From: Lactobacillales bacterium | GTDB taxonomy: Bacteria; Bacillota; Bacilli; Lactobacillales; Streptococcaceae | Length of the DNA stretch: 64,000 nucleotides | Direction of reading: 5' to 3' | Assembly (NCBI GenBank): GCA_031261175.1 | Contig: JAISJW010000008.1 | Span: forward strand, 19,712-83,711 | In this document: positions 1 to 64,000 of the stretch, piece by piece | Layout of the letters: each line of letters begins with the position of its first letter | How positions within the stretch are numbered: position 1 is the stretch's first letter | Program-made: the position numbers and the translations under genes | The notes under the pieces: model-generated | Database searches by the model: none | What the model saw: only the letters and a program-made list of their open reading frames with translations | Told to the model about the DNA's origin: nothing

Positions 1-1486
1 CTTCAGCATCGCGGAATAAACGTTGAATTTTACGTTCTTCGATCGCGTTACCTTTTTGAACTTCTGAGCCAGCCGTTTCAACTGATTTCACAGTGTGAGC
101 TTTCGACGAACCAGTTGCCCCGCCGACACCATCGCGCCCAGTTGCGCCACCAAACATGATGACAGCATCGCCCGGTAATGGTTTTTCACGACGAACGTGA
201 GTTTTAGGTGCGGCACCAACAACGGCACCGATTTCTAAACGCTTAGCAACGTAGCCAGCATGGAAATATTCTTTAACGTAAGTTGTTGCAAGACCGATTT
301 GGTTCCCGTAAGACGAGTAGCCGTGGGCCGCCCCCTTCGAGATGACTTGTTGAGGTAACTTGCCTTCCATCGTTTCATTCACGGGTTGCAGAATGTTTCC
401 GGCACCGGTGATGCGCATCGCTTGGTAGACGTATGAACGGCCCGAAAGCGGGTCGCGAATTGCCCCGCCGACGCAAGTCGCAGCGCCCCCGAAAGGCTCG
501 ATTTCGGTAGGGTGATTGTGCGTTTCGTTTTTGAACATCAACAGCCAAGTTTCGTTCGTGCCGTCGATATCGACTTCGATTTCGACTGAGCAAGCGTTGA
601 TTTCGTCGGAAACTTCCATGTCGTCAAGGCGACCATTAGCGCGTTCATAGCGGCCGAAGACAGTTGCCATGTCCATCAAGGTTACAGGCTTCGCTTCGCG
701 TTTAAGCTCAGCGCGCATCGCAACGTATTTATCGAAGGTCGATTGCAATTGCGCCTCGAATTTCGACGCGCTGAAATCGATGTTTTTCAGCTCAGTTTCG
801 AACGTCGTGTGGCGGCAGTGGTCCGACCAGTAAGTGTCGAGCACTTTGATTTCCGTTTCGGTCGGGTTGCGTTTGATCGAACGGAAATGTTCTTGGATCA
901 ACAACAGGTCTGCGACTTCCATCGCCATGCCGTTGTCCGCTTTATATTTTTCGAACTCGTGATGAGTCGCATCCAGGAAGAAATCCAAAACGGGAATCGT
1001 TTTGTCAGAACTTGAGAATTCAGCTAGCTCAACGGCTTCCGTGATGTCTTTGAAGCGCGAATCAACCGGGTTAAGAAGGTAGTTCTTAATTTTGTCGAGT
1101 TCAGCCGCATCCACGTCATCGTTGACTAGGTAAAGTTGCGCCGAGTGTACTTTCACGTCGCGGTTTGCTCCTAGAAGGAACAGCGCTTCCTCAGCCGAAG
1201 CCGCGCGCTGGTCGAATTGCCCAGGAAGGGGTTCGATACTAAAAAACGCATATTTCGCCAAATAGGCCTCGATGTCTTCGATCAGCTTGTCGGTCACCTT
1301 TTCGCTGAAGACGTGGGCTTCGGCTTTGGCAAGGATGGCTGCGTCGACGTTGAAGGCATCATAGACTTGCACGAGCTTGATTTCTTTCAGGCTCGATAGC
1401 TGCAAATTATGATTCAACTCGCGTAATAATGCGTGGTCTTTAATTTTAAAATTCGCTTTTTTGGCTACAAAAATTCTCTTGTTCAT
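1..1486 (-). CDS. purL: Phosphoribosylformylglycinamidine synthase, N-terminal part (runs off left edge)
   Basis: FGAM synthase converts FGAR, glutamine and ATP to FGAM in de novo purine synthesis. About 495 codons are visible, starting MNKRIFVAKKANFKI at 1486 behind an AAGGAC ribosome binding site; the rest lies beyond the left edge. The reading frame is open throughout. The N-terminal sequence (RELNHNLQLSSLKEIKLVQVYDAF, given here in part only: VQVYDAF near residue 35), the DTYWSDHCRHTTF block, the FKNETHNHPTEIEPFGGAATCVGG block and the YGNQIGLATTYVKEY stretch match the long single-chain PurL of streptococci and clostridia, about 1240 residues, rather than the PurS/PurQ/PurL type. Purine genes are not otherwise present here. 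Identification is secure; only the C-terminal glutaminase half is unseen. Confidence 0.95.
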   Translation of the reverse strand, partial: MNKRIFVAKKANFKIKDHALLRELNHNLQLSSLKEIKLVQVYDAFNVDAAILAKAEAHVFSEKVTDKLIEDIEAYLAKYAFFSIEPLPGQFDQRAASAEEALFLLGANRDVKVHSAQLYLVNDDVDAAELDKIKNYLLNPVDSRFKDITEAVELAEFSSSDKTIPVLDFFLDATHHEFEKYKADNGMAMEVADLLLIQEHFRSIKRNPTETEIKVLDTYWSDHCRHTTFETELKNIDFSASKFEAQLQSTFDKYVAMRAELKREAKPVTLMDMATVFGRYERANGRLDDMEVSDEINACSVEIEVDIDGTNETWLLMFKNETHNHPTEIEPFGGAATCVGGAIRDPLSGRSYVYQAMRITGAGNILQPVNETMEGKLPQQVISKGAAHGYSSYGNQIGLATTYVKEYFHAGYVAKRLEIGAVVGAAPKTHVRREKPLPGDAVIMFGGATGRDGVGGATGSSKAHTVKSVETAGSEVQKGNAIEERKIQRLFRDAE

Positions 1487-1531
1487 TTTTCGTCCTTTAT
1501 GATATATGAATTTTGAAAATAATACCCTTTA

Positions 1532-1540
1532 ATTTTATCA
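1532..1540 (-). promoter_or_regulatory. Extended -10 promoter of purL
   Basis: On the minus strand the sequence reads TGATAAAAT, an extended -10 element, about 46 bases before the purL start. No convincing -35 and no PurBox (CCGAAC core) was found nearby. Confidence 0.45.
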
Positions 1541-1593
1541 TTTTCCCCCGGATTTTTCAATTTAAGTAGTTAGGATTAAAATTAAATTAAAAA

Positions 1594-1722
1594 GACATGA
1601 ATTTACATAAATTTGGTATGATATGAGCTGATTTCTACCAAATTCATGCACTATACTTTTTATCTTGCATGAATCTGGTAGAAAAAGGGCGATTTCGTAC
1701 GAAATTTATGTGAATTCATGTC
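1594..1722. repeat. 129-bp nested palindrome, element A (pairs with 61356-61484)
   Basis: The outer arms (1594-1614 and 1702-1722) match over 20 of 21 bases, and the inner arms (1632-1650 and 1666-1684) over 18 of 19. The centre is an AT-rich 15-mer. The arms are nearly the same sequence as the element at 61356-61484, which is also 129 bp. The inner arm ends in an inverted copy of the outer terminal word (CATGAATTT / AAATTCATG), so each half can also fold alone. Confidence 0.85.
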
Positions 1723-1746
1723 CCTAAGTCGGTTAGTCTTACAAAC

Positions 1747-1875
1747 CCGCCCTAGATGACAAGATTTTCGGAATTTTGTCCTAATTTTGGCAGTTGAGGG
1801 CGGGTATAAAATCTATACCCGCCCCGAAGTGCCAAAAATCGACCTTTTTTCTAAAAGTCCTGTCATCTAGGGCGG
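1747..1875. repeat. 129-bp nested palindrome, element C1 (pairs with 33056-33184)
   Basis: The outer arms CCGCCCTAGATGACA and TGTCATCTAGGGCGG are perfect over 15 bases. The inner arms TTTTGGCA...GGGCGGG and CCCGCCC...TGCCAAAA flank the centre TATAAAATCTATA. A second copy of the same 129-bp length lies at 33056-33184. It sits just behind the mraY stop and may act as its terminator. Together with element A it fills most of the 395-base gap between mraY and purL. Confidence 0.85.
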
Positions 1876-1881
1876 TTTTGT

Positions 1882-2856
1882 TTATAATGCGATCGCAATT
1901 ACGACCGCGATGGCTGAAGCTACTAGTCCGACGCCCCAGAAAACGAAATTGATTTTCCATTCCGACCAACCGACCATCTCGAAGTGGTGGTGGACCGGCG
2001 ACATTTTGAAAATACGGTTACCCGTGCGTTTGAAATGCCCGACCTGAATCATCACGCTCAGCGTTTCCAAGATATAAACCAGACCAATCAAAAGCAAAGT
2101 CCACTCCTGATTCAGCAAAACCGAAATCCCGGCAAGTAAAGCCCCTAACGACAGCGAACCAACGTCACCCATAAAGATTTTCGCCGGTTTGTGGTTGAAC
2201 ACTAAGAATCCGGCAAGCGAAGCCACAACTGTCAGACAGAACACAGCGATATTGTGCTGCCCTTGGTGCACAGCAATTATAGCATAAGCCCCAAAACTAA
2301 TGATTCCCAAGCCGCCAACCAAGCCGTCAAGCCCGTCCGTCAAGTTGACCGCATTCGAGAATCCGTTAATCCAAATCGTCACAAACGCAATCGCTATCAA
2401 CGTAATCAAAACATTCGACCAACCGAAAATCCACAGATTATCGCGCTGCGCGTTGAAATAAATCAGCAACGCGAAACCTAAACCGCCGATCAACTGACCG
2501 ACAAACTTCTGTCCACTTGTCAACCCTAAATTCCGGCGCAGCACGACTTTGATAAAGTCATCTAAAAATCCAATCACGCCGAACACAACCGCCAACGCCA
2601 TCAGCGGCCACACGCCCCAAGTCTTATCCGAACGAACGAAATAATCGAACAGCGTTGTCACCAAGATAGCAACCATAAAAATCGCGCCACCCATCGTCGG
2701 TGTCCCCGATTTCACTTGGTGCCAAGCCGGCCCCTCATCACGAATCTCCTGACCGCGCTTCAACTTCACCATCCACATAATGAACAGCGGCATCAAAATG
2801 ACCGTCAGCAGAAACGAAATCAACATCGTAAAAATCACAACTATTGTAAAATTCAT
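1882..2856 (-). CDS. mraY: Phospho-N-acetylmuramoyl-pentapeptide transferase
   Basis: MraY moves phospho-MurNAc-pentapeptide from UDP to undecaprenyl phosphate and so makes lipid I at the inner face of the membrane. The 324 residues form about ten membrane segments. The family motifs are present: GTPTMGG near residue 50, DDFIK near 100, NLTDGLDGL near 170, FNHKPAKIFMGDVGSL near 220 and the VHHHFE histidine motif near 290. The length is normal. The start has an AGTAGGAG ribosome binding site. It follows pbpX by 39 bases and is probably in its operon, the usual Bacillota dcw arrangement, although ftsL and mraW are missing upstream. Confidence 0.97.
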   Translation of the reverse strand: MNFTIVVIFTMLISFLLTVILMPLFIMWMVKLKRGQEIRDEGPAWHQVKSGTPTMGGAIFMVAILVTTLFDYFVRSDKTWGVWPLMALAVVFGVIGFLDDFIKVVLRRNLGLTSGQKFVGQLIGGLGFALLIYFNAQRDNLWIFGWSNVLITLIAIAFVTIWINGFSNAVNLTDGLDGLVGGLGIISFGAYAIIAVHQGQHNIAVFCLTVVASLAGFLVFNHKPAKIFMGDVGSLSLGALLAGISVLLNQEWTLLLIGLVYILETLSVMIQVGHFKRTGNRIFKMSPVHHHFEMVGWSEWKINFVFWGVGLVASAIAVVIAIAL

Positions 2857-2895
2857 AAATTACTCCTACTTGCCCGGCGCGTAGCGCCAAGCCCT

Positions 2896-5091
2896 TTACT
2901 TGCCAAGCACGACGCTCAGCACTTCATCTTTATCGAACTCGGTCGCGTACGGAATACTCTGCCCCGTCACGAGCCCGTCGCCCACAAACACCACCTTGAT
3001 CCGCAGGAAGTCACACACGCTCTTGACCTCCTCCTTCGTCCAATCCGTCATATCCGGCAGCGTCCGATTCCCGTCCGTAAACAGGAAAATCTTCTGATTG
3101 ACCTTCGCCTTTTTGTCGCCCGGCTTGAGCGACTGATTGATAATCGACGTCCCGTTCCCGATCACAACCGGGTGGAGCAGAGCCTGGCGGGCAAGTATCT
3201 GCGCGTCATTGTTCGACTTGCCGATATAGTTCCCAACGTCAGCCTTCGCCGCCGTGCTATAAGCGTTGGTCGCGAACGCGAACTCGTCCTCCGCGGCACC
3301 ACTCTCGTAGGCGGCCTGCACGATCGGATTCGCCACCGAGGCCATACAGCCCCGCGTGTCGTAATTCTTCGGCAGTTTGCACGTCAGGAAGAAGACGTAC
3401 TGCGGATCCTCCGTCGGAAAAATCTCGACGAACGAATACAGGTAATTCCCGTGAGGCAAGTAACCACCGTGGTTCTCATCGGCAACTTCGGCCGTCCCAG
3501 TCTTCGCCGAAGCGTGGAAACCGTTCGTTACGTAGTTGCTATAACCTGTCCCGTAATATTGGTCCTCGATCGTTCCGCGCATGATATCGAGCAGCTTCGC
3601 CGTCGTTTCAGCCGTCACCGGATGGCCCAGCGACTCAGGTGCGTAAACTTTTTCCTTACCCGTAATCGGGTCAACATATTTCTTGATAAAATGCGGTTCA
3701 AGCATTTCGCCTTGGTTGGCGATCGCCGTGAACCCGCGCAACATCTGCATCGTCGTCACTGTGATCCCTTGACCGTAGGCTGACATCGCCATATCGACCG
3801 GGTTCTGGAATTTCGGCAATTTCCCGCTTCCTTCGCCGAACAAACCAACATTCGTCGCCGTTCCAAACTCGAAACGTTTCAAGGAATTCGGCCACATCAT
3901 CTCGTCCTGAGCCCGCATGCGTTGTTCAAGAGTTACCATCCCGACGTTTGACGAGTTGGTCAGGGCCTGCGCAAACGTCAGCATCCCTTTACCATTATCC
4001 CAGTCCTTGATGGTTCTATCTTCGACGTTGATTTTCCCCGAAAGGAATCGTTCCTGATCGTTAAAAATATTATTCTGGATCGCCGTCGCCATCGTGAACA
4101 CCTTCATCGTCGACCCTGGCTCGTATGCATCCGACGTCTGCAGCGTGCGCCACATCGTGTTCTCGTCGAGTCCCTCTTTGTTATCGGGGTTGAAAGTCGG
4201 GCGTTGAACCATGGCAAGTATCGCCCCAGTTTTCGCCGACATCAGAACACCCGTCATATTTTCGGGCGTGTATTTTTCACAGCTCGCTTCGATTAAACCT
4301 TCGAGCATATTTTGCAGTTTTGAGTCGATCGTCGTGTAGATGTCTTGGCCATCAACGGCATTTTTCGTTTCACTCGAGCTTCCAGGTAATTCATTCCCGT
4401 ATTTGTCAACGGAGCGGACAATTGCCCCGTCCTTCCCGGCGAGGATGGTGTTGTATGACGCCTCGATGCCGAGCGTGCCGGAGATTTTGTTTTCTTCGTT
4501 TTTGATGTAGCCGATGAGGTGCGTCGCGAAGATGCCGTTCGGGTAGCTGCGGGCGGGGTTATCGGTGAAGACAATCCCTTTGATGTTCGCGTTTTTGAGC
4601 GCCGTTTCGAGCATTTTTTTCTGCTCGAAAGTGATGTTTTTCGCCGCCGTTCCGAACTCGACTTGGTACGCATCAGCCTTCGCTTCTTGCAGGTTTTTCA
4701 TGATTTTATCGGTTTCAACGCCGAGCACGTTCGTCATCACTTGGGCGAACGTGTAGTATTGATCTTTTTGGAGATATAGCGGTTTTCCGTGACCGTCGAT
4801 GTATTTCGTCGAGATGATCGCAACCACGTTATACGTGCGCGTTTCCTCAGCAATCGGATTTTCGTTGCGGTCGTAAATCGTGCCGCGCGGTGCCTTCATC
4901 GGAATTTCACGCGTATATTGCTCTTTCGCAAGCTTCGTCAAATCCTGCCCATAAGCCGAATTGGTCGCCGCAATCAACGTCACGCGCACAACAATTGTCA
5001 GCATTATCAAGATCATCGCGACGATCATCAACTTCGAGAACGCCTGCCTCGAAGAGGCGACTTGCCCTCTTTTGTCCTTCTTTTTTTTCAT
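2896..5091 (-). CDS. pbpX: Penicillin-binding protein 2X-type transpeptidase with C-terminal PASTA domain
   Basis: A class B penicillin-binding protein, which cross-links peptidoglycan at the division septum. The 731 residues show a short basic cytoplasmic tail, one membrane anchor at about residues 20-45, a dimerisation domain beginning at the APRGTIYDRN motif, and the transpeptidase domain. The active-site motifs are GSTMK (SxxK), SSN (SxN) and AKTGTA (KTG). At least one PASTA module forms the C-terminus. mraY follows directly. pflA lies divergently upstream, so the usual mraW-ftsL genes are absent and pbpX starts the unit. On the minus strand a TATAAT box lies in the 5092-5197 gap. The family is certain; the exact orthology to Pbp2x rests on gene order and PASTA. 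Confidence 0.93.
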   Translation of the reverse strand: MKKKKDKRGQVASSRQAFSKLMIVAMILIMLTIVVRVTLIAATNSAYGQDLTKLAKEQYTREIPMKAPRGTIYDRNENPIAEETRTYNVVAIISTKYIDGHGKPLYLQKDQYYTFAQVMTNVLGVETDKIMKNLQEAKADAYQVEFGTAAKNITFEQKKMLETALKNANIKGIVFTDNPARSYPNGIFATHLIGYIKNEENKISGTLGIEASYNTILAGKDGAIVRSVDKYGNELPGSSSETKNAVDGQDIYTTIDSKLQNMLEGLIEASCEKYTPENMTGVLMSAKTGAILAMVQRPTFNPDNKEGLDENTMWRTLQTSDAYEPGSTMKVFTMATAIQNNIFNDQERFLSGKINVEDRTIKDWDNGKGMLTFAQALTNSSNVGMVTLEQRMRAQDEMMWPNSLKRFEFGTATNVGLFGEGSGKLPKFQNPVDMAMSAYGQGITVTTMQMLRGFTAIANQGEMLEPHFIKKYVDPITGKEKVYAPESLGHPVTAETTAKLLDIMRGTIEDQYYGTGYSNYVTNGFHASAKTGTAEVADENHGGYLPHGNYLYSFVEIFPTEDPQYVFFLTCKLPKNYDTRGCMASVANPIVQAAYESGAAEDEFAFATNAYSTAAKADVGNYIGKSNNDAQILARQALLHPVVIGNGTSIINQSLKPGDKKAKVNQKIFLFTDGNRTLPDMTDWTKEEVKSVCDFLRIKVVFVGDGLVTGQSIPYATEFDKDEVLSVVLGK

Positions 5092-5162
5092 ATATATTGG
5101 CCATTTCTAAACGCAGTTTTTGTTAGAGTTAATTATACCTTAATGCGCGCGAGTTTTCAACC

Positions 5163-5198
5163 TTGCGTTACTTCAAAAATGGTGTTAAAATTACCTTA
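5163..5198 (+). promoter_or_regulatory. Probable leaderless promoter of pflA
   Basis: TTGCGT (5163-5168), 17 bases, then TAAAAT (5186-5191). The ATG of pflA begins seven bases past the -10, where transcription should start. No Shine-Dalgarno sequence precedes the ATG, so the mRNA is probably leaderless. Confidence 0.55.
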
Positions 5199-5932
5199 TG
5201 ACAGAAATTAAAGGTTTAATCCACTCAACAGAAAGTTTCGCCAGCGCCGACGGCCCGGGAGTCCGTTTTTTGATTTTCTTCCAGGGCTGCCCTTTGCGCT
5301 GCGCGTTTTGCCACAACCGCGACACCTGGGCTCTCAAGAACCCTAAGGCAAGTCTGCGCTCCGCCGGCGAATTGCTCGACGAAGCGCAAAAATACCAGGA
5401 CTACTGGGGCGACAAAGGCGGCATCACCATTAGCGGTGGCGAACCGATGCTCCAGATGGATTTCTTGGTTGAATTATTGCGCGAGGCTAAGAAACGCGGG
5501 ATTCACACGACGGTCGACACGAGCGGGGCGATGTTTAGCCCAACTCACGAATTATTAGATGAGATGCTTTCCTATACGGATTTGATTATGCTCGACCTTA
5601 AAGATATTCGCGATGACGCGCATCGTAAATTGACCGGTTCAACTAACGCTAATATTTTAGAGTTCGCGAAGTACTTGAGTTCAGTCGGTCAACCGGTTTG
5701 GATTCGTCACGTTCTCGTTCCTGAAGGAAGTGATGATGACGCGCAACTTGCCGAACTTCGGGCTTTTCTCGATACGCTTGATAATGTGGAACGCGTTGAT
5801 GTTTTGCCTTATCACACTTTGGGAAAATATAAATGGGATGAGCTCGGCGAGCCATACCCTTTGGAAGGAATCACGTCGCCAACGAAAGAACGCGTTGAAA
5901 ACGCACAGTCTATTTTGAATTGTTCAAATTAA
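5198..5932 (+). CDS. pflA: Pyruvate formate-lyase activating enzyme
   Basis: A radical-SAM enzyme that installs the glycyl radical on pyruvate formate-lyase under anaerobic conditions. The 244 residues carry the cluster motif CPLRCAFCHN (Cx3Cx2C) near residue 31, the glycine-rich ISGGEPMLQ stretch near 80 and the DLKD and LPYH motifs further on. The length is normal. The target gene pflB is not in the window, so the activase is transcribed alone. The start codon has no ribosome binding site and sits at the predicted transcription start. A 49-bp perfect-arm hairpin overlaps the stop codon. Confidence 0.95.
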   Translation: MTEIKGLIHSTESFASADGPGVRFLIFFQGCPLRCAFCHNRDTWALKNPKASLRSAGELLDEAQKYQDYWGDKGGITISGGEPMLQMDFLVELLREAKKRGIHTTVDTSGAMFSPTHELLDEMLSYTDLIMLDLKDIRDDAHRKLTGSTNANILEFAKYLSSVGQPVWIRHVLVPEGSDDDAQLAELRAFLDTLDNVERVDVLPYHTLGKYKWDELGEPYPLEGITSPTKERVENAQSILNCSN

Positions 5933-5979
5933 TGCGTTTTTGGGACATTTCAGAGTTCGAAATGTCCCAAAAACGCATT
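5931..5979. repeat. 49-bp palindrome K behind pflA
   Basis: Two perfect 21-base arms (AATGCGTTTTTGGGACATTTC and its complement) around a 7-base loop. It overlaps the pflA stop. There is no clean T-tract, so termination is possible but unproven. Confidence 0.8.
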
Positions 5980-6015
5980 AAAGTGAACAATCTAATTTTA
6001 TAAGGTGGTAAAGCA

Positions 6016-6630
6016 ATGAAAATCAATCATAATACTGACGAACTTGTGTCGGACATGGCCGATGGAATTAAATTTCTTGAACCGTTAGAATCAGGCGTAA
6101 CTATTTTTGGGAGCGCGCGAACTAAACACGATGACCCCTACTATTTAGCGACGGTTGAACTAGCCGGAAAAATTGCCGAGGGCGGCCTACCTGTCTACAC
6201 AGGTGGCGGTGACGGTATCATGGGGGCAGCGAATAAAGGTGCGTTTGAGGCTGGCGGGAAATCTTACGGTTTAAATATCGTTTTACCACACGAGCAAGCT
6301 TTGAATCCTTACACGACGGCAAATCACACTTTCGATTATTTCTATTCGCGTAAATTCTGCTTGGTTCACGCAGCTAAAGCTGTTGTTTGTATGCCTGGTG
6401 GTTTCGGAACGCTCGATGAATTAAGTGACGTTTTGGATTTAATTAAAACCGATAAGTTACCAAAAATTCCCGTGATTTTATTCGACCGAAAATTCTGGAC
6501 GCCGTTTCACGAGATGGTCAAAGACGCGTTCGAGGCCTACCACATGATCGACGAACATGACGAAGATATCTACAACATCGTCGATACCGTCGAGGAAGCT
6601 TTAGAAATTATATTTAAAAAAGGAGCCTAG
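6016..6630 (+). CDS. LOG-family (TIGR00730) nucleoside 5'-monophosphate phosphoribohydrolase-like protein
   Basis: The LOG family releases the base from nucleoside monophosphates, best known for cytokinin ribotides; the bacterial substrate is often unknown. The 204 residues form one Rossmann-like domain with GSAR near residue 33, the TGGGDGIMGAANKGA stretch near 63 and the diagnostic PGGFGTLDE motif near 130. The start has a GGTGG-type ribosome binding site. It stands between the hairpin behind pflA and the convergent Nudix gene, with stop codons one base apart. Older databases call such proteins lysine decarboxylases, which the motif does not support. Confidence 0.85.
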   Translation: MKINHNTDELVSDMADGIKFLEPLESGVTIFGSARTKHDDPYYLATVELAGKIAEGGLPVYTGGGDGIMGAANKGAFEAGGKSYGLNIVLPHEQALNPYTTANHTFDYFYSRKFCLVHAAKAVVCMPGGFGTLDELSDVLDLIKTDKLPKIPVILFDRKFWTPFHEMVKDAFEAYHMIDEHDEDIYNIVDTVEEALEIIFKKGA

Positions 6631-6644
6631 CTTAGGCCCCTTTT
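6616..6644. terminator. Bidirectional terminator between LOG and Nudix genes
   Basis: A hairpin (AAGGAGCCTA / TTAGGCCCCTT) flanked by an A-run and a T-run overlaps the ends of both convergent genes and can work in both directions. Confidence 0.75.
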
Positions 6645-7030
6645 ATTATGTCATTTAAGATGTCAGGTTTAAGCACTAAATTTTCTTTAGGTACCCATGC
6701 TAATTTTTGTTCTTCAAAGTCAACGGCGCCTGAATTTAAGTCGTAAGAATCTGGTGTTCCGCGATATAAAAATAAAATTTCGTGCGTGTTTCCGTAAAAA
6801 TTTTCAATCACGCGAACCTGTTCAATTTCGGTTAAATAAAGCCCTGTTTCTTCGAAAATTTCGCGTCGCACTGCATCGTGACTGTCTTCGCCGAGCTCGA
6901 CTCTACCGCCGGGGAGACTTGCCAAACCGCTTTTTCCGATCGAAGTGAGGATTTCGCCTGCGGGGTTTTCGATGATGGCGCAGCAACGGATGTTGAGGCG
7001 GCCACCGGGTAATTCGATTGTTAAATTCAT
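6632..7030 (-). CDS. Nudix hydrolase, substrate unknown
   Basis: Nudix enzymes cleave nucleoside diphosphates linked to another group. The 132 residues contain a complete Nudix box, GGRVELGEDSHDAVRREIFE followed by ETGLYL, at about residues 40-65, with the catalytic REIFEE helix intact. The protein is a single domain of typical small size. GGAGGG precedes the start by a good distance. The sequence does not fix the substrate. It is convergent to the LOG gene and divergent from the SPFH gene. Confidence 0.85.
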   Translation of the reverse strand: MNLTIELPGGRLNIRCCAIIENPAGEILTSIGKSGLASLPGGRVELGEDSHDAVRREIFEETGLYLTEIEQVRVIENFYGNTHEILFLYRGTPDSYDLNSGAVDFEEQKLAWVPKENLVLKPDILNDIIKGA

Positions 7031-7106
7031 AATTTTTCCCTCCAGGTATATACAAAAAATTCGCGAGCGTATATAATAAGCATATCACATTTAGGAGGCA
7101 AAAACA

Positions 7107-8063
7107 ATGTCAACAATTAATCCGCAAATCGGCGGGCAGGGCGGCTACCGTCCGCAGCAACAACGCTACTCGGCGCCGAACCCATATCAAACTAAAATGG
7201 AATTCAACGGCTGGATTTTCGTCGTGCGTCAACAGACTGTCGCGATTATCGAACGTCTTGGGCGTTTCCAAAAAATCGAAGAACCAGGAATTCACGTCCG
7301 CATTCCTTTCGTTGACCGCGTGGCAACTCGCGTGAAACTGCAAGTGATGCAAGCTGATTTCGTGATCGAAAGCAAGTCGAAAGACAACGTGTTCGTGCAG
7401 GCAGCTGTCAGCGTGCAATACCGCGTCGACAAAACGCGCATCAAGGAAGCTTACTATGAGTTGAGCAATCCAGTTGCACAGCTGAAAGCTTACGTCGAAG
7501 ATGCGATTCGCGCTTCGATTCCGAAGCTTACAGTCGACGAAGTGTTCGAGCGCAAAGACGACGTGGCGAACGAGGTTAACCGTCTGATTTCTGAAGAGAT
7601 GTCAACTTACGGTTGGTCAATCGTGCGCACGCTGATTACGACTATCGAACCCGACCAAAAAGTTAAGGATTCAATGAACGAAATCAATGCGGCTCAACGT
7701 CAACGCGCTGCCGCTCAAGAGTTGGCTGAAGCTGACCGCATCCGCATCGTAACTAAGGCGAAAGCTGAAGCTGAGCAAGCCGAGCTTCAAGGGGTCGGTC
7801 TTGCCAACCAACGTAAAGCGATCGTTAACGGTCTGAGCGAGTCGTTCGATGAACTTCGCAACTCAGGTCTAGACGAACAATCTATCTTAAGCGTTTTGCT
7901 AGCTAACCAATATATGGATACGCTGAACAAATTCGCTGATGGCGGTAACGGAACGGTGTTCCTACCTTCAAGTCCGAGCGGCATCGAGGATATCCGCACT
8001 GAAATCATGAGTTCGATTGTCGGCAGCCATAAAGCAGCTGGTGCTTGCGCTCCGAAAGAATAA
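7107..8063 (+). CDS. SPFH/band-7 (stomatin-prohibitin) family protein
   Basis: SPFH proteins form membrane-associated scaffolds. The 318 residues start with a Gln/Tyr-rich, disordered-looking 30-residue tail, then a short hydrophobic stretch (FNGWIFVVRQQTVAIIERLG) and the band-7 domain to about residue 190, followed by an Ala/Glu-rich coiled coil (AAQRQRAAAQELAEADRI) and a C-terminal tail ending in CAPKE. The hydrophobic segment is weak, so attachment may be peripheral. AGGAGG lies nine bases before the start. No NfeD-type partner is adjacent. It is transcribed alone, with a strong terminator behind it. Confidence 0.88.
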   Translation: MSTINPQIGGQGGYRPQQQRYSAPNPYQTKMEFNGWIFVVRQQTVAIIERLGRFQKIEEPGIHVRIPFVDRVATRVKLQVMQADFVIESKSKDNVFVQAAVSVQYRVDKTRIKEAYYELSNPVAQLKAYVEDAIRASIPKLTVDEVFERKDDVANEVNRLISEEMSTYGWSIVRTLITTIEPDQKVKDSMNEINAAQRQRAAAQELAEADRIRIVTKAKAEAEQAELQGVGLANQRKAIVNGLSESFDELRNSGLDEQSILSVLLANQYMDTLNKFADGGNGTVFLPSSPSGIEDIRTEIMSSIVGSHKAAGACAPKE

Positions 8064-8070
8064 TTCACAA

Positions 8071-8116
8071 GAGCAGGTACATCATTTTTATGGTGTACCT
8101 GCCCTTTTTTTTTTTT
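8071..8116 (+). terminator. Terminator of the SPFH gene
   Basis: The stem GCAGGTACA / TGTACCTGC is followed by a run of twelve T. Confidence 0.9.
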
Positions 8117-8181
8117 GCGAGTATAAACTCGCGTTTTTTTCGTGAAAATCAACCTTTTTTCACGAGTTTATACTCGCAAAA
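8113..8181. repeat. 69-bp palindrome F
   Basis: The 19-base arms TTTTGCGAGTATAAACTCG and its perfect complement enclose a smaller inverted repeat (CGTGAAAA / TTTTCACG). It starts in the T-run of the preceding terminator and lies between two convergent genes. Confidence 0.8.
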
Positions 8182-8203
8182 GTCTAAACCGCGTTTTAAG
8201 TGC

Positions 8204-8236
8204 AAAAAAACAAGCCTCCCGCGAGGGAGACTTGCC
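8204..8236 (-). terminator. Terminator of tig, containing a GGCAAGT word
   Basis: On the minus strand GGCAAGTCTCCC, a short loop and GGGAGGCTTG are followed by seven T. The stem contains the over-represented 7-mer. Confidence 0.85.
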
Positions 8237-8239
8237 GAA

Positions 8240-9538
8240 TTAAGCCTCTTTTTTAGCAGCGACTTCTTTGGCAGTCGTTGTAATCAAATCAACGGCTTTT
8301 TTCATTTTAACGTCGTGTTCAAGTACAGTCGGAGCTAGCAACTTGCGGACTTGATCTTCCGGCATGTTGTATTGCTCAGCGACAGTTTTGTACTCAGCTT
8401 CGATATCAGCTTCAGTCACTTCGATTTTAGCATCTGCAACGATCGCTTCGATAACTAGCGAAGTTTTCACGCGTTTTTCAGCAGCTTCTTTGGCTTGCTC
8501 AAGAAGAGTAGCTTCAGTTTGGCCAGTTACTTGCAAGAACATTTCTTTCGAGATGCCTTGTTGAACGTATTGGTTCAACTGTTCGTCAACCATGCGAGTC
8601 GCTTCTTGGTCGATCATAACGGCTGGAAGCTCAACGATTTCAGCGTTCGCAACTGCAAGTTCAATCGCAGCTTCTTCTTTAGCGTTTTCAGCAGCGGCTT
8701 CTTTTTCAGCTTTGATTTCTTCTTTATATTTAGCTTTCAAATCTTCTAAAGTTTCAACGCTATCGTCAACGTCTTTAGCAAATTCGTCGTCTAAAGTTGG
8801 AAGGATTTTTTCTTTAACTTCTTTGACAGTTACTTTGAATGTCGCAGCTTTACCAGCTAAATCTTCAGCTTGGTATTCTTCTGGGAAAGTAACTTCAACG
8901 TCTTTTTCGTCGCCGGCTTTAGTGCCGATCAATTGATCTTCGAAGCCAGGGATGAACGAATCAGAACCTAGAACTAGTGGGTGGTTTTCACCTTTCCCAC
9001 CTTCAAAAGCAACGCCCGCGACAAAACCTTCGAAATCGATAACAACTGTATCGTTTTTCTTAGACTTGCCCTCTTTAACAGCGATTTCCGCTTGAAGCTC
9101 TTGTTCGCGCTCAAGGCGAGCGTTAACGTCCTTCGCCAACACGCGAGTGCTAGTTTTCGGAACTTCCAATTTTTTGTAAGCGCCAAGTTTAACTTCGGGC
9201 TTAACAGTGATGGCAGCAGTGAATACCCAAGGTTGACCTTTTTCGATCGATTTAACGTCGATAGCCGGTTGAGCAACAGGCTCAACGCCAGCTTCTTCAA
9301 CAGCGACAGGGTAAGCTTGGTTCAAAGCGATATTGATCGCTTCGTCGTAAAGCACTTCTTCACCATACATTTTGTTGAACATTTGGCGAGTCACTTTACC
9401 TTTACGGAAGCCAGGCACGCTGATGTTCTTTTTAACTTTGTTGAATGCTTGCGTCAGCGCAGCTTCTTTGATTTCGTCCGAAATCGTGAAAGTAATTACG
9501 CCTTCGTTAGTAGCAGTTTTTTCAAAAGTTGCAGTCAT
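8240..9538 (-). CDS. tig: Trigger factor, ribosome-associated chaperone and prolyl isomerase
   Basis: Trigger factor binds nascent chains at the ribosomal exit tunnel. The 432 residues follow the family plan: an N-terminal ribosome-binding domain with the signature PGFRKGK near residue 42, the FKBP-type isomerase domain around residues 150-240 (DTVVIDFEG, PGFEDQLIG, FPEEY) and a long helical C-terminal domain rich in Lys, Glu and Ala. The length is normal. It follows rpmG by 14 bases and probably shares its promoter. A hairpin terminator lies just downstream. Confidence 0.97.
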   Translation of the reverse strand: MTATFEKTATNEGVITFTISDEIKEAALTQAFNKVKKNISVPGFRKGKVTRQMFNKMYGEEVLYDEAINIALNQAYPVAVEEAGVEPVAQPAIDVKSIEKGQPWVFTAAITVKPEVKLGAYKKLEVPKTSTRVLAKDVNARLEREQELQAEIAVKEGKSKKNDTVVIDFEGFVAGVAFEGGKGENHPLVLGSDSFIPGFEDQLIGTKAGDEKDVEVTFPEEYQAEDLAGKAATFKVTVKEVKEKILPTLDDEFAKDVDDSVETLEDLKAKYKEEIKAEKEAAAENAKEEAAIELAVANAEIVELPAVMIDQEATRMVDEQLNQYVQQGISKEMFLQVTGQTEATLLEQAKEAAEKRVKTSLVIEAIVADAKIEVTEADIEAEYKTVAEQYNMPEDQVRKLLAPTVLEHDVKMKKAVDLITTTAKEVAAKKEA

Positions 9539-9552
9539 TTAATGAATACTCC

Positions 9553-9702
9553 TTATTTAGTTTCGCGGTGTAAAGTAACTTTACGCTCACGTGGACAATA
9601 TTTTTTAACTTCCAAACGATCCGGGTTGTTACGTTTGTTTTTGTTGCTCAAGTAGTTACGTTCTTTGCACTCAGTGCATTCTAATGTGATATTTACGCGC
9701 AT
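9553..9702 (-). CDS. rpmG: 50S ribosomal protein L33
   Basis: A 49-residue basic protein starting [19 protein letters not shown] and ending [11 protein letters not shown], the normal size and sequence of bacterial L33. It has the CTEC zinc pair near the start and only one later cysteine (KKYCPRE), so it is a variant of the four-cysteine form. It lies directly before tig, behind an extended -10 promoter at 9744-9752 and a GGAGAC ribosome binding site. Confidence 0.95.
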
Positions 9703-9743
9703 TAGGGTCTCCTTTAATTTTTGGTTTTTTTATTACTTTGGCA

Positions 9744-9752
9744 ATTATAGCA
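9744..9752 (-). promoter_or_regulatory. Extended -10 promoter of rpmG-tig
   Basis: The minus strand reads TGCTATAAT 42 bases before the rpmG start. Confidence 0.6.
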
Positions 9753-9834
9753 CTTTTTTCTGGTTCGCGTCAAGTAAATTTGCTTGACATTTAAAATCTT
9801 AAAGATTTTAGGGGCTGAAGTGCGGGCAAGTGAA

Positions 9835-9857
9835 AGGTCGCCCTGCGCGGGCGACCT
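9835..9857 (-). terminator. Terminator of the lipoprotein gene
   Basis: AGGTCGCC / GGCGACCT stem nine bases behind the lipoprotein stop. The T-run is short. A second small inverted repeat (AAAATCTT / AAGATTTT) lies at about 9792-9810. Confidence 0.6.
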
Positions 9858-9865
9858 CTTATCGA

Positions 9866-10291
9866 CTAATAGTCGTATTCGTAATCTTCGTCATCATCGG
9901 ATCCTGAGCCGTCATGACCTTCGTAGTTATCGCGCCACCCATCGTGGTATCCATCGTCATATTCGCCGCCGATATCGTCATAGCTACTCATATACTCATC
10001 GCCATCGGCATCGTTCGACCCGTCTTCATAACCTCGGTCATAAGTTCCATCATCAGTGGTCGGTTCAGGAGTTGGTGGCGTCACTGGCGCTGGTTGTGTT
10101 GTATCCGGCTTCGGAGCAGGTGCAGTCGAACTGCTCGAGCTCGACGAACTACTGCTACTTGATGGTTTAGCCGGTGGCGAATAGTAACTATAAGCACCGG
10201 ACGTATCATCGTCCGTCGATTCATCATTCCCGCACGCACTCAGCGCAACTAGCACCAAACCCGCTATTAAAAATAATAATAATTTTTTCAC
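9866..10291 (-). CDS. Acidic, low-complexity lipoprotein of unknown function
   Basis: The 141 residues begin with a lipoprotein signal peptide and lipobox (VALSAC, Cys near residue 20), so the protein is probably anchored outside the membrane. Then come a run of about a dozen serines, a Pro/Thr-rich linker, and an acidic Asp/Tyr/Gly-rich C-terminal half with repeats of the form YxxGYxDG (YDRGYEDGSNDAD and YDDGYHDGWRDN). It ends DYEYDY. I do not recognise a family; calcium or cation binding by the Asp-rich repeats is only a guess. The split HelD-like genes lie directly upstream, 11 bases away, and carry the same YxxGFxDG motif. Confidence 0.75.
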   Translation of the reverse strand: MKKLLLFLIAGLVLVALSACGNDESTDDDTSGAYSYYSPPAKPSSSSSSSSSSSSTAPAPKPDTTQPAPVTPPTPEPTTDDGTYDRGYEDGSNDADGDEYMSSYDDIGGEYDDGYHDGWRDNYEGHDGSGSDDDEDYEYDY

Positions 10292-10302
10292 TGCAATCCT
10301 CT

Positions 10303-11712
10303 CTAATCCTTGATAACAGTTAAGTAATAAAGCGCCCTCGTCATCGCTACATATTTCTCGTTATGCGTCATTCCTTCAGGGTTTACAAACAATTTTGGAT
10401 ATTCAAAACCTTTACTTTCAGCAGGCGTAATAATTTCAGAATTGGGTCTAATTTCCATAACTTTTTTCGCAAATTCGGATTCCTTATCGCTGACAACCAT
10501 AACAACTATGGCTTTTTCAGGATATTTAGTCATATTTTCAAAAAGCTCTTCGGTGGTTAGTTTTTCAACCTCGAATTTCCCTTCAAGAGGTGATTGAATA
10601 TCCATTTTCAACGCCTTGCTTATATAGTCGCAAATCTGTTTAGTATTTCGATAATCAATGTCGAATTTCTTGATTTCTTCGATACCTAAATCCTTGATAT
10701 CATCCCATGATGAAAGCCCGCGCCACGGAGTTAGGTTTTGATCTATATCCCCATAAATATTGAACACCGGATTATTATTTATTTTCTTTATCAATTTATA
10801 TTCAGTAGGTGAAATATCTTGCCCTTCATCTATATACAAAGCTTTATTTCCGCACTTTTCACCTAGTGGTCCATTAACCTCAGATAGCGCAAGCATCAAC
10901 AAGTACAAATCATGTCGGTAAAATTCATTATGCCCTAAATTAGCAATTTTAAACTCATCGCGCAAACGCTGAATTCTCTCGCCTATCAAAGTTTTTGTGA
11001 CATATTGGAACGATTTGTAGTCAATCGTTTTTTCGATATAATTCGCATTGCTCTTCGTTTTGTATTTCTCCGCAACTGCTTTGTTGACTCCAAGTGCCCT
11101 AGCCTTGTCCGCAAGCTTAGAAATTTTTATGATCCAATCATCAGTTGTTGTTTTCTGCAAGGTCGATAATTGGTGAATTTCAGCCGCGATATCCTGTTTC
11201 TTAGATTCGATTTCCGCCGCGTATTTCTTAAAATCATTCTGAATTATATTAAAGAAGCTCGGTGCGTAAATTCTTTCCAAATACTCAGCGGGCAAGTCAC
11301 CTTCGTTAGGATTAACGGTTATTTCATCAACCTTAAAAATCACACCGCTCTTGTTTTTTTCGCTATTGCTTTCCGCTATTTTGAAAGATAATTCGTGGTC
11401 ATACTTCTCGATAATACTTGCATAATATTTCTCTAGCGAATATAGTTGAATGTTGTTATCTTTCAACTCCAATTCGCCAAAAAGGTTTCGCACATAATCC
11501 ACAAATTCCTCATTCGGTGTAACTAGCGCAACTCGACTCCATGCGTAATCAGGATTGTTGTAAGCCAAGTATGACGGACGGTGCAGTAGAATTGCCGTCT
11601 TACCGCTTCCTGCGCACCCTTGAATGATAAATGATTTATCTATCTTTTCATAACTCGCTTCGGTCTGCGTTGAATCCATTGTTTTTATTATATTACTAAA
11701 ATCAAATTTCAT
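10303..11712 (-). CDS. HelD-like UvrD-family ATPase, C-terminal half
   Basis: HelD proteins are superfamily 1 motors that remove or recycle stalled RNA polymerase. These 469 residues hold the motor core: Walker A GCAGSGKTAILLHR near residue 34, Walker B ALYIDEGQDISP near 290, GDIDQNLTPWRGL near 320, FDIDYRNTKQI near 350, and a motif VI-like VAMTRALYYLTVI at the very end. The upstream gene supplies what looks like the HelD N-terminal region and overlaps it by 11 bases in the +1 frame. AGGAG lies about 14 bases before the ATG, so coupled reinitiation is likely. The region is AT-rich compared with its neighbours, which suggests transfer. Either a true two-subunit HelD or a recent frameshift. Confidence 0.75.
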   Translation of the reverse strand: MKFDFSNIIKTMDSTQTEASYEKIDKSFIIQGCAGSGKTAILLHRPSYLAYNNPDYAWSRVALVTPNEEFVDYVRNLFGELELKDNNIQLYSLEKYYASIIEKYDHELSFKIAESNSEKNKSGVIFKVDEITVNPNEGDLPAEYLERIYAPSFFNIIQNDFKKYAAEIESKKQDIAAEIHQLSTLQKTTTDDWIIKISKLADKARALGVNKAVAEKYKTKSNANYIEKTIDYKSFQYVTKTLIGERIQRLRDEFKIANLGHNEFYRHDLYLLMLALSEVNGPLGEKCGNKALYIDEGQDISPTEYKLIKKINNNPVFNIYGDIDQNLTPWRGLSSWDDIKDLGIEEIKKFDIDYRNTKQICDYISKALKMDIQSPLEGKFEVEKLTTEELFENMTKYPEKAIVVMVVSDKESEFAKKVMEIRPNSEIITPAESKGFEYPKLFVNPEGMTHNEKYVAMTRALYYLTVIKD

Positions 11713-12943
11713 CCAGCATCCACACTCCTAATTCTGACTCTCCTGCACTTCTTTCTGCAAAAATCAACGCTCGTTGGTATCTTTCAAATTCTTCTGAAGT
11801 TCTTATAACTTCAACTTGAGTTAATTTCTGATTATCCAGTATAACGCCCAAAAGATTTGTAACACCTTCATGCGTTTTTTTTGCACGCAATATCATAGGC
11901 ACTTCCGCACGCCAATCTAACAACTCAGCATCTTTCAACAATCCATCACGATTAATTTCATAGGTTACTCCGCTAGTCTTTTCGCCAACATAAAAAGATG
12001 TACCTTCATATTGAAATTTCATGTAATAAGGATCAATTATAAATTCTGATAAGCCATCCAAATACTTTTTAATACCCACGGCCTTTTCTTTATTCTTAAC
12101 TGCCTCGCCTAACTTTTCAATGTCCGTTTCTATTTTAAACGCATTAAATTCAGGTTTTTCGCTTTCTTCTTTTAATTCCGCTATCTTTGCGTTAGTTTTG
12201 TCAATAGCATATTCCAGCGAGACATTTTCACTTTTAAATATTTCTTCTTCATCCAAAGAGTTTATATTATTTTTTATTACTTCTTCATCATTACTAACAT
12301 TTTTAAATTTAAGCGCAGCATCTCGACTAGTAGTACTTCTAGAATTATTAACGTATGGAGTTTTTCCGACAACGGTTTGAACATTCTTATCTTTGGGCGG
12401 CGCTTTGGGAGAAACTGGTGGCACCTCACTTGCGCTTTCTATTTCAAAACTGGCATCCTCTAATTCGTTATTTTCAGCATAAGAATAACCATCACAAAAA
12501 CCATCAATATATTCTTCATATAATTCTATAATGCCATTTGTATCTTCTGGTGTGAAGAATTCTTCATCCTCCCTTAACCACGTTGGAAAACCACCTGGCA
12601 TACCTTCCACCAATGCATTTTCGCCATCTTCAAATCCCTCAGCATAAACGCCCGAACTTTTATTGCTTTGCTTTTTTGGTACTACTTCTTCAACCAATAA
12701 AATTTGCAGCAACTTGTATAAATGGGTTATTCCCTCTAAATCTATTCCAATGCTTCCCGCTCCAGTTTTAGGCTCATCCCCCGACCAATATCTTATATCG
12801 AATTTGAGATTTGTCCCATTATGCCCTGCAATGTTAACTTCTATATTTTTGCCGCCAGATTGAAATGATCCAATATGTTCGTTTACATATAGATAATTAT
12901 CACTATTTCTTCCGTACTTATAATTCCCTGAATTTCTTGCCAT
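11702..12943 (-). CDS. HelD-like N-terminal protein with a possible PC4-like domain
   Basis: The 413 residues have three parts. Residues 40-85 (LKFDIRYWSG, then GSIGIDLEGITHLYKLL) recall the PC4/YdbC single-stranded DNA-binding fold. The middle is linker with two YxxGFxDG-type motifs and a Pro/Lys stretch. From about residue 230 a coiled coil leads into DPYYMKFQYEGTSFYVGEKT and AELLDWRAEVP, which match the RNA-polymerase-binding N-terminal part of HelD (ePYFgrI, YIGk, DWRaPi). No ATPase motifs are present; they lie in the following overlapping gene. I infer a split HelD carrying an additional nucleic-acid-binding domain; the PC4 similarity is from memory of the family and weaker. A clear ribosome binding site (AGGAG) precedes the start. 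Confidence 0.6.
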   Translation of the reverse strand: MARNSGNYKYGRNSDNYLYVNEHIGSFQSGGKNIEVNIAGHNGTNLKFDIRYWSGDEPKTGAGSIGIDLEGITHLYKLLQILLVEEVVPKKQSNKSSGVYAEGFEDGENALVEGMPGGFPTWLREDEEFFTPEDTNGIIELYEEYIDGFCDGYSYAENNELEDASFEIESASEVPPVSPKAPPKDKNVQTVVGKTPYVNNSRSTTSRDAALKFKNVSNDEEVIKNNINSLDEEEIFKSENVSLEYAIDKTNAKIAELKEESEKPEFNAFKIETDIEKLGEAVKNKEKAVGIKKYLDGLSEFIIDPYYMKFQYEGTSFYVGEKTSGVTYEINRDGLLKDAELLDWRAEVPMILRAKKTHEGVTNLLGVILDNQKLTQVEVIRTSEEFERYQRALIFAERSAGESELGVWMLDEI

Positions 12944-13046
12944 GGTTTAACTCCTAATTTTATAATTATCTAAACATTATACTAATATCTACTATTTTTT
13001 TCAAATTCTACTGTAATTAATAAATAAAATATTGTACATAGTTTAT

Positions 13047-13078
13047 TAAAAAATCCAACCGCGAGGGCTGGATTTTTT
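13047..13078 (-). terminator. Terminator of the YafQ/RelB-type operon
   Basis: AATCCAGCC and GGTTGGATT form a stem with T-runs on both sides. A related hairpin (CCAACCGCTAGGGCTGG) lies behind rsmG at about 13807-13830. Confidence 0.65.
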
Positions 13079-13081
13079 CGT

Positions 13082-13351
13082 TTAAAACAATTGACTGTGT
13101 GAGCCTGTTCTTACCAAATAGAGTTCTAGTTCGTTACCGACAATTTGATAAATCAATAACAAATCAGGTTCGACGTGACATTCACGGAATTCACCATATC
13201 TGCCCTTTAACTGATGATCACGATTCGCCTCCGGCAACTCTTTTCCACTAGCCAACAAATTCACAATCTCCCCTACTTTCGCGAGGCGTGTTGCCGATAG
13301 TTTTTTGATATCTTTTTTGAATTTGGTTGATGCCGATATTTTAAGGTTCAT
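13082..13351 (-). CDS. YafQ/RelE-type mRNA interferase toxin
   Basis: The 89 residues start MNLKISASTKFKKDIKKL at 13351. The YafQ hallmarks are present: the basic helix at the start, GRYGEFRECHVEPDLLLIYQ with the catalytic-type His and Asp, and a C-terminal RTGSHSQLF with another His. Such toxins cut mRNA on the ribosome. The start overlaps the end of the antitoxin gene by 11 bases, the usual coupled order with the antitoxin first. A longer reading upstream of this Met is open but lies inside the antitoxin gene and was not chosen. Confidence 0.88.
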   Translation of the reverse strand: MNLKISASTKFKKDIKKLSATRLAKVGEIVNLLASGKELPEANRDHQLKGRYGEFRECHVEPDLLLIYQIVGNELELYLVRTGSHSQLF

Positions 13352-13625
13352 ACTCAATACCTTCGTCTGCCACCAGGCTCGCAAAGCTATCGTAAGTTTT
13401 GTGATCGTGATTTTTACGCATTTCACGGATTTCACGGATCGCGTCTAGCGTCTCGGCATTTGGGTTATCTCGCCTAACCTCAAAAGGCAAACCCTGATAA
13501 CGTATAGCTTGGCGCAAAAAAACGTTAATCGCCGTCGTCATATCCATACCAAGATCTTTAAAAATCTGTTGAGCTGCTTGTTTAACATCCGAATCCATTC
13601 TGATATTCATATTCGTATTAGACAT
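13341..13625 (-). CDS. RelB/DinJ-type antitoxin
   Basis: A 94-residue antitoxin with a ribbon-helix-helix N-terminus (NMNIRMDSDVKQAAQQIFKD then LGMDMTTAINVFLRQAI), the RelB/DinJ signature, followed by a C-terminal tail that would wrap the toxin. It precedes and overlaps the YafQ-type gene and has an AGGAGG ribosome binding site. It should repress its own promoter. Direct repeats 100-150 bases upstream (13728-13777) are candidate operator or unrelated repeats. Confidence 0.88.
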   Translation of the reverse strand: MSNTNMNIRMDSDVKQAAQQIFKDLGMDMTTAINVFLRQAIRYQGLPFEVRRDNPNAETLDAIREIREMRKNHDHKTYDSFASLVADEGIEYEP

Positions 13626-13727
13626 AATAGATACCTCCTGTGTATCTATAATATACCTTTAAGAATCATTTTGCAAACAATACGTCTGAATCTTAATAGA
13701 TTTTCAAATCGTCGTTTTTCTATCAAT

Positions 13728-13777
13728 GCCACGTTTTAGGAGTTTTAAATTATATAAAACGCCACGTTTTAGGAGTT
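13728..13777. repeat. Direct repeat upstream of the relB-type gene
   Basis: GCCACGTTTTAGGAGTT occurs at 13728-13744 and again at 13761-13777, 33 bases apart. A partial GCCACTTTTTA follows at about 13794. Function unknown. Confidence 0.75.
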
Positions 13778-13837
13778 AAAATAGGTGGTTGATGCCACTT
13801 TTTATAAAAAAACCAACCGCTAGGGCTGGATTTTAGG

Positions 13838-14551
13838 TTATTTTAGACTTAGGGCACCTTTGGATTTACCGCCGCCGAGCGGCTCCTTGTTGGGAGTGCC
13901 GGCTTTGCGAGGGTATTTTTTAGGCGTTTTTTCTTTTTTATTTACAATGATAATTTCGCGCGGATCGGGCAATTCAAAATCGATTACTTTCTCGATTTTT
14001 CCGCCTAAAGTTTTGATTGCGACCTTAGCTTCGCTGAGTTCTTCAACTCCGGCACTTCCTTTTAAAGCCACAAAATCGCCACCAACCTTAACTAGCGGTA
14101 GACACAACTCGCTCAAAACGTTCATCCGGGCAACAGCGCGGGCTGTTACGACATCGAACTTCTCGCGTAACGCGGCGTTCTGACCAGCATCTTCAGCGCG
14201 GGCGTGAACCAACTCGACATTTTCTAAACCTAGCTCATCGCACAATAAACGCAAGAATTTCAGACGTTTATTTAATGAGTCGATAATTGTAATCTTCAAA
14301 TCGGGATGCAAAATTTTGTTTGGCAGACTTGGGAAACCAGCGCCTGCTCCGACATCGCACAGCGATTGATCAGATAACGAGTAGTTGAAACTCAAAGTCA
14401 ACGAATCATAAAAATGTTTCAAGTAAACATCTTCGTGCTCGGTAATTGCCGTTAAATTTATCTTCTCGTTCCATTCGACCAAAAGTTCAAAGTAGCGCTC
14501 GAATTGCCACTGTTGGCGTTCACTTAAGCCTTCGAAAAACGACTTAGTCAT
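13838..14551 (-). CDS. rsmG: 16S rRNA (guanine-527-N7)-methyltransferase
   Basis: RsmG (GidB) methylates G527 of 16S rRNA. The 237 residues contain [20 protein letters not shown] near residue 33, the SAM-binding [13 protein letters not shown] near 65 and the [20 protein letters not shown] stretch near 135. A Lys/Gly-rich tail with [20 protein letters not shown], normal for the family, ends the protein. Its start overlaps the cyclophilin stop by 8 bases, so the two are co-translated. Confidence 0.96.
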
Positions 14552-15131
14552 TTTCGATATCGACGCTTTCGATTACGACGTCGTAGACCGGACGGTCGCC
14601 AGGGCCGCGTTTTGTGCCGGCGATATCATCAACCACGTTCAAACCTTCGATCACGTGTCCAAAGACCGTGTGACGGTTATCTAAGTGCGGAGTTCCACCT
14701 TCAGCTGCGTACATTTCGGCAATTCCTTCGGGCCATCCACCTTGGATGAAATCTTCTTTAGAATAAGGAACGCTCGAATTTTGCACGATGAAGAATTGCG
14801 AGCCATTCGTGTTCGGTCCAGCATTTGCCATCGAAAGCGCCCCACGGATATTGAAGGCTTGATCCGAGAATTCGTCCTCGAATTTTTCGCCGTAGATTGA
14901 TTCGCCGCCCATTCCTGTTCCAGTCGGGTCGCCACCTTGGATCATGAAATCCGGGATAACGCGGTGGAAAATCACGTCTTTGTAGTAGCCTTTTTTAGAA
15001 AGTTCGATGAAATTTTTAACCGTTTTCGGCGCAACATCAGGGAATAAAGCGATTTTGATATCGCCCATATTTGTATGCAAAATTGCAATCGGGTGTTTTT
15101 CGTTATGTAAATCTAATTGTGGTAAAGTCAT
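14544..15131 (-). CDS. Cyclophilin-type peptidyl-prolyl isomerase
   Basis: A 195-residue cytoplasmic cyclophilin; no signal peptide or membrane segment. Conserved blocks are [19 protein letters not shown] (with the catalytic Arg), [19 protein letters not shown], and [17 protein letters not shown]. It speeds proline isomerisation in protein folding. It lies between the TM2 gene and rsmG, 10 bases after the former and overlapping the latter. Confidence 0.95.
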
Positions 15132-15141
15132 TTTTCGCTCC

Positions 15142-15570
15142 TTATGCCAATTCGTTTCCGTCAGCGTCTTTGCTCCATTTAGTTCCGGGTTGCGAAGTCA
15201 GGATCAGAATCGCTTCGACAAGAGCCCAGATATAGACGGCAATTGTCGCAACTCCGCAAGTCACCACTCCGCCGATAATAGATACTAATAATTGGATTAC
15301 TGCTTTCGTGTTGTTACCTAGATAAAAGTTATGAGCACCAAAGTTGCCTAGGAAAATCCCTAACAAACCTGCTGCAACTTTTGACTTCGCTCCAGCTTCT
15401 GCCGTAACGCCCGTTTTACTAATGATAACTTTGTCGTCGCTTTCGAAAACTTCAACTAAATCGCCCACTTGTGGTGCGAAGCTGAAAGCCTCGAAACCGT
15501 ATTGTTTCAATTCGCCGTTAGCCGTGCCGACGAAGACTTGCCCGTCTTCGATTTTAATAATTTTAGCCAT
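15142..15570 (-). CDS. TM2-domain membrane protein
   Basis: The 142 residues have a soluble N-terminal half of about 60 residues, then a TM2 domain: [25 protein letters not shown], the typical GxxGaHrFYlG signature, two hydrophobic helices and a short polar tail ending DADGNELA. Function is unknown in this family. A perfect AGGAGG ribosome binding site overlaps the asnS stop region, so it is expressed with asnS. Confidence 0.85.
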
Positions 15571-15582
15571 TTCAAATACCTC

Positions 15583-16920
15583 CTAAGGTTTAATTCTGCT
15601 CAACATGCGAGGGAATGGAATCGCCTCGCGGATGTGTTGGTTGCCAGTGACCCACGTCACGACGCGTTCCAGGCCAAGCCCGAAGCCGCTGTGTGGCACC
15701 GTTCCGTATTTGCGAAGGTCGAGATACCAAGAATATTCGTCAAGGCTCAGCCCGAATTCTTCGACTTTTTGTTTCAAGTAATCGTAGTCAGTCGCACGTT
15801 CAGATCCCCCGATTATTTCGCCGTAGCCCTCTGGCGCGATCAAATCGGCACAGATAACAACGTCGTCGCGGGTCGGATGAGGCTTCATGTAAAACGCCTT
15901 AATCGCTTTCGGATAGTTCATAATGAACACCGGTTTCGCGAAACTGTTGGCGATAAACGTCTCGTGCGGCGCCCCGAAATCGTCACCCCACTCGATGTGG
16001 TCGTAGTCGTTCTCAGCCTCTTTTTCTTGCAAGAGCTCAATCGCATCATCGTACGTAATGCGCACGAACGGATCGTTGACGTAAGTTTTCAGCAGTTCCT
16101 TGTCGCGTTCCAACGTATCAAGCGCGTAGTCGCAATTTTCCAGAACGTTCTTGATGATAAATTTCACGTAAGCCTCCTGAATATCAAGGCTCTCTTCATG
16201 GTGCGTGTACGCCATCTCCGGCTCAATCATCCAAAACTCCGTCAGGTGCCGGCGTGTCTTCGACTTCTCAGCCCGGAAAGTCGGTCCGAAAGTAAAGACC
16301 TTACCGAAGGCAAGTGCCCCCGCTTCCGCGTACAATTGCCCGGTTTGACTCAAGTAGGCAGGCGTGCCGAAGTAGTCCGTCTCGAACAATTCAGTCGTGC
16401 CCTCAGGTGCTGAACCAGTCAAAATCGGTGCGTCCAATTTGATGAAGCCTTCGTTGTTGAAGAACTCGTAAGTCGCACGGATCAGCTCGTTGCGGACTTG
16501 CATGATCGCTTGCTGTTTGCTCGAACGAAGCCACAAGTGGCGGTTGTCCATCAGGAAGTCAGTCCCGTGTTCTTTCGGTGTGATCGGATAATCAGTCGAT
16601 TCGCCGACAACAGTCAGCTTCGTGATTCCGATTTCGTAGCCGAACTTCGAACGGTCGTCCTCTTTGATCACACCCGTCACTTCAACCGAAGTTTCTTGGC
16701 TCAAGTGCTTGATCGTTTCAAAGATTTCCAGGCCTTTTTCTTCGCCGTGAAGTTCTAGCAATTCCGGGCGGAATGCCACCCCTTGGAAGAAAGCCGTTCC
16801 GTCGCGCAGCTGAAGGAACGCCAACTTGCCTTTACCGCTTTTGTTCGCCACCCATGCACCCAGCGTCACGGTCTCGCCGACGTGTTTTTTGACATCGATA
16901 ATCGATACATATTTGCTCAT
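15583..16920 (-). CDS. asnS: Asparaginyl-tRNA synthetase
   Basis: Class II synthetase, charges tRNA-Asn. The 445 residues begin [20 protein letters not shown] (OB-fold anticodon-binding domain), chosen because GAGGT lies 10 bases upstream; an earlier in-frame Met (16968) overlaps the promoter. Class II motifs follow: [21 protein letters not shown] (motif 2 region), and [15 protein letters not shown] (motif 3), ending [12 protein letters not shown]. The SQTGQLYAE block marks the AsxRS group, and the length and motifs favour AsnRS over AspRS. No T-box leader fits in the 66-base gap upstream. Confidence 0.95.
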
Positions 16921-16956
16921 TTTAATGACCTCGAATTTTTTATGTTTAGTAGAATA

Positions 16957-16965
16957 ATTATACCA
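16957..16965 (-). promoter_or_regulatory. Extended -10 promoter of asnS
   Basis: The minus strand reads TGGTATAAT about 37 bases before the asnS start. Confidence 0.6.
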
Positions 16966-16986
16966 CAAATCGGTGGTCGCTTCAAT

Positions 16987-17304
16987 TTAGAATAAATTAT
17001 AGAAATCCTGCCGTTTCCCTAGAATGTGAGTTATATAAATCGTTGTTTCTTTGACGACGTATATAATTTTATATCTCTTGCTCACAAAAATTCTATGCGG
17101 GAAATTATCGGGCAAGTCAAGTACCTTATCATACAGCCGCACGCCAATCCCAGGATTTAACCCAATAAGATAAATTGCATTTTCTATTATTTTAACTGAC
17201 CGTTTCGCCGCCTCTTTGTCCTTAAATTCCGTCGCGATATACTCGAAAATTTCTCGCAGTTGCGCTTTAGCAAGTGGAGTCAGTTCCATTTGATATTTAA
17301 TCAT
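16987..17304 (-). CDS. RelE/ParE-family toxin
   Basis: A 105-residue ParE/RelE-fold protein: LTPLAKAQLREIFEYIATEFKD near the start, GVRLYDKVLDLPDNFPHRIF in the middle and YKIIYVVKETTIYITHILGKRQDF at the end. The last stretch, with IIY and HILGKRQDF, is typical of ParE/RelE toxins. It overlaps the antitoxin gene by 8 bases. Whether it attacks mRNA or gyrase cannot be read from the sequence. Confidence 0.82.
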   Translation of the reverse strand: MIKYQMELTPLAKAQLREIFEYIATEFKDKEAAKRSVKIIENAIYLIGLNPGIGVRLYDKVLDLPDNFPHRIFVSKRYKIIYVVKETTIYITHILGKRQDFYNLF

Positions 17305-17605
17305 CCAAATAAAACTCCCTCCTTAACTCGTCAAAAGCTTCGCTTACGCTAAACGTATTTTGGTTTTTTATGTCCTTTTCGCTTTGAATCAGCGATTCGA
17401 TGAAGTCGTCGTAAACCACACTTTTATGTCGTTGAAGCTCAATTTTAAAAGGAATTTCCTTTTTTTTCACTATTTGTGCTAAAAGTACATTGAATATCGT
17501 ACTCATATCCAACTGCATATCTTGCAGAATTTCTGTCGCTTCCTCTTTTAATTTCGAATTTGTTGAAATTTGAATTCGTGCATCACGTTTGTTATAATCA
17601 ACCAT
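17297..17605 (-). CDS. RelB/DinJ-like antitoxin
   Basis: A 102-residue ribbon-helix-helix antitoxin (DARIQISTNSKLKEEATEIL then QLDMSTIFNVLLAQI), followed by an acidic tail ending FDELRREFYLDD. It precedes the toxin with an 8-base overlap, and GGAGG lies in the leader. It differs in sequence from the antitoxin at 13341-13625, so the two modules are not recent duplicates. Confidence 0.82.
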   Translation of the reverse strand: MVDYNKRDARIQISTNSKLKEEATEILQDMQLDMSTIFNVLLAQIVKKKEIPFKIELQRHKSVVYDDFIESLIQSEKDIKNQNTFSVSEAFDELRREFYLDD

Positions 17606-17676
17606 TCTCTCAACCTCCAGTTGTAATTTATGTGTATATTATACACCCATTCCACTGCAAAGGTCAATTATATTTG

Positions 17677-17741
17677 AAACACGCTCTTTTTTAACAAAAT
17701 CCGGGAGTTTTCCTCGTTTTTTGTTAAAAAAGAGCGTGTTT
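17677..17741. repeat. 65-bp palindrome G at the smc 3' end
   Basis: AAACACGCTCTTTTTTAACA and its complement form arms of more than 20 bases around a loop of about 18 bases. It lies 9 bases behind the smc stop and probably ends its transcript. Confidence 0.8.
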
Positions 17742-17749
17742 GATTTTTA

Positions 17750-20700
17750 TTAAGCCTTAAATTCGCCGTCGTCCTTGACGTCCTCGAGCCTTACGCTCAC
17801 GACACTAGACACACCGGCCTCAGCCATTGTCACCCCATAAAGCGCGATCGCAGCGGACATCGTCCCTTTGCGGTGAGTCACGACGATAAATTGCGTGTTC
17901 CCCTCGAACTTGTTCAGGTATTCGCCGTAGCGATTCACGTTCGCCTCATCAAGCGCCGCCTCCACCTCGTCGAGAATACAGAACGGTACAGGGCGGGCAT
18001 GCAAGATACTAAAGAGCAAGGCAAGTGCCGTCAGAGCGCGCTCTCCACCGGACAGAAGTCCAAGCGATTGCAGTTTTTTGCCTGGCGGTTGCGCTTCGAT
18101 TTCGACCCCGGTATTCAGCAAATCTTCTGGATCGACTAGCACTAAGCGCGCCGAACCACCACCGAACATCTGCGGGAAAACTCTCGTGAAATGCATCGAA
18201 ATCGAATTGAACATCTCAAGGAAACGCTCGCTCACAATAGCATCCATCTCTTCCATCGTCTCAAGCAGCGACGTCTTCGCCCCTTCGAGATCCGCCTTCT
18301 GCTCCGTCAGCATATCATAACGCTCACGCGTCTCGCGGTATTGCTCAATCGCCTCGATATTCACGTGCCCAAGCGCCGTAATCGCCCCCTTCAAGCCGCG
18401 AACTTGCGTGCGCGCTTCATCGTAATTCAGCGTCGCATCATACTTGGCAAGTGCCGCCTCGTAGCTCAAATCGTACTCCTCACTCAGGTAATCAAGCAAG
18501 TTGTCGAGTTGCGCCTCGCTGCGCGAATACTGCCCTTCAAACTTCGTCAAGCTCGTCGAAAGCTCCTGAATCTCGCGGTTCAACTCGGCAAGTTTATCAT
18601 CACCCGTCGCAATCGCCGTCTGAACTTTCTCACGATTTTCTTTAAAGTTTTCCAGTTTTAAATTAGCCGCTTGCAAAGTCGCATCGATCTTCTCAAGGTC
18701 CTCGGCAAGTTTATCGCCGTCAACACCTGTAAGTTCTACCCCATCATTCAGCGCTTTAATTTGATATTCGTAATTATTTTTCTGACGTTCGCTCGCCGCT
18801 AAGCGGTTCGCTTTCTCTTCGATCAACGTCGTGATTGAAGTCGTTTGTTCGTTAATTTGAGCTAGACGAGCCGATGCCTCATTCAGTTTCACAACCGCTT
18901 CTTCACGTCTTGCTTCGTTGTCCTGCGTCGAATCTTGAACGCGCGCAACTTCTTCATTAATCGCCGTTAACTTCGCATTTACCGTTTCAAGCAAGGCTTC
19001 TAGGCTAGTTTTAGACTCTTCATAATTTTCTAAGAATTCGAAAATTTCCTTCGAGTCAAGTTCAAGAATTGTCTTCTCGCGATTCAAGCGAGCTAGTTCT
19101 TTTTCTAAAGTTTCAACGCGGTTTTTCGCATCTTGACTTAGGAATCTCATCGCGTCAATATTGTCGCGCAGCTCGTTAACGCTTGCTTGTTCAGCCTTGA
19201 TTTCTTCGTCGATCTTCGCCACTTTGTCGTTCAGGCGACTTGCCTCGATTGTGATGTTCGCAAGGTCTTTTTGCGCCTTTTCAAGGTCTGCTTGCAGTTC
19301 GAAATAGCCGCCTTGGTTGCGTTTCGTCGCCCCGCCGGTCATCGCCCCGCCGACCGCGATCACCTCGCCGTCGAGCGTGACAATCCGGTATTTGTGATGC
19401 GTAGTGCGGGCAAGTGAAACCGCGGCATCCATATCTTCAGCGACCAAAACGTTACCTAGTAGATTTTGGATGACGTGCGCGATCTTGTCATCATATTTAA
19501 TGATTTCACTCGCTACGCCGACAAAGCCGACCGCCGTAATTTTTTCGTTGATATTGCGGGCACGGATAACGTCAGACGGCAAGAACGTCGCGCGGCCTAG
19601 ACGATTTTCTTTCAGGTATTTAATTGCCTGTTTCGCTGTGTCTTCGTCGTCGGTTACGATGTTTTGACTCGATGCACCTAGCGCTGTTTCGATAGCCTGC
19701 GCATACTTCGAGTTAACGTCGATTAATTTTGCGACAACCCCGATAACACCTGGGAAGTCTTTGGCTAGAACTTCTTTGACACCTTGATAAAAACTCGAAT
19801 TATTTTCGATGATATTTTCAATCGATGTCACCTTCGCTTTAAGCGAATTTTCTTGCGAAATTTTCGCAAACATCGCACGCTGCGTTTCGGTGAAATCAGA
19901 TTTTTTGATCTCTAAAGCCTGATTTAACTTCGTATATTCGGCTTGTTTGGCGTCGATTTCGGTCAGCTCTTTTTTGTAAGCTGCATCATCTTCGTCAAAC
20001 TTTTCAACCGTCGTCGCAATCGTTTTTTCAAGCTCGTTGAAACGCGCAACAAAGTTGGCATTTTTTGCTGATTGGCGTTCGTGTTCCTGGTTTAAATTGC
20101 CCAGTTCGTTGTTAGCATTCGTTTGCTTCGTCAAAAGCTCGATGTACTCAGAACGCAAGTCAGCAAGCAACTCATCCTGCGACTTCGAGTAACGTTCAAG
20201 CTCTGCACGAGCCTCCGAAACCAATTCCTCAGCCGCTACAATTTCAGCTTTTTTAGCTGCTAATTGCGCCTCTAAATCACGGATTTCTTGGTCGATTTCC
20301 TTGATTTCGATTTCAGCGGTTTCCACGCCTTTGACGTATTCGTCCAGAGTCTTTTGCGTATTGCTCGAACGTTCAAGCAGCACGTTTTTGCGCCCTTCGG
20401 TTTCCTTGTAAAGCTCAGTTAAATTAACGACTTCGATGGTGATACTGTCCAAAGCTTCATCGATATCGCGACGCTCAGCCCGCTTTTCAACCAATGCTTC
20501 TTCGATCGAATCAAGCTCTTCGAGTTTAGTATCAATCTGCGTTTGCAACTCCTCGATTTTAGCCTTAGCTTCTTCGAACAATTCCTTTTTCAAGTGGATG
20601 TCGTGAACGCTTAACGACACGTCGATTTTCGTCAACTCATCACGCAACTCCAAGAAGCGCGACGCCTTGTTACTTTGACGTTCCAAAGGATCAAGCTGAT

Positions 20701-21298
20701 CTTCGATTTCATACAAAATATCTTGCAGACGATCCAATGAATCCTGCGTTTCAAACAATTTTTGCTCAGCTTTGCGCTTGCGAATTTTATACTTCAACAC
20801 ACCAGCTGCTTCTTCGAAAATTGCCCGACGTTCTTCTGGTTTCGAGTTGAAAATTTGCTCAACTTTACCTTGCGAAATAATCGAAAACGACTCTTTCCCC
20901 AGACCGGAATCCATGAACAAATCCTGCACATCCTGACGGCGCGCAGCTTGTTTGTTAATGAAGTAGTCACTACCTTGACCGCGGGTTTGACGGCGCGTGA
21001 TGCTGATTTCTGCAAAGTCCAACGGCAGAAAATTATCGCTATTATCTAAAATCAGCGTAACTTCCGCGACGTTTACTTGCTTGCGGGCTTGGGTTCCGGC
21101 GAAAATGACATCGTCCATCTTCCCACCGCGCAAGCTTTTCGCGCTCGTTTCGCCCATTACCCAGCGTACGGCCTCGGTGATGTTGCTCTTTCCGCTACCG
21201 TTTGGTCCCACGACTGCTGTCAGACCGCGTTCAAAATCGATCACGGTTTTATCTGCAAAACTCTTGAAACCGATTATTTCCAATCTTTTTAAATACAT
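17750..21298 (-). CDS. smc: Chromosome segregation ATPase SMC
   Basis: SMC with ScpA and ScpB forms the bacterial condensin. The 1182 residues are the normal length: Walker A GPNGSGKSNITEAVRWVMG near residue 32, a long coiled coil, the hinge with GVVAKLIDVNSKYAQAIETA and GGAMTGGATKRNQGG around 520-680, a second coiled coil, and the C-terminal signature LLSGGERALTALALLF plus Walker B PFCILDEVEAALDEANV. scpA, scpB, rnc and ftsY are not adjacent. It is flanked by palindromes on both sides, so it is a single-gene unit. Confidence 0.98.
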   Translation of the reverse strand: MYLKRLEIIGFKSFADKTVIDFERGLTAVVGPNGSGKSNITEAVRWVMGETSAKSLRGGKMDDVIFAGTQARKQVNVAEVTLILDNSDNFLPLDFAEISITRRQTRGQGSDYFINKQAARRQDVQDLFMDSGLGKESFSIISQGKVEQIFNSKPEERRAIFEEAAGVLKYKIRKRKAEQKLFETQDSLDRLQDILYEIEDQLDPLERQSNKASRFLELRDELTKIDVSLSVHDIHLKKELFEEAKAKIEELQTQIDTKLEELDSIEEALVEKRAERRDIDEALDSITIEVVNLTELYKETEGRKNVLLERSSNTQKTLDEYVKGVETAEIEIKEIDQEIRDLEAQLAAKKAEIVAAEELVSEARAELERYSKSQDELLADLRSEYIELLTKQTNANNELGNLNQEHERQSAKNANFVARFNELEKTIATTVEKFDEDDAAYKKELTEIDAKQAEYTKLNQALEIKKSDFTETQRAMFAKISQENSLKAKVTSIENIIENNSSFYQGVKEVLAKDFPGVIGVVAKLIDVNSKYAQAIETALGASSQNIVTDDEDTAKQAIKYLKENRLGRATFLPSDVIRARNINEKITAVGFVGVASEIIKYDDKIAHVIQNLLGNVLVAEDMDAAVSLARTTHHKYRIVTLDGEVIAVGGAMTGGATKRNQGGYFELQADLEKAQKDLANITIEASRLNDKVAKIDEEIKAEQASVNELRDNIDAMRFLSQDAKNRVETLEKELARLNREKTILELDSKEIFEFLENYEESKTSLEALLETVNAKLTAINEEVARVQDSTQDNEARREEAVVKLNEASARLAQINEQTTSITTLIEEKANRLAASERQKNNYEYQIKALNDGVELTGVDGDKLAEDLEKIDATLQAANLKLENFKENREKVQTAIATGDDKLAELNREIQELSTSLTKFEGQYSRSEAQLDNLLDYLSEEYDLSYEAALAKYDATLNYDEARTQVRGLKGAITALGHVNIEAIEQYRETRERYDMLTEQKADLEGAKTSLLETMEEMDAIVSERFLEMFNSISMHFTRVFPQMFGGGSARLVLVDPEDLLNTGVEIEAQPPGKKLQSLGLLSGGERALTALALLFSILHARPVPFCILDEVEAALDEANVNRYGEYLNKFEGNTQFIVVTHRKGTMSAAIALYGVTMAEAGVSSVVSVRLEDVKDDGEFKA

Positions 21299-21328
21299 AT
21301 TTTTCCTCTTTGTTGCTCAATTTCTTTT

Positions 21329-21463
21329 AAGTGACTCCAAATGACCGAAAACTTTGAAAAACGACCTGTTTTTGGACAGTTTGAGTACATATAGATTTTA
21401 CATGTACTCAAACCGTCCAAAATAAGGACTATTTAGCAAAAAAGTGGGCATTTGGAGTCACTT
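21329..21463. repeat. 135-bp nested palindrome, element D
   Basis: The outer arms AAGTGACTCCAAATG / CATTTGGAGTCACTT are perfect over 15 bases. The inner arms (TTTTGGACAGTTTGAGTACAT and its near complement) surround a centre ATATAGATTTTACAT. It fills the gap between the oxidoreductase stop and the smc start and has the same plan as elements A, B, C and E. Confidence 0.85.
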
Positions 21464-21467
21464 TATA

Positions 21468-22427
21468 TTATCCTAACTTCAGACCGGCCGACTTAACCGC
21501 CGCATCTAACACTTCCATTACATTTTTTGAGTGGGCAAGTCGCCGTGCTGCCGCTTCATCATCACGCGAGCTGATAATTTGCTCGAACTCGACAAATTCC
21601 GCCAACATCCGGTGCTCGTGATATTCGAACGTTTGCGTTTCGCCGTTGTTCAGCGAAAGCGTGACCTCTTCGACAATGTTCGGCGGGCCATCAACTCTAA
21701 ACGAGCCGAGATTCCCTTGAACGGTGCTCGAAACTTTCGCCGCGCAATCCTTCGCCGCAATCGCGACCGCTTTAAACGTCGGATAATCCAAAGTCAAAAT
21801 CCCCGAAGTGTCGACCGAGCGTTCGATATTCGCATGATACTGCACACCCTCAGGTTTCCCAAACAATCCGACGATAAAGTGGATGTTGTAGATGTTCAAA
21901 TCCATCAACGCCCCGCCACCTTTTTTCGGATCGAAAGCCGGCAGAATCTCACCACGTTTAAACGCATCATAGCGCGACGAATACTGCGAATAATTACATT
22001 CCACAATCTTAACATCGCCCACCACATCTAACTCATTTTTAATCTGCAAATAGTTCGGCGCATACTGATTCGTAATCGCCTCTAAAATAAACCCTTTCGA
22101 CGATCCAGCCGCAGCGTAAACTTCCTCAAACTCCGCGAAGCTCACCGTGAACGGTTTTTCGATAATAACATTCTTATCAGCTTTCAAAGCTTGAATCGCA
22201 AACGTTGCATGTAAGAAATTCGGCAGCCCGATATAAACCGTATCAATCTCGTCCGACGCTAGAAGTTCAGCATAGTCCGTAAAAACTGGACCTGCATCAA
22301 ATCCCGCAGCCTCATCAACTGTCGCAGCTGTAGCAAGAACCCCACACAGCTCAATTCCCTCAATCGTTTTCAAAACTGGTAGGACATCTTGGACAATCAT
22401 CCCCGTCCCTAAAAGTGCTAATTTCAT
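21468..22427 (-). CDS. Gfo/Idh/MocA-family NAD(P)-dependent oxidoreductase
   Basis: The 319 residues have an N-terminal Rossmann fold (LALLGTGMIVQDVLPVL, GxGxxx form), the family motif NVIIEKPFTVS near residue 92, and a C-terminal substrate domain with KKGGGALMDLNIYNIHFIVGLFG near 170. Such enzymes oxidise or reduce sugars and inositols; the substrate cannot be told. The ATG overlaps the stop of the helicase gene by one base (TAATG), so the genes are co-translated, although no functional link is evident. Confidence 0.88.
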   Translation of the reverse strand: MKLALLGTGMIVQDVLPVLKTIEGIELCGVLATAATVDEAAGFDAGPVFTDYAELLASDEIDTVYIGLPNFLHATFAIQALKADKNVIIEKPFTVSFAEFEEVYAAAGSSKGFILEAITNQYAPNYLQIKNELDVVGDVKIVECNYSQYSSRYDAFKRGEILPAFDPKKGGGALMDLNIYNIHFIVGLFGKPEGVQYHANIERSVDTSGILTLDYPTFKAVAIAAKDCAAKVSSTVQGNLGSFRVDGPPNIVEEVTLSLNNGETQTFEYHEHRMLAEFVEFEQIISSRDDEAAARRLAHSKNVMEVLDAAVKSAGLKLG

Positions 22428-23785
22428 TAATTCATACTCGACTTTTTATGTTTTCTCGCTTGGCGACTATCCGCACGGCGGTCAACTTTACGTTTCGCCT
22501 TCGCCCGTTTTTCAACGTCCCAACCGATTTTTTTCTTGTAACCCGGCTTAACTTTTTTCTTCGCTTTGGCAATTGCCCCGCGCGTCGTCAAGTCGATTTC
22601 GTTCAATTCGTTTTTATGTTTCGCGCGATCCGTCCGAGCCGTGCGCGATTTCACGTCGACGATTTCGCCGTTTTTGATGTCCTTCGGATGGAACTCAACG
22701 CCCATCTTCTCGATCTCGGCGATTTGTTTCACGCTGCTGTCATCATACAAAGTGATGGCAATTCCCGGCGCGCCCTTGCGCCCCGAACGGCCGACGCGGT
22801 GGATGAAGAATTCCAAATCGTTCGGAATTTCGGCATTGATGATGTGGCTCACGCCGTCGATATCAATCCCGCGCGCCGCTAAATCACTGGCGACAACGAA
22901 TTGATATTCGAGGTTCTTGACTTGTGTCATAATACGTTTGCGTTCACGCGCTTGGATGCCACCGTGAATTTTCGCAACCTTCAAACCTTGCGCTTGCAAG
23001 TACGAAGCAATTTCGTCAACGCGTGATTTAGTGTTAGCAAATACGAACGCTAAATACGGATGCCCAATCGTCAATAATTCATAGATATATTGATTGACGT
23101 TGCGGTTTTTTGTATAGATCAACCAGTTATCGATCGTTTCGCTGATAACGTGTTTATTTTCGATTTTTTCGATAATCGGATTGTTCAAATATTTCTTGAA
23201 AAATGGTTTCAACTTCTCAGGAATCGTCGCGCTGAACACCAAAAGCTGCACGTCTTTATTCAACAACGCCGCAATCTTATCGACATCATCCAAAAATCCA
23301 GCATCAAGCGTCATATCCGCTTCGTCGATAACCATCGTCTTAGCCAAATGAATATCCAAAGCTTTTTCGTTTATTAAATCCAAAATCCGCCCGGGCGTCC
23401 CGATAACGATATGCGGCTGAGCCGCTTCAAGTTTCTTGATTTGGCGCGCTTTATCTGTTCCACCGACGTAATTCACCACGCGAATTTCGACGTCGCTTTT
23501 CGAAGCGATTTGCACCGCCGCTTGGTAAATCTGCGTCGCAAGCTCGCGACTTGGCGCCGTAATCACAGCCTGTACCGCATCAGCCTCAACGTCTAGTTTT
23601 TCGAAAATCGGCAGCAGAAACGTATGAGTTTTTCCGCTACCCGTTTGGCTCTCACCAACGATAGATTTGCCCTTCATCACGAGCGGAATCAGGCGTTGTT
23701 GCACCTCAGTCGTCTCAACGAACCCCAGCTCGTCGAGCGACGCCTGAATGTAGCTTTTAAAATTATAATCCGTAAATTTGCTCAT
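22427..23785 (-). CDS. DEAD-box RNA helicase (CshB-like)
   Basis: The 452 residues contain the full set of motifs: the Q motif region VQQRLIPLVMKGKSIVGESQTGSGKTHTFLLP, here in two parts (Q motif near residue 22, Walker A GESQTGSGKT near 43), PSRELATQI, TPGRILDL, VIDEADMTLDAGF (the DEAD box), SATIP, and VASDLAARGIDIDG and HRVGRSGRKG near 310-340. A strongly basic C-terminal tail (KKKVKPGYKKKIGWD then many Lys/Arg) would bind RNA. CshB helps unwind structured RNA in cold stress and decay. Size and tail fit CshB best. Confidence 0.92.
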   Translation of the reverse strand: MSKFTDYNFKSYIQASLDELGFVETTEVQQRLIPLVMKGKSIVGESQTGSGKTHTFLLPIFEKLDVEADAVQAVITAPSRELATQIYQAAVQIASKSDVEIRVVNYVGGTDKARQIKKLEAAQPHIVIGTPGRILDLINEKALDIHLAKTMVIDEADMTLDAGFLDDVDKIAALLNKDVQLLVFSATIPEKLKPFFKKYLNNPIIEKIENKHVISETIDNWLIYTKNRNVNQYIYELLTIGHPYLAFVFANTKSRVDEIASYLQAQGLKVAKIHGGIQARERKRIMTQVKNLEYQFVVASDLAARGIDIDGVSHIINAEIPNDLEFFIHRVGRSGRKGAPGIAITLYDDSSVKQIAEIEKMGVEFHPKDIKNGEIVDVKSRTARTDRAKHKNELNEIDLTTRGAIAKAKKKVKPGYKKKIGWDVEKRAKAKRKVDRRADSRQARKHKKSSMN

Positions 23786-23835
23786 CGTTTCTCCTTCGTT
23801 TCTCTGCGTAACTCTACTTGTTCTTATAGCCCTTA

Positions 23836-23844
23836 ATTATAGCA
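23836..23844 (-). promoter_or_regulatory. Extended -10 promoter of the DEAD-box helicase gene
   Basis: The minus strand reads TGCTATAAT about 50 bases before the start codon. Confidence 0.55.
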
Positions 23845-23879
23845 CATCCGACCCCCAAATTTCAACGTTGGCCGAAAGC

Positions 23880-23922
23880 AAAAAAGCGGGCAAGTCCCGC
23901 GCGCAAAGCGCGCCAACTTGCC
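23880..23922 (-). terminator. rpoBC terminator built on an inverted GGCAAGT pair
   Basis: On the minus strand GGGCAAGT, a GCGCGC stem and ACTTGCCC form one long hairpin, followed after two bases by a T-run, nine bases behind the rpoC stop. Confidence 0.85.
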
Positions 23923-23931
23923 CAACTTTCT

Positions 23932-26900
23932 TTATTTTTTACCACCAAGCACTTCGTCGATTGAATCCTTCTCGACGAACGTTTCGATGTCGCGGTAGAT
24001 TTCCATACCAGCACCAGCCGGGATGATCTTACCGATGATAACATTTTCCTTCAGACCAAGGAGCTCATCGCGCTTACCGCGGATGGCAGCGTCAGTCAAG
24101 ACACGCGTAGTTTCCTGGAACGAAGCAGCTGATAAGAAGCTGTTTGTGGCAAGTGAAGCCTTCGTGATACCTAGACATTCAGGCATTGAAGTCGCCGGGA
24201 TGATCTCGTGCGAAGCAGCGAAATCGCCCTGTTTGTAAAGGTCGAAACCTTTCAACAATAGCGGTTCGTTAAGAGCCATGAAGTCGTCGTGGTCGACCAA
24301 AGTCCCTGGAAGAGAAGTAGTCGTACCGGCATCGATGATCTTCAACTTGTTGATCATTTGGCCAGAGATAACCTCGATGTGTTTGTCACCGATTTCTACC
24401 CCTTGCATACGGTAAACTTTTTGAACTTCTTTCAGCAAGTAGTTCTTAACCGTCAAAGCGTCAGTTACGCGAAGCAACTCTTTCGGCGCGATTGAACCTT
24501 GAGTGATCGGTTGACCACGGAACACGCGTCCGCCTTCTTTGACTTTAAGTTTAACGTTCGAGCCAAGTTTGTATTCACGTTCCTCGATGTCACCTTTGAT
24601 GATAACGCGGAATGTGCGTTCGTTTTCAGTCGGTTCGCCGATTGAGATAACCTCACCGTCGACCTCAGAAATCGTCGCTTTACCTTTAGGGTTACGCGCC
24701 TCGAAGATTTCTTGGACACGCGGCAGACCTTGCGTGATATCGTCTCCGGCTACCCCACCCGTGTGGAAAGTACGCATTGTAAGTTGCGTTCCGGGCTCAC
24801 CGATCGATTGAGCGGCAATTGTCCCGACAGCTTCACCCACTTCAACGCTAGACGCTGTCGCAAGGTTTTTACCGTAACAATGTTTACAAATTCCGTGTTT
24901 CGAGTTACAAGTGAACGCGCTACGGATTTCAAGTTCTTCGATTCCAAGATTCACAATCTTAGTCGCTAGATCTTCAGTGATAAATTCGTTGCGTTCGGCA
25001 AGTACTTCGCCCTCGTGCACCAAAGTGCGAGCTAAGTAACGACCGACGATCCGGTCACGTAGAGGTTCGATTTCAGTTCCATCATTCTCGTTGAAGAATG
25101 AAGTAACTTTAATCCCTTTATCCGTTCCACAGTCGTCTTCGCGGATGATAATTTCTTGAGCCACGTCAACTAAACGACGAGTCAAGTAACCAGAATCGGC
25201 AGTCTTCAAGGCTGTATCGGTCATCCCTTTACGCGCCCCGTGCGTTGACATGAACATTTCCAAGACTGACAAACCTTCACGGAAGTTTGAAGTGATCGGT
25301 AGTTCGATGATACCACCATTCGGTGCGGCCATTAGTCCACGCATCGCCGCTAGTTGGGCGAAGTTGGAGATGTTACCACGAGCACCTGAGTCCATCATCA
25401 TATAGATCGGGTTAGAATCTTCGAACGTTTCTTGGAGAACTTTAACCAGCTCATCCTTGACGTCGCCCCACAGTTTAATAACCGCAGCGTGACGTTCTTC
25501 GTCGGTGATCATCCCACGTGCAAAACGTTTTTGAATCAAAGCTTCTTTTTCGTAACCTAATTCAAGGATACGAGATTTAGCGCCAAGTTCAATCGTTTCG
25601 CCGCCTAGCCAGTCGCCTAGTTTGTAAGGGCGTGGCAATTGCGCGTCGATATTCGGAATATCCGCAATCCCAACTGTAATCCCTGAAATAGTCGAGAATT
25701 GGTAACCAAGATCTTTCAGACGGTCTAACATCTCAGAAGTTTCTTTGACGTTTGTCACGACTTTCGTCACTTGAGCAACTAATTCAAAACCATCTTCAAT
25801 CGGATTAGATTCAAAGACGATTTTCGCGTCCGAGAATTTCGATTTGATGCGTTTTTTCGTATAAGACACTTGTTCAATCACATCTTCATCCGTCTCGTCT
25901 TCACCTTTAACGATGATGTTCGTGATCGGGAATGTCACTTCCTTACCACTCGCAAAGACAGCTGAAATGATTTTACCAAGATATTTTTTCTTGAACGGCT
26001 CAACAAGTTTCGCCGCTTCTAAGTGGGCAAGTAAATCAGTACCCGGCTCTACGAAATAGTTTTCCGGAGTTCCGACTTCTAAGTTCTTGTCCGTTGGTTC
26101 GTTTAAGTAATAGAATTCTTCAGGAATGTTGCTGTTGAAAATTAATTTACCGATAGTGGTAATTAAAATTTTACCTTCTAATTCTTTTTGTTTCGCAGGA
26201 TTGCTAGCAAATGGTTTTTTCAAGGCTTTCGCGCTTACTGCGACACGTGTGTGCAAGTGAGCAGCGCCTGAATGCCAAGCCATAATTGCCTCGTTTAGGG
26301 AAGAAATCAACATTCCTTCGCCGTGAACGCCGGCTTTTTCCATCGTTAGGTAATAGTTACCTAGGACCATATCCTGAGATGGAGTAACGACTGGTTTACC
26401 ATCTTTCGGGTTCAAGATGTTGTGAGCGGCTAGCATTAGCATGCGCGCTTCGGCTTGAGCTTCTTCTGAAAGCGGTACGTGAACGGCCATTTGGTCCCCA
26501 TCGAAATCGGCATTGAAGGCTTCACAGACTAGTGGGTGCAAGCGGATCGCTTTACCTTCAACTAGAACTGGTTCGAACGCTTGGATCCCCAAACGGTGAA
26601 GTGTAGGTGCTCGGTTAAGTAGGACTGGGTGTTCACGAATAACTTCTTGTAACACATCCCAAACTTGTTTATCACGGTTTTCAATCATGCGTTTAGCAAT
26701 CTTGATGTTTTCAGCAAAACCTAATTCAAGTAATTCGTGTAACACGAACGGTTTGAATAGTTCGATCGCCATTTCTTTTGGCATTCCGCATTGGTGCATT
26801 TTTAAGAATGGACCAACGACGATAACTGAACGTCCAGAGTAGTCAACACGTTTACCAAGTAAGTTTTGACGGAAACGACCTTGTTTACCTTTAAGCATTT

Positions 26901-27900
26901 GGCTTAACGATTTCAAAGGACGGTTACCCGGACCAGTTGCTGGACGACCGCGACGACCGTTATCGACTAAAGCATCGACGGCGTCTTGCAGCATCCGTTT
27001 TTCATTTTGGATGATAACCGTTGGCGAATCTTTATCCATCAACGATTTCAGACGGTTGTTACGAGTGATAACGCGACGGTAAAGGTCGTTCAAATCACTT
27101 GTGGCAAATCGTCCACCTTCAAGTTGAACCATCGGACGTAATTCCGGCGGAATAACTGGAAGAACTTCTAAGACCATCCACTCAGGTTTGTTGTCTGAGT
27201 TGATGAATGAATCGATGATGTCTAGGCGTTTGATCATGCGGACACGCTTTTGGCCAGTTTCATCGATTAATTTTTCTGTTAATTCAGCTTTTTCGGCTTC
27301 TAAATCCACAGCTTGTAGCAATTCTTGGATTGCTTCCGCCCCGATACTTGCCTCAAAACGGGCTTCTTTCGGTGAGATTTCGCCAGCTTCAACGCGGTCG
27401 TAAAGAACGTCTTTCAACTCGCGGTATTCGAATTCAGTTAGTAATTGTTTTTTGACTAGGCCGGTAACTTCGGTGTTACCCGGGTCAGTTACGACAAATT
27501 TAGCGAAGTAGATGATTTCTTCTAGCGCTTTCGGGCTCATGTCTAACACTAACCCCATGCGTGAAGGAATCCCTTTGAAATACCAAATGTGCGAAACAGG
27601 AACGGCTAAGTCGATGTGTCCTAAACGTTCGCGACGAACTTTAGAACGTGTAACTTCAACGCCACAGCGGTCACAAACGATACCCTTGTAAAGGATACGT
27701 TTGTATTTACCACATGAACATTCCCAGTCCTTAGTTGGACCGAAGATGACTTCACAGAATAGGCCGTCTTTTTCGGGTTTTGAAGTACGGTAGTTGATCG
27801 TTTCCGGCTTTTTAACTTCGCCGAATGACCAGCTTCTAATTTTTTCGGGAGAAGCTAACCCAATTTGCATACTTTTAAATTTATTAATATCGATACTCAT
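23932..27900 (-). CDS. rpoC: DNA-directed RNA polymerase subunit beta'
   Basis: The 1322 residues carry the N-terminal zinc motif ([20 protein letters not shown]), the catalytic [16 protein letters not shown] near residue 460, the trigger-loop region and the second zinc cluster ([13 protein letters not shown]) near 1010. It ends DEVLGGKK. The N-terminal zinc ribbon and the length, somewhat over 1200, are those of Bacillota. It lies 12 bases behind rpoB and is certainly cotranscribed with it. Confidence 0.99.
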
Positions 27901-27912
27901 TGCGTCCTCCTA

Positions 27913-31896
<3,984 letters not shown>

Positions 31897-32098
31897 GTAA
31901 ATTTCTCCTAAATTTTATTTTCGTTTTTTAAGATTTCTTAAGTTTTCAATTTTTATAGTAGAAAGTCGGTCGGTTCACTTCTTTTTAACATTACAATTTG
32001 ATTACAAAACAATTAAGTTTTGATTTCAAAAATGATGTAAGCGTGTAAATCTTCGCGAATCTTCCAGCTTTTTTCTCTAAAAATTGATTTTTAAGCGC

Positions 32099-32148
32099 AA
32101 AAAACCAATAGTCTGTCATGGATTTTTTCGACCATGAACCTACTATTG
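32099..32148 (-). terminator. Attenuator-like terminator hairpin in the rpoB leader
   Basis: On the minus strand CAATAGT...CATGG, a loop, CCATG...ACTATTGG and six T form an intrinsic terminator 200 bases before rpoB. No minus-strand gene lies upstream, so it should act on the rpoB leader itself. A second copy of CCAATAG just upstream (at about 32155) could form an alternative pair. Confidence 0.6.
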
Positions 32149-32224
32149 ATGGGCTCTATTGGCTCTTGGTGGACAATATTTCACCCGTCGCCTTAACTTA
32201 TTAGTTTCTAAAAACATTGATATA

Positions 32225-32233
32225 ATTATACCA
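32225..32233 (-). promoter_or_regulatory. Extended -10 promoter of rpoBC
   Basis: The minus strand reads TGGTATAAT, giving a leader of about 320 bases. The whole 31897-32345 gap holds this promoter, the attenuator, and a plus-strand promoter (TATAGTATAAG at about 32310) for the gene at 32346. I see no further gene in it. Confidence 0.55.
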
Positions 32234-32345
32234 CATTTCCCCTCTCGATAAAAATATTTAAATTATTTTGCCCAAAAATGTAACAAAATCAATTTTTTTA
32301 CGTATATATATAGTATAAGGAACTTTTTAAAGGAGGAAAATTTTT

Positions 32346-33053
32346 ATGAAACCAAAATTAAATGAGGCATTGTCTCACAAAACAGGATTAGCTAAGTATT
32401 GTAAAAATATGAAAACAAGCGAAATCCACATTACTAAAATCGGTGTAGGTCATGCCGAACCGCGAAAAGGTATCCATATCCACAAATTTAACGGGCACCT
32501 GGAAACTTGTACCGAAATCATCGACAACGAACGCGTTATGTTGCCGGAGTATTGTTTTGCTCAAGTGTGTCGCGATTTTTCAACCGACGATGTTATAGCA
32601 GCGTATGTTGAATTGATACGAGCCAAGTATGATAAGGTCCGCATATTATCACGCATTCCTAAGCGTCGTTTAGATCGCGATCTTTCCTTTTTGCGCGATA
32701 CTCCAGATAAAATCGAGTCCGTACGCGAGGTTAAGTTTTACTTTAAATTGCGCGAAGAGAAGTTCGAAATGCCTAAATGCAATAACACATTTGTTTTAAA
32801 CCAACATCAACATGAATTGACTGATCGATGGTCTATTCGTCCGGATTTCTACTGGCCTCTATATAATGTTGCTGTCGAGTATCAAGGTGAAAAAGGTCAT
32901 TTTGATAGCTATAAAGGAATTGACCGCGACCACGCTAAATTATCGGTTTATGCCGAAATGGGAATCAAATGTTTCCAGCTTAATAAGTTTATTATGGATG
33001 ATCCTATTCGCTACAAAGCCTTTTTGAAAAGTTTAAAGAGCGCCTTGCGTTAA
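32346..33053 (+). CDS. Putative PD-(D/E)XK endonuclease-like protein (DUF559/Vsr-type fold)
   Basis: The 235 residues have an unrecognised N-terminal half (basic, HKFNGHLETCTEIIDNERVM in the middle) and a C-terminal half from about residue 155 that looks like a Vsr/DUF559-type nuclease: SIRPDFYWPLYNVAVEYQGE gives the PD...ExK-like pattern (D then E-Y-Q-G), and IDRDHAKLSVYAEMGIKCFQ with LNKF follows as in that group. Similar proteins are common in Actinobacteria, where an N-terminal half often resembles an AbiEi antitoxin. AAAGGAGG precedes the start. It is the only plus-strand gene over a long stretch, and a 129-bp palindrome follows two bases after its stop. Likely acquired. Confidence 0.55.
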   Translation: MKPKLNEALSHKTGLAKYCKNMKTSEIHITKIGVGHAEPRKGIHIHKFNGHLETCTEIIDNERVMLPEYCFAQVCRDFSTDDVIAAYVELIRAKYDKVRILSRIPKRRLDRDLSFLRDTPDKIESVREVKFYFKLREEKFEMPKCNNTFVLNQHQHELTDRWSIRPDFYWPLYNVAVEYQGEKGHFDSYKGIDRDHAKLSVYAEMGIKCFQLNKFIMDDPIRYKAFLKSLKSALR

Positions 33054-33055
33054 AA

Positions 33056-33184
33056 CCGCCCTAAATGACAAGATTTTTCGTTTTTTGCCCTTATTTTGGC
33101 AGTTGAGGGCGGGTATAAAATCTATACCCGCCCCCAACTGCCAAAAATCGACCTTTTTTCTAAAATTCTTGTCATTCGGGGCGG
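33056..33184. repeat. 129-bp nested palindrome, element C2 (pairs with 1747-1875)
   Basis: It begins CCGCCCTAAATGACA and ends TGTCATTCGGGGCGG. The central GGGCGGGTATAAAATCTA stretch is identical to element C1. The length, 129 bp, is the same. Arm differences are partly compensated on the other side (for example the inner arm CAGTTG pairs with CAACTG here). Confidence 0.85.
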
Positions 33185-33202
33185 AAAACTCAGAAATTGC
33201 CC

Positions 33203-33242
33203 AAAAGAAAACTCCACGAGCCTTTTAGGAGGCCCATGGAGT
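33203..33242 (-). terminator. Terminator of acpP
   Basis: ACTCCATGGGCC / GGCTCGTGGAGT stem and a T-rich tail, about 33 bases behind the acpP stop. Confidence 0.8.
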
Positions 33243-33274
33243 GCAAGTTAAATATCCTTCGATTGCTCGAAAGA

Positions 33275-33496
33275 TTATTGAGCTGCCTCAACGTATTTAA
33301 CTAAGTCAGAGATAGTGTTCAAACCATCTTCAGATTCGATTTTTACATCAAATTCGTCTTCAACTTCGTTGATGATTTGGAATAGATCTAAGCTATCTGC
33401 ATCCAATTCTTCAAAAGTAGTTTCTAATTGAACTTCTTCTGTTTCTTTACCTAATTCTTCAACGATGATTTCTTGAATTTTTTCGAATACTGCCAT
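33275..33496 (-). CDS. acpP: Acyl carrier protein
   Basis: Carries acyl chains on a phosphopantetheine arm in fatty acid synthesis. The 73 residues are strongly acidic, and the modified Ser lies in [16 protein letters not shown] near residue 35. The length is normal. It follows fabH by 53 bases; other fab genes are not in the window. The unit ends here with a terminator. Confidence 0.96.
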
Positions 33497-33549
33497 GAGT
33501 CGTATTCCTCCGTTTTTTGTTTTTATATATTTCAGTCAACTGCAAGCGT

Positions 33550-34542
33550 TTAGATGTGTAGAACCAAAGTTCCCCACGTCAGCCCGCCGCCGAAGCCTGT
33601 AAATACCACTGTTTGTGTGCCGTCCAGCTTGATCGTGCCGGCGTCCACCAGCTCGCTCAAAATCAACGGAATCGATGCGCCACTCGTATTTCCATACTCG
33701 TCCATAATCTGTGGCAATTTTTCGCGCTCAACTTTCAGTTTTCGCGCAAGCACGTCTAAGATACGTGAATTTGCTTGGTGCAAGAGATATAAATCAACAT
33801 CCCCGGCGCCCATCCCTGCTAACTCCAGAGTTTCCACGATATTCCGAGGAACTTCCTTCGTCGCAAACGAGAAGATATCCTTACCGATCATCGTCAAGTA
33901 AGGTGTCTGCGTCGCATCCGGCTCCACAACTTCGCCCGTCCACCACGGATTCTTGTTCTGCACAAAACTCGTAGTCAGAGAGCCTCCGCGCGTTCCGTCG
34001 CTTCGCAATTTTTCGGCAAGTATATGCTGCTTTTCGCCGCTTGACAAAATCAAACCGCCCGCCGCATCGCCAAACAACACTGCCGTCCGTCGATCGTTCC
34101 AGTTCGTCACCTTCGACAAAGTCTCAGCGCCGATAACCATCACGTTCTTATACAGACCGCTATTGATATAGCGTTCCGCCGTTGACAAGGCAAATACAAA
34201 CCCCGTACAAGCCGCACTCATGTCGTAAGCAAAGGCATTCACAGCCCCAATCGCTCCCTGAACCTGAGCCGCCACACTTGGTGTCGTATAATCCGGTGTC
34301 GTTGTCGCAACAATAATAAAATCAATGTCCTCCGCCGCTAGGCGTGACTTGCCCAGAAGGTCCTGAGCTACTTTGATGGCTAAATCGCTGGTGTTCTCGT
34401 CAACCGCGATGTGGCGACGACGAATCCCAGTGCGAGAGGTGATCCACTCGTCATTGGTATCCATGATAGCGCCCAAATCGTCATTAGACACAACTTTCGC
34501 CGGTGCATAATGAGCCGTCGCTATAATTTTACCGTAATTCAT
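33550..34542 (-). CDS. fabH: Beta-ketoacyl-ACP synthase III
   Basis: FabH starts fatty acid synthesis by condensing acetyl-CoA with malonyl-ACP. The 330 residues hold the active-site Cys in MSAACTGFVFAL near residue 110, His in LLHQANSRI near 250, and Asn in YGNTSGAS near 280. WITSRTGIRRR near 32 is also typical. The start at 34542 was chosen because GGGAG lies 8 bases before it; the Met at 34557 would include the ribosome binding site. acpP follows. Confidence 0.96.
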   Translation of the reverse strand: MNYGKIIATAHYAPAKVVSNDDLGAIMDTNDEWITSRTGIRRRHIAVDENTSDLAIKVAQDLLGKSRLAAEDIDFIIVATTTPDYTTPSVAAQVQGAIGAVNAFAYDMSAACTGFVFALSTAERYINSGLYKNVMVIGAETLSKVTNWNDRRTAVLFGDAAGGLILSSGEKQHILAEKLRSDGTRGGSLTTSFVQNKNPWWTGEVVEPDATQTPYLTMIGKDIFSFATKEVPRNIVETLELAGMGAGDVDLYLLHQANSRILDVLARKLKVEREKLPQIMDEYGNTSGASIPLILSELVDAGTIKLDGTQTVVFTGFGGGLTWGTLVLHI

Positions 34543-34577
34543 CCACAAAACTCCCATTAATTATTGCTAACTAGATA

Positions 34578-34586
34578 ATTTTACCA
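34578..34586 (-). promoter_or_regulatory. Extended -10 promoter of fabH-acpP
   Basis: The minus strand reads TGGTAAAAT about 35 bases before the fabH start. Confidence 0.55.
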
Positions 34587-34613
34587 TAAGACCGGGATTT
34601 TCACAAATATTTA

Positions 34614-35156
34614 TTAATCGCTTAATAAACTGCGGACCGAGGTAAGTATCGTCTCGAAGTCGGCGAGGTTCCCATTTCCCTTTTTTCCGCTGGCAAGTAT
34701 CCCCACCTGCGGCTCGATAATCTGGTATCCACGCTCTTTGAGCGTGTCGATATTCTTCGCCACCGCCGGGTTCGCATACATCTGGTCGTTCATCGCCGGC
34801 GCAAACAGCTTCGGCGTCGAAACCGGAACCGCTGAGGCAATTGCCGTCAGCATGCTATCCGCGATGCCGTTCGCGATTTTCCCGATTGTATTCGCACTCG
34901 CGGGCACGATCAAAAATAAATCGCAGCTTTGCGCTAGGTCGACGTGGGCGACTTTCCCGTTCACGTATTCATCGGTCACTACAGAGTAAACGTGGTTACG
35001 GCTGACGACTTCCAGTGTTAAAGGCGTGATAAACGCCGCTGCGCCCGGGGTCATTGCAACGCGCACGTTGTAGCCCGCTTGTGTCAGCATTTCAGCGATA
35101 AGGCCGGCTTTGTGCGCCGCTACGCTACCTGAAACGCCTAGTGTAATGGTCTTCAT
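34614..35156 (-). CDS. coaC: Phosphopantothenoylcysteine decarboxylase (stand-alone)
   Basis: The FMN-dependent step that makes 4'-phosphopantetheine, on the way to CoA. The 180 residues match the flavoprotein fold: LGVSGSVAAHKAGLIAEML at the start, the His in KVAHVDLAQSCDLFLIVPAS near residue 70, and PAMNDQMYANP near 118, close to the PxMNxxMW signature but with Tyr in place of Trp. It is separate from CoaB, as in streptococci and enterococci. It provides the precursor of the arm on AcpP, the next-but-one product. AGGAG precedes the start. Confidence 0.92.
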   Translation of the reverse strand: MKTITLGVSGSVAAHKAGLIAEMLTQAGYNVRVAMTPGAAAFITPLTLEVVSRNHVYSVVTDEYVNGKVAHVDLAQSCDLFLIVPASANTIGKIANGIADSMLTAIASAVPVSTPKLFAPAMNDQMYANPAVAKNIDTLKERGYQIIEPQVGILASGKKGNGNLADFETILTSVRSLLSD

Positions 35157-35174
35157 AAGTATTAACTCCTAAAG

Positions 35175-36296
35175 TTATTTTTTCGTTAATACCATTATAA
35201 TGATGCTTACCAACATTGTCAACGCATAAACGGTGCTAAATGTTGATAAAATATTCGAAATCGCCGGACCGACGTTGCGTTGTGTGTATTCGTGATTGAC
35301 CAAACGCACGAACTTGAACGTGTAGATAATCGTCAAGCACGTAATCAGACAAAACGGCGATAAAAACCCGAAAATCACGGCTGGAATCAACCATAAGTGC
35401 GCGATATAAATCAACAACACGCAAATATTCTTCGTCGCTTTCAGCCCCATATAATTCGCGAGCGTGCGCTTGTCGTCATCGTAATAAGTGATAAACGTCT
35501 CCATCGAATCACCGAGATACATCGCAAGCGTAATCAAGAAAATCGGCATCCCCACGACCAAAATCCCAACGAGCACACGCACGTCAAGTTTGAACACAAG
35601 CTCCCAGTTCTCAACAGTCGCAATCAATTCTTTCAGCTCAAAAGAATTCACATAAACTGCCAAAAAGAACATCAGACTACTCGTCACAAACGCCTTGATC
35701 AGCGGTGCGAACGTCGCATTCTTAATCGGAATAAAAGTCCAATCGTAAAATAGGTACAAAATCGCACAAGCGACCTCGATCACAATCGTCATCCCGCCCG
35801 TCATAATCGGCAGCACAATCCCTGCGATTAGCGCCAGAACTAAGAAAATAATCGTCACGTCTCGGAAGCGGTGTTCGTATTTCAGCTCGTAAGTAACCGG
35901 GGTTTCAATCCCCTCTTTTTCCACGATACTATCAATCGTCGCGTCCGGCATCGCCTGAATCAGGTCCGCCTGCGTAATCACATCCGCCTCATGAACCAGC
36001 TCGTCAAACGCCTTCGCCGCCTCTTCATCGCTCGTCACCACATTCTGTTGCAACTTGTGGTGCGTGTGCATGATATACCTAAACAGCGTCTTGCGTTGCG
36101 CCACCGTCGTGATGTAAAACTTCAGCGAATTCGCAAAAGCGTAGAACAGCACCCCACCCGCTAGGGCAATTAAGCTCTGCGCCACGTTGATCGAATTATA
36201 GTGCGCGAACGAAAAAATCGTCCCGATCACAATCCCCGGAATTATCACCGCTATTCTTTTTAAATCGACTATCTCGATGAATTTTTTGAAATCCAT
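35175..36296 (-). CDS. Multi-pass membrane protein, possibly a remote UbiA relative
   Basis: I do not recognise this 373-residue protein with confidence. Two hydrophobic helices at residues 15-60 are followed by a soluble segment of about 80 residues (KLQQNVVTSDEEAAKAFDEL and onward) and then six or seven membrane helices. Residues 255-285 (YLGDSMETFITYYDDDKRTL then ANYMGLKATKN) recall the second aspartate motif of UbiA prenyltransferases (D...D...K.TLA..LG.K), but the first NDxxDxxxD motif is not found. It lies between birA (3 bases upstream) and coaC (18 bases downstream), so it may have a cofactor or lipid-related role. That is inference from position only. Confidence 0.5.
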   Translation of the reverse strand: MDFKKFIEIVDLKRIAVIIPGIVIGTIFSFAHYNSINVAQSLIALAGGVLFYAFANSLKFYITTVAQRKTLFRYIMHTHHKLQQNVVTSDEEAAKAFDELVHEADVITQADLIQAMPDATIDSIVEKEGIETPVTYELKYEHRFRDVTIIFLVLALIAGIVLPIMTGGMTIVIEVACAILYLFYDWTFIPIKNATFAPLIKAFVTSSLMFFLAVYVNSFELKELIATVENWELVFKLDVRVLVGILVVGMPIFLITLAMYLGDSMETFITYYDDDKRTLANYMGLKATKNICVLLIYIAHLWLIPAVIFGFLSPFCLITCLTIIYTFKFVRLVNHEYTQRNVGPAISNILSTFSTVYALTMLVSIIIMVLTKK

Positions 36297-36299
36297 AAT

Positions 36300-37292
36300 T
36301 TATCTCTTTCTTAAACTTACTTCACCACTCGAAACGCTCATCGTCGTACCGTCTTCAAGGCGCACAATCAGCTCACCCTTCGAGTCAATATCAACAGCCA
36401 CACCCTTGTAATCCGTGCCGTGCAGCGCAAATTCCACATCCTTGCCAATCGTGAACGAGTGCTCGCGGTGGTAGTCTAAATATGTTTTATCTTTTAATAG
36501 TTCAAAGAAGAAATTCAGAAAATCGGCAAGTAGCGCTTCGCGCGTCACCGTCGCATTCCCATCTGGGAAAAGACTCGTTACGATTTCGCTTAAGTCCGCT
36601 CCAAATTCTTCTTTTGTTATTGTATAGTTAATTCCAAAACCGATTGCGATGTCAGTCACTGTCCGCATTTCAACGTTTGCGACTGCTTCGCTTAAAATCC
36701 CTGCAACCTTTTTGCCGTCGACGAAGACGTCGTTGACCCATTTAATTTCGACTTTGCGCTTGGGTAAATACTTCTCAAAAGTTTTAGCCAATGCCACGCC
36801 CGCTACGATTGTGTAGCTTGCGATTTCTTCGATGTCGACTTCGGGTTTCAACAATAATGTCGCATAAATCCCTTTGTCAGGCACCGCAAAGAATGAACGG
36901 CCAAAACGCCCACGCGTTCCCTGTTGATCGTTTGAGACGATTAATAAAGGTGCCCGGTGCGGCACGCGCGTTGCTTCTTTCGCTAAATTTAAAGTCGACT
37001 CCGAAACTGAATAAAAATTATAATCCAGCTTAGGCACTACGTCAAAATCGAGCAACGCATTGATCGTTGCGGGGTTGATCCCACTTGCCGTTTTCAAGAG
37101 GCGATAGCCTCGGTTGCGGATGCTGTCGATTTCGAAGCCACTTGCCCGGAGGTTGTCGACTTCTTTCCAGATGGCGGCGCGCGTCAGGCCGAGCGACGCC
37201 CCGATTTCCTCGCCCGTGACATAGTCGCCGTAGTAGCTGAGCATGTTGAGGATTTCGGTTTGGTTTTTATTTATTGCTAATTTATTTTTCAT
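36300..37292 (-). CDS. birA: Biotin-[acetyl-CoA-carboxylase] ligase / biotin repressor
   Basis: BirA attaches biotin to acetyl-CoA carboxylase. The 330 residues have an N-terminal winged helix (ILNMLSYYGDYVTGEEIGAS then LGLTRAAIWKEVDNLR), so it can probably also act as a repressor, and a ligase domain with the biotinyl-AMP motif QQGTRGRFGRSF near residue 128 and KWVNDVFVDGKKVAGILSE near 190. It ends with an SH3-like domain. Its place upstream of coaC, fabH and acpP fits fatty acid synthesis. Confidence 0.95.
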   Translation of the reverse strand: MKNKLAINKNQTEILNMLSYYGDYVTGEEIGASLGLTRAAIWKEVDNLRASGFEIDSIRNRGYRLLKTASGINPATINALLDFDVVPKLDYNFYSVSESTLNLAKEATRVPHRAPLLIVSNDQQGTRGRFGRSFFAVPDKGIYATLLLKPEVDIEEIASYTIVAGVALAKTFEKYLPKRKVEIKWVNDVFVDGKKVAGILSEAVANVEMRTVTDIAIGFGINYTITKEEFGADLSEIVTSLFPDGNATVTREALLADFLNFFFELLKDKTYLDYHREHSFTIGKDVEFALHGTDYKGVAVDIDSKGELIVRLEDGTTMSVSSGEVSLRKR

Positions 37293-37307
37293 TATATGTA
37301 CCTTAAT

Positions 37308-37337
37308 AAAAAAAACCTGCTCCTTAGAAACAGGTTT
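37308..37337 (-). terminator. Terminator of rpmB
   Basis: AAACCTG / CAGGTTT stem with an 8-base T-run on the minus strand, between rpmB and birA. Confidence 0.85.
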
Positions 37338-37350
37338 CCTTTATAGTTTG

Positions 37351-37539
37351 TTATACGCGTTCAACTTTTCCAGATTTTAATGCACGAGCTGAAACCCATA
37401 CTTTTTTAGGTTTCCCGTCAATTAAAACACGAACTTTTTGAAGGTTGGGTTTAACTGTACGTTTAGTTGCATTTAATGCGTGAGAACGGTTTTGACCACT
37501 TGAAGTTTTACGTCCAGTGATGTAACATACTTTAGCCAT
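37351..37539 (-). CDS. rpmB: 50S ribosomal protein L28
   Basis: A 62-residue basic protein: [20 protein letters not shown] at the start and [17 protein letters not shown] at the end, the normal L28 of Bacillota. GGAGGG precedes the start. It is a single-gene unit with its own terminator. Confidence 0.97.
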
Positions 37540-37636
37540 GATGATCCCTCCTTTTTCTCAGTTTGCGTGTCTTGCGCTTTTATGCGCTCACGAAGAATAA
37601 TAATATCATATTTTTGCTCCGCGTGCAAGGAAAAGC

Positions 37637-39124
37637 TTAAACACCTAGATATTTCTTAAGAGTTCCACGAACTGCGCCAGGACCGGCAATTAATTCGCGC
37701 ACATAGCCTTCAACTTTTTCGCCTAAACCTACTGAATATAGGTCTTGAGCGAAGATTGACGCATCGCTTAACAACGGTTGTAAGACTTCGTGTAATTCTT
37801 CGTCAGAACCGTTCCAACCTAGTTTTAAGTCCTTAATAATTGCTTGAGAATCTGCTAATTTCGGATCTGGACTAAGCGTGATTTCTTTACCTTCGTCGTT
37901 CACACCTAACAGGTAACGCACCCAACCAGCTAGTACTAGTGGGATGAATACAAGGTCAGCTGCCTTGAGCGGTGCTGCTTCACCTGCTGCGTAAAGCGAG
38001 ATATTTTTACCGAAACGGATCGGTAATTTTTGCGAAGTATCAGTTGCGATACGTTGCGGAGTATCAGGAACGTAAGGGTTCGGCAGACGGTCGTTGACAA
38101 CCGCATCGATGAATTCCTTAGGATTGATAACGCCCGGATCAACTACGACTTTCATTCCTTCGTTGTAGCCGATTTCGTTGATCAGCGCTAGCATTTGCGG
38201 GTCTTTAACCTCTTCCGAAATCTTACCGAATTCTAAGATTGTTCCGTAGATTGCAAGAGCCGTGTGAAGCGGATTCAGGCAAGTGCAGACCTTCATTTCG
38301 TCGATTTTTTCAACGGTTTCTTTATCAGTCAAGATAACGCCACCCGCGATAAGATCTGGACGACCGTTCGGGAAGTTATCTTCGATTACAAGATAGTGAG
38401 TTTCTTCCGTATTAGCGAAAAGTGCAACGTTTGTACCTTTTGCTGAGTGAAGAATTGTGAAGTCATTTCCGGCAAGTGCTGGATCCGCATCCAACATCGC
38501 TTTAACCGACTCGTCTGGATTTGGCGTGATGCGGTCGATCATTGACCACGGGAAAGTAACTTTAGTTTCGTCAGTTAAGTAGGTGATGAACGCTTCGTTG
38601 TTGTAAGTTTTAGCAACTTCTAAAACGGCAGCTTTCAACACGTCACCATTGCGCGAGAAGTTATCTGTTGAAACGAAAGCAATTGGTAGCTCGCCCGCTT
38701 CAAAACGTTTGAATAATAGTTCAGTATAAAGCACGATTGAAGGACTTGCCGCTCCGTTTGGAAGTGGTTTGTAGCCTTTTTCGGTGATTGTGATTGTCGC
38801 AAGTTGAAGTGATGGCGCTTGGAAGATTTCCGTGATGCGCTCGATCCCTTTGTTTTCAACTTGGCTCACGTAGATCGCTTCGCCGACCGAGTTCAACCAT
38901 TCTTTTTCGATTGAGCCGTTACCTTTTAAAGTGACGTTCAAGATGCGGTTGTCGTTGCCGTTGTAAGTTTTGTCAACGACTTCTTCGTCCCAAGTTTCAG
39001 CGACGATGACTTTGTTGTCAAGTTTCCCTTGTTTGACCAATTCGTTCGCGATTTCAGCGTGGAAAGCGCGGAATAAGTTACCTCCACCGAAGTGGACCCA
39101 TGTTGGAGTTTCAACTTTACTCAT
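37637..39124 (-). CDS. Mannitol dehydrogenase-family oxidoreductase, probable fructuronate reductase
   Basis: The 495 residues belong to the long-chain polyol/aldonate dehydrogenases: an N-terminal nucleotide fold (WVHFGGGNLFRAFHAEIANE), the catalytic-type stretch VSTDNFSRNGDVLKAAVLEV near residue 150 and FPWSMIDRITPNPD near 195, with KVCTCLNPLHTALAIYG near 275. Members include fructuronate, tagaturonate and mannitol dehydrogenases. The GPH transporter next door and shared operators suggest a hexuronate or other sugar-acid pathway, so a UxuB-like role is favoured, but mannonate- or mannitol-type substrates cannot be excluded. The stop is followed by no other pathway gene. Confidence 0.75.
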   Translation of the reverse strand: MSKVETPTWVHFGGGNLFRAFHAEIANELVKQGKLDNKVIVAETWDEEVVDKTYNGNDNRILNVTLKGNGSIEKEWLNSVGEAIYVSQVENKGIERITEIFQAPSLQLATITITEKGYKPLPNGAASPSIVLYTELLFKRFEAGELPIAFVSTDNFSRNGDVLKAAVLEVAKTYNNEAFITYLTDETKVTFPWSMIDRITPNPDESVKAMLDADPALAGNDFTILHSAKGTNVALFANTEETHYLVIEDNFPNGRPDLIAGGVILTDKETVEKIDEMKVCTCLNPLHTALAIYGTILEFGKISEEVKDPQMLALINEIGYNEGMKVVVDPGVINPKEFIDAVVNDRLPNPYVPDTPQRIATDTSQKLPIRFGKNISLYAAGEAAPLKAADLVFIPLVLAGWVRYLLGVNDEGKEITLSPDPKLADSQAIIKDLKLGWNGSDEELHEVLQPLLSDASIFAQDLYSVGLGEKVEGYVRELIAGPGAVRGTLKKYLGV

Positions 39125-39188
39125 TTTCTTTTTACCTCGATATATTTTATTGTGGGCAAGTTACTTCCTGCGAAGAGCTTGCCTCTGA

Positions 39189-39208
39189 GCAAGTGGCATG
39201 CCACTTGC
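39189..39208. promoter_or_regulatory. Operator-like palindrome before the dehydrogenase gene
   Basis: GCAAGTGGCATGCCACTTGC is a perfect 20-base palindrome, 16 bases downstream of the -10 (39223-39231). Its core TGGCATGCCA recurs at the same relative place before the transporter gene. Confidence 0.7.
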
Positions 39209-39222
39209 GAACGTATGATAAT

Positions 39223-39231
39223 ATTTTACCA
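39223..39231 (-). promoter_or_regulatory. Extended -10 promoter of the dehydrogenase gene
   Basis: The minus strand reads TGGTAAAAT; the operator follows within the early transcribed region, where a bound repressor would block elongation or initiation. Confidence 0.6.
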
Positions 39232-39253
39232 CACTTGCCCGCTTTTTTCTAGC

Positions 39254-39284
39254 GAAAAGCCCCTGCCAAGGCAAGAGGCTTTTG
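39254..39284 (-). terminator. Terminator of the GPH transporter gene
   Basis: AAAAGCC / GGCTTTT stem with an inner TTGCC/GGCAA pair, nine bases behind the stop. The T-run is interrupted. Confidence 0.65.
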
Positions 39285-39293
39285 CGTTAAGAA

Positions 39294-40871
39294 TTATTTT
39301 TTAGCCGCTGCTTCTTTCGCTGCGATTTGTAGTGAAAGTGGAGTTTCAGGCCAAAGTGTTTCGTAAGGGTGACCAGTTAAAGCTTCAGTTACTTTGCGTG
39401 TTTCAGGAGTAACGTCTTCTTTAGAGCCGCCAGCTTCTAAACGGTTGATTTCATTTTTCAAGATTGTGTGAGTTTCTTTGTTCAAACGGAAGAAGAAAGA
39501 AGCGATCAACGCTAGAAGGATTAGGATACCAGGACCTAAGATGAAGATCAAAGTAATACCGTGAGTAATTCCAACTGGAACTTTACCAGAGATCATATCA
39601 GATTTGAAGCCGATTTCTGTCAACAAGATACCTGCAATCGCAGAAGCAAGAGCTCCTGTAGATTTGCGGAAGAATGTCATAACGGCAGCGTAGATACCAG
39701 CGCGGTCTTCGCGGGTCATGATTCTGTCCACGTCTGGAATGAATGGGAATACGTTCCAAGGAGTGAATTCTAGGACTGCGCGTGACATTTGGTAAACAAC
39801 TGAGATGATGATGAATGCCCAGATTGCTACGTTAGATAGTGAGTGAGTTGCGTAAGTTACTCCGTAACCTACTAATGATAATAGAATACCAGAGTAAGCT
39901 AAGATGAATAGGAAACGAGGTCCTTTAGAGATCATCAATTTAGCAGCTAATAAAGTAGAAAGAATACCGAAAGCTGATAATGCTTGTAATACCCACGGGA
40001 AGTCAGCTGCTGAACCAACAGCGAATACCATGAATGTTGGTAGTAGAGTTGAGTAGAAATCTTTACCCGTGAATGATAGTAAGTAAACTGTTAAGTGTTT
40101 ACGGAAAGCTTTATTTTTGAATGTTGAAGCGTAGTCGATAACTGATTTTTTAGCAGCGCCAACGAAACCAAGTTTAGGACGAGATTCTAATTCAGCGATA
40201 ACGTCTTCGTTAAGTGGACGTTCCCAAGTAGTTCTCCAAGAGATGAAGATTGCAATTACGAAGATTACAGTGTAGATAAGACCTGTAATTAGGTAAGCAT
40301 TATCGTTACCGATATGTTTAAGAATAGCTAACACGAAGAATACGATTGCAGTTCCTGTCGCCGAGATGAACATACGAGAACCTGACAAGACAGTACGTTT
40401 GTTGTAGTCTTCTGTCATTTCAGTTGGTAATGTTTCCCAAGGGATCATAATGAATGCGATTACGATTTCCATACCGATATTAACTAGTAAGTAATACCAG
40501 AATTCGTGTCCGCCTAGACCGAAAGTGCTAGCTGGGAACCAGAACATTGGGAAGATGATTGCGAATGCAATACCACCAACGAAGATGAAGAAGTGGCGAC
40601 GTCCGAAACGTTTACCAAGTTTTGTTTTGTAGAATTCATCGGTAATTGTTCCGAAGAATAGTGAGAAAATCGCATCGAAGATACGTGCGAAGAACGTAAC
40701 CCCACCGGCTGCTGACGGGTCAAGCCCTTGCGCCAATAGGAACGTGAAGATAACGCCGGAAACGATATTGTTCCATCCGCCACCCATTAAATCCATCATA
40801 CCATAGCCGACACCGCGAGCTACGGTAATGGGTTTCGCTTCGTAAACCCAATTTTTCTTTTCTGTACTCAT
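39294..40871 (-). CDS. GPH-family sugar/uronide:cation symporter
   Basis: The 525 residues form a 12-helix major facilitator of the glycoside-pentoside-hexuronide group: GYGMMDLMGGGWNNIVSGVI near residue 22, FFARIFDAIFSLFFGTITDE near 60 (the melibiose-carrier-type signature with Asp), and TLPTEMTEDYNKRTVLSGSR near 148. A cytoplasmic tail of about 60 residues rich in Glu, Lys and Ala ends the protein. It would import a glycoside or uronide with H+ or Na+. It has its own promoter, a cre-like site and an operator matching that of the neighbouring dehydrogenase. Confidence 0.88.
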   Translation of the reverse strand: MSTEKKNWVYEAKPITVARGVGYGMMDLMGGGWNNIVSGVIFTFLLAQGLDPSAAGGVTFFARIFDAIFSLFFGTITDEFYKTKLGKRFGRRHFFIFVGGIAFAIIFPMFWFPASTFGLGGHEFWYYLLVNIGMEIVIAFIMIPWETLPTEMTEDYNKRTVLSGSRMFISATGTAIVFFVLAILKHIGNDNAYLITGLIYTVIFVIAIFISWRTTWERPLNEDVIAELESRPKLGFVGAAKKSVIDYASTFKNKAFRKHLTVYLLSFTGKDFYSTLLPTFMVFAVGSAADFPWVLQALSAFGILSTLLAAKLMISKGPRFLFILAYSGILLSLVGYGVTYATHSLSNVAIWAFIIISVVYQMSRAVLEFTPWNVFPFIPDVDRIMTREDRAGIYAAVMTFFRKSTGALASAIAGILLTEIGFKSDMISGKVPVGITHGITLIFILGPGILILLALIASFFFRLNKETHTILKNEINRLEAGGSKEDVTPETRKVTEALTGHPYETLWPETPLSLQIAAKEAAAKK

Positions 40872-40910
40872 TTTAATCTCCTTAGAAATAATATATTAGT
40901 GTTTTTCTCA

Positions 40911-40926
40911 AACTGGCATGCCAGTT
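40911..40926. promoter_or_regulatory. Operator-like palindrome before the GPH transporter gene
   Basis: AACTGGCATGCCAGTT is a perfect 16-base palindrome 15 bases downstream of the -10 (40942-40950). It shares TGGCATGCCA with the operator at 39189-39208. Confidence 0.7.
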
Positions 40927-40941
40927 CAAAAGGTATAAGTA

Positions 40942-40950
40942 ATTTTACCA
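40942..40950 (-). promoter_or_regulatory. Extended -10 promoter of the GPH transporter gene
   Basis: The minus strand reads TGGTAAAAT; the cre-like site begins six bases upstream of it. Confidence 0.6.
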
Positions 40951-40955
40951 TAACT

Positions 40956-40969
40956 TTTAAACGTTTACA
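40956..40969 (-). promoter_or_regulatory. cre-like catabolite repression site
   Basis: TGTAAACGTTTAAA on the minus strand differs at one place from TGTAAACGTTTACA, a perfect CcpA site. It overlaps the -35 region, so CcpA would repress in glucose. A weaker TGATAACGTTTTCT lies at 41125-41138. The 305-base gap 40872-41176 otherwise holds the operator, promoter, a small AAAAAGTTT/AAACTTTTT hairpin at 40983-41003 and a terminator. Confidence 0.6.
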
Positions 40970-41018
40970 TTAGATTTACCCGAAAAAGTTTAGAAACTTT
41001 TTTTGTTCGTCTAAAATG

Positions 41019-41048
41019 AAAACGGATGAAAATACCTCATCCGTTTTT
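41019..41048 (-). terminator. Terminator of the TSCPD gene
   Basis: AAAACGGATGA / TCATCCGTTTT stem, T-rich on the minus strand. It lies about 130 bases behind the TSCPD stop. Confidence 0.65.
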
Positions 41049-41176
41049 CGTTGTAATATTCAAACTTTTTATTAGTTTTTACTTATCAAATGTAAAGTAT
41101 ATATCTTTTTTACCCTAATTAAAATGATAACGTTTTCTTTTTTCATTCCATTTTCATTTTTAAGTCTTCTTAATAA

Positions 41177-41428
41177 TTAGTTTTCCGCTAAGATTTCTTC
41201 TAGCGCCAAAGCGATTTGATCCGGACAACTCGTGTCGTTATCTGCACACGTAATGCCTTTCAGCCGCTCAATTGCCTTAGGTATTTCCATGCCGACAAGT
41301 AGCGCCGCCACGCCTTTCGCGTTTCCCGGGCAGCCGCCGATTACTTCTATACTATTAATAACGCCGTTTTCGTGATCGATGATCAGCTCTTTCGCGCAAA
41401 CGCCATTCGGTTTAAACGATTTAATCAT
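41177..41428 (-). CDS. TSCPD-domain protein (TIGR03905-like)
   Basis: An 83-residue protein consisting of one TSCPD domain, the small domain also found at the C-terminus of some ribonucleotide reductases (NrdJ). GGCPGNAKGVAALLVGMEIP near residue 32 and CADNDTSCPDQIALALEEIL near the end give the conserved Cys residues (GVCAKE, GGCPGN, ITCADNDTSCPDQ), suggesting metal binding. Function is unknown. AGGAGA precedes the start. It lies behind groEL in the same direction, separated by three palindromic repeats. Confidence 0.85.
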   Translation of the reverse strand: MIKSFKPNGVCAKELIIDHENGVINSIEVIGGCPGNAKGVAALLVGMEIPKAIERLKGITCADNDTSCPDQIALALEEILAEN

Positions 41429-41450
41429 ATTTTCTCTCCTATTTTCACGT

Positions 41451-41610
41451 CGTTATGTACTTTAGCTATCTAACTTACATAACGACATCCATTTTTGGCT
41501 CTTTTCCTTCTATCGTTATGTAACTTAGGGGGCTAACTTACATAACGACATCATATTTTATGCATTTCCCCTTCATCGTTATGTAACTTAGGGGGCTAAC
41601 TTACATAACG
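41451..41610. repeat. Three 34-bp palindromes with exact 63-bp period
   Basis: Palindromic 34-base units lie at 41451-41484, 41514-41547 and 41577-41610. Their arms begin CGTTATGTAACTTAG and end CTAACTTACATAACG, with one conserved C-C mismatch; the last two copies are identical. The 29-base spacers are related to each other (both begin ACATC and end TTCAT or TTCTAT). They sit four bases behind the groEL stop. Confidence 0.9.
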
Positions 41611-41613
41611 TGG

Positions 41614-43397
<1,784 letters not shown>

Positions 43398-43679
43398 TTA
43401 GTCCACCACGGCGATAATTTCGCCCTCGCGCACAACTAAAAACTCTTCGCCATCGTGTTTTACAACGACGCCCGCAAATTCTTCTACTAATACAATATCG
43501 CCCGACTTCACGCTCGGCGCAACAAGTTCGCCGTTCAGCGTCCGCGCTCCCGGTCCAACCGCAATCACCTCAGCTAAGCCCGCCGCGTCAGCGCCCTGAC
43601 TTGCCAAGATGATCCCGCCGACCGATTTTTCGGCTTTTTTCTTTTTGAGAACGATGCGTTCTCCAAGTGGTTTTAACAT
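43398..43679 (-). CDS. groES: Co-chaperonin GroES
   Basis: The GroEL lid. The 93 residues begin MLKPLGERIVLKKKKAEKSV, with the mobile loop around GGIILASQGADAAGLAEVI and the end VVREGEIIAVVD. The start at 43679 has GGAGG six bases upstream; the Met at 43691 lies in that ribosome binding site. Promoter at 43703-43711. Confidence 0.97.
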   Translation of the reverse strand: MLKPLGERIVLKKKKAEKSVGGIILASQGADAAGLAEVIAVGPGARTLNGELVAPSVKSGDIVLVEEFAGVVVKHDGEEFLVVREGEIIAVVD

Positions 43680-43702
43680 ATCTACCTCCATTAATTACTA
43701 CA

Positions 43703-43711
43703 ATTATAGCA
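43703..43711 (-). promoter_or_regulatory. Extended -10 promoter of the groE operon
   Basis: The minus strand reads TGCTATAAT 24 bases before the groES start. Neither a CIRCE palindrome nor a CtsR heptad repeat is visible near it. Confidence 0.55.
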
Positions 43712-43726
43712 AAATCTCGCGTTGTT

Positions 43727-43921
43727 TTATAGGTCGATTAAATCTTTCAAAGCATCACGATGTGTATTAACCACATCTTTAATTAACGAATAAACCGGTT
43801 TAAAAATAATCGTTCCATTTTCATTCGTAATTACTTCGAACTCTTCATCTTCTACTATATTAAACTCTGCCGGAATTTCTAGGAATATTTCGTTATCAAT
43901 TTCTATCGTTTTCACTTTCAT
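43727..43921 (-). CDS. PemI/MazE-like orphan antitoxin
   Basis: A 64-residue acidic protein with an AbrB/MazE-like swapped-hairpin N-terminus (MKVKTIEIDNEIFLEIPAEF) and a C-terminal tail of about 20 residues. No PemK/MazF toxin gene lies next to it; groES follows and ymfH precedes. It may be a relic of a toxin-antitoxin pair or an AbrB-like regulator. Confidence 0.55.
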   Translation of the reverse strand: MKVKTIEIDNEIFLEIPAEFNIVEDEEFEVITNENGTIIFKPVYSLIKDVVNTHRDALKDLIDL

Positions 43922-43930
43922 TTCTTTCTC

Positions 43931-45187
43931 CTATTTAACTTCCACCACCGCGATGGGACCTGCGGCTAGATTGGTTAGCTCGGCGCGAACCGAGTCGAGC
44001 GTGATGGCGCTGATAATCTCGATTGTTTCAAAGTAGTCGAGGTTGTTCTCAGCGATAGCGCCGATGGTTGAACTTAGGTTGTTGAGGCGTTTTAGGAACG
44101 CGCCAATCTTCGCTTTTTTCAAAGTTCCAAGGTGAGCTTCGTTTAGGTCAGGGCTTGTCGCAGAGTTTTGGATCGCTCGTTTCAATACGGCTAAAACTTC
44201 CGGAGCCGCGTTCGAGTCGCCTAAAACGGCAGCATATAAATCTTTGCGGATGCGCGTTGCTTCGACGGAATAGCTATCGTCGATAAGTTGGCGCGCATAC
44301 AAATCGCTGTAAACGCTCGACGTTTCGCCGAGCAACATTTCAAAAGCGATCGACCAAGTTCGCTGTTTCACATATAATTCGCGTGGCGTCAACGCATCTA
44401 AATCGAAACCTCGCACGCCGCAGGCGAACTTGCCTACGTTAAGCTGCATTTCGACTAAACTCTCCTCAATCACGTCGCCGATAGGCGACAACTTTCCCAC
44501 CGCCCCTGGGTTCGGGAAGGTCTTGTGCGCCTGGTTGTTCGTGACCAGCTCGACCACGTCGTCGACCGAAACCGCCCCGATGACAAACAAGCGCATGTTC
44601 GACGGATGGTAGAACGAGTTGTAGCAGAGGTGCAGATCGGCGGCCGTAATCTCGTTGATCGAAGCCACATCGCCCGCCACGTCAGTCGCAATCGGGTGAT
44701 TATTGTAAAGCGCGCGCAGCAGGCCAAAATAGGTCTGCCAATTCGCGTCATCGTTGTACATCTCGATTTCCTGAGCGATGATCCCCTTCTCGCGCTCGAC
44801 CGACTCGTCAGTGAAATAGGGGTCCTGCACGAAATCGAGCAGCACGTTCAGCGCCGTCTGATACATCTCGCGCGTCGTCTCGGCCAGGTACGCCGTCACG
44901 TCAAAACTCGTGTACGCGTTCGAATCAATCCCCAGCTCGCTGAGTTTGATAAACACGTCGCCGTCTTCCTTCTCGAACAATTTGTGCTCCAAAAAGTGGG
45001 CAATTCCATCCGGAACCTTGACCCGCTCGCCGTCCAAGACGAACTCGCTATCAATCGACCCGTAATTCGTCGCAAACAGGCTGTAAACCTTGTGATAATC
45101 TGGCTTCGGCACGATGATTAGCTCCAACCCATTGTCAAGCTTGACGACGTGCATTTCTTCCTTAACTAAATCGTATTTGAACTTCAT
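43931..45187 (-). CDS. M16-family zinc peptidase YmfH
   Basis: The 418 residues carry the inverted zinc motif HFLEHKLFEK (HxxEH) near residue 65 and, about 75 residues later, the third ligand region EREKGIIAQEIEMYNDD. It pairs with the inactive YmfF-like partner, whose stop overlaps its start by four bases (ATGA). Such pairs act as heterodimers; the substrate is unknown in most species, and in some lactic acid bacteria the pair matures a peptide product. That makes the peptide island at 55-59.5 kb a possible, unproven client. Confidence 0.88.
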   Translation of the reverse strand: MKFKYDLVKEEMHVVKLDNGLELIIVPKPDYHKVYSLFATNYGSIDSEFVLDGERVKVPDGIAHFLEHKLFEKEDGDVFIKLSELGIDSNAYTSFDVTAYLAETTREMYQTALNVLLDFVQDPYFTDESVEREKGIIAQEIEMYNDDANWQTYFGLLRALYNNHPIATDVAGDVASINEITAADLHLCYNSFYHPSNMRLFVIGAVSVDDVVELVTNNQAHKTFPNPGAVGKLSPIGDVIEESLVEMQLNVGKFACGVRGFDLDALTPRELYVKQRTWSIAFEMLLGETSSVYSDLYARQLIDDSYSVEATRIRKDLYAAVLGDSNAAPEVLAVLKRAIQNSATSPDLNEAHLGTLKKAKIGAFLKRLNNLSSTIGAIAENNLDYFETIEIISAITLDSVRAELTNLAAGPIAVVEVK

Positions 45188-46428
45188 TTGTTCGCACCGC
45201 CTTTCAGGACGTACGCGCTGTCAAAGCGGACCTTATCGGCAATTCCCGCGACATCCGCCAGCGTTACCGCGTTGATTCCTTTTGTGTAGGTTTCGAGATC
45301 GCGCTTGAAATCCGGGTTCATGACTTCGAATTTTTTATGGTTCAAAAGCGAGGCAGGCGAATCGAGTGCTATTTCATAGTCGTTGATTAATTTTTTCTTG
45401 ACGCTGTGAAGGTTAGCCTCGGTCGTATCGCCGTTTTTCATCGCGACTAACTCGCGGATGATGACTTCCTGAACGTAGTCGGTTTTCTCGTTGTCGACCC
45501 CGCCGTAAACGAATAGCAGTTTGCGGAACAGGTCGATCGAAGAGAAAATCGAGTAAGCTAGACTTTCCTTTTCCCTGACATTTCTAAACAGTCGACCCTG
45601 AACGCTACCTCCGTAAAGTGCGTTGAAGACTAGCGACGCGTAGTGATTCTCGCTCGCATAGACACCGGGGAAGTTTGCGAACATTACAACTTTCGCCTGA
45701 GCCACGTCCTGAATTTCCGTTTTTATTTCGATTTCCGGCGATGCTTCGCGCTCATATAAATACTCGCGCTCTTCTTTATTGCGCGATTTGAAATCGAACT
45801 CTTCGATGTATGATTCGACTTCTTTCGGGTCAACGTCGCCAACGACGAAGATGTTGACTAGCTCGTCTTTTAGGCCTGCGTGGGCTTTTTCGAGATCGTG
45901 GATAGTCAGTTTTTCTAAGTTTTCAATCTGCCCATACGAATCCAACCCCTGAACTTCGGCATCCTTAAAGAACAACTTAGCACCTTGATTAATCGCGTAG
46001 TTTTTCTTATCATCAGCGAGCGATTTGATTTGCGTAACTAGATTAGCCCGTTCGCGCATTAGAGTCGGCTCATCAATCAACGGATTGTGGATAACCTCAT
46101 TCAAAAACGCAAAACTTTTTTTCAACAATTCGCGGTCGTTCGCATACGAGCCATTAATCGTATTCAAAACGAAACGCAGATTCAGATTTCGCGCCGTCTT
46201 AACTGTCGACACGTGATAACTCGCGCCGTACATATCGTAAAGTTCGCGGCTCAGCTCAGCTGGATCCGGGAACTTCTCCGCCGAATTGCCCATGATGGCA
46301 GCGAGCAGCGAGCGCTCGTCGATTTTATTTTTATCTAGGCGAGTCTTGAACTCCACGACAATCGACACCGTCTTGAACTGCGTCGTCTCAATCGTGTGAA
46401 GGTCAACTCCCTCAGTAATTTTCGTCAT
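45184..46428 (-). CDS. M16-family inactive peptidase partner YmfF
   Basis: About 414 residues starting MTKITEGVDLHTIETTQFKT. It has the two M16 half-domains but lacks HxxEH, as YmfF does. KLFFKDAEVQGLDSYGQIEN and FNALYGGSVQGRLFRNVREK are recognisable family blocks. The start at 46428 was chosen because the sequence before it (to 46479) is part of an inverted repeat and has no ribosome binding site, while GGGG lies six bases before 46428. ymfH follows with an ATGA overlap. Confidence 0.87.
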   Translation of the reverse strand: MTKITEGVDLHTIETTQFKTVSIVVEFKTRLDKNKIDERSLLAAIMGNSAEKFPDPAELSRELYDMYGASYHVSTVKTARNLNLRFVLNTINGSYANDRELLKKSFAFLNEVIHNPLIDEPTLMRERANLVTQIKSLADDKKNYAINQGAKLFFKDAEVQGLDSYGQIENLEKLTIHDLEKAHAGLKDELVNIFVVGDVDPKEVESYIEEFDFKSRNKEEREYLYEREASPEIEIKTEIQDVAQAKVVMFANFPGVYASENHYASLVFNALYGGSVQGRLFRNVREKESLAYSIFSSIDLFRKLLFVYGGVDNEKTDYVQEVIIRELVAMKNGDTTEANLHSVKKKLINDYEIALDSPASLLNHKKFEVMNPDFKRDLETYTKGINAVTLADVAGIADKVRFDSAYVLKGGANK

Positions 46429-46450
46429 ATTTACCCCTATACTTTTCACT

Positions 46451-46520
46451 TTTGCGGACTTTTCGCGTTTTATGGTCATTTTCAGCCAAAAAAGACCACA
46501 AAACGCAAAAAGTCCGCAAA
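46451..46520. repeat. 70-bp palindrome H between pcrA and ymfF
   Basis: TTTGCGGACTTTT / AAAAGTCCGCAAA outer arms extend inward with two mismatches through GCGTTTT and TGGTC. It touches the pcrA stop. Confidence 0.8.
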
Positions 46521-46521
46521 T

Positions 46522-48750
46522 TTATTTTTTACTAATCGGTGCAAGTTCGGCAAGTAGTCTTTTTTGACCCTGATCCGGGAATTCGACTAGCAATTCAGTC
46601 ATATCATCGGCCGTAACCTCGATCACTTCACCTTCGCCGAAACGTTTGTGCACAACGATGTCGCCAACCGCCCAATCGACCTCGGCCTTAGCCTTAGTTT
46701 CCTTAGTTTCAACCGGCTTGGCTTTCCCAATCCGAATCCCACTCGGCGAGCTGCCCGGCGCGTCTAACAATTCGCGGTCAATCTCCGAAATAAACCGGCT
46801 CGGCGGATTGAACTGCGTCCGCCCGTACAGCATCCGCGTTCCCGCGTGCAGCAGATACAGCTCGCGTTCCGCTCGCGTAATTCCAACATAGGCAAGTCGA
46901 CGCTCCTCTTCGAGACCTTCTTGACCGTTTTCATTAAGTGCCATCCCGCTCGGGAAAATATTTTCTTCGACACCTGCGATAAAGACGACTGGAAATTCCA
47001 GCCCTTTCGCTGCGTGCATCGTCATCAAAACGACCTCTTGACCGTCCACGACGTTATCGATTTCACTCATCAACGAAACGTCATTTAGGAAATCGGAAAT
47101 GCGTTCGAGACCATCAACCGTTTCATCCGTGCGCTTATCGAATTCTTTAGTTACACTTAAAAATTCTTCCAAGTTTTCGATGCGCGCTTGTGACTCAATC
47201 GTGTTTTCCCGTTTCAGTTCAGCTTCGTAGCCACTTTCTTTAATCAACGTCTGCACTGTTTCAGTCAGACTCAAGTCCTGCGCTTTAGTTTTCCAATTTT
47301 CAAACGTTGCGCGTAACGCTCCCAAAGTGTTAGCCAATTTAGCCGAAACACCAGTCGGCAGAGCGTTCGCCATAATATTATAAACTGACTCATCATACGC
47401 CGCTGCAAATTCGTTCAATTTCGATACGCTTGTCGCCCCTATCGCGCGCTTTGGCACATTGATGATTCGGTTCAAGCTAATCGAATCCGCAGGGTTCACC
47501 AAAACTTTTAAATAAGCGATAATATCTTTAATTTCTTTGCGGTCGTAGAACTTATGCCCGCCAACAATTCGGTAGGGAATGTTCGATTTAATCAACATTT
47601 CCTCGACCGTTCGACTTTGGGCATTCGTGCGATACAAAACCGCGAAGTCGCGCAGCGAGTGCTTGCCCGATGCCAAACACTCTTGGATTTTTTCGATAAT
47701 GAATCGGCCCTCATCGCGCTCGTCCTTGACGTGCATCGACACGACCTTATCGCCCGCAACGCGGTCGGTCCACAGCGCCTTGTCCTTGCGCTTTTTATTG
47801 TTTTTAATCACGCAATTCGCGACGTCGAGAATGTTCTTCGTCGAGCGATAATTCTGCTCGAGCAACACGACCTTCGCCGCAGGATAGTCCTTCTCGAAGT
47901 TGAGAATGTTGTTCATATTCGCGCCACGCCATGCGTAAATGCTCTGATCGGCATCCCCGACCACGCAAATATTTTGCTTTTTATCGGCGAGCGACTTCAC
48001 CAGATTGTACTGGGCATCATTCGTATCTTGATACTCGTCGACGTGAATGTAGTCGAACTTGTCCTGGTAATGTTCGAGCACCTCTGGGTGCAATTTGAAC
48101 AGCTTGATGACGTTCATAATCAGGTCGTCGAAATCCATCGAATTGTTGCGCACAAGCTCAGCCTGATATCCCGCATAAACAGCCGCATACTTCTCCATAA
48201 TCGGCTGACGCCCATAAATAGCCTTGTATTCCGCGACCCCGACCAGATTATTTTTCGCATCGCTAATCTTATTGATCGCAGTCTTCGGCGAAATCATCTT
48301 CTCGTCGTAATTTAGGCGCTTGATCACGCCTTTCAGCACGCTCTTTTGCTCCGCCGGATCGAGAATTGAAAAATTGCTCGTGAAGCCAATTTTCTCCGCA
48401 TCACGCCTAAGCATCCGCACGCACATCGCGTGAAACGTCGAAATCCAGACGTCCTGCGCCGCTCCACCTAGCAGATCGCCGACCCGCTCGCGCATCTCGC
48501 GCGCCGCTTTATTCGTAAACGTAATCGCCAAAATCCGCCACGGCTGCACGTATTTCCCCTTAATCAGGTACGCAATCCGGTGCGTCACCACGCGCGTCTT
48601 CCCACTGCCGGCGCCCGCCATAATCAAAAGCGGTCCCTCCGTCGTCGAAAGCGCCTCCAGCTGCCGCGGGTTCATCCCCACGCTCAGCTCGCCCAGCACG
48701 CCCTCATTCTCACTGCCACTACGGTAAATCTCATTATCAATTTTATACAT
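46522..48750 (-). CDS. pcrA: ATP-dependent DNA helicase PcrA/UvrD
   Basis: The 742 residues have superfamily 1 motifs in order: Q motif and Walker A (LNPRQLEAL-type MNPRQLEALSTTEGPLLIMA, then GAGSGKTRVVTHR near residue 46), LAITFTNKAAREMRERV, HVDEYQDTNDAQYNL near 235, VVGDADQSIYAWRGA, LEQNYRSTKNIL, MTMHAAKGLEFPVVFIAG near 575 and RRLAYVGITRAERELYL near 620. A C-terminal Tudor-like domain ends with VGDIVVHKRFGEGEV. PcrA removes RecA and RNA polymerase and works in repair and plasmid replication. GAGG precedes the start. Confidence 0.97.
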   Translation of the reverse strand: MYKIDNEIYRSGSENEGVLGELSVGMNPRQLEALSTTEGPLLIMAGAGSGKTRVVTHRIAYLIKGKYVQPWRILAITFTNKAAREMRERVGDLLGGAAQDVWISTFHAMCVRMLRRDAEKIGFTSNFSILDPAEQKSVLKGVIKRLNYDEKMISPKTAINKISDAKNNLVGVAEYKAIYGRQPIMEKYAAVYAGYQAELVRNNSMDFDDLIMNVIKLFKLHPEVLEHYQDKFDYIHVDEYQDTNDAQYNLVKSLADKKQNICVVGDADQSIYAWRGANMNNILNFEKDYPAAKVVLLEQNYRSTKNILDVANCVIKNNKKRKDKALWTDRVAGDKVVSMHVKDERDEGRFIIEKIQECLASGKHSLRDFAVLYRTNAQSRTVEEMLIKSNIPYRIVGGHKFYDRKEIKDIIAYLKVLVNPADSISLNRIINVPKRAIGATSVSKLNEFAAAYDESVYNIMANALPTGVSAKLANTLGALRATFENWKTKAQDLSLTETVQTLIKESGYEAELKRENTIESQARIENLEEFLSVTKEFDKRTDETVDGLERISDFLNDVSLMSEIDNVVDGQEVVLMTMHAAKGLEFPVVFIAGVEENIFPSGMALNENGQEGLEEERRLAYVGITRAERELYLLHAGTRMLYGRTQFNPPSRFISEIDRELLDAPGSSPSGIRIGKAKPVETKETKAKAEVDWAVGDIVVHKRFGEGEVIEVTADDMTELLVEFPDQGQKRLLAELAPISKK

Positions 48751-48776
48751 ATCAACCTCGCTAAAATAGTGGTAAT

Positions 48777-48785
48777 ATTATACCA
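48777..48785 (-). promoter_or_regulatory. Extended -10 promoter of pcrA
   Basis: The minus strand reads TGGTATAAT, about 28 bases before the start. Confidence 0.6.
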
Positions 48786-48826
48786 TTTCCGGCTCAAAAA
48801 AGCGAATTTAGGCAAGTCAAAAAAAC

Positions 48827-48899
48827 AAAATCGCATCAGAGCCCCTTTTTAGTGATTTCGAAGCCTGAAATCACTAAAAAGGGGCTCTGATGCGATTTT
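48827..48899. repeat. 73-bp perfect palindrome I between rpsU and pcrA
   Basis: Two perfect 33-base arms (starting AAAATCGCATCAGAGCCCCT) around a 7-base loop, without a single mismatch. It is flanked on both sides by the GGCAAGT word (48811 +, 48905 -). Confidence 0.9.
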
Positions 48900-48915
48900 C
48901 CCAAACTTGCCCAAC

Positions 48916-48942
48916 AAAAAAGCCACTCCGTAAAGGCGTGGC
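48916..48942 (-). terminator. Terminator of rpsU
   Basis: GCCACGCC and GGAGTGGC form a stem followed by six T on the minus strand. Confidence 0.85.
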
Positions 48943-48954
48943 ATCATGTTTAAA

Positions 48955-49131
48955 TTAGAATTTCTTGCGTTTGCGAGCTGCTTCTGATTTCTTTTTACGT
49001 TTTACACTAGGTTTTTCATAGTGTTCACGTTTGCGAGCTTCTTGTAAAGTACCAGCTTTGGAAACTGAACGTTTGAAGCGACGAAGAGCATCATCAAGAG
49101 ATTCGTTTTTACGAACTACTGTTTTAGTCAT
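48955..49131 (-). CDS. rpsU: 30S ribosomal protein S21
   Basis: A 58-residue very basic protein: [20 protein letters not shown] at the start, [20 protein letters not shown] near the end. The start at 49131 follows AAGGGGGG; the Met at 49149 precedes that site and is not used. The length is normal for Bacillota. Confidence 0.97.
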
Positions 49132-49239
49132 GATTTTCCCCCCCTTCAATTCTTAGAATGTGTGCAAAAGCACTTTTATCATTATACCTAAATTCTACGC
49201 GCTTTACAAGTTAATACTTTTCTTCTTAATATTTAGCGG

Positions 49240-50091
49240 CTAAAAATGCATGCTCGACATCGATGCGATGACGATTACGCCGATCACGGCTCCAAAACTC
49301 AGTGCAACCGGGGCAAGTAGCTTCCCGGCGGCGCGTTCACCCTCTTGCAAGAGGTGCTGCTTGTGCTCCATCCAAATCTCCCCACTTTGGCGCGTCAGAA
49401 ACTCGACGAGCTCGGCGCTCCCGCGGTCCATCGTTTGGGCAAGTGAGCGGGTGAATTTGCGGATTTCGTGAAGTTCGCTCTTGCGGGCGACGTAATCAAG
49501 CGCTTCGGTGTCGCTCGCGCCATTTTCGATTAGGCCGACCGATTCTTTGAAGAGATTGTATAGAGGCGCATCTTCACTGGTTGCAGTGATTTTAATAGCC
49601 TCGCTGAGGATCATCCCGCTACTGGTTAGAATGGCTAATTTACTGATGACTTCAGGTAGCTCGCGCAGATATTCGCGTTTTAATTCCTCGATTTCGCGGC
49701 GCATGCGTTTTGTTAAATAAAAATATAAAACGGCGCTCATAACGATTCCGAAAACGATGAACGGCATCCGCATCCCCGTCGAGACAAATGACGACAAGAG
49801 AATCGTCACAATAGCGGCTAGGCTTGTCAGTGTGATTGCTTGAGCCATGATTAAATTGGCGTAATAATCGGCGTAAGTTTCGTTATATTTGATGCGCGTC
49901 GCTTCTTTCAAGCGGCTTAAATCAAGGGTTACAAACGGCAGACCTAGGATGTAGAAGCCCACCGTGTAAAGGTCTTTAAGCGGAAATTCGTAGTTTGTGA
50001 TGTTTTCAACAAGGTAGCTTTTGCTACGCGAAACAATTAGAAGCAGAATAAAAACGACAACTAAAATGTTTCCTAAAATATTTAATTGCAT
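49240..50091 (-). CDS. tadC: TadC-like type II secretion/pilus F-family membrane protein
   Basis: The 283 residues have membrane helices near residues 5-20, 85-105 and 110-130 and one at the C-terminus, with a T2SSF domain between (REYLRELPEVISKLAILTSS then GMILSEAIKI). With TadB it forms the inner-membrane platform of Tad/Flp pili. It follows tadB by 8 bases. No TadA ATPase, prepilin, peptidase or TadZ is here, so the pair must either join components encoded elsewhere or be left over. Confidence 0.78.
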   Translation of the reverse strand: MQLNILGNILVVVFILLLIVSRSKSYLVENITNYEFPLKDLYTVGFYILGLPFVTLDLSRLKEATRIKYNETYADYYANLIMAQAITLTSLAAIVTILLSSFVSTGMRMPFIVFGIVMSAVLYFYLTKRMRREIEELKREYLRELPEVISKLAILTSSGMILSEAIKITATSEDAPLYNLFKESVGLIENGASDTEALDYVARKSELHEIRKFTRSLAQTMDRGSAELVEFLTRQSGEIWMEHKQHLLQEGERAAGKLLAPVALSFGAVIGVIVIASMSSMHF

Positions 50092-50099
50092 TTTCTCTC

Positions 50100-50960
50100 C
50101 TATTTGATATCGACGATTTTTTCGCCCATACGGTAAGCTACGACGAAGACGACAAGAGCGACAGTCATTGACACCACTCCGATCATCGAGGCAAATGCAC
50201 TCGCAAACATATCCGCTGAATATTTCAAAAGCGCAATAATCCCAATCGGGGCAATTGTCATGATTTTATGTTGCATTTTATTCGAGGTTACCGATGTTTC
50301 GATTTCTTCAGAAATTGCCACTTTTTCGGTGATGATATCAGTCGTGCGGCGGATGATTGTGCGCATATCTCCACCCTTTGAGTGGATTAACGAGAACACG
50401 TTCGCAAAACTTTTAATATCGCGATTTCCCGTGCGTTCGCCTAGGTCGATCAACATTTGCTCAACCGGAATCCCATTTCGGTAGGCTTGATTGATTTGCT
50501 CGACCTCAATCGTCATAAAGCCATCTTTTCCGAATTGGGCAGTCATATCGTTTTCTAAAGCGCCGAACGCTTTTTCGATGTTGCTCCCCGATGTGATCGA
50601 AGATGTCAACGACTCCAACATATCACGAAACTGCAATTGGATGAGCATATTTCTTTTATCGATGAGACTTTTTTTGAAGATGGGAATTGCCACGCGGGCC
50701 CCGATAATTGCCCCAGCCACCATGACGACGGTGTTGCTAATCGTTGTAGCCAGTGTCGCTGCGCCGTCGACTTTGAAGAGTCCGCCGTAAAAAATGGACG
50801 CGACGAATGCGCCGCCGAGCATCGAAATCGTGTAATACAAGTAGAATTGCGTTTGGTTGAAGTTGTAGACGGTGTAGTCAAGGATGTCGTTGTTGAGTAG
50901 GTTGGCTGTGGTTTTTTTGGCCTCTTTGATGCCGAGGATTTTTCTGATTAAGTCTTTCAC
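50100..50960 (-). CDS. tadB: TadB-like type II secretion/pilus F-family membrane protein
   Basis: The 286 residues show two N-terminal helices (residues 40-95), a cytoplasmic T2SSF domain (LQFRDMLESLTSSITSGSNI then EKAFGALENDM) with SLIHSKGGDMRTIIRRTTDI, and two C-terminal helices. This is the first of the two Tad platform genes, 23 bases behind pth. It is probably in one transcript with leuD and pth. Confidence 0.78.
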   Translation of the reverse strand: MKDLIRKILGIKEAKKTTANLLNNDILDYTVYNFNQTQFYLYYTISMLGGAFVASIFYGGLFKVDGAATLATTISNTVVMVAGAIIGARVAIPIFKKSLIDKRNMLIQLQFRDMLESLTSSITSGSNIEKAFGALENDMTAQFGKDGFMTIEVEQINQAYRNGIPVEQMLIDLGERTGNRDIKSFANVFSLIHSKGGDMRTIIRRTTDIITEKVAISEEIETSVTSNKMQHKIMTIAPIGIIALLKYSADMFASAFASMIGVVSMTVALVVFVVAYRMGEKIVDIK

Positions 50961-50983
50961 GTAGGTTCTTTCTCGTTAATTTT

Positions 50984-51547
50984 TTAGTTAAATTTATTCA
51001 TCGTTGCAAGGAAATCGCCAGTCTCAACCCAGTCGAGAGTAGCATCCGCCGCTTTATGGAGTGCGTCGTGCATCGCATCGAAATCTTGCGTTTCAAACGG
51101 GCTTAGCACGTGGCTCGTCACCGCTTGACCCTTGTGAATCGGGCGACCGATACCGATTTTGCAACGCTGGATTTCGTTGGTTCCAAGCGCGGCAATTATC
51201 GACTTCATGCCGTTTTGACCACCAGCCGAGCCTTTAGCTCTTAAACGGACGCGGCCAAGTGGCGAGTCGAGGTCGTCGTGAAGCACGATCAACTCTTCAT
51301 CGTAAACTTGGTAAAAGGTCATCAACGGGCCGACTGAATTTCCGGATAGGTTCATAAAAGTCAGCGGTTTAACGAGCATAACTTTTTCGCCGTTTATATG
51401 ACCGGTCGCGATGTCGGCTGAAAATTCGTTTTGATCGAACTGCCAGCCGAGGCGATATGCGATTTCGTCAAGCGCCATCCACCCCACGTTGTGCTTGGTT
51501 TTGGCGTATTTTGCACCCGGATTTCCAAGGCCAACAATTACTTTCAT
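50984..51547 (-). CDS. pth: Peptidyl-tRNA hydrolase
   Basis: Releases tRNA from stalled peptidyl-tRNA. The 187 residues begin MKVIVGLGNPGAKYAKTKHN with the catalytic His and VGWMALDEIA after it; TFMNLSGNSV near residue 63, VLHDDLDSPLGRVRLRAKGS near 88 and GGQNGMKSII near 105 are all present. It lies 3 bases behind leuD, an unusual neighbour; it is more often next to mfd. Confidence 0.97.
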   Translation of the reverse strand: MKVIVGLGNPGAKYAKTKHNVGWMALDEIAYRLGWQFDQNEFSADIATGHINGEKVMLVKPLTFMNLSGNSVGPLMTFYQVYDEELIVLHDDLDSPLGRVRLRAKGSAGGQNGMKSIIAALGTNEIQRCKIGIGRPIHKGQAVTSHVLSPFETQDFDAMHDALHKAADATLDWVETGDFLATMNKFN

Positions 51548-51550
51548 TTT

Positions 51551-52141
51551 TTATCTCCAAAATTCTGGAATTTTATTTTCTTCGTAGCTGGCAAGTTCCG
51601 CTTCGTGTTGCAACGTGATGCCGATATCGTCCAAGCCGTTGATCAGCTTTTCTTTCCACATTTCGTTAATTTCGAAGTGGTAAGTAATACCTGCAGCTGA
51701 AACCGTTTGACTCGGAAGGTCGATAGTTACCTCCTCAGTCGGTGCGATTTGTGATAGTTCTACACGCGCCGCATGAGGCAGAACGATCGGAAGCAAGCCG
51801 TTTTTAAGTTCGTTCATGTAGTGAATATCGCTGAAACCGCCGGCGATGATTACTTTGAAGCCGTAATCAAGGAGCGCCCAAGCCGCGTGTTCACGACTCG
51901 ATCCGCAACCGAAATTGTCGCCTGCCACAAGGATTGTCGCGTTCGCATATTCAGGTTTGTTCAGGACGAAGTCGGGATTTGCCGCCCCTGTTTCGAGGTA
52001 GCGCCACTCGTCGAAGAGGTTTTTTCCGTAGCCTTCTTTGGTCACGTTCGCCAAGTAAGTTTTCGGAATCAAGATATCCGTGTCGATATTATCGTTCATA
52101 ATCGGCACGCTCGTGCCTGTGTAAATCGTAAATTTTTCCAT
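51551..52141 (-). CDS. leuD: 3-isopropylmalate dehydratase small subunit
   Basis: With LeuC it isomerises isopropylmalate in leucine synthesis. The 196 residues have [20 protein letters not shown] near residue 15, [20 protein letters not shown] near 70 and the C-terminal [20 protein letters not shown]. The start at 52141 has GGAGG 11 bases upstream. leuA, leuB and leuC are not present, so this subunit is separated from its partner; whether the pathway is complete cannot be judged here. Confidence 0.93.
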
Positions 52142-52178
52142 TTCGCCATAGTCCTCCATCGTGTAAATTAATTACTTA

Positions 52179-52187
52179 ATTTTACCA
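52179..52187 (-). promoter_or_regulatory. Extended -10 promoter of leuD-pth-tadBC
   Basis: The minus strand reads TGGTAAAAT 38 bases before the start. A plus-strand TATAAT at about 52199 serves the divergent methyltransferase gene. Confidence 0.55.
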
Positions 52188-52264
52188 TAATTTGTGTTAT
52201 AATTTAAGCAGATGCTTAGAAAGTCAATTTGCGCGCGATTCCCCCTGTTTTCTCGGGGATTTAG

Positions 52265-52296
52265 CGGGCAAGTAGCGCCCTCGACTTGCCCGTTTT
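52265..52296 (+). terminator. Leader hairpin from an inverted GGCAAGT pair before the methyltransferase gene
   Basis: CGGGCAAGT (52265-52273) and ACTTGCCCG (52284-52292) form a perfect 9-base stem followed by TTTT. It lies in the 5' leader, about 45 bases before the start codon, and could attenuate. Confidence 0.55.
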
Positions 52297-52341
52297 GTGC
52301 AATTTGTGGGCATTCAATTTTTAATAAATTAAGGTGAAAAA

Positions 52342-52953
52342 ATGAGCGAACAATATTTTACAAATAATCCCAATTCCGAGCACAATCTCAAAAATTTTAA
52401 GTTCGAGTTGCTCGATGAAAATTTGAGTTTCACGACCGATAGCGGCGTGTTTTCCGGTACGACGATCGACTACGGAACGCGCGTGATGATCGATGCATTT
52501 GCGGCTGAAATCGAAAGCGTTGAAGCCGGCGAACGGTTGCTTGATGCTGGATGTGGCTACGGTCCGGTCGGGATTGCATTTGCTAAAGCGTTCGGTTTCA
52601 AAGTCGAAATGATCGACGTCAACGAGCGCGCTTTGTCTCTCGCTCGAATCAATGCCGACGCTAACGGTGTCGCTGAACTTGTCGATATCCATACATCCGA
52701 CGTTTATTCCGATGTCCATCATCGCGACTTTTCGGCGATTTTGACTAACCCGCCTGTTCGCGCTGGGAAATCAGTCGTCAACGCGATGATTAGCGAGTCT
52801 TATGACTTGCTCACTGACGGTGGCGTCATGGTCGTGGTCTTGCAGAAGAAACAGGGTGCGCCTAGCGCTAAAAAGTTACTCGAAGACGTTTACGGAAATT
52901 GCGAAATCCTAATCCGTGACAAAGGTTACTACGTTTTACAGTCTATAAAATAA
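52342..52953 (+). CDS. RsmC-like class I SAM-dependent methyltransferase
   Basis: The 203 residues are one methyltransferase domain: SGTTIDYGTRVMIDAF-type entry near residue 38, the SAM loop LLDAGCGYGPVGIAFAKAFG near 66, and the nucleobase motif LTNPPVRAGKSVV near 132, the NPPF-like signature of the RsmC/RlmG rRNA-methylating group, with Val for Phe. YbxB/YtxB of bacilli belong here. It stands alone on the plus strand, with a palindrome at its 3' end. The RNA target is unknown. Confidence 0.88.
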   Translation: MSEQYFTNNPNSEHNLKNFKFELLDENLSFTTDSGVFSGTTIDYGTRVMIDAFAAEIESVEAGERLLDAGCGYGPVGIAFAKAFGFKVEMIDVNERALSLARINADANGVAELVDIHTSDVYSDVHHRDFSAILTNPPVRAGKSVVNAMISESYDLLTDGGVMVVVLQKKQGAPSAKKLLEDVYGNCEILIRDKGYYVLQSIK

Positions 52954-53026
52954 AAAAGGGGGATTTTGGCAAATTTTTTAATTTTTCGCTCGAAAAATTA
53001 AAAAATTTGTCAAAATCCCCCTTTTT
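52953..53026. repeat. 74-bp palindrome J between the methyltransferase and fmt genes
   Basis: The 36-base arms start AAAAAGGGGGATTTTGG and have a single mismatch. With A- and T-runs at both ends it should be a bidirectional terminator. It overlaps both stop codons. Confidence 0.85.
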
Positions 53027-53936
53027 AGTTAAATACACTTCCGATTTCGTATTTTTGACCGACCCCGTTCAAGAACGAGACGACATCCATCTTCGATTTT
53101 CCAAACGGCTGCAGAACCTTGACTGACAAAGCGCCCGTGCCACAAGCGACCACGAAATTCTTCTTATCTTTCAAGATAATCTCACCCGGAGCACCACTTC
53201 CAACGACCACACGCGTATCGAAAAACTTCACGCGTTCGCCATCATAAGTAGAATAGGCAGTCGGGAACGGATTCATTCCGCGGATCTTGTTGAAAACTTC
53301 ACGCGCACTCAACGACCAGTCGATAATTTCCTCGTCCGCCGAAATCGAAGGACTAAATGTCACCTCGGATTCGACCTGTGGAACGCCAACAGCCGAGCCA
53401 TCTAAAATTCCCGGCATCACCGAAAGCAAAGTATCGCGTCCAACGACTGACAACTTCTCGAACAACGTTCCGACGTTGTCGTCATCCGTAATCGCAAGTT
53501 CCGAAGAACCATAAATATCCCCGGCGTCCATTTTTTTCGTCATCTCGATAATCGAGATTCCCGTCAACGCATCGCCATTGATCAACGCATAGTGAATCGG
53601 CGCGGCACCTCGGTATTTCGGCAGCAACGACGCGTGCACGTTGATTGCCTTAACCTTCGCTCGCGCCAAAACGGATTCGGGTAAAAACTGCCCAAACGCG
53701 GCCGTCACGATAAAGTCCGGCTCATAGTCCAACTCGCGGATTTTCTCAGGTTGAACCACCGTCAACCCCAATTCCAAAGCCTTAGCTTTAACGGGCGGCG
53801 GAGTCATTACGCGCTTTCTGCCCACTGGTCGGTCCGGCTGCGTCACGACAGCCATTACGTCGTATCCCTCCTCGACCAATCCTTCCAAAATCCCGACCGA
53901 AAACGCCGGAGTTCCCATAAATACTACACTAGTCAT
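53025..53936 (-). CDS. fmt: Methionyl-tRNA formyltransferase
   Basis: Formylates the initiator Met-tRNA. The 303 residues have [15 protein letters not shown] at the start, [20 protein letters not shown] near residue 105 with the catalytic Asn and His, and a C-terminal domain with [15 protein letters not shown]. The start overlaps the ruvB end by 8 bases. The usual neighbours def, priA and rsmB are absent. Confidence 0.96.
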
Positions 53937-54915
53937 TCTTCGCTACCCCCAGATGTTTATACGCCTTCTCACTCGGCACGCGCCCATTCTGCGTCCGCAG
54001 CACAAACCCCTGCTGAATCAGATACGGCTCGTAAACCGCCTCAATCGTCTCCGCCTCTTCGCCGATGGCAAGTGCAATCGACTTTGCACCCACAGCCCGC
54101 CCGGCATAATCCTCAATCATCACGCGCAAAATCGCGCGATCGGTACGGTCAAGCCCAGCCTCGTCTACTCCTAAGTGCTCTAAAGTCAAATCGACCAAAT
54201 CCGTCGTCACTTCGCCATTGCCTTTAACCAAAGCGAAATCGCGAACGCGTTTCAACAACCGGTTGGCAATTCGCGGCGTGCCGCGTGAGCGCAAAGCCAG
54301 CGATTTAGCCGCTTCAGCTGAAATATCAACGTTAAAAATTTCGGCCGTCCGTCGAACGATCGCCGATAATTCCTCGATATTATAATATTCTAAATGTCCC
54401 ACAATTCCAAATCGATCGCGCAAAGGTGCTGACAGCATCCCACTCCGCGTAGTCGCCCCAATCAAAGTGAACGGCGGAAGATCGAACCGAACACTGCGCG
54501 GATTATCGCGTTCGCCGATCACGATGTCGATAAAATAATCTTCCATCGCCGAATATAGAACTTCCTCAACGAACATCGGCATCCGGTGAATTTCGTCGAT
54601 AAACAAAACGTCACCCGGCTCTAAATCGTTCAAAAGACTCACCAAATCGCCCGGTTTTTCAATCGCCGGACCAGAGGCTGTCTTAATATGAACGCCCAAT
54701 TCGTTAGCGATAACGTACGCCAAAGTCGTCTTACCCAAGCCCGGAGGCCCATAAAGCAAGACGTGGTCGAGTGCTTCTTCGCGCAGACGCGCCGCTTCAA
54801 TGTAGACTTTTAGTTGCTCCTTGAAGGCGACTTGCCCGATGTACTGGTTTAAAAATTGCGGACGCAAGCTCAGCTCGGCGTCGTTTTGGTTGTGCGGATC
54901 AAGTAATTCATTCAT
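53929..54915 (-). CDS. ruvB: Holliday junction branch-migration ATPase RuvB
   Basis: The hexameric motor of RuvAB. The 328 residues have [12 protein letters not shown] near residue 17, Walker [21 protein letters not shown] near 53, Walker [21 protein letters not shown] near 104, sensor [20 protein letters not shown] near 150 and the C-terminal winged helix. ruvA is not next to it. The start codon lacks a ribosome binding site and sits six bases past a strong extended -10, so the mRNA is probably leaderless. Confidence 0.97.
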
Positions 54916-54930
54916 ACGAATATTTTACCA
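54915..54930 (-). promoter_or_regulatory. Probable leaderless extended -10 promoter of ruvB
   Basis: The minus strand reads TGGTAAAAT (54930-54922), then six bases, then ATG. The same -10 to ATG spacing as in pflA. Confidence 0.5.
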
Positions 54931-55067
54931 CAGCCCGCCGGAATTTGCACTAGCTTAATAATTACAACCTAACTAATTTTCAACAAACGAAAATTTTAAC
55001 CATATAAAAGATATTTCGAGCAAGTTTTGCAAAACGCATCGCCCAATCCTCGGTGTTTATCTCAATT

Positions 55068-55107
55068 CGCGCCAGCGCACTTGCCCGCCCTGTTTTTTTG
55101 ATATAAT
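55068..55107 (+). promoter_or_regulatory. Promoter region of the 48-residue peptide gene
   Basis: CGCGCCAGCGCACTTGCC (55068-55085) precedes TATAAT at 55102-55107. The -10 flank TATAATTTTCACATA and the leader AAGGAGAAACACAATGAAA are shared with the gene at 57898, which also has CGCGCCAGCGCCCACTTGCC upstream (57791-57810). Confidence 0.55.
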
Positions 55108-55136
55108 TTTCACATACTAATTTAAGGAGAAACACA

Positions 55137-55283
55137 ATGAAAAAAATCAAACTTTTGGCAACAGCAGCTATCGTTATCACTACGCTTGCGCCGTCGATCG
55201 TGCACGAATCCTCAGCACCGCGTGTTATCACAGAAACAGCTAAACCCGTTAAACCTGTATGGGATGTCGTCGAAGTCGACTAG
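55137..55283 (+). CDS. Small secreted peptide, 48 residues
   Basis: MKKIKLLATAAIVITTLAPS is a signal peptide; the mature part of about 25 residues has a Pro/Val-rich end (AKPVKPVWDVVEVD). AAGGAG precedes the start. It is convergent to the first Rgg-like regulator, with a shared terminator between. The size and position resemble PapR- or Shp-type signal precursors, but the peptide is not in the regulator operon, so it could be a target gene, an effector or another signal. I do not recognise the sequence. Confidence 0.65.
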   Translation: MKKIKLLATAAIVITTLAPSIVHESSAPRVITETAKPVKPVWDVVEVD

Positions 55284-55302
55284 CAAGGCGAAAAACAAAA
55301 AG

Positions 55303-55347
55303 AAAACCCGCTTTGGCAAGTCAATTGCCTCTAAGCGGGTTTTTTTG
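55303..55347. terminator. Terminator with GGCAAGTCAATTGCC loop, shared by the peptide and first regulator genes
   Basis: AAAACCCGCTT / AAGCGGGTTTTTTT stem; the interior holds GGCAAGTCAATTGCC, the same 15-mer as in the terminator at 58450-58493. Confidence 0.85.
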
Positions 55348-55350
55348 CGT

Positions 55351-56256
55351 TTACATCTCGACAATGCCGATCAGCTCGTAATATTCGCGATAATTTTTCT
55401 TTTCGCGGGCGCTGTTGACCGCCTCCTGGAAGTTGATCACCTTCGCCATCTCTTTGCAAAATCCAAGTTTGTTGTGGTCGAAAATGTCGATGGCAAGTAT
55501 GGTCTGCTGCATGTACTCCATCGCCTCGTTCGCCTTGTCGTCGCGGTACATAAAAATCGCGTCGATCATTCTGCACGTCGCAATTATCGCCTGCGACAGC
55601 ATCGTCATCGTCAGCCGGCTGCGCAACTGCCGGGCAAGTTCCAGCTCGTTATCGGCAAGTAATTTCATAATAATATTAAGCAAAATCAACATCAAGGTGA
55701 TTTCATCATCTTTTCGATTTTCGACACCAAGAAGCATTAACGTGTGGTCAAAATGCGCCACTAAATCTTCTTTTTTAAAAATCACGATGCAGTTGTTAAG
55801 CACTGCTAAATCTAGCTTGCTGTACCATTTCAACTCATTTAGATACTGCACTAGCCAAGCCGTTTTCGTCTTCTTGATTTTATCTTTTCGCACGCGGCAC
55901 GACAAAACATAACACATTGACTCTAAAAGATTTCTCGTCGTCGGTGGATATTTTTTCGTCTTCTCGTAAACTGCCTCAATCGCCGCAACATCGTCATCTG
56001 CGGTCGCATCAACGATATTTTCAACGATTTCTTCCAAGCTTGCATTCTTGCTATCATAGAAAAATTCCGCAATCGGCATCTCGATTTTTTCAAGAATCCT
56101 AATTAAATCCTTAGCCATGATGTCACATTTATCGTTCTCGAACTCGCTGATCCGCGACTGCGACAAAATCCCCGCGAGTTCCCCTTGCGTGTATCCTTGC
56201 TTGATCCTGGCCTTTTTCACCATCGTCCCAAGAATATCAAGGTTCATTTCCTTCAT
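55351..56256 (-). CDS. Rgg/MutR-like transcriptional regulator 1
   Basis: The 301 residues begin with an XRE helix-turn-helix (KKARIKQGYTQGELAGILSQ then SRISEFENDKCDIMAKDLIR), followed by an all-helical TPR-like domain with the Rgg-type block WLVQYLNELKWYSKLDLAVL near residue 128 and LLNIIMKLLADNELELARQL near 185. Such regulators bind a re-imported peptide. The start overlaps by four bases (ATGA) the stop of a 53-residue secreted-peptide gene, which suggests a cognate pair. It is clearly paralogous to the regulators at 56592-57503 and 58492-59391. Confidence 0.85.
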   Translation of the reverse strand: MKEMNLDILGTMVKKARIKQGYTQGELAGILSQSRISEFENDKCDIMAKDLIRILEKIEMPIAEFFYDSKNASLEEIVENIVDATADDDVAAIEAVYEKTKKYPPTTRNLLESMCYVLSCRVRKDKIKKTKTAWLVQYLNELKWYSKLDLAVLNNCIVIFKKEDLVAHFDHTLMLLGVENRKDDEITLMLILLNIIMKLLADNELELARQLRSRLTMTMLSQAIIATCRMIDAIFMYRDDKANEAMEYMQQTILAIDIFDHNKLGFCKEMAKVINFQEAVNSAREKKNYREYYELIGIVEM

Positions 56257-56414
56257 GCTATTCCGCGGCCCTTCGGAAATTTAAAAATCTTCGGCGTTTC
56301 ATGTGGCGTTTCAAATTTCGGAACTTTGTAAATCAACCCATGACCAAAACACGGGGCAAGTGTCAACCCGCATACGGCTACAAACATAACTAATACATTA
56401 ATTTTCTTTTTCAT
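56253..56414 (-). CDS. Putative signal-peptide precursor 1 (53 residues), coupled to regulator 1
   Basis: MKKKINVLVMFVAVCGLTLA is a signal sequence; the mature part has two Cys in or near it, repeats of Lys-Pro and ends IFKFPKGRGIA. The stop overlaps the regulator ATG (ATGA). AAAGGAGAC precedes the start. The -10 TATAAT (56448-56443) and a 13-base palindrome ATGCTTTTAGCAT (56462-56474) over the -35 lie upstream. A pheromone precursor is the best guess. Confidence 0.7.
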   Translation of the reverse strand: MKKKINVLVMFVAVCGLTLAPCFGHGLIYKVPKFETPHETPKIFKFPKGRGIA

Positions 56415-56461
56415 TTTTTTGTCTCCTTTAATTTCTAAATAAATTATAACAAATCTAATCT

Positions 56462-56474
56462 ATGCTTTTAGCAT
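56462..56474. promoter_or_regulatory. Operator-like palindrome at the -35 of the regulator 1 operon
   Basis: ATGCTTTTAGCAT, 5-base arms around TTT, overlaps the -35 position. Its left half ATGCTTTTA recurs at 57680-57688 exactly at the -35 of the regulator 2 operon (17 bases from TAAAAT). Confidence 0.5.
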
Positions 56475-56553
56475 TGTTTCACCCTGTGGTTTTATCGCTT
56501 CTTTGTAATCCTTTTCATAAAATAATCGTGGGTTCTCAACTTTTTTAGCGCAT

Positions 56554-56580
56554 AAAAAAAGGACATTTCTGGGAATGTCC
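56554..56580 (-). terminator. Terminator of regulator 2
   Basis: GGACATT / AATGTCC stem and seven T on the minus strand. Confidence 0.85.
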
Positions 56581-56591
56581 ATCTTAATAAT

Positions 56592-57503
56592 TTAATTTTT
56601 CATCCTTAAAACGCCCATCAGCTCGTAATATTCGCTGTAATCTTTGCGCGCCCGTTCGCTATTGATCGCTTCCTCAAAATTAATTGTTTTGACGAGGTGT
56701 TTAAAAACATCAACTTCAAGAAAGTCGAGAATGCTGATAGCGAGTATGGTCTCTTGCATCGCCTCCATCGCTTCGTGCGCTTTCCCTGCTCGGTACATAA
56801 AAATTGCATCGATCAGTCTAAGCGTTACGATTAGCGACTGATACTCCAACGGCACGCTCAAGTTGTCGCGCATCGCTTTTGCCGTTTCCGCTTCATTATC
56901 CGCAAGCAACTTCAAAATAATATTGAGCAAAATTGACTTGAGTGAAATCGAGTCGATTTTTTTCGGGTTCAAATCATACAATGCTTGCAAATGATCGAAT
57001 TGCTGCACCAAATCTTCCTTCTCAAAAGCCACGAGGCAATTATTCAAGACAACGAGATCGAGTTCGCTATACCAAGCCAAATTCCGAAAATACTGCACGA
57101 GCCAATACAATTTGGTCTTGCGCATCCGCTCTTTCTTAACCCGGCAAGTCAGGACATACTGCATCGAATCTAATAACTTAACCGTCGTCGGCGCGTAATT
57201 TTTAATCTCTTCCCGCGCTTCTTCGAACAAAGCATCATCACTTCTCACCGCGGCGTCGATTATTTTTCCGACTGTCAGTTCCAAACTTTCATGTCTACTC
57301 CCGCTAAAAAAAGCAGAAATCGGCATCTCGATTTTTTCAAGGATTCTAATCAAGTCCCTTGCATGAATATCGCAATGATCATTTTCGAACGCACTGATTC
57401 GCGATTGGTTGAGAACATCCGCTAGCTGATCCTGTTTGAACCCTTGCTTAACTCGCGCTTGGCGCACCATATCGCCGAGAATATCGGCTTTCATTTCTTT
57501 CAT
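56592..57503 (-). CDS. Rgg/MutR-like transcriptional regulator 2
   Basis: 303 residues with the same plan as regulator 1: MVRQARVKQGFKQDQLADVL then NQSRISAFENDHCDIHARDL (helix-turn-helix), WLVQYFRNLAWYSELDLVVL near residue 130 and LLNIILKLLADNEAETAKAM near 187, ending YELMGVLRMKN. It is closer to regulator 1 than to regulator 3. A 47-residue precursor gene ends three bases before its start. Confidence 0.85.
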   Translation of the reverse strand: MKEMKADILGDMVRQARVKQGFKQDQLADVLNQSRISAFENDHCDIHARDLIRILEKIEMPISAFFSGSRHESLELTVGKIIDAAVRSDDALFEEAREEIKNYAPTTVKLLDSMQYVLTCRVKKERMRKTKLYWLVQYFRNLAWYSELDLVVLNNCLVAFEKEDLVQQFDHLQALYDLNPKKIDSISLKSILLNIILKLLADNEAETAKAMRDNLSVPLEYQSLIVTLRLIDAIFMYRAGKAHEAMEAMQETILAISILDFLEVDVFKHLVKTINFEEAINSERARKDYSEYYELMGVLRMKN

Positions 57504-57506
57504 CGG

Positions 57507-57650
57507 TTAATCTTCGCTATGGAATTCCGGCCAAATGCTCTTCTGTTTGTATTCACTCTCCGGGCCTCTTTTGATTTCGTAAACACACTGTCCAACAATC
57601 ATAGGTACCATCGCTAAAACTGTAATTAATAAACTAATTTTCTTTTTCAT
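57507..57650 (-). CDS. Putative signal-peptide precursor 2 (47 residues), upstream of regulator 2
   Basis: MKKKISLLITVLAMVPMIVG forms the signal sequence, followed by QCVYEIKRGPESEY and the end KSIWPEFHSED. Three bases separate it from the regulator ATG. The first five residues equal those of precursor 1; the mature parts do not resemble each other, as expected for distinct signals. The ribosome binding site is weak. Confidence 0.65.
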   Translation of the reverse strand: MKKKISLLITVLAMVPMIVGQCVYEIKRGPESEYKQKSIWPEFHSED

Positions 57651-57679
57651 ATCATTATTTTAACAAAAAAATGATTTCC

Positions 57680-57688
57680 ATGCTTTTA
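57680..57688. promoter_or_regulatory. ATGCTTTTA half-site at the -35 of the regulator 2 operon
   Basis: It lies 17 bases upstream of TAAAAT (57662-57657, minus strand) and matches the half-site of 56462-56474. The gap 57651-57897 holds this promoter and the plus-strand promoter of the next gene. Confidence 0.4.
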
Positions 57689-57897
57689 TAGTTTTAATTA
57701 TACAACTAATCTTAATATTTTTACAAAGGGTAGCTCGGGTGAACAAATAAAATTCATATATCTCCTATATATTCCGCGAAAACTTGTCCGCGCGCCAGCG
57801 CCCACTTGCCAAAATTTTATATAAACCGCCCGAACGCCCTAAATTAGCCGCCCCTAATTGTTATAATTTTCTCATATCAAATAAAAGGAGAAACACA

Positions 57898-58443
57898 ATG
57901 AAACACTTTACAAAACGCATCATCACTGGACTAGCTGTCCTATTCACACTACTGGCTGTTGTAGCCCCAACTGTATTCGCCGCGGAGAATTCTAGCCTCA
58001 ACTACAAGGGAACTTCTTTCAACTTCACTGAGAAAAGTTCATCGGCTTATTGGCGCTACATCAACATGGATATCCAAAGCGCATCTGATTTACCTATCCC
58101 AAATATGGGCGAAACTAAAGATGAATATCCTCTATTCACTTCATCAAAAAACAGTGGATTTTACTTCCCTGATGGCGGAGACACAAAAGCTTGGAAGGCT
58201 GCTGATAAAGTTTGGGACGATGCTGTTGCAACTGGCAAAACTTTGCAAGTCCGTTTCAGACTTGATTACTACGGTTACCACAAAACAGGTTGGACAAGTT
58301 GGATGAGCGTTACTCCATCACATAATCCATCATTCTCAATTACTGCAGATACTTATGCTGCTTCAGGTAAAATTATTCACGATGCTTGGTTAACAGTGAC
58401 TAATAACGAAACTGGCCAAACAGAAAACGTTCACGGACGCTAA
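57898..58443 (+). CDS. Secreted protein of unknown function, 181 residues
   Basis: Signal peptide MKHFTKRIITGLAVLFTLLA with a cleavage site after PTVFA near residue 30. The mature part of about 150 residues is rich in Trp, Tyr and Ser and has no Cys; RFRLDYYGYHKTGWTSWMSV lies near residue 132 and the end is TENVHGR. I do not recognise a family; a secreted effector or bacteriocin-like product is possible. The start at 57898 has AAAAGGAG and shares its leader with the gene at 55137. It is convergent to regulator 3 and likely a target of the island. Confidence 0.7.
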   Translation: MKHFTKRIITGLAVLFTLLAVVAPTVFAAENSSLNYKGTSFNFTEKSSSAYWRYINMDIQSASDLPIPNMGETKDEYPLFTSSKNSGFYFPDGGDTKAWKAADKVWDDAVATGKTLQVRFRLDYYGYHKTGWTSWMSVTPSHNPSFSITADTYAASGKIIHDAWLTVTNNETGQTENVHGR

Positions 58444-58449
58444 TAAAAA

Positions 58450-58493
58450 GAAGAACCTACTAGGCAAGTCAATTGCCCGGTAGGTTCTTTTTT
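58450..58493. terminator. Terminator with GGCAAGTCAATTGCC loop, shared by the secreted protein and regulator 3 genes
   Basis: AAGAACCTAC / GTAGGTTCTT stem with T-runs. It carries the same interior 15-mer as the terminator at 55303-55347 though the stems differ. Confidence 0.85.
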
Positions 58494-59391
58494 ACATTGA
58501 AATCACAGCAATCCAATCGTAGTAGGCCGTGTAATCCTTTTTCGTTTGCATCTTGTTGATAGCCTCTTGAAAATTGACAAATCTCGTGAACGCTTCAGCC
58601 GTTTCATAGCCATAAGATGAACCAAAAATTTCCACAGCTTTAAGCGTATCCTGCATATAATTCATCGCCTTGCTATCCTGATTATCACGATAAAGCAGTA
58701 TTGAGTCGATTATTCGCTCCGTAATTATCAGCGATTGCGATTGCCACTTATCTAAAGTCTCGATTTTTTTTCGCAATTCGCGTGCATCTTCAAGTTCATT
58801 GTCGGCAAGTAACTTCAAAATAATGTGCAACAAGAGCATTTTGCACGAACGATACGTTGCTTGGTTGCACTCTAAAGTCAGTACCGCTAGAACGTAATCA
58901 AAATGTTTTTTTAAATCATTTTTTTCAAAAATAACAAGGCAATCGTTCAACATAATTAGATCTAATTCTTCATACCAAACTAATTCATCGAAATATTTTA
59001 TGAACCAAGAAATTTGGCTTTTTTTGAACTTTTCCTTTTTTATCCGACAACTAAGAATGTAAATCATCGTTCCGAGTTTTTTCTTCGTGTTAGGACTGAA
59101 TTTTATGAGATCACGCTTGATAATTTCTAAGGTTTCAACATCGTTTGACGTTGTCGCCTTATTTATTCTACTTATGATTTTAGCTAGATCATCCTCTTTT
59201 TCCGTGTTGAAAAAATCCGCTGGTGAGACTTTGATTTTCTCGAGAATCTTCATCAAGTCCTGTGCCATTATATCGCATTTCCCAGTTTCGAAAACACTTA
59301 TTCGCGATTGCGGCAGAATATTTTCTAATTCTGCCTGTTTGTAGCCTTGTTTGATGCGCGCTGCCCGTACCATTGCCCCTAAATTATTCAT
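58492..59391 (-). CDS. Rgg/MutR-like transcriptional regulator 3
   Basis: 299 residues: MVRAARIKQGYKQAELENIL then PQSRISVFETGKCDIMAQDL (helix-turn-helix), WFIKYFDELVWYEELDLIML near residue 128, LLHIILKLLADNELEDAREL near 185, ending YYDWIAVISM. It is the most divergent and most AT-rich of the three. Its start overlaps the precursor 3 stop by 8 bases. Confidence 0.85.
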   Translation of the reverse strand: MNNLGAMVRAARIKQGYKQAELENILPQSRISVFETGKCDIMAQDLMKILEKIKVSPADFFNTEKEDDLAKIISRINKATTSNDVETLEIIKRDLIKFSPNTKKKLGTMIYILSCRIKKEKFKKSQISWFIKYFDELVWYEELDLIMLNDCLVIFEKNDLKKHFDYVLAVLTLECNQATYRSCKMLLLHIILKLLADNELEDARELRKKIETLDKWQSQSLIITERIIDSILLYRDNQDSKAMNYMQDTLKAVEIFGSSYGYETAEAFTRFVNFQEAINKMQTKKDYTAYYDWIAVISM

Positions 59392-59521
59392 CTTTTTGAA
59401 TTTGCTCTAATTTTTGATAAGTTTCATTTGGTTTAACTTCGTGAATTGTAACGTGTTTTCCGGATCCACAAGACATCATTATTAGCAATGACACTAATGC
59501 TACGATAATTTTTTTCAACAT
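59384..59521 (-). CDS. Putative signal-peptide precursor 3 (45 residues), coupled to regulator 3
   Basis: MLKKIIVALVSLLIMMSCGS resembles a lipoprotein signal with the Cys near residue 18, then GKHVTIHEVKPNETYQKLEQ and the end IQKDE. GAAGGGG precedes the start. Overlap of 8 bases with the regulator start. The lipobox-like Cys, also present at a similar place in precursors 1 and 2, recalls pheromones cut from lipoprotein signal peptides in enterococci. The gap 59522-59875 holds AT-rich sequence, an AGGAGGTATAT motif without a start codon (its complement-like form occurs at 57758-57774) and the promoter of the next gene. Confidence 0.65.
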   Translation of the reverse strand: MLKKIIVALVSLLIMMSCGSGKHVTIHEVKPNETYQKLEQIQKDE

Positions 59522-59875
59522 AATATTCCCCTTCAAATTATATATTTAGTATATATTAACAACTTATGTTACCGTTTTCAAACAAAAGTTTTATATTCGC
59601 AACTTTCTTAATTTTGATGTTTTTTGATTCTTTTTAGCTGTGATTTTTGGTATTTATATAGGAGGTATATATTTAAAACTATAAAACAATAACCCTTCGG
59701 TTAATTTTTAAATATATATTAAGATGCCTTTTTTTGGAAAATGGGATTTTTATCGGTGGCACCGATATTTTTGCGGGTTTTGCGCGCCATCGGGCGCGCG
59801 GGACTTGCCCAAGAGATTTTAAGGTTTTTAAGGGGTAATTTTCTGTTATAATGTAGGCATTCAAAGGAGATTTTT

Positions 59876-60019
59876 ATGTCTAGAAAAATGCTATGGGTCA
59901 TCGTGGTGACTCTGACTGTCGGGATTTTGGGTGGAACGTGGCTGATGTCGGCTAAGGGCGCTGAGGTTGTTCAGTCGTTTCAAACTTCGCTGCAACACTC
60001 TTTGGCGGTTAATAAGTAA
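59876..60019 (+). CDS. Small membrane peptide, 47 residues
   Basis: MSRKMLWVIVVTLTVGILGG is a basic start plus one membrane helix, followed by a polar tail ending LQHSLAVNK. AAAGGAGA and an upstream TGTTATAAT give good expression signals. It may be a membrane peptide or a signal-peptide precursor. It lies just upstream of rarA, which has its own promoter. No family recognised. Confidence 0.55.
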   Translation: MSRKMLWVIVVTLTVGILGGTWLMSAKGAEVVQSFQTSLQHSLAVNK

Positions 60020-60078
60020 GCTTTCGATTTGCTCGACTTCACGTTTTGTGATATAATTAACAAAACGGAGGTTTTAGG

Positions 60079-61353
60079 ATGAGTGAGAGAAATATGCCAT
60101 TGGCTTATCGGATGCGGCCGCAGAATATCGATGAAGTCGTCGGACAGGCGCACCTGGTCGGGCCAGGGAAGATTATTCGCCGGATGATCGAGGCGGGGAT
60201 GCTGTCGTCGATGATTCTTTACGGACCTCCGGGGACGGGGAAAACGAGTATCGCGAGTGCGATTGCGGGTTCGACGGAATATGCGTTTCGGATTTTGAAC
60301 GCGGCGACCGATACGAAAAAAGATATGCAGGCAGTCGTTGATGAAGCGGAATTTAGCGGTTCGCTGATTTTGCTTTTGGACGAGATTCATCGTTTAGATA
60401 AGCCTAAGCAGGACTTTTTGCTTCCTCATTTAGAGAGCGGGAAGATTGTTTTGATCGGGGCGACCACGGAGAATCCTTATATTTCGATTGCACCGGCGAT
60501 TCGCAGTCGTTCGCAAATTTTCAAGGTTGAGCCTTTGGCGGCTGATGATATTGTGACGGCTCTTTTGAGGGCGGTGCACGATAAGAAGCGCGGTTTGGGC
60601 TCGCTTGCGTTGGAGCTCGATGATGTCGCGATTGACTTTATGAGCCACTCGACCGATGGCGACTTGCGGAGTGTTTTGAACGCGTTGGAGCTCGCGGCGA
60701 AATCGACGCCCGTTTCGGATGAAGACGGGAAGATTCATATTACGGCTGCCGTGATGGAAGAATGTCTGCAACGCAAATCGTTTATGCACGACAAGGATGG
60801 CGATGCCCACTACGACGTGATTTCGGCGTTCCAAAAGTCGATTCGCGGAAGCGACGTCGATGCCGCGATGCACTATATGGCACGGTTAGTCGAAGCGGGC
60901 GAGCTGCAGATTTTATGTCGCCGCTTGCTCGTTATCGCTTCGGAAGATATCGGCTTAGCTAACCCCGGCGCTGCGGAACGCACTTTAACTTGCGTTTTAG
61001 CCGCAGAGAAATTGGGCTTCCCTGAAGCTCGCATCCCTTTAGCCCAAGCTGTTATCGATTTATGTTTGTCGCCTAAGTCGAACTCTGCCGTGGTCGCTAT
61101 CGACGCCGCCTTAGCCGACGTTCGCGCCGGGCGCAGCGGGAAGATTCCCGACAACTTGCGCGACACGCATTACAGCGGCGCTGAGAAAAACGGTGCGAAA
61201 GGCTACATCTATCCGCACGGTAAACCAAATAATTTCGTTAAGCAACAATATATCCCTGAAACTTTGGACGGCGCGCACTACTATTTCCCTAATACCTCTG
61301 GAAAATACGAGTCAGCGCTCGCCGAACGCCAAAAATTCCTCGATTCTTTATAA
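60079..61353 (+). CDS. rarA: Replication-associated recombination ATPase RarA/MgsA
   Basis: An AAA+ clamp-loader relative acting at stalled forks. The 424 residues have AYRMRPQNIDEVVGQAHLVG near residue 10, Walker A ILYGPPGTGKTSIASAIAGS near 46, Walker B LILLLDEIHRLDKPKQDFLL near 96, LIGATTENPYISI with sensor features, and the C-terminal tetramerisation part with NLRDTHYSGAEKNGAKGYIY near 360. GGAGG precedes the start. Two large palindromes follow. Confidence 0.95.
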   Translation: MSERNMPLAYRMRPQNIDEVVGQAHLVGPGKIIRRMIEAGMLSSMILYGPPGTGKTSIASAIAGSTEYAFRILNAATDTKKDMQAVVDEAEFSGSLILLLDEIHRLDKPKQDFLLPHLESGKIVLIGATTENPYISIAPAIRSRSQIFKVEPLAADDIVTALLRAVHDKKRGLGSLALELDDVAIDFMSHSTDGDLRSVLNALELAAKSTPVSDEDGKIHITAAVMEECLQRKSFMHDKDGDAHYDVISAFQKSIRGSDVDAAMHYMARLVEAGELQILCRRLLVIASEDIGLANPGAAERTLTCVLAAEKLGFPEARIPLAQAVIDLCLSPKSNSAVVAIDAALADVRAGRSGKIPDNLRDTHYSGAEKNGAKGYIYPHGKPNNFVKQQYIPETLDGAHYYFPNTSGKYESALAERQKFLDSL

Positions 61354-61355
61354 GC

Positions 61356-61484
61356 GACATGAATCTACATAAATTCCGTATGAAAACGGCTTATTTCTAC
61401 CAAATTCATGCAGTGTAAATTTTACATTGCATTAATTCGGTAGAAATAAGCCTTTTTTGAACAATATTTATGTAAATTCATGTC
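61356..61484. repeat. 129-bp nested palindrome, element B (pairs with 1594-1722)
   Basis: Outer arms GACATGAATCTACATAAAT and its near complement; inner arms GGCTTATTTCTACC and GGTAGAAATAAGCC extended by AAATTCATGCA. The centre is TGTAAATTTTACA, itself a palindrome and identical to that of element E. It starts two bases behind the rarA stop. Confidence 0.85.
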
Positions 61485-61505
61485 GAAAACCCGTCGGCTC
61501 TCAAT

Positions 61506-61640
61506 AAATGCACCGTTTTTGTGAAATTTTTAAAGTTTTCGGCTGTTTTTGTGAGGTAACGGTGCATGTAAATTTTACACGCACCGTTACCTCACAAAAA
61601 TAGCTGTTTTCTCCTAAAAACTCACAAAAACGGTGCATTT
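61506..61640. repeat. 135-bp nested palindrome, element E
   Basis: Outer arms AAATGCACCGTTTTTGTGA and its perfect complement (61506-61524, 61622-61640). The inner arms, starting GTTTTTGTGAGGTAACGGTG, repeat the outer word in inverted order. The centre is TGTAAATTTTACA. It lies 21 bases from element B, forming a doublet like A and C1. Confidence 0.85.
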
Positions 61641-61641
61641 T

Positions 61642-61845
61642 CTAAAATTTCAAAATCAACACCCAAATAACGATCAATAGCAAAATCAATACGCCAATCG
61701 CCTTCGTCAAGTTATTCGAAAGAACCTTCGTCTTCTCCTCGATTTCCTTATCGCGCTCGATTTTTTGATTGACCGCACCGACGTCATCAAGCGTTAGCTC
61801 TTCATCTTCGACCTCGTCACTGTGAATCCTCGACATTCTCGACAT
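61642..61845 (-). CDS. Small membrane-anchored protein, 67 residues
   Basis: An acidic and charged N-terminal part (DEVEDEELTLDDVGAVNQKI) is followed by a single C-terminal helix (AIGVLILLLIVIWVLILKF), as in tail-anchored proteins. The start overlaps the Nudix stop by one base. No family recognised. It ends the kinase-Nudix operon. Confidence 0.7.
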   Translation of the reverse strand: MSRMSRIHSDEVEDEELTLDDVGAVNQKIERDKEIEEKTKVLSNNLTKAIGVLILLLIVIWVLILKF

Positions 61846-62408
61846 TACAGTTCCCCCTTAAGCGTCAAAAGCTCGAACAACTGCACGGCGTAAAGAGTTT
61901 TCGCATCACAGATCAATCCGCTCTCAACTTCCGCCAAAGCCTCCGCCAAAGTCAACTCGTAAACCTCGATTACTTCGTCGTCATCCATCGGCCGCGGATT
62001 TTCCACGCGTTCCAAGTTCTTCGAATAGTAAACGTGCACCAACTCGTTGCAGAATCCGATCGCCGAATACATACTCGCCACCCGCACTAAATCCACCGCC
62101 CGGTACGCCGTTTCCTCTTCGAGCTCGCGCGCCATAGCACCCGCTAAATCGGCGTTCTCCCCGACTTCGAGTTTTCCGGCTGGAATTTCCAAAGATACCC
62201 GCTCAATCGCCTTGCGATATTGTTTCACCAACACCAATTTTTTCTCCGGCGTGAACACGACCGCCCCGACTGCTCCTTTGTGGAACACGAGTTCGCGCTT
62301 TGAAACCCCGCCGTTAGGCAAGTCAACATCATCCACGGCAACCGTGAAAATCCGCCCTTCAAAAATCGTTTCGCGGTGCGTTGTTACTTCTTCAAATTTA
62401 TCTTTCAT
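61845..62408 (-). CDS. ADP-ribose pyrophosphatase-type Nudix hydrolase
   Basis: The 187 residues have the NudF/YqkG plan: an N-terminal strand domain (TIFEGRIFTVAVDDVDLPNG), EIPAGKLEVGENADLAGAMA near residue 85 leading into the Nudix box with RELEEETAY, and IGFCNELVHVYYSKNL after it. It likely cleaves ADP-ribose to AMP and ribose 5-phosphate. The start at 62408 follows GGGAG by six bases and overlaps the kinase stop by 11 bases. Confidence 0.9.
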   Translation of the reverse strand: MKDKFEEVTTHRETIFEGRIFTVAVDDVDLPNGGVSKRELVFHKGAVGAVVFTPEKKLVLVKQYRKAIERVSLEIPAGKLEVGENADLAGAMARELEEETAYRAVDLVRVASMYSAIGFCNELVHVYYSKNLERVENPRPMDDDEVIEVYELTLAEALAEVESGLICDAKTLYAVQLFELLTLKGEL

Positions 62409-63813
62409 TTTTTTCTCCCAACTCAACTTCGTTAATTTTTTCTTTCAATAAATTAAGCAGCGGCGCCTTCATTTCTTTGGCTATATCGAGCTTCAACACC
62501 AACCCGTAATCCGCCTTGAAATCTGGCTTCTTCGCCACTTTCAACGTCGCATCTCGCATTTTGCTCAAGTCGTATTCGGCCACTTTTAAATAAATTTTAG
62601 CCAGCGCGTTCACCGGTGCATTTTCTTCGCTATATTCGCTCACCAACTTGAAATAGTAGCGCGATTCCGCCTCGCCGCGCAGTGTGTTTTCCTCTTCGCG
62701 CTTCGTGAAGAACCAGTTCAACGTGCCCATTCTAAAGGCTAACTTCGCGAATTTATCGCTTTTTTCCAACTTCGGCAAGTGAGCCTCGAAAGCCGATTCC
62801 AACTTTTCGCGTTCAAAATCGCTATAAATTCCATCCGCTTCATCGTTTTTAATAATCTGAGTAAAAGGCGCCACAGAACCTGGACGAACCTCAATCGCCT
62901 TATACAACTGAACATTCGCAGCGCTGACATCATTAGCTCGATCAGCCGCCTTCCAATATTCATTGTAGGTTTCGGTCGAATCAAATTGGAATACTGCAAT
63001 AGCAGCCAGCGCTAAAATCGCAACTCCGCCGAGCAAATACCAATATTTTTTCGTATTTCGCTGTGGCTTATATTCACGCAAATCACGAATCATCGCCTTC
63101 ATATCAGGATAGCGTTTAGCGGGATCTTTTTGCGTCGCCCGGCGCACGATTTTATTCAACCGATGCGAGTTTTCCACCTCGAAACGACCGTCCGGTTTCT
63201 TCCCAGTCAAAAGCTGCCAAAGCGTCACTCCCAACGCGTAAACATCGACCTGTGGCCCGTACTCCGCCGTAGACTGCTCAGGCGCAGCGTAACCTTTCGT
63301 CCCCATCTTCGGAGCGCTCGCAATCACCTCGGGCACATTCTCAATCGCCGTCCCAAAGTCGATCAACTTCACGTGGTCGCGCTTGTTCAGCATAATATTG
63401 TGCGGCTTGATATCCCGGTAAATAATCCCCAAATTATGCAGATAATCAACCGCCTCAGCGATTGTCAAAACGTAGCGCGCCGCATCCGCCGGCGACACCC
63501 GCCCAACATCCTGCAACGTCACCCCTTCGACGTAATCCATCACGATCAGCATCGTGTTCTCATCGTCGTGAATGTCCACCACACGGGGAATTGCTGGGTG
63601 ATCGAACTGCGTAATGATCTTCGCTTCCGCGACAAAATTCCCGACGATCACATCGAGATTTTTCACGTTATTCGCGTTCGCTTTGTCGATCTCCTTGATC
63701 GCCCACAACTTGCCCATTTTGGTGTCGCGCGCCTTATAAACCCGGCTCATCCCGCCGACGCCGATCTCCTCGAGGATCTCGTATTTCCCAAGCACAATTC
63801 GCAATTCATTCAC
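62398..63813 (-). CDS. Membrane Ser/Thr protein kinase without PASTA domains
   Basis: A Hanks-type kinase of 471 residues. The kinase domain spans residues 8-230: IGVGGMSRVYKARD (Gly loop), WAIKEI (Lys), IIYRDIKPHNIML (catalytic loop, Tyr replacing the His of HRD), LIDFGTA (DFG) and GTKGYAAPEQ. One membrane helix (YWYLLGGVAILALAAIAVF) lies near residue 255. The outer domain of about 195 residues looks helical and TPR-like, not PASTA, so this is not PrkC/StkP. No PP2C phosphatase is adjacent. The Nudix gene and a tail-anchored protein follow in an overlapping operon. Confidence 0.9.
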   Translation of the reverse strand: MNELRIVLGKYEILEEIGVGGMSRVYKARDTKMGKLWAIKEIDKANANNVKNLDVIVGNFVAEAKIITQFDHPAIPRVVDIHDDENTMLIVMDYVEGVTLQDVGRVSPADAARYVLTIAEAVDYLHNLGIIYRDIKPHNIMLNKRDHVKLIDFGTAIENVPEVIASAPKMGTKGYAAPEQSTAEYGPQVDVYALGVTLWQLLTGKKPDGRFEVENSHRLNKIVRRATQKDPAKRYPDMKAMIRDLREYKPQRNTKKYWYLLGGVAILALAAIAVFQFDSTETYNEYWKAADRANDVSAANVQLYKAIEVRPGSVAPFTQIIKNDEADGIYSDFEREKLESAFEAHLPKLEKSDKFAKLAFRMGTLNWFFTKREEENTLRGEAESRYYFKLVSEYSEENAPVNALAKIYLKVAEYDLSKMRDATLKVAKKPDFKADYGLVLKLDIAKEMKAPLLNLLKEKINEVELGEKNER

Positions 63814-63835
63814 CTACTTCGTTTCGCTATGTATA

Positions 63836-63844
63836 ATTATACCA
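63836..63844 (-). promoter_or_regulatory. Extended -10 promoter of the kinase operon
   Basis: The minus strand reads TGGTATAAT 23 bases before the start. Confidence 0.6.
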
Positions 63845-63941
63845 CAAAAAAGCCGGCGATTTTACTCGCTCGGCTGGTTTAAATGGCTCTTTGTCAACTG
63901 ATGGGGTTTTCCAATTTTTGATAAATAGAGTTAAGCAGCAG

Positions 63942-63980
63942 AACTCAAATTCGTTGAGACATCGACGGATTTGAGTTTTT
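63942..63980. terminator. Terminator-like hairpin at the right edge
   Basis: AACTCAAATTCGT / ACGGATTTGAGTT stem with one mismatch, then five T on the plus strand. No gene is seen in 63845-64000; what it ends lies outside the window, possibly a minus-strand element or an insertion-sequence end. Confidence 0.5.
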
Positions 63981-64000
63981 GTATTGTGATCACTTCTACG

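Follow-up and report, generated by a model that had tools for sequence, protein, structure and literature searches.

GGCAAKT, a densely repeated word and candidate DNA uptake sequence in a genome placed with the Streptococcaceae

The window, i.e., the whole 64-kb stretch of DNA analyzed, carries 80 copies of the heptamer GGCAAGT by exact search. A first-pass annotation had proposed this word as a DNA uptake sequence on an estimate of 44 + 33 copies; the excess stands, while the exact figures are 46 + 34. The 46 plus-strand copies start at 2131, 3190, 3455, 4213, 5347, 9825, 11291, 16309, 17111, 18020, 18446, 18587, 18704, 19409, 21534, 23889, 24148, 24997, 26026, 28985, 29123, 29566, 34015, 34692, 36525, 38278, 38471, 39155, 46549, 46891, 48811, 49312, 49438, 51590, 52267, 54067, 55315, 55492, 55633, 55654, 56355, 57143, 58463, 58804, 62317, and 62774. 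The 34 minus-strand copies, read as ACTTGCC, start at 358, 2868, 2898, 3216, 5060, 5746, 6917, 8230, 9064, 15536, 16824, 19238, 23916, 27346, 28459, 28916, 29437, 30045, 31348, 34347, 37083, 37140, 38744, 39233, 41710, 43599, 44428, 48905, 52284, 54830, 55079, 57804, 59803, and 63708. The positions first given as examples were correct to at most 3 bases (3190, 9825, 18446, 24148, 34015, 46549, 52267, 55633), and the spread over coding and non-coding DNA is borne out, a simple ORF caller (at least 90 amino acids) assigning 64/80 copies to coding and 16/80 to intergenic DNA. A sister form missed by that annotation, GGCAATT, is present in 46 copies between 458 and 58477: 22 on the plus strand (3815, 9740, 13968, 14718, 15238, 22568, 22757, 24814, 25634, 28288, 31222, 33713, 34836, 36165, 37685, 41663, 44999, 45238, 50250, 51191, 54265, 57035) and 24 on the minus strand as AATTGCC (458, 1215, 4420, 6171, 11590, 14444, 14502, 16334, 19622, 20095, 20819, 22571, 26284, 33195, 34839, 41270, 42202, 42895, 46284, 50313, 50685, 50706, 55323, 58471).

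Some intergenic copies are arranged as inverted pairs. Directly 3' of rpoC, on the minus strand, the pair at 23889..23922 folds into a terminator-like hairpin (-32.9 kcal/mol, z -5.30), with CGCUUUUUU following it. At 55315..55329 and 58463..58477, GGCAAGT and AATTGCC, 8 bases apart, sit atop terminator-like hairpins (fold z -4.84 and -5.56, respectively). The intergenic pair at 52267..52290 is weak as a terminator (fold z -1.67; 15/200 shuffles fold equally well), leaving three of the four window pairs that fold far better than shuffles. Such pairs do exist, as had been claimed, but "many" was an overstatement: 9 hairpin pairs occur between genes in 465 kb, 4 of them within the window. Association with terminators is weak here, and the scarcity of these pairs counts against the uptake reading. 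The window also encodes, at 49240..50960 on the minus strand, two T2SSF-domain membrane proteins of 283 and 286 amino acids, perhaps Tad-like (Pfam T2SSF 33.9 and 32.2 bits, cut-off 25.2; no NCBIfam model over cut-off). The Pfam match is one that the Tad platform pair initially annotated here could give, but the pair does not belong to the ComG pilus, whose platform protein is encoded elsewhere.

The abundance of the word was estimated in several ways. A second-order Markov model with word sites masked predicts 6.2 copies in the window, a 13-fold excess where about tenfold had been suggested; the maximal-order Markov z is just 4.8, since the nested 6-mers are inflated by GGCAAGT itself. The whole 1.7-Mb genome contains 1,015 + 978 = 1,993 copies of GGCAAGT/ACTTGCC, 8-fold above the word read backward as a control (122 + 126 = 248), and a genome sample of 404,686 bases yields 494 against a Markov expectation of 35.0 (14-fold). 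The genome-wide count, named in advance as a check that might refute the proposal, thus lies far above expectation. In coding DNA, 496 copies are found where synonymous-codon shuffles give 53.4 (z 59, ~9-fold) and the word occurs in all six reading frames, which together rule out protein or codon bias as its cause. Inside genes lie 498/586 sampled copies, at a density of 1.21 per kb compared with 1.67 per kb between genes. GGCAATT shows no such intergenic excess (0.68 vs 0.82 per kb in coding DNA), which counts against the uptake reading. Genes in the fifth with the least typical codon usage hold fewer GGCAAGT copies (0.77 vs 1.15 to 1.37 per kb); newly acquired segments have been described as poorer in known uptake words (PMC7811141).

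GGCAATT behaves as a second allele, with 316 copies vs 45.4 expected in the same 404,686-base sample (7-fold), while the remaining 20 of the 21 one-letter variants sum to 803 vs 779.5 expected (1.03-fold). The word is therefore GGCAAKT (K = G or T), with one two-valued position and a density of ~2 per kb. The extended consensus called for by the first-pass annotation did not emerge: a longer motif was looked for and none was found beyond GGCAAKT. In the genome sample, the flanks of GGCAAGT have nothing in common (no position carries more than 0.16 bit) and show a faint trend, A-rich upstream and C/G-rich downstream. These unshared flanks contradict confinement to one repeat family, another check set beforehand, and rule out such a family for GGCAAGT. 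Together with the genic location of most copies, they make a dispersed repeat, a transposable element family or a favored terminator stem barely credible as the source of the word, even if some intergenic copies do lie in terminator-like hairpins and a relative (G008) has 32/55 sampled copies of its own enriched word, GTCAGTAA, in inverted pairs.

The strictness of the motif cuts several ways. Known uptake words with a single mismatch are over-represented in both H. influenzae (3-fold) and the gonococcus (5.8-fold; PMC1939737); this variant excess is missing here, which counts against the uptake reading. Lack of excess in the 20 variants would instead suit strict recognition inside the cell, by a system that binds or modifies DNA, such as a solitary methylase, a nucleoid-associated protein, or a factor for repair or chromosome organization. 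The word would then accumulate by selection on chromosome function and not by uptake. Coverage is even (0/88 sampled 5-kb tiles lack GGCAAGT) and orientation near-symmetric, as fits any genome-wide mark, and the palindrome GGCAATTGCC far exceeds expectation, with 25 sites vs 0.5 in the sample of this genome. Such a system would resemble HIP1, a highly iterated palindrome common to many cyanobacteria, in being a short word found throughout the genome. GGCAAGT, the main form, is however non-palindromic and, unlike HIP1, was seen at this density in one genome only; it is sparse in all 335 other family genomes, a few of which have words of their own, so that a fast-changing specificity fits better than a housekeeping factor. 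An intracellular mark is thus an unlikely explanation.

Polarity was assessed by GC skew; equal forward and reverse whole-genome counts are uninformative on this point, contig orientation being arbitrary. In the sampled DNA, 251 copies lie on the G-rich strand and 300 on the C-rich strand (p 0.04), and within genes the sense/antisense split is 221/275 (p 0.02). The strand bias is slight; both biases count against the uptake reading. Chi is polar with replication, and GGCAAGT resembles it in being short and frequent, a heptamer met about once per kb. In addition, GCGCGTG, the lactococcal Chi word, turned up enriched in samples of three relatives (G004, G017, G062). It is just 1.21-fold enriched in the coding DNA of the present genome, and the slight strand excess of GGCAAGT runs opposite to that of a leading-strand motif and is far from Chi-like polarity. 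The near-equal orientation noted at the outset thus stands, and a Chi-like or KOPS-like motif steering recombination or segregation, most improbable in our view, is rejected on the absence of strong polarity.

The host is assigned by inference to the Streptococcaceae, as suggested by kinship labels and by the make-up of the family, in which a single genus accounts for 284 of 336 genomes, mostly of about 2 Mb. Among the named UvrD matches listed, from a scan confined to records other than this genome and its very close kin, the best is 53 percent identical. A tree of 46 of the 106 UvrD proteins extracted puts that of the window on a long branch outside the family. The ComEC tree, built from the 18 sequences in which a long frame was found, places the protein of this genome inside the family; in the ComGA tree (13 sequences) it lies beside the family, adjoining G037 of another family. 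Comparison covers all 336 genomes of the family. In the 335 others, the ratio of GGCAAGT to the backward word is mostly 1 to 3, with a maximum of 4.9 (G003, 123/25); this control is not neutral, and density is therefore the better measure. Here GGCAAGT reaches 1.17 per kb, the runner-up 0.27 (G007), and none of the 335, a set without any same-genus genome, comes to a similar density. A similar density was likewise not seen for any word in 71 named loci, mostly of Bacilli (80 from a UvrD scan minus 9 under 13 kb), a yardstick that detects only words at about one copy per kb.

A new observation of the present analysis is that some related species have distinct enriched words. Samples of 11 to 140 kb, a size at which absence of a word proves little, were taken from 41 family relatives, one further piece being too short, and words showed in G025, G032, and G008. 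CGTCAGAA is present in 853 copies vs 52 in G025, CTGTCAGC in 1,460 vs 42 in G032, and GTCAGTAA in 761 vs 122 in G008 and 584 vs 156 in G024, where the sample gave local arrays alone and the word comes from the whole-genome count. An excess of the CTGTCAG type is seen in samples of G059, G065, and G068 and, weaker, in G060. None of the 67 sampled CGTCAGAA copies in G025 is in an inverted pair, compared with 16/42 sampled CTGTCAGC copies in G032; because many of their copies sit in such pairs, CTGTCAGC and GTCAGTAA, partly hairpins, may in part be other than uptake words. In G008 the intergenic density of GTCAGTAA is eight times that within genes (2.13 vs 0.26 per kb), yet its 30 copies in genes, vs 4.2 under synonymous shuffles, speak against a pure terminator stem. 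Two features of G025 count against the uptake reading: CGTCAGAA is not denser between genes (0.25 vs 0.51 per kb in coding DNA), and the comGA frame has an in-frame TAG.

The genome carries comGA-GD, comEA, and comEC, together with a probable comGF, all with open frames. NCBIfam cut-offs are exceeded by ComGA, GC, ComEC, and the ComEA repeat domain, and barely by GB and GD, whereas the full ComEA model and ComGF fall short of theirs; no ComGE or ComGG was recognized in the genome. Pilins were compared over 14 loci, with ComGC in 13, ComGD in 14, and ComGF in 13, and prepilin-like frames were looked for by a simple pattern within the 465-kb sample. The ComGF of this genome lacks the Arg of an F-R-K motif kept in 12/12 relatives aligned, and is net acidic (9 K+R, 18 D+E). 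In S. pneumoniae, DNA binding requires R102 and K103 of this pilin (PMC12040237), which we read as the F-R-K pair. Other word-bearing genomes retain this Arg, hence no common receptor change was found; by eye, their ComGC, ComGD, and ComGF show no common difference from those of word-less relatives. The altered ComGF and the two proteins not identified would be expected if GGCAAKT were the relic of a past uptake system, competence having since been lost or altered in the strain. Decay should, however, leave many one-letter variants, and with 20/21 of these not in excess and the competence frames open, a relic seems very unlikely.

Taken together, GGCAAKT is probably the DNA uptake word of a Gram-positive bacterium, with dialects in relatives as in Neisseriaceae. 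The reading came through the three checks on abundance, polarity, and repeats, and draws on the competence gene set and on the other words of some relatives; the weak terminator trait, the missing variant excess, and a Tad-like pair distinct from the ComG pilus weigh on the other side. The ComG competence pilus, perhaps with ComEA, would bind word-bearing double-stranded DNA in preference to other DNA; the candidate receptor is a ComG minor pilin or ComEA. Competent cells would then prefer word-bearing fragments, which would be taken in and recombined more often. Point mutations creating the word could spread wherever protein or regulatory constraints permit, and this molecular drive would pepper the genome in both orientations, relatives with other words having receptors of different specificity. 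More tentatively, and finely balanced, several Streptococcaceae lineages may, independently or ancestrally, have evolved sequence-specific uptake with their own words (GGCAAKT, CGTCAGAA, CTGTCAGC, and CTGTCAGTAA), in which case ComG pili would be self-recognizing and their specificity would switch between neighboring species. GTCAG is common to three of these four words.

Pneumococcus is a model for transformation that shows no sequence preference. Should the word function as proposed, self-recognition in transformation has evolved once more, apparently in the family of pneumococcus. Species with, without, or with different words would then offer a natural experiment to find the DNA-reading residues of the pilin or ComEA, and the question of why uptake words exist would become testable beyond Gram-negatives. 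Accounts of sequence-tagged uptake describe two families, Neisseriaceae and Pasteurellaceae (PMC5031613), and among the papers listed in a literature search, screened by title and abstract opening, no Gram-positive uptake word was found. The nearest case is Veillonella, a member of the Bacillota, reported to prefer genomic DNA, where a screen of words of at least 10 bases found none (PMC5397411). DNA binding in S. pneumoniae is discussed as charge-based, and most competent species as indifferent to sequence (PMC12040237), both of which count against the uptake reading.

Known uptake words are likewise described as numbering hundreds to thousands, as unbiased in their orientation along the chromosome, and as denser between genes (PMC1939737), and dialects are reported within one family, Neisseriaceae (PMC3630211). 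Like the DUS of that family, the present word numbers hundreds to thousands of copies in both orientations, in coding and intergenic DNA, with some inverted pairs in terminators and a word differing by species within the family (PMC3630211, PMC1852404). Unlike the DUS, it belongs to a Gram-positive host, its letters are unrelated, terminator pairs are a minority, and most one-letter variants show no excess; its 7 bases, one of them two-valued, make it shorter than DUS (10-12) or USS (9). The Neisseriaceae DUS is read by the ComP receptor, of which no homologue was identified in this genome. The USS of Pasteurellaceae (AAGTGCGGT, ACAAGCGGT) is comparable in the great excess of perfect copies (1,471 in H. 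influenzae), the absence of orientation bias, and the occurrence of two types in one family (PMC1626085, PMC1939737). It differs in its unrelated letters and its AT-rich downstream flank, which is C/G-rich for GGCAAGT, and the pilus here is the Gram-positive ComG pilus. Finally, CCGTCAGAA, enriched in G025, is one base off the DUS part CCGTCTGAA, perhaps by chance.

An exact search of the window returns 46 copies of GGCAAGT and 34 of its complement ACTTGCC, 13 times the 6.2 expected under a site-masked second-order Markov model. The over-representation reported in the first-pass annotation thus holds, and its example coordinates are correct to within 3 bases. The excess is borne out across the source genome containing the window (1,699,190 bases in 33 contigs), which carries 1,015 + 978 copies, or 1.17 per kb, against 122 + 126 for the same word read backwards. 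This reversed-word control is biased within the family: since the word beats its reversal in other family genomes too (mostly 1- to 3-fold, 4.9-fold at maximum), the 8-fold excess is partly a matter of base composition. Under the Markov model, the first 404,686 readable bases of a genome sample, made of the window and 23 further pieces, contain 494 copies against 35.0 expected (14.1-fold). In a sample of 464,686 bases, GGCAAGT ranks first among all 7-mers (586 copies). Every one of 88 5-kb tiles harbors at least one copy, and the spacing between neighbouring copies is near random (CV 0.94).

With genes delimited by a simple ORF caller, the sampled copies are distributed over coding (498, 1.21 per kb) and intergenic DNA (88, 1.67 per kb). 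Copies occur in each of the six reading frames, least often in the one that would encode Thr-Cys (6 copies). Codon usage and protein content are ruled out as the cause, because 400 genes contain 496 copies against 53.4 after synonymous-codon shuffling, which permutes codons and keeps the protein (z 59; 52.0 expected and z 67 in a repeat run). Among the 21 one-letter variants, GGCAATT is the sole clearly enriched one, with 316 copies against 45.4 in the 404,686-base sample (7-fold) and 334 against 74.6 under synonymous-codon shuffling. The remaining 20 sum to 803 against 779.5 expected, the maximum being the 1.41-fold of GGCAAAT. The word is therefore GGCAAKT (K being G or T), sharply bounded and present at about 2 per kb, and its excess is real, strong and exerted at the DNA level. 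The flanks of GGCAAGT are nearly unconstrained, with at most 0.16 bit at each flanking position printed. According to Table 1 and equation 2 of PMC1939737, singly mismatched forms exceed expectation 3-fold in H. influenzae and 5.8-fold in the gonococcus, whereas most one-letter variants of GGCAAGT display no such excess. Ranked by codon usage, the most atypical fifth of genes has 0.77 copies per kb and the other genes 1.15 to 1.37, as expected if atypical genes were recent arrivals that have acquired few words so far; the lower GC of such genes may also play a part in this scarcity.

The near-equal orientation initially described is roughly balanced but not exactly so. When the strands are told apart by local GC skew, the G-rich one carries 251 copies and the C-rich one 300, which is slightly uneven (p 0.04). 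GCGCGTG, the lactococcal Chi word, is only 1.21-fold enriched in genes of the source genome; in samples of three relatives (G004, G017 and G062), CACGCGC/GCGCGTG ranks with the most enriched 7-mers. Within genes, 221 copies of GGCAAGT are sense and 275 antisense (p 0.02), and known uptake words are described as likewise favouring one orientation in reading frames (PMC2346458). For H. influenzae, 1,471 nine-base words and 764 singly mismatched ones are reported, with no orientation bias (PMC1939737).

Facing word pairs at most 40 bases apart number 49 in the sample, and the majority are inside genes; in 26 of them the two copies abut or overlap to form a palindrome such as GGCAATTGCC. The intergenic inverted pairs that had been assigned to terminators do exist, but they are few, as 9 of the 49 form intergenic hairpins. 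Of the four intergenic hairpins with word pairs in the window, three are far more stable than shuffled sequences (z -5.30, -4.84 and -5.56) and the fourth is not (z -1.67). The hairpin at 23889-23922, behind rpoC, ends with a run of U. The uptake word is reported to lie in about 55 percent of the high-confidence terminators of Neisseria (PMC1852404), while terminator-borne copies are few in the source genome.

None of the 335 other family genomes carries GGCAAGT at a comparable level, the next by count being G007 (742 copies in 2.8 Mb). Other words are abundant in some of these relatives. Counted in 58 relatives, CGTCAGAA reaches 391 + 462 = 853 copies in G025 (control 52), against 36 to 108 in the four genomes of the same genus searched; the highest counts elsewhere are those of G019 (136 vs 45), G011 (117 vs 80) and G032 (92 vs 20). 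CTGTCAGC, also counted in 58 relatives, reaches 738 + 722 = 1,460 in G032 (control 42), followed by G042 (338 vs 128), G054 (186 vs 73), G008 (178 vs 20), and G011 and G026 (160 vs 37 each). GTCAGTAA, counted in 18 genomes, is found 761 times in G008 (control 122) and 584 times in G024 (control 156); the congeners G017 (66) and G030 (72) are both under their controls. In coding DNA of samples, synonymous shuffles yield 8.2 copies where 63 are seen for CGTCAGAA (G025), 1.8 for 34 of CTGTCAGC (G032) and 4.2 for 30 of GTCAGTAA (G008). The G032 and G008 words could partly be terminator or repeat phenomena: 16/42 and 32/55 of their sampled copies belong to inverted pairs, as compared to 0/67 in G025, and GTCAGTAA is eight times denser between the genes of G008 than within them.

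GTCAG is common to three of the four words and absent from GGCAAKT. Samples of 20 kb from G059, G065, G068 and G060 (loci L269, L275, L278 and L270) contain an excess of CTGTCAG/ACTGACAG-type words, and GTCAG words may therefore be more widespread in that genus. The 9-mer CCGTCAGAA is enriched in G025 (23 vs 2.5) and is one base off CCGTCTGAA, a part of the Neisseria DUS, a likeness due to chance or convergence. Known uptake words are described from Neisseriaceae and Pasteurellaceae (PMC5031613, PMC1852404, PMC3630211, PMC1626085, PMC1939737, PMC7811141; further sources: PMC6370729, PMC12236230, PMC5397411), and none from a Gram-positive is among the open-access matches listed. The best explanation would be that DNA uptake in this Gram-positive family is sequence-tagged and split into dialects, its decisive feature being a predicted preference of competent cells for the word.

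Competence genes are present in the source genome. ComEC, over its NCBIfam cut-off, is encoded on contig C18, adjoined by comEA and, by eye, by a dCMP deaminase-like gene; the repeat domain of ComEA is over its cut-off and the full model under. The products of the comG operon, on contig C4, include ComGA, ComGB, ComGC and ComGD, all four scoring above their NCBIfam cut-offs (GB and GD by a narrow margin), and ComGF, which falls under its own; no ComGE or ComGG was identified in this genome. A weak second ComEC-like match at C8:13248-13484 (79 residues, three stops, E 1.4e-4, under cut-off) may be due to chance. In G025, which bears CGTCAGAA, comGA (locus L251) has an in-frame TAG, reflecting a sequencing error or loss. 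In S. pneumoniae, DNA binding is reported to be carried by two charged residues each of ComGF and ComGD (PMC12040237). The ComGF alignment exhibits F-R-K in 12/12 relatives and Y-Q-K in the source genome, whose ComGF is net acidic. Because the other word-bearing genomes keep F-R-K, the Y-Q-K ComGF is a lead to a putative receptor in the source genome only.

The Tad platform pair invoked as support loses that role, as the T2SSF-domain pair of the window is separate from the comG operon. So are two TadA/VirB11-like ATPase loci (L201:6771-10025 and L202:7190-10575, on contigs C26 and C4), one with a prepilin peptidase; together with the T2SSF pair, they suggest that pili of the Tad type exist alongside the ComG pilus. 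At window positions 10303-12943, on the minus strand, two overlapping low-GC genes encode a UvrD-like helicase with weak GajB-like matches and a 413-residue protein without family, a pair that is possibly a defence island. In a tree, a long branch places the PcrA/UvrD protein encoded at window positions 46522-48750 outside its family, unlike ComEC; this would point to fast evolution or transfer.
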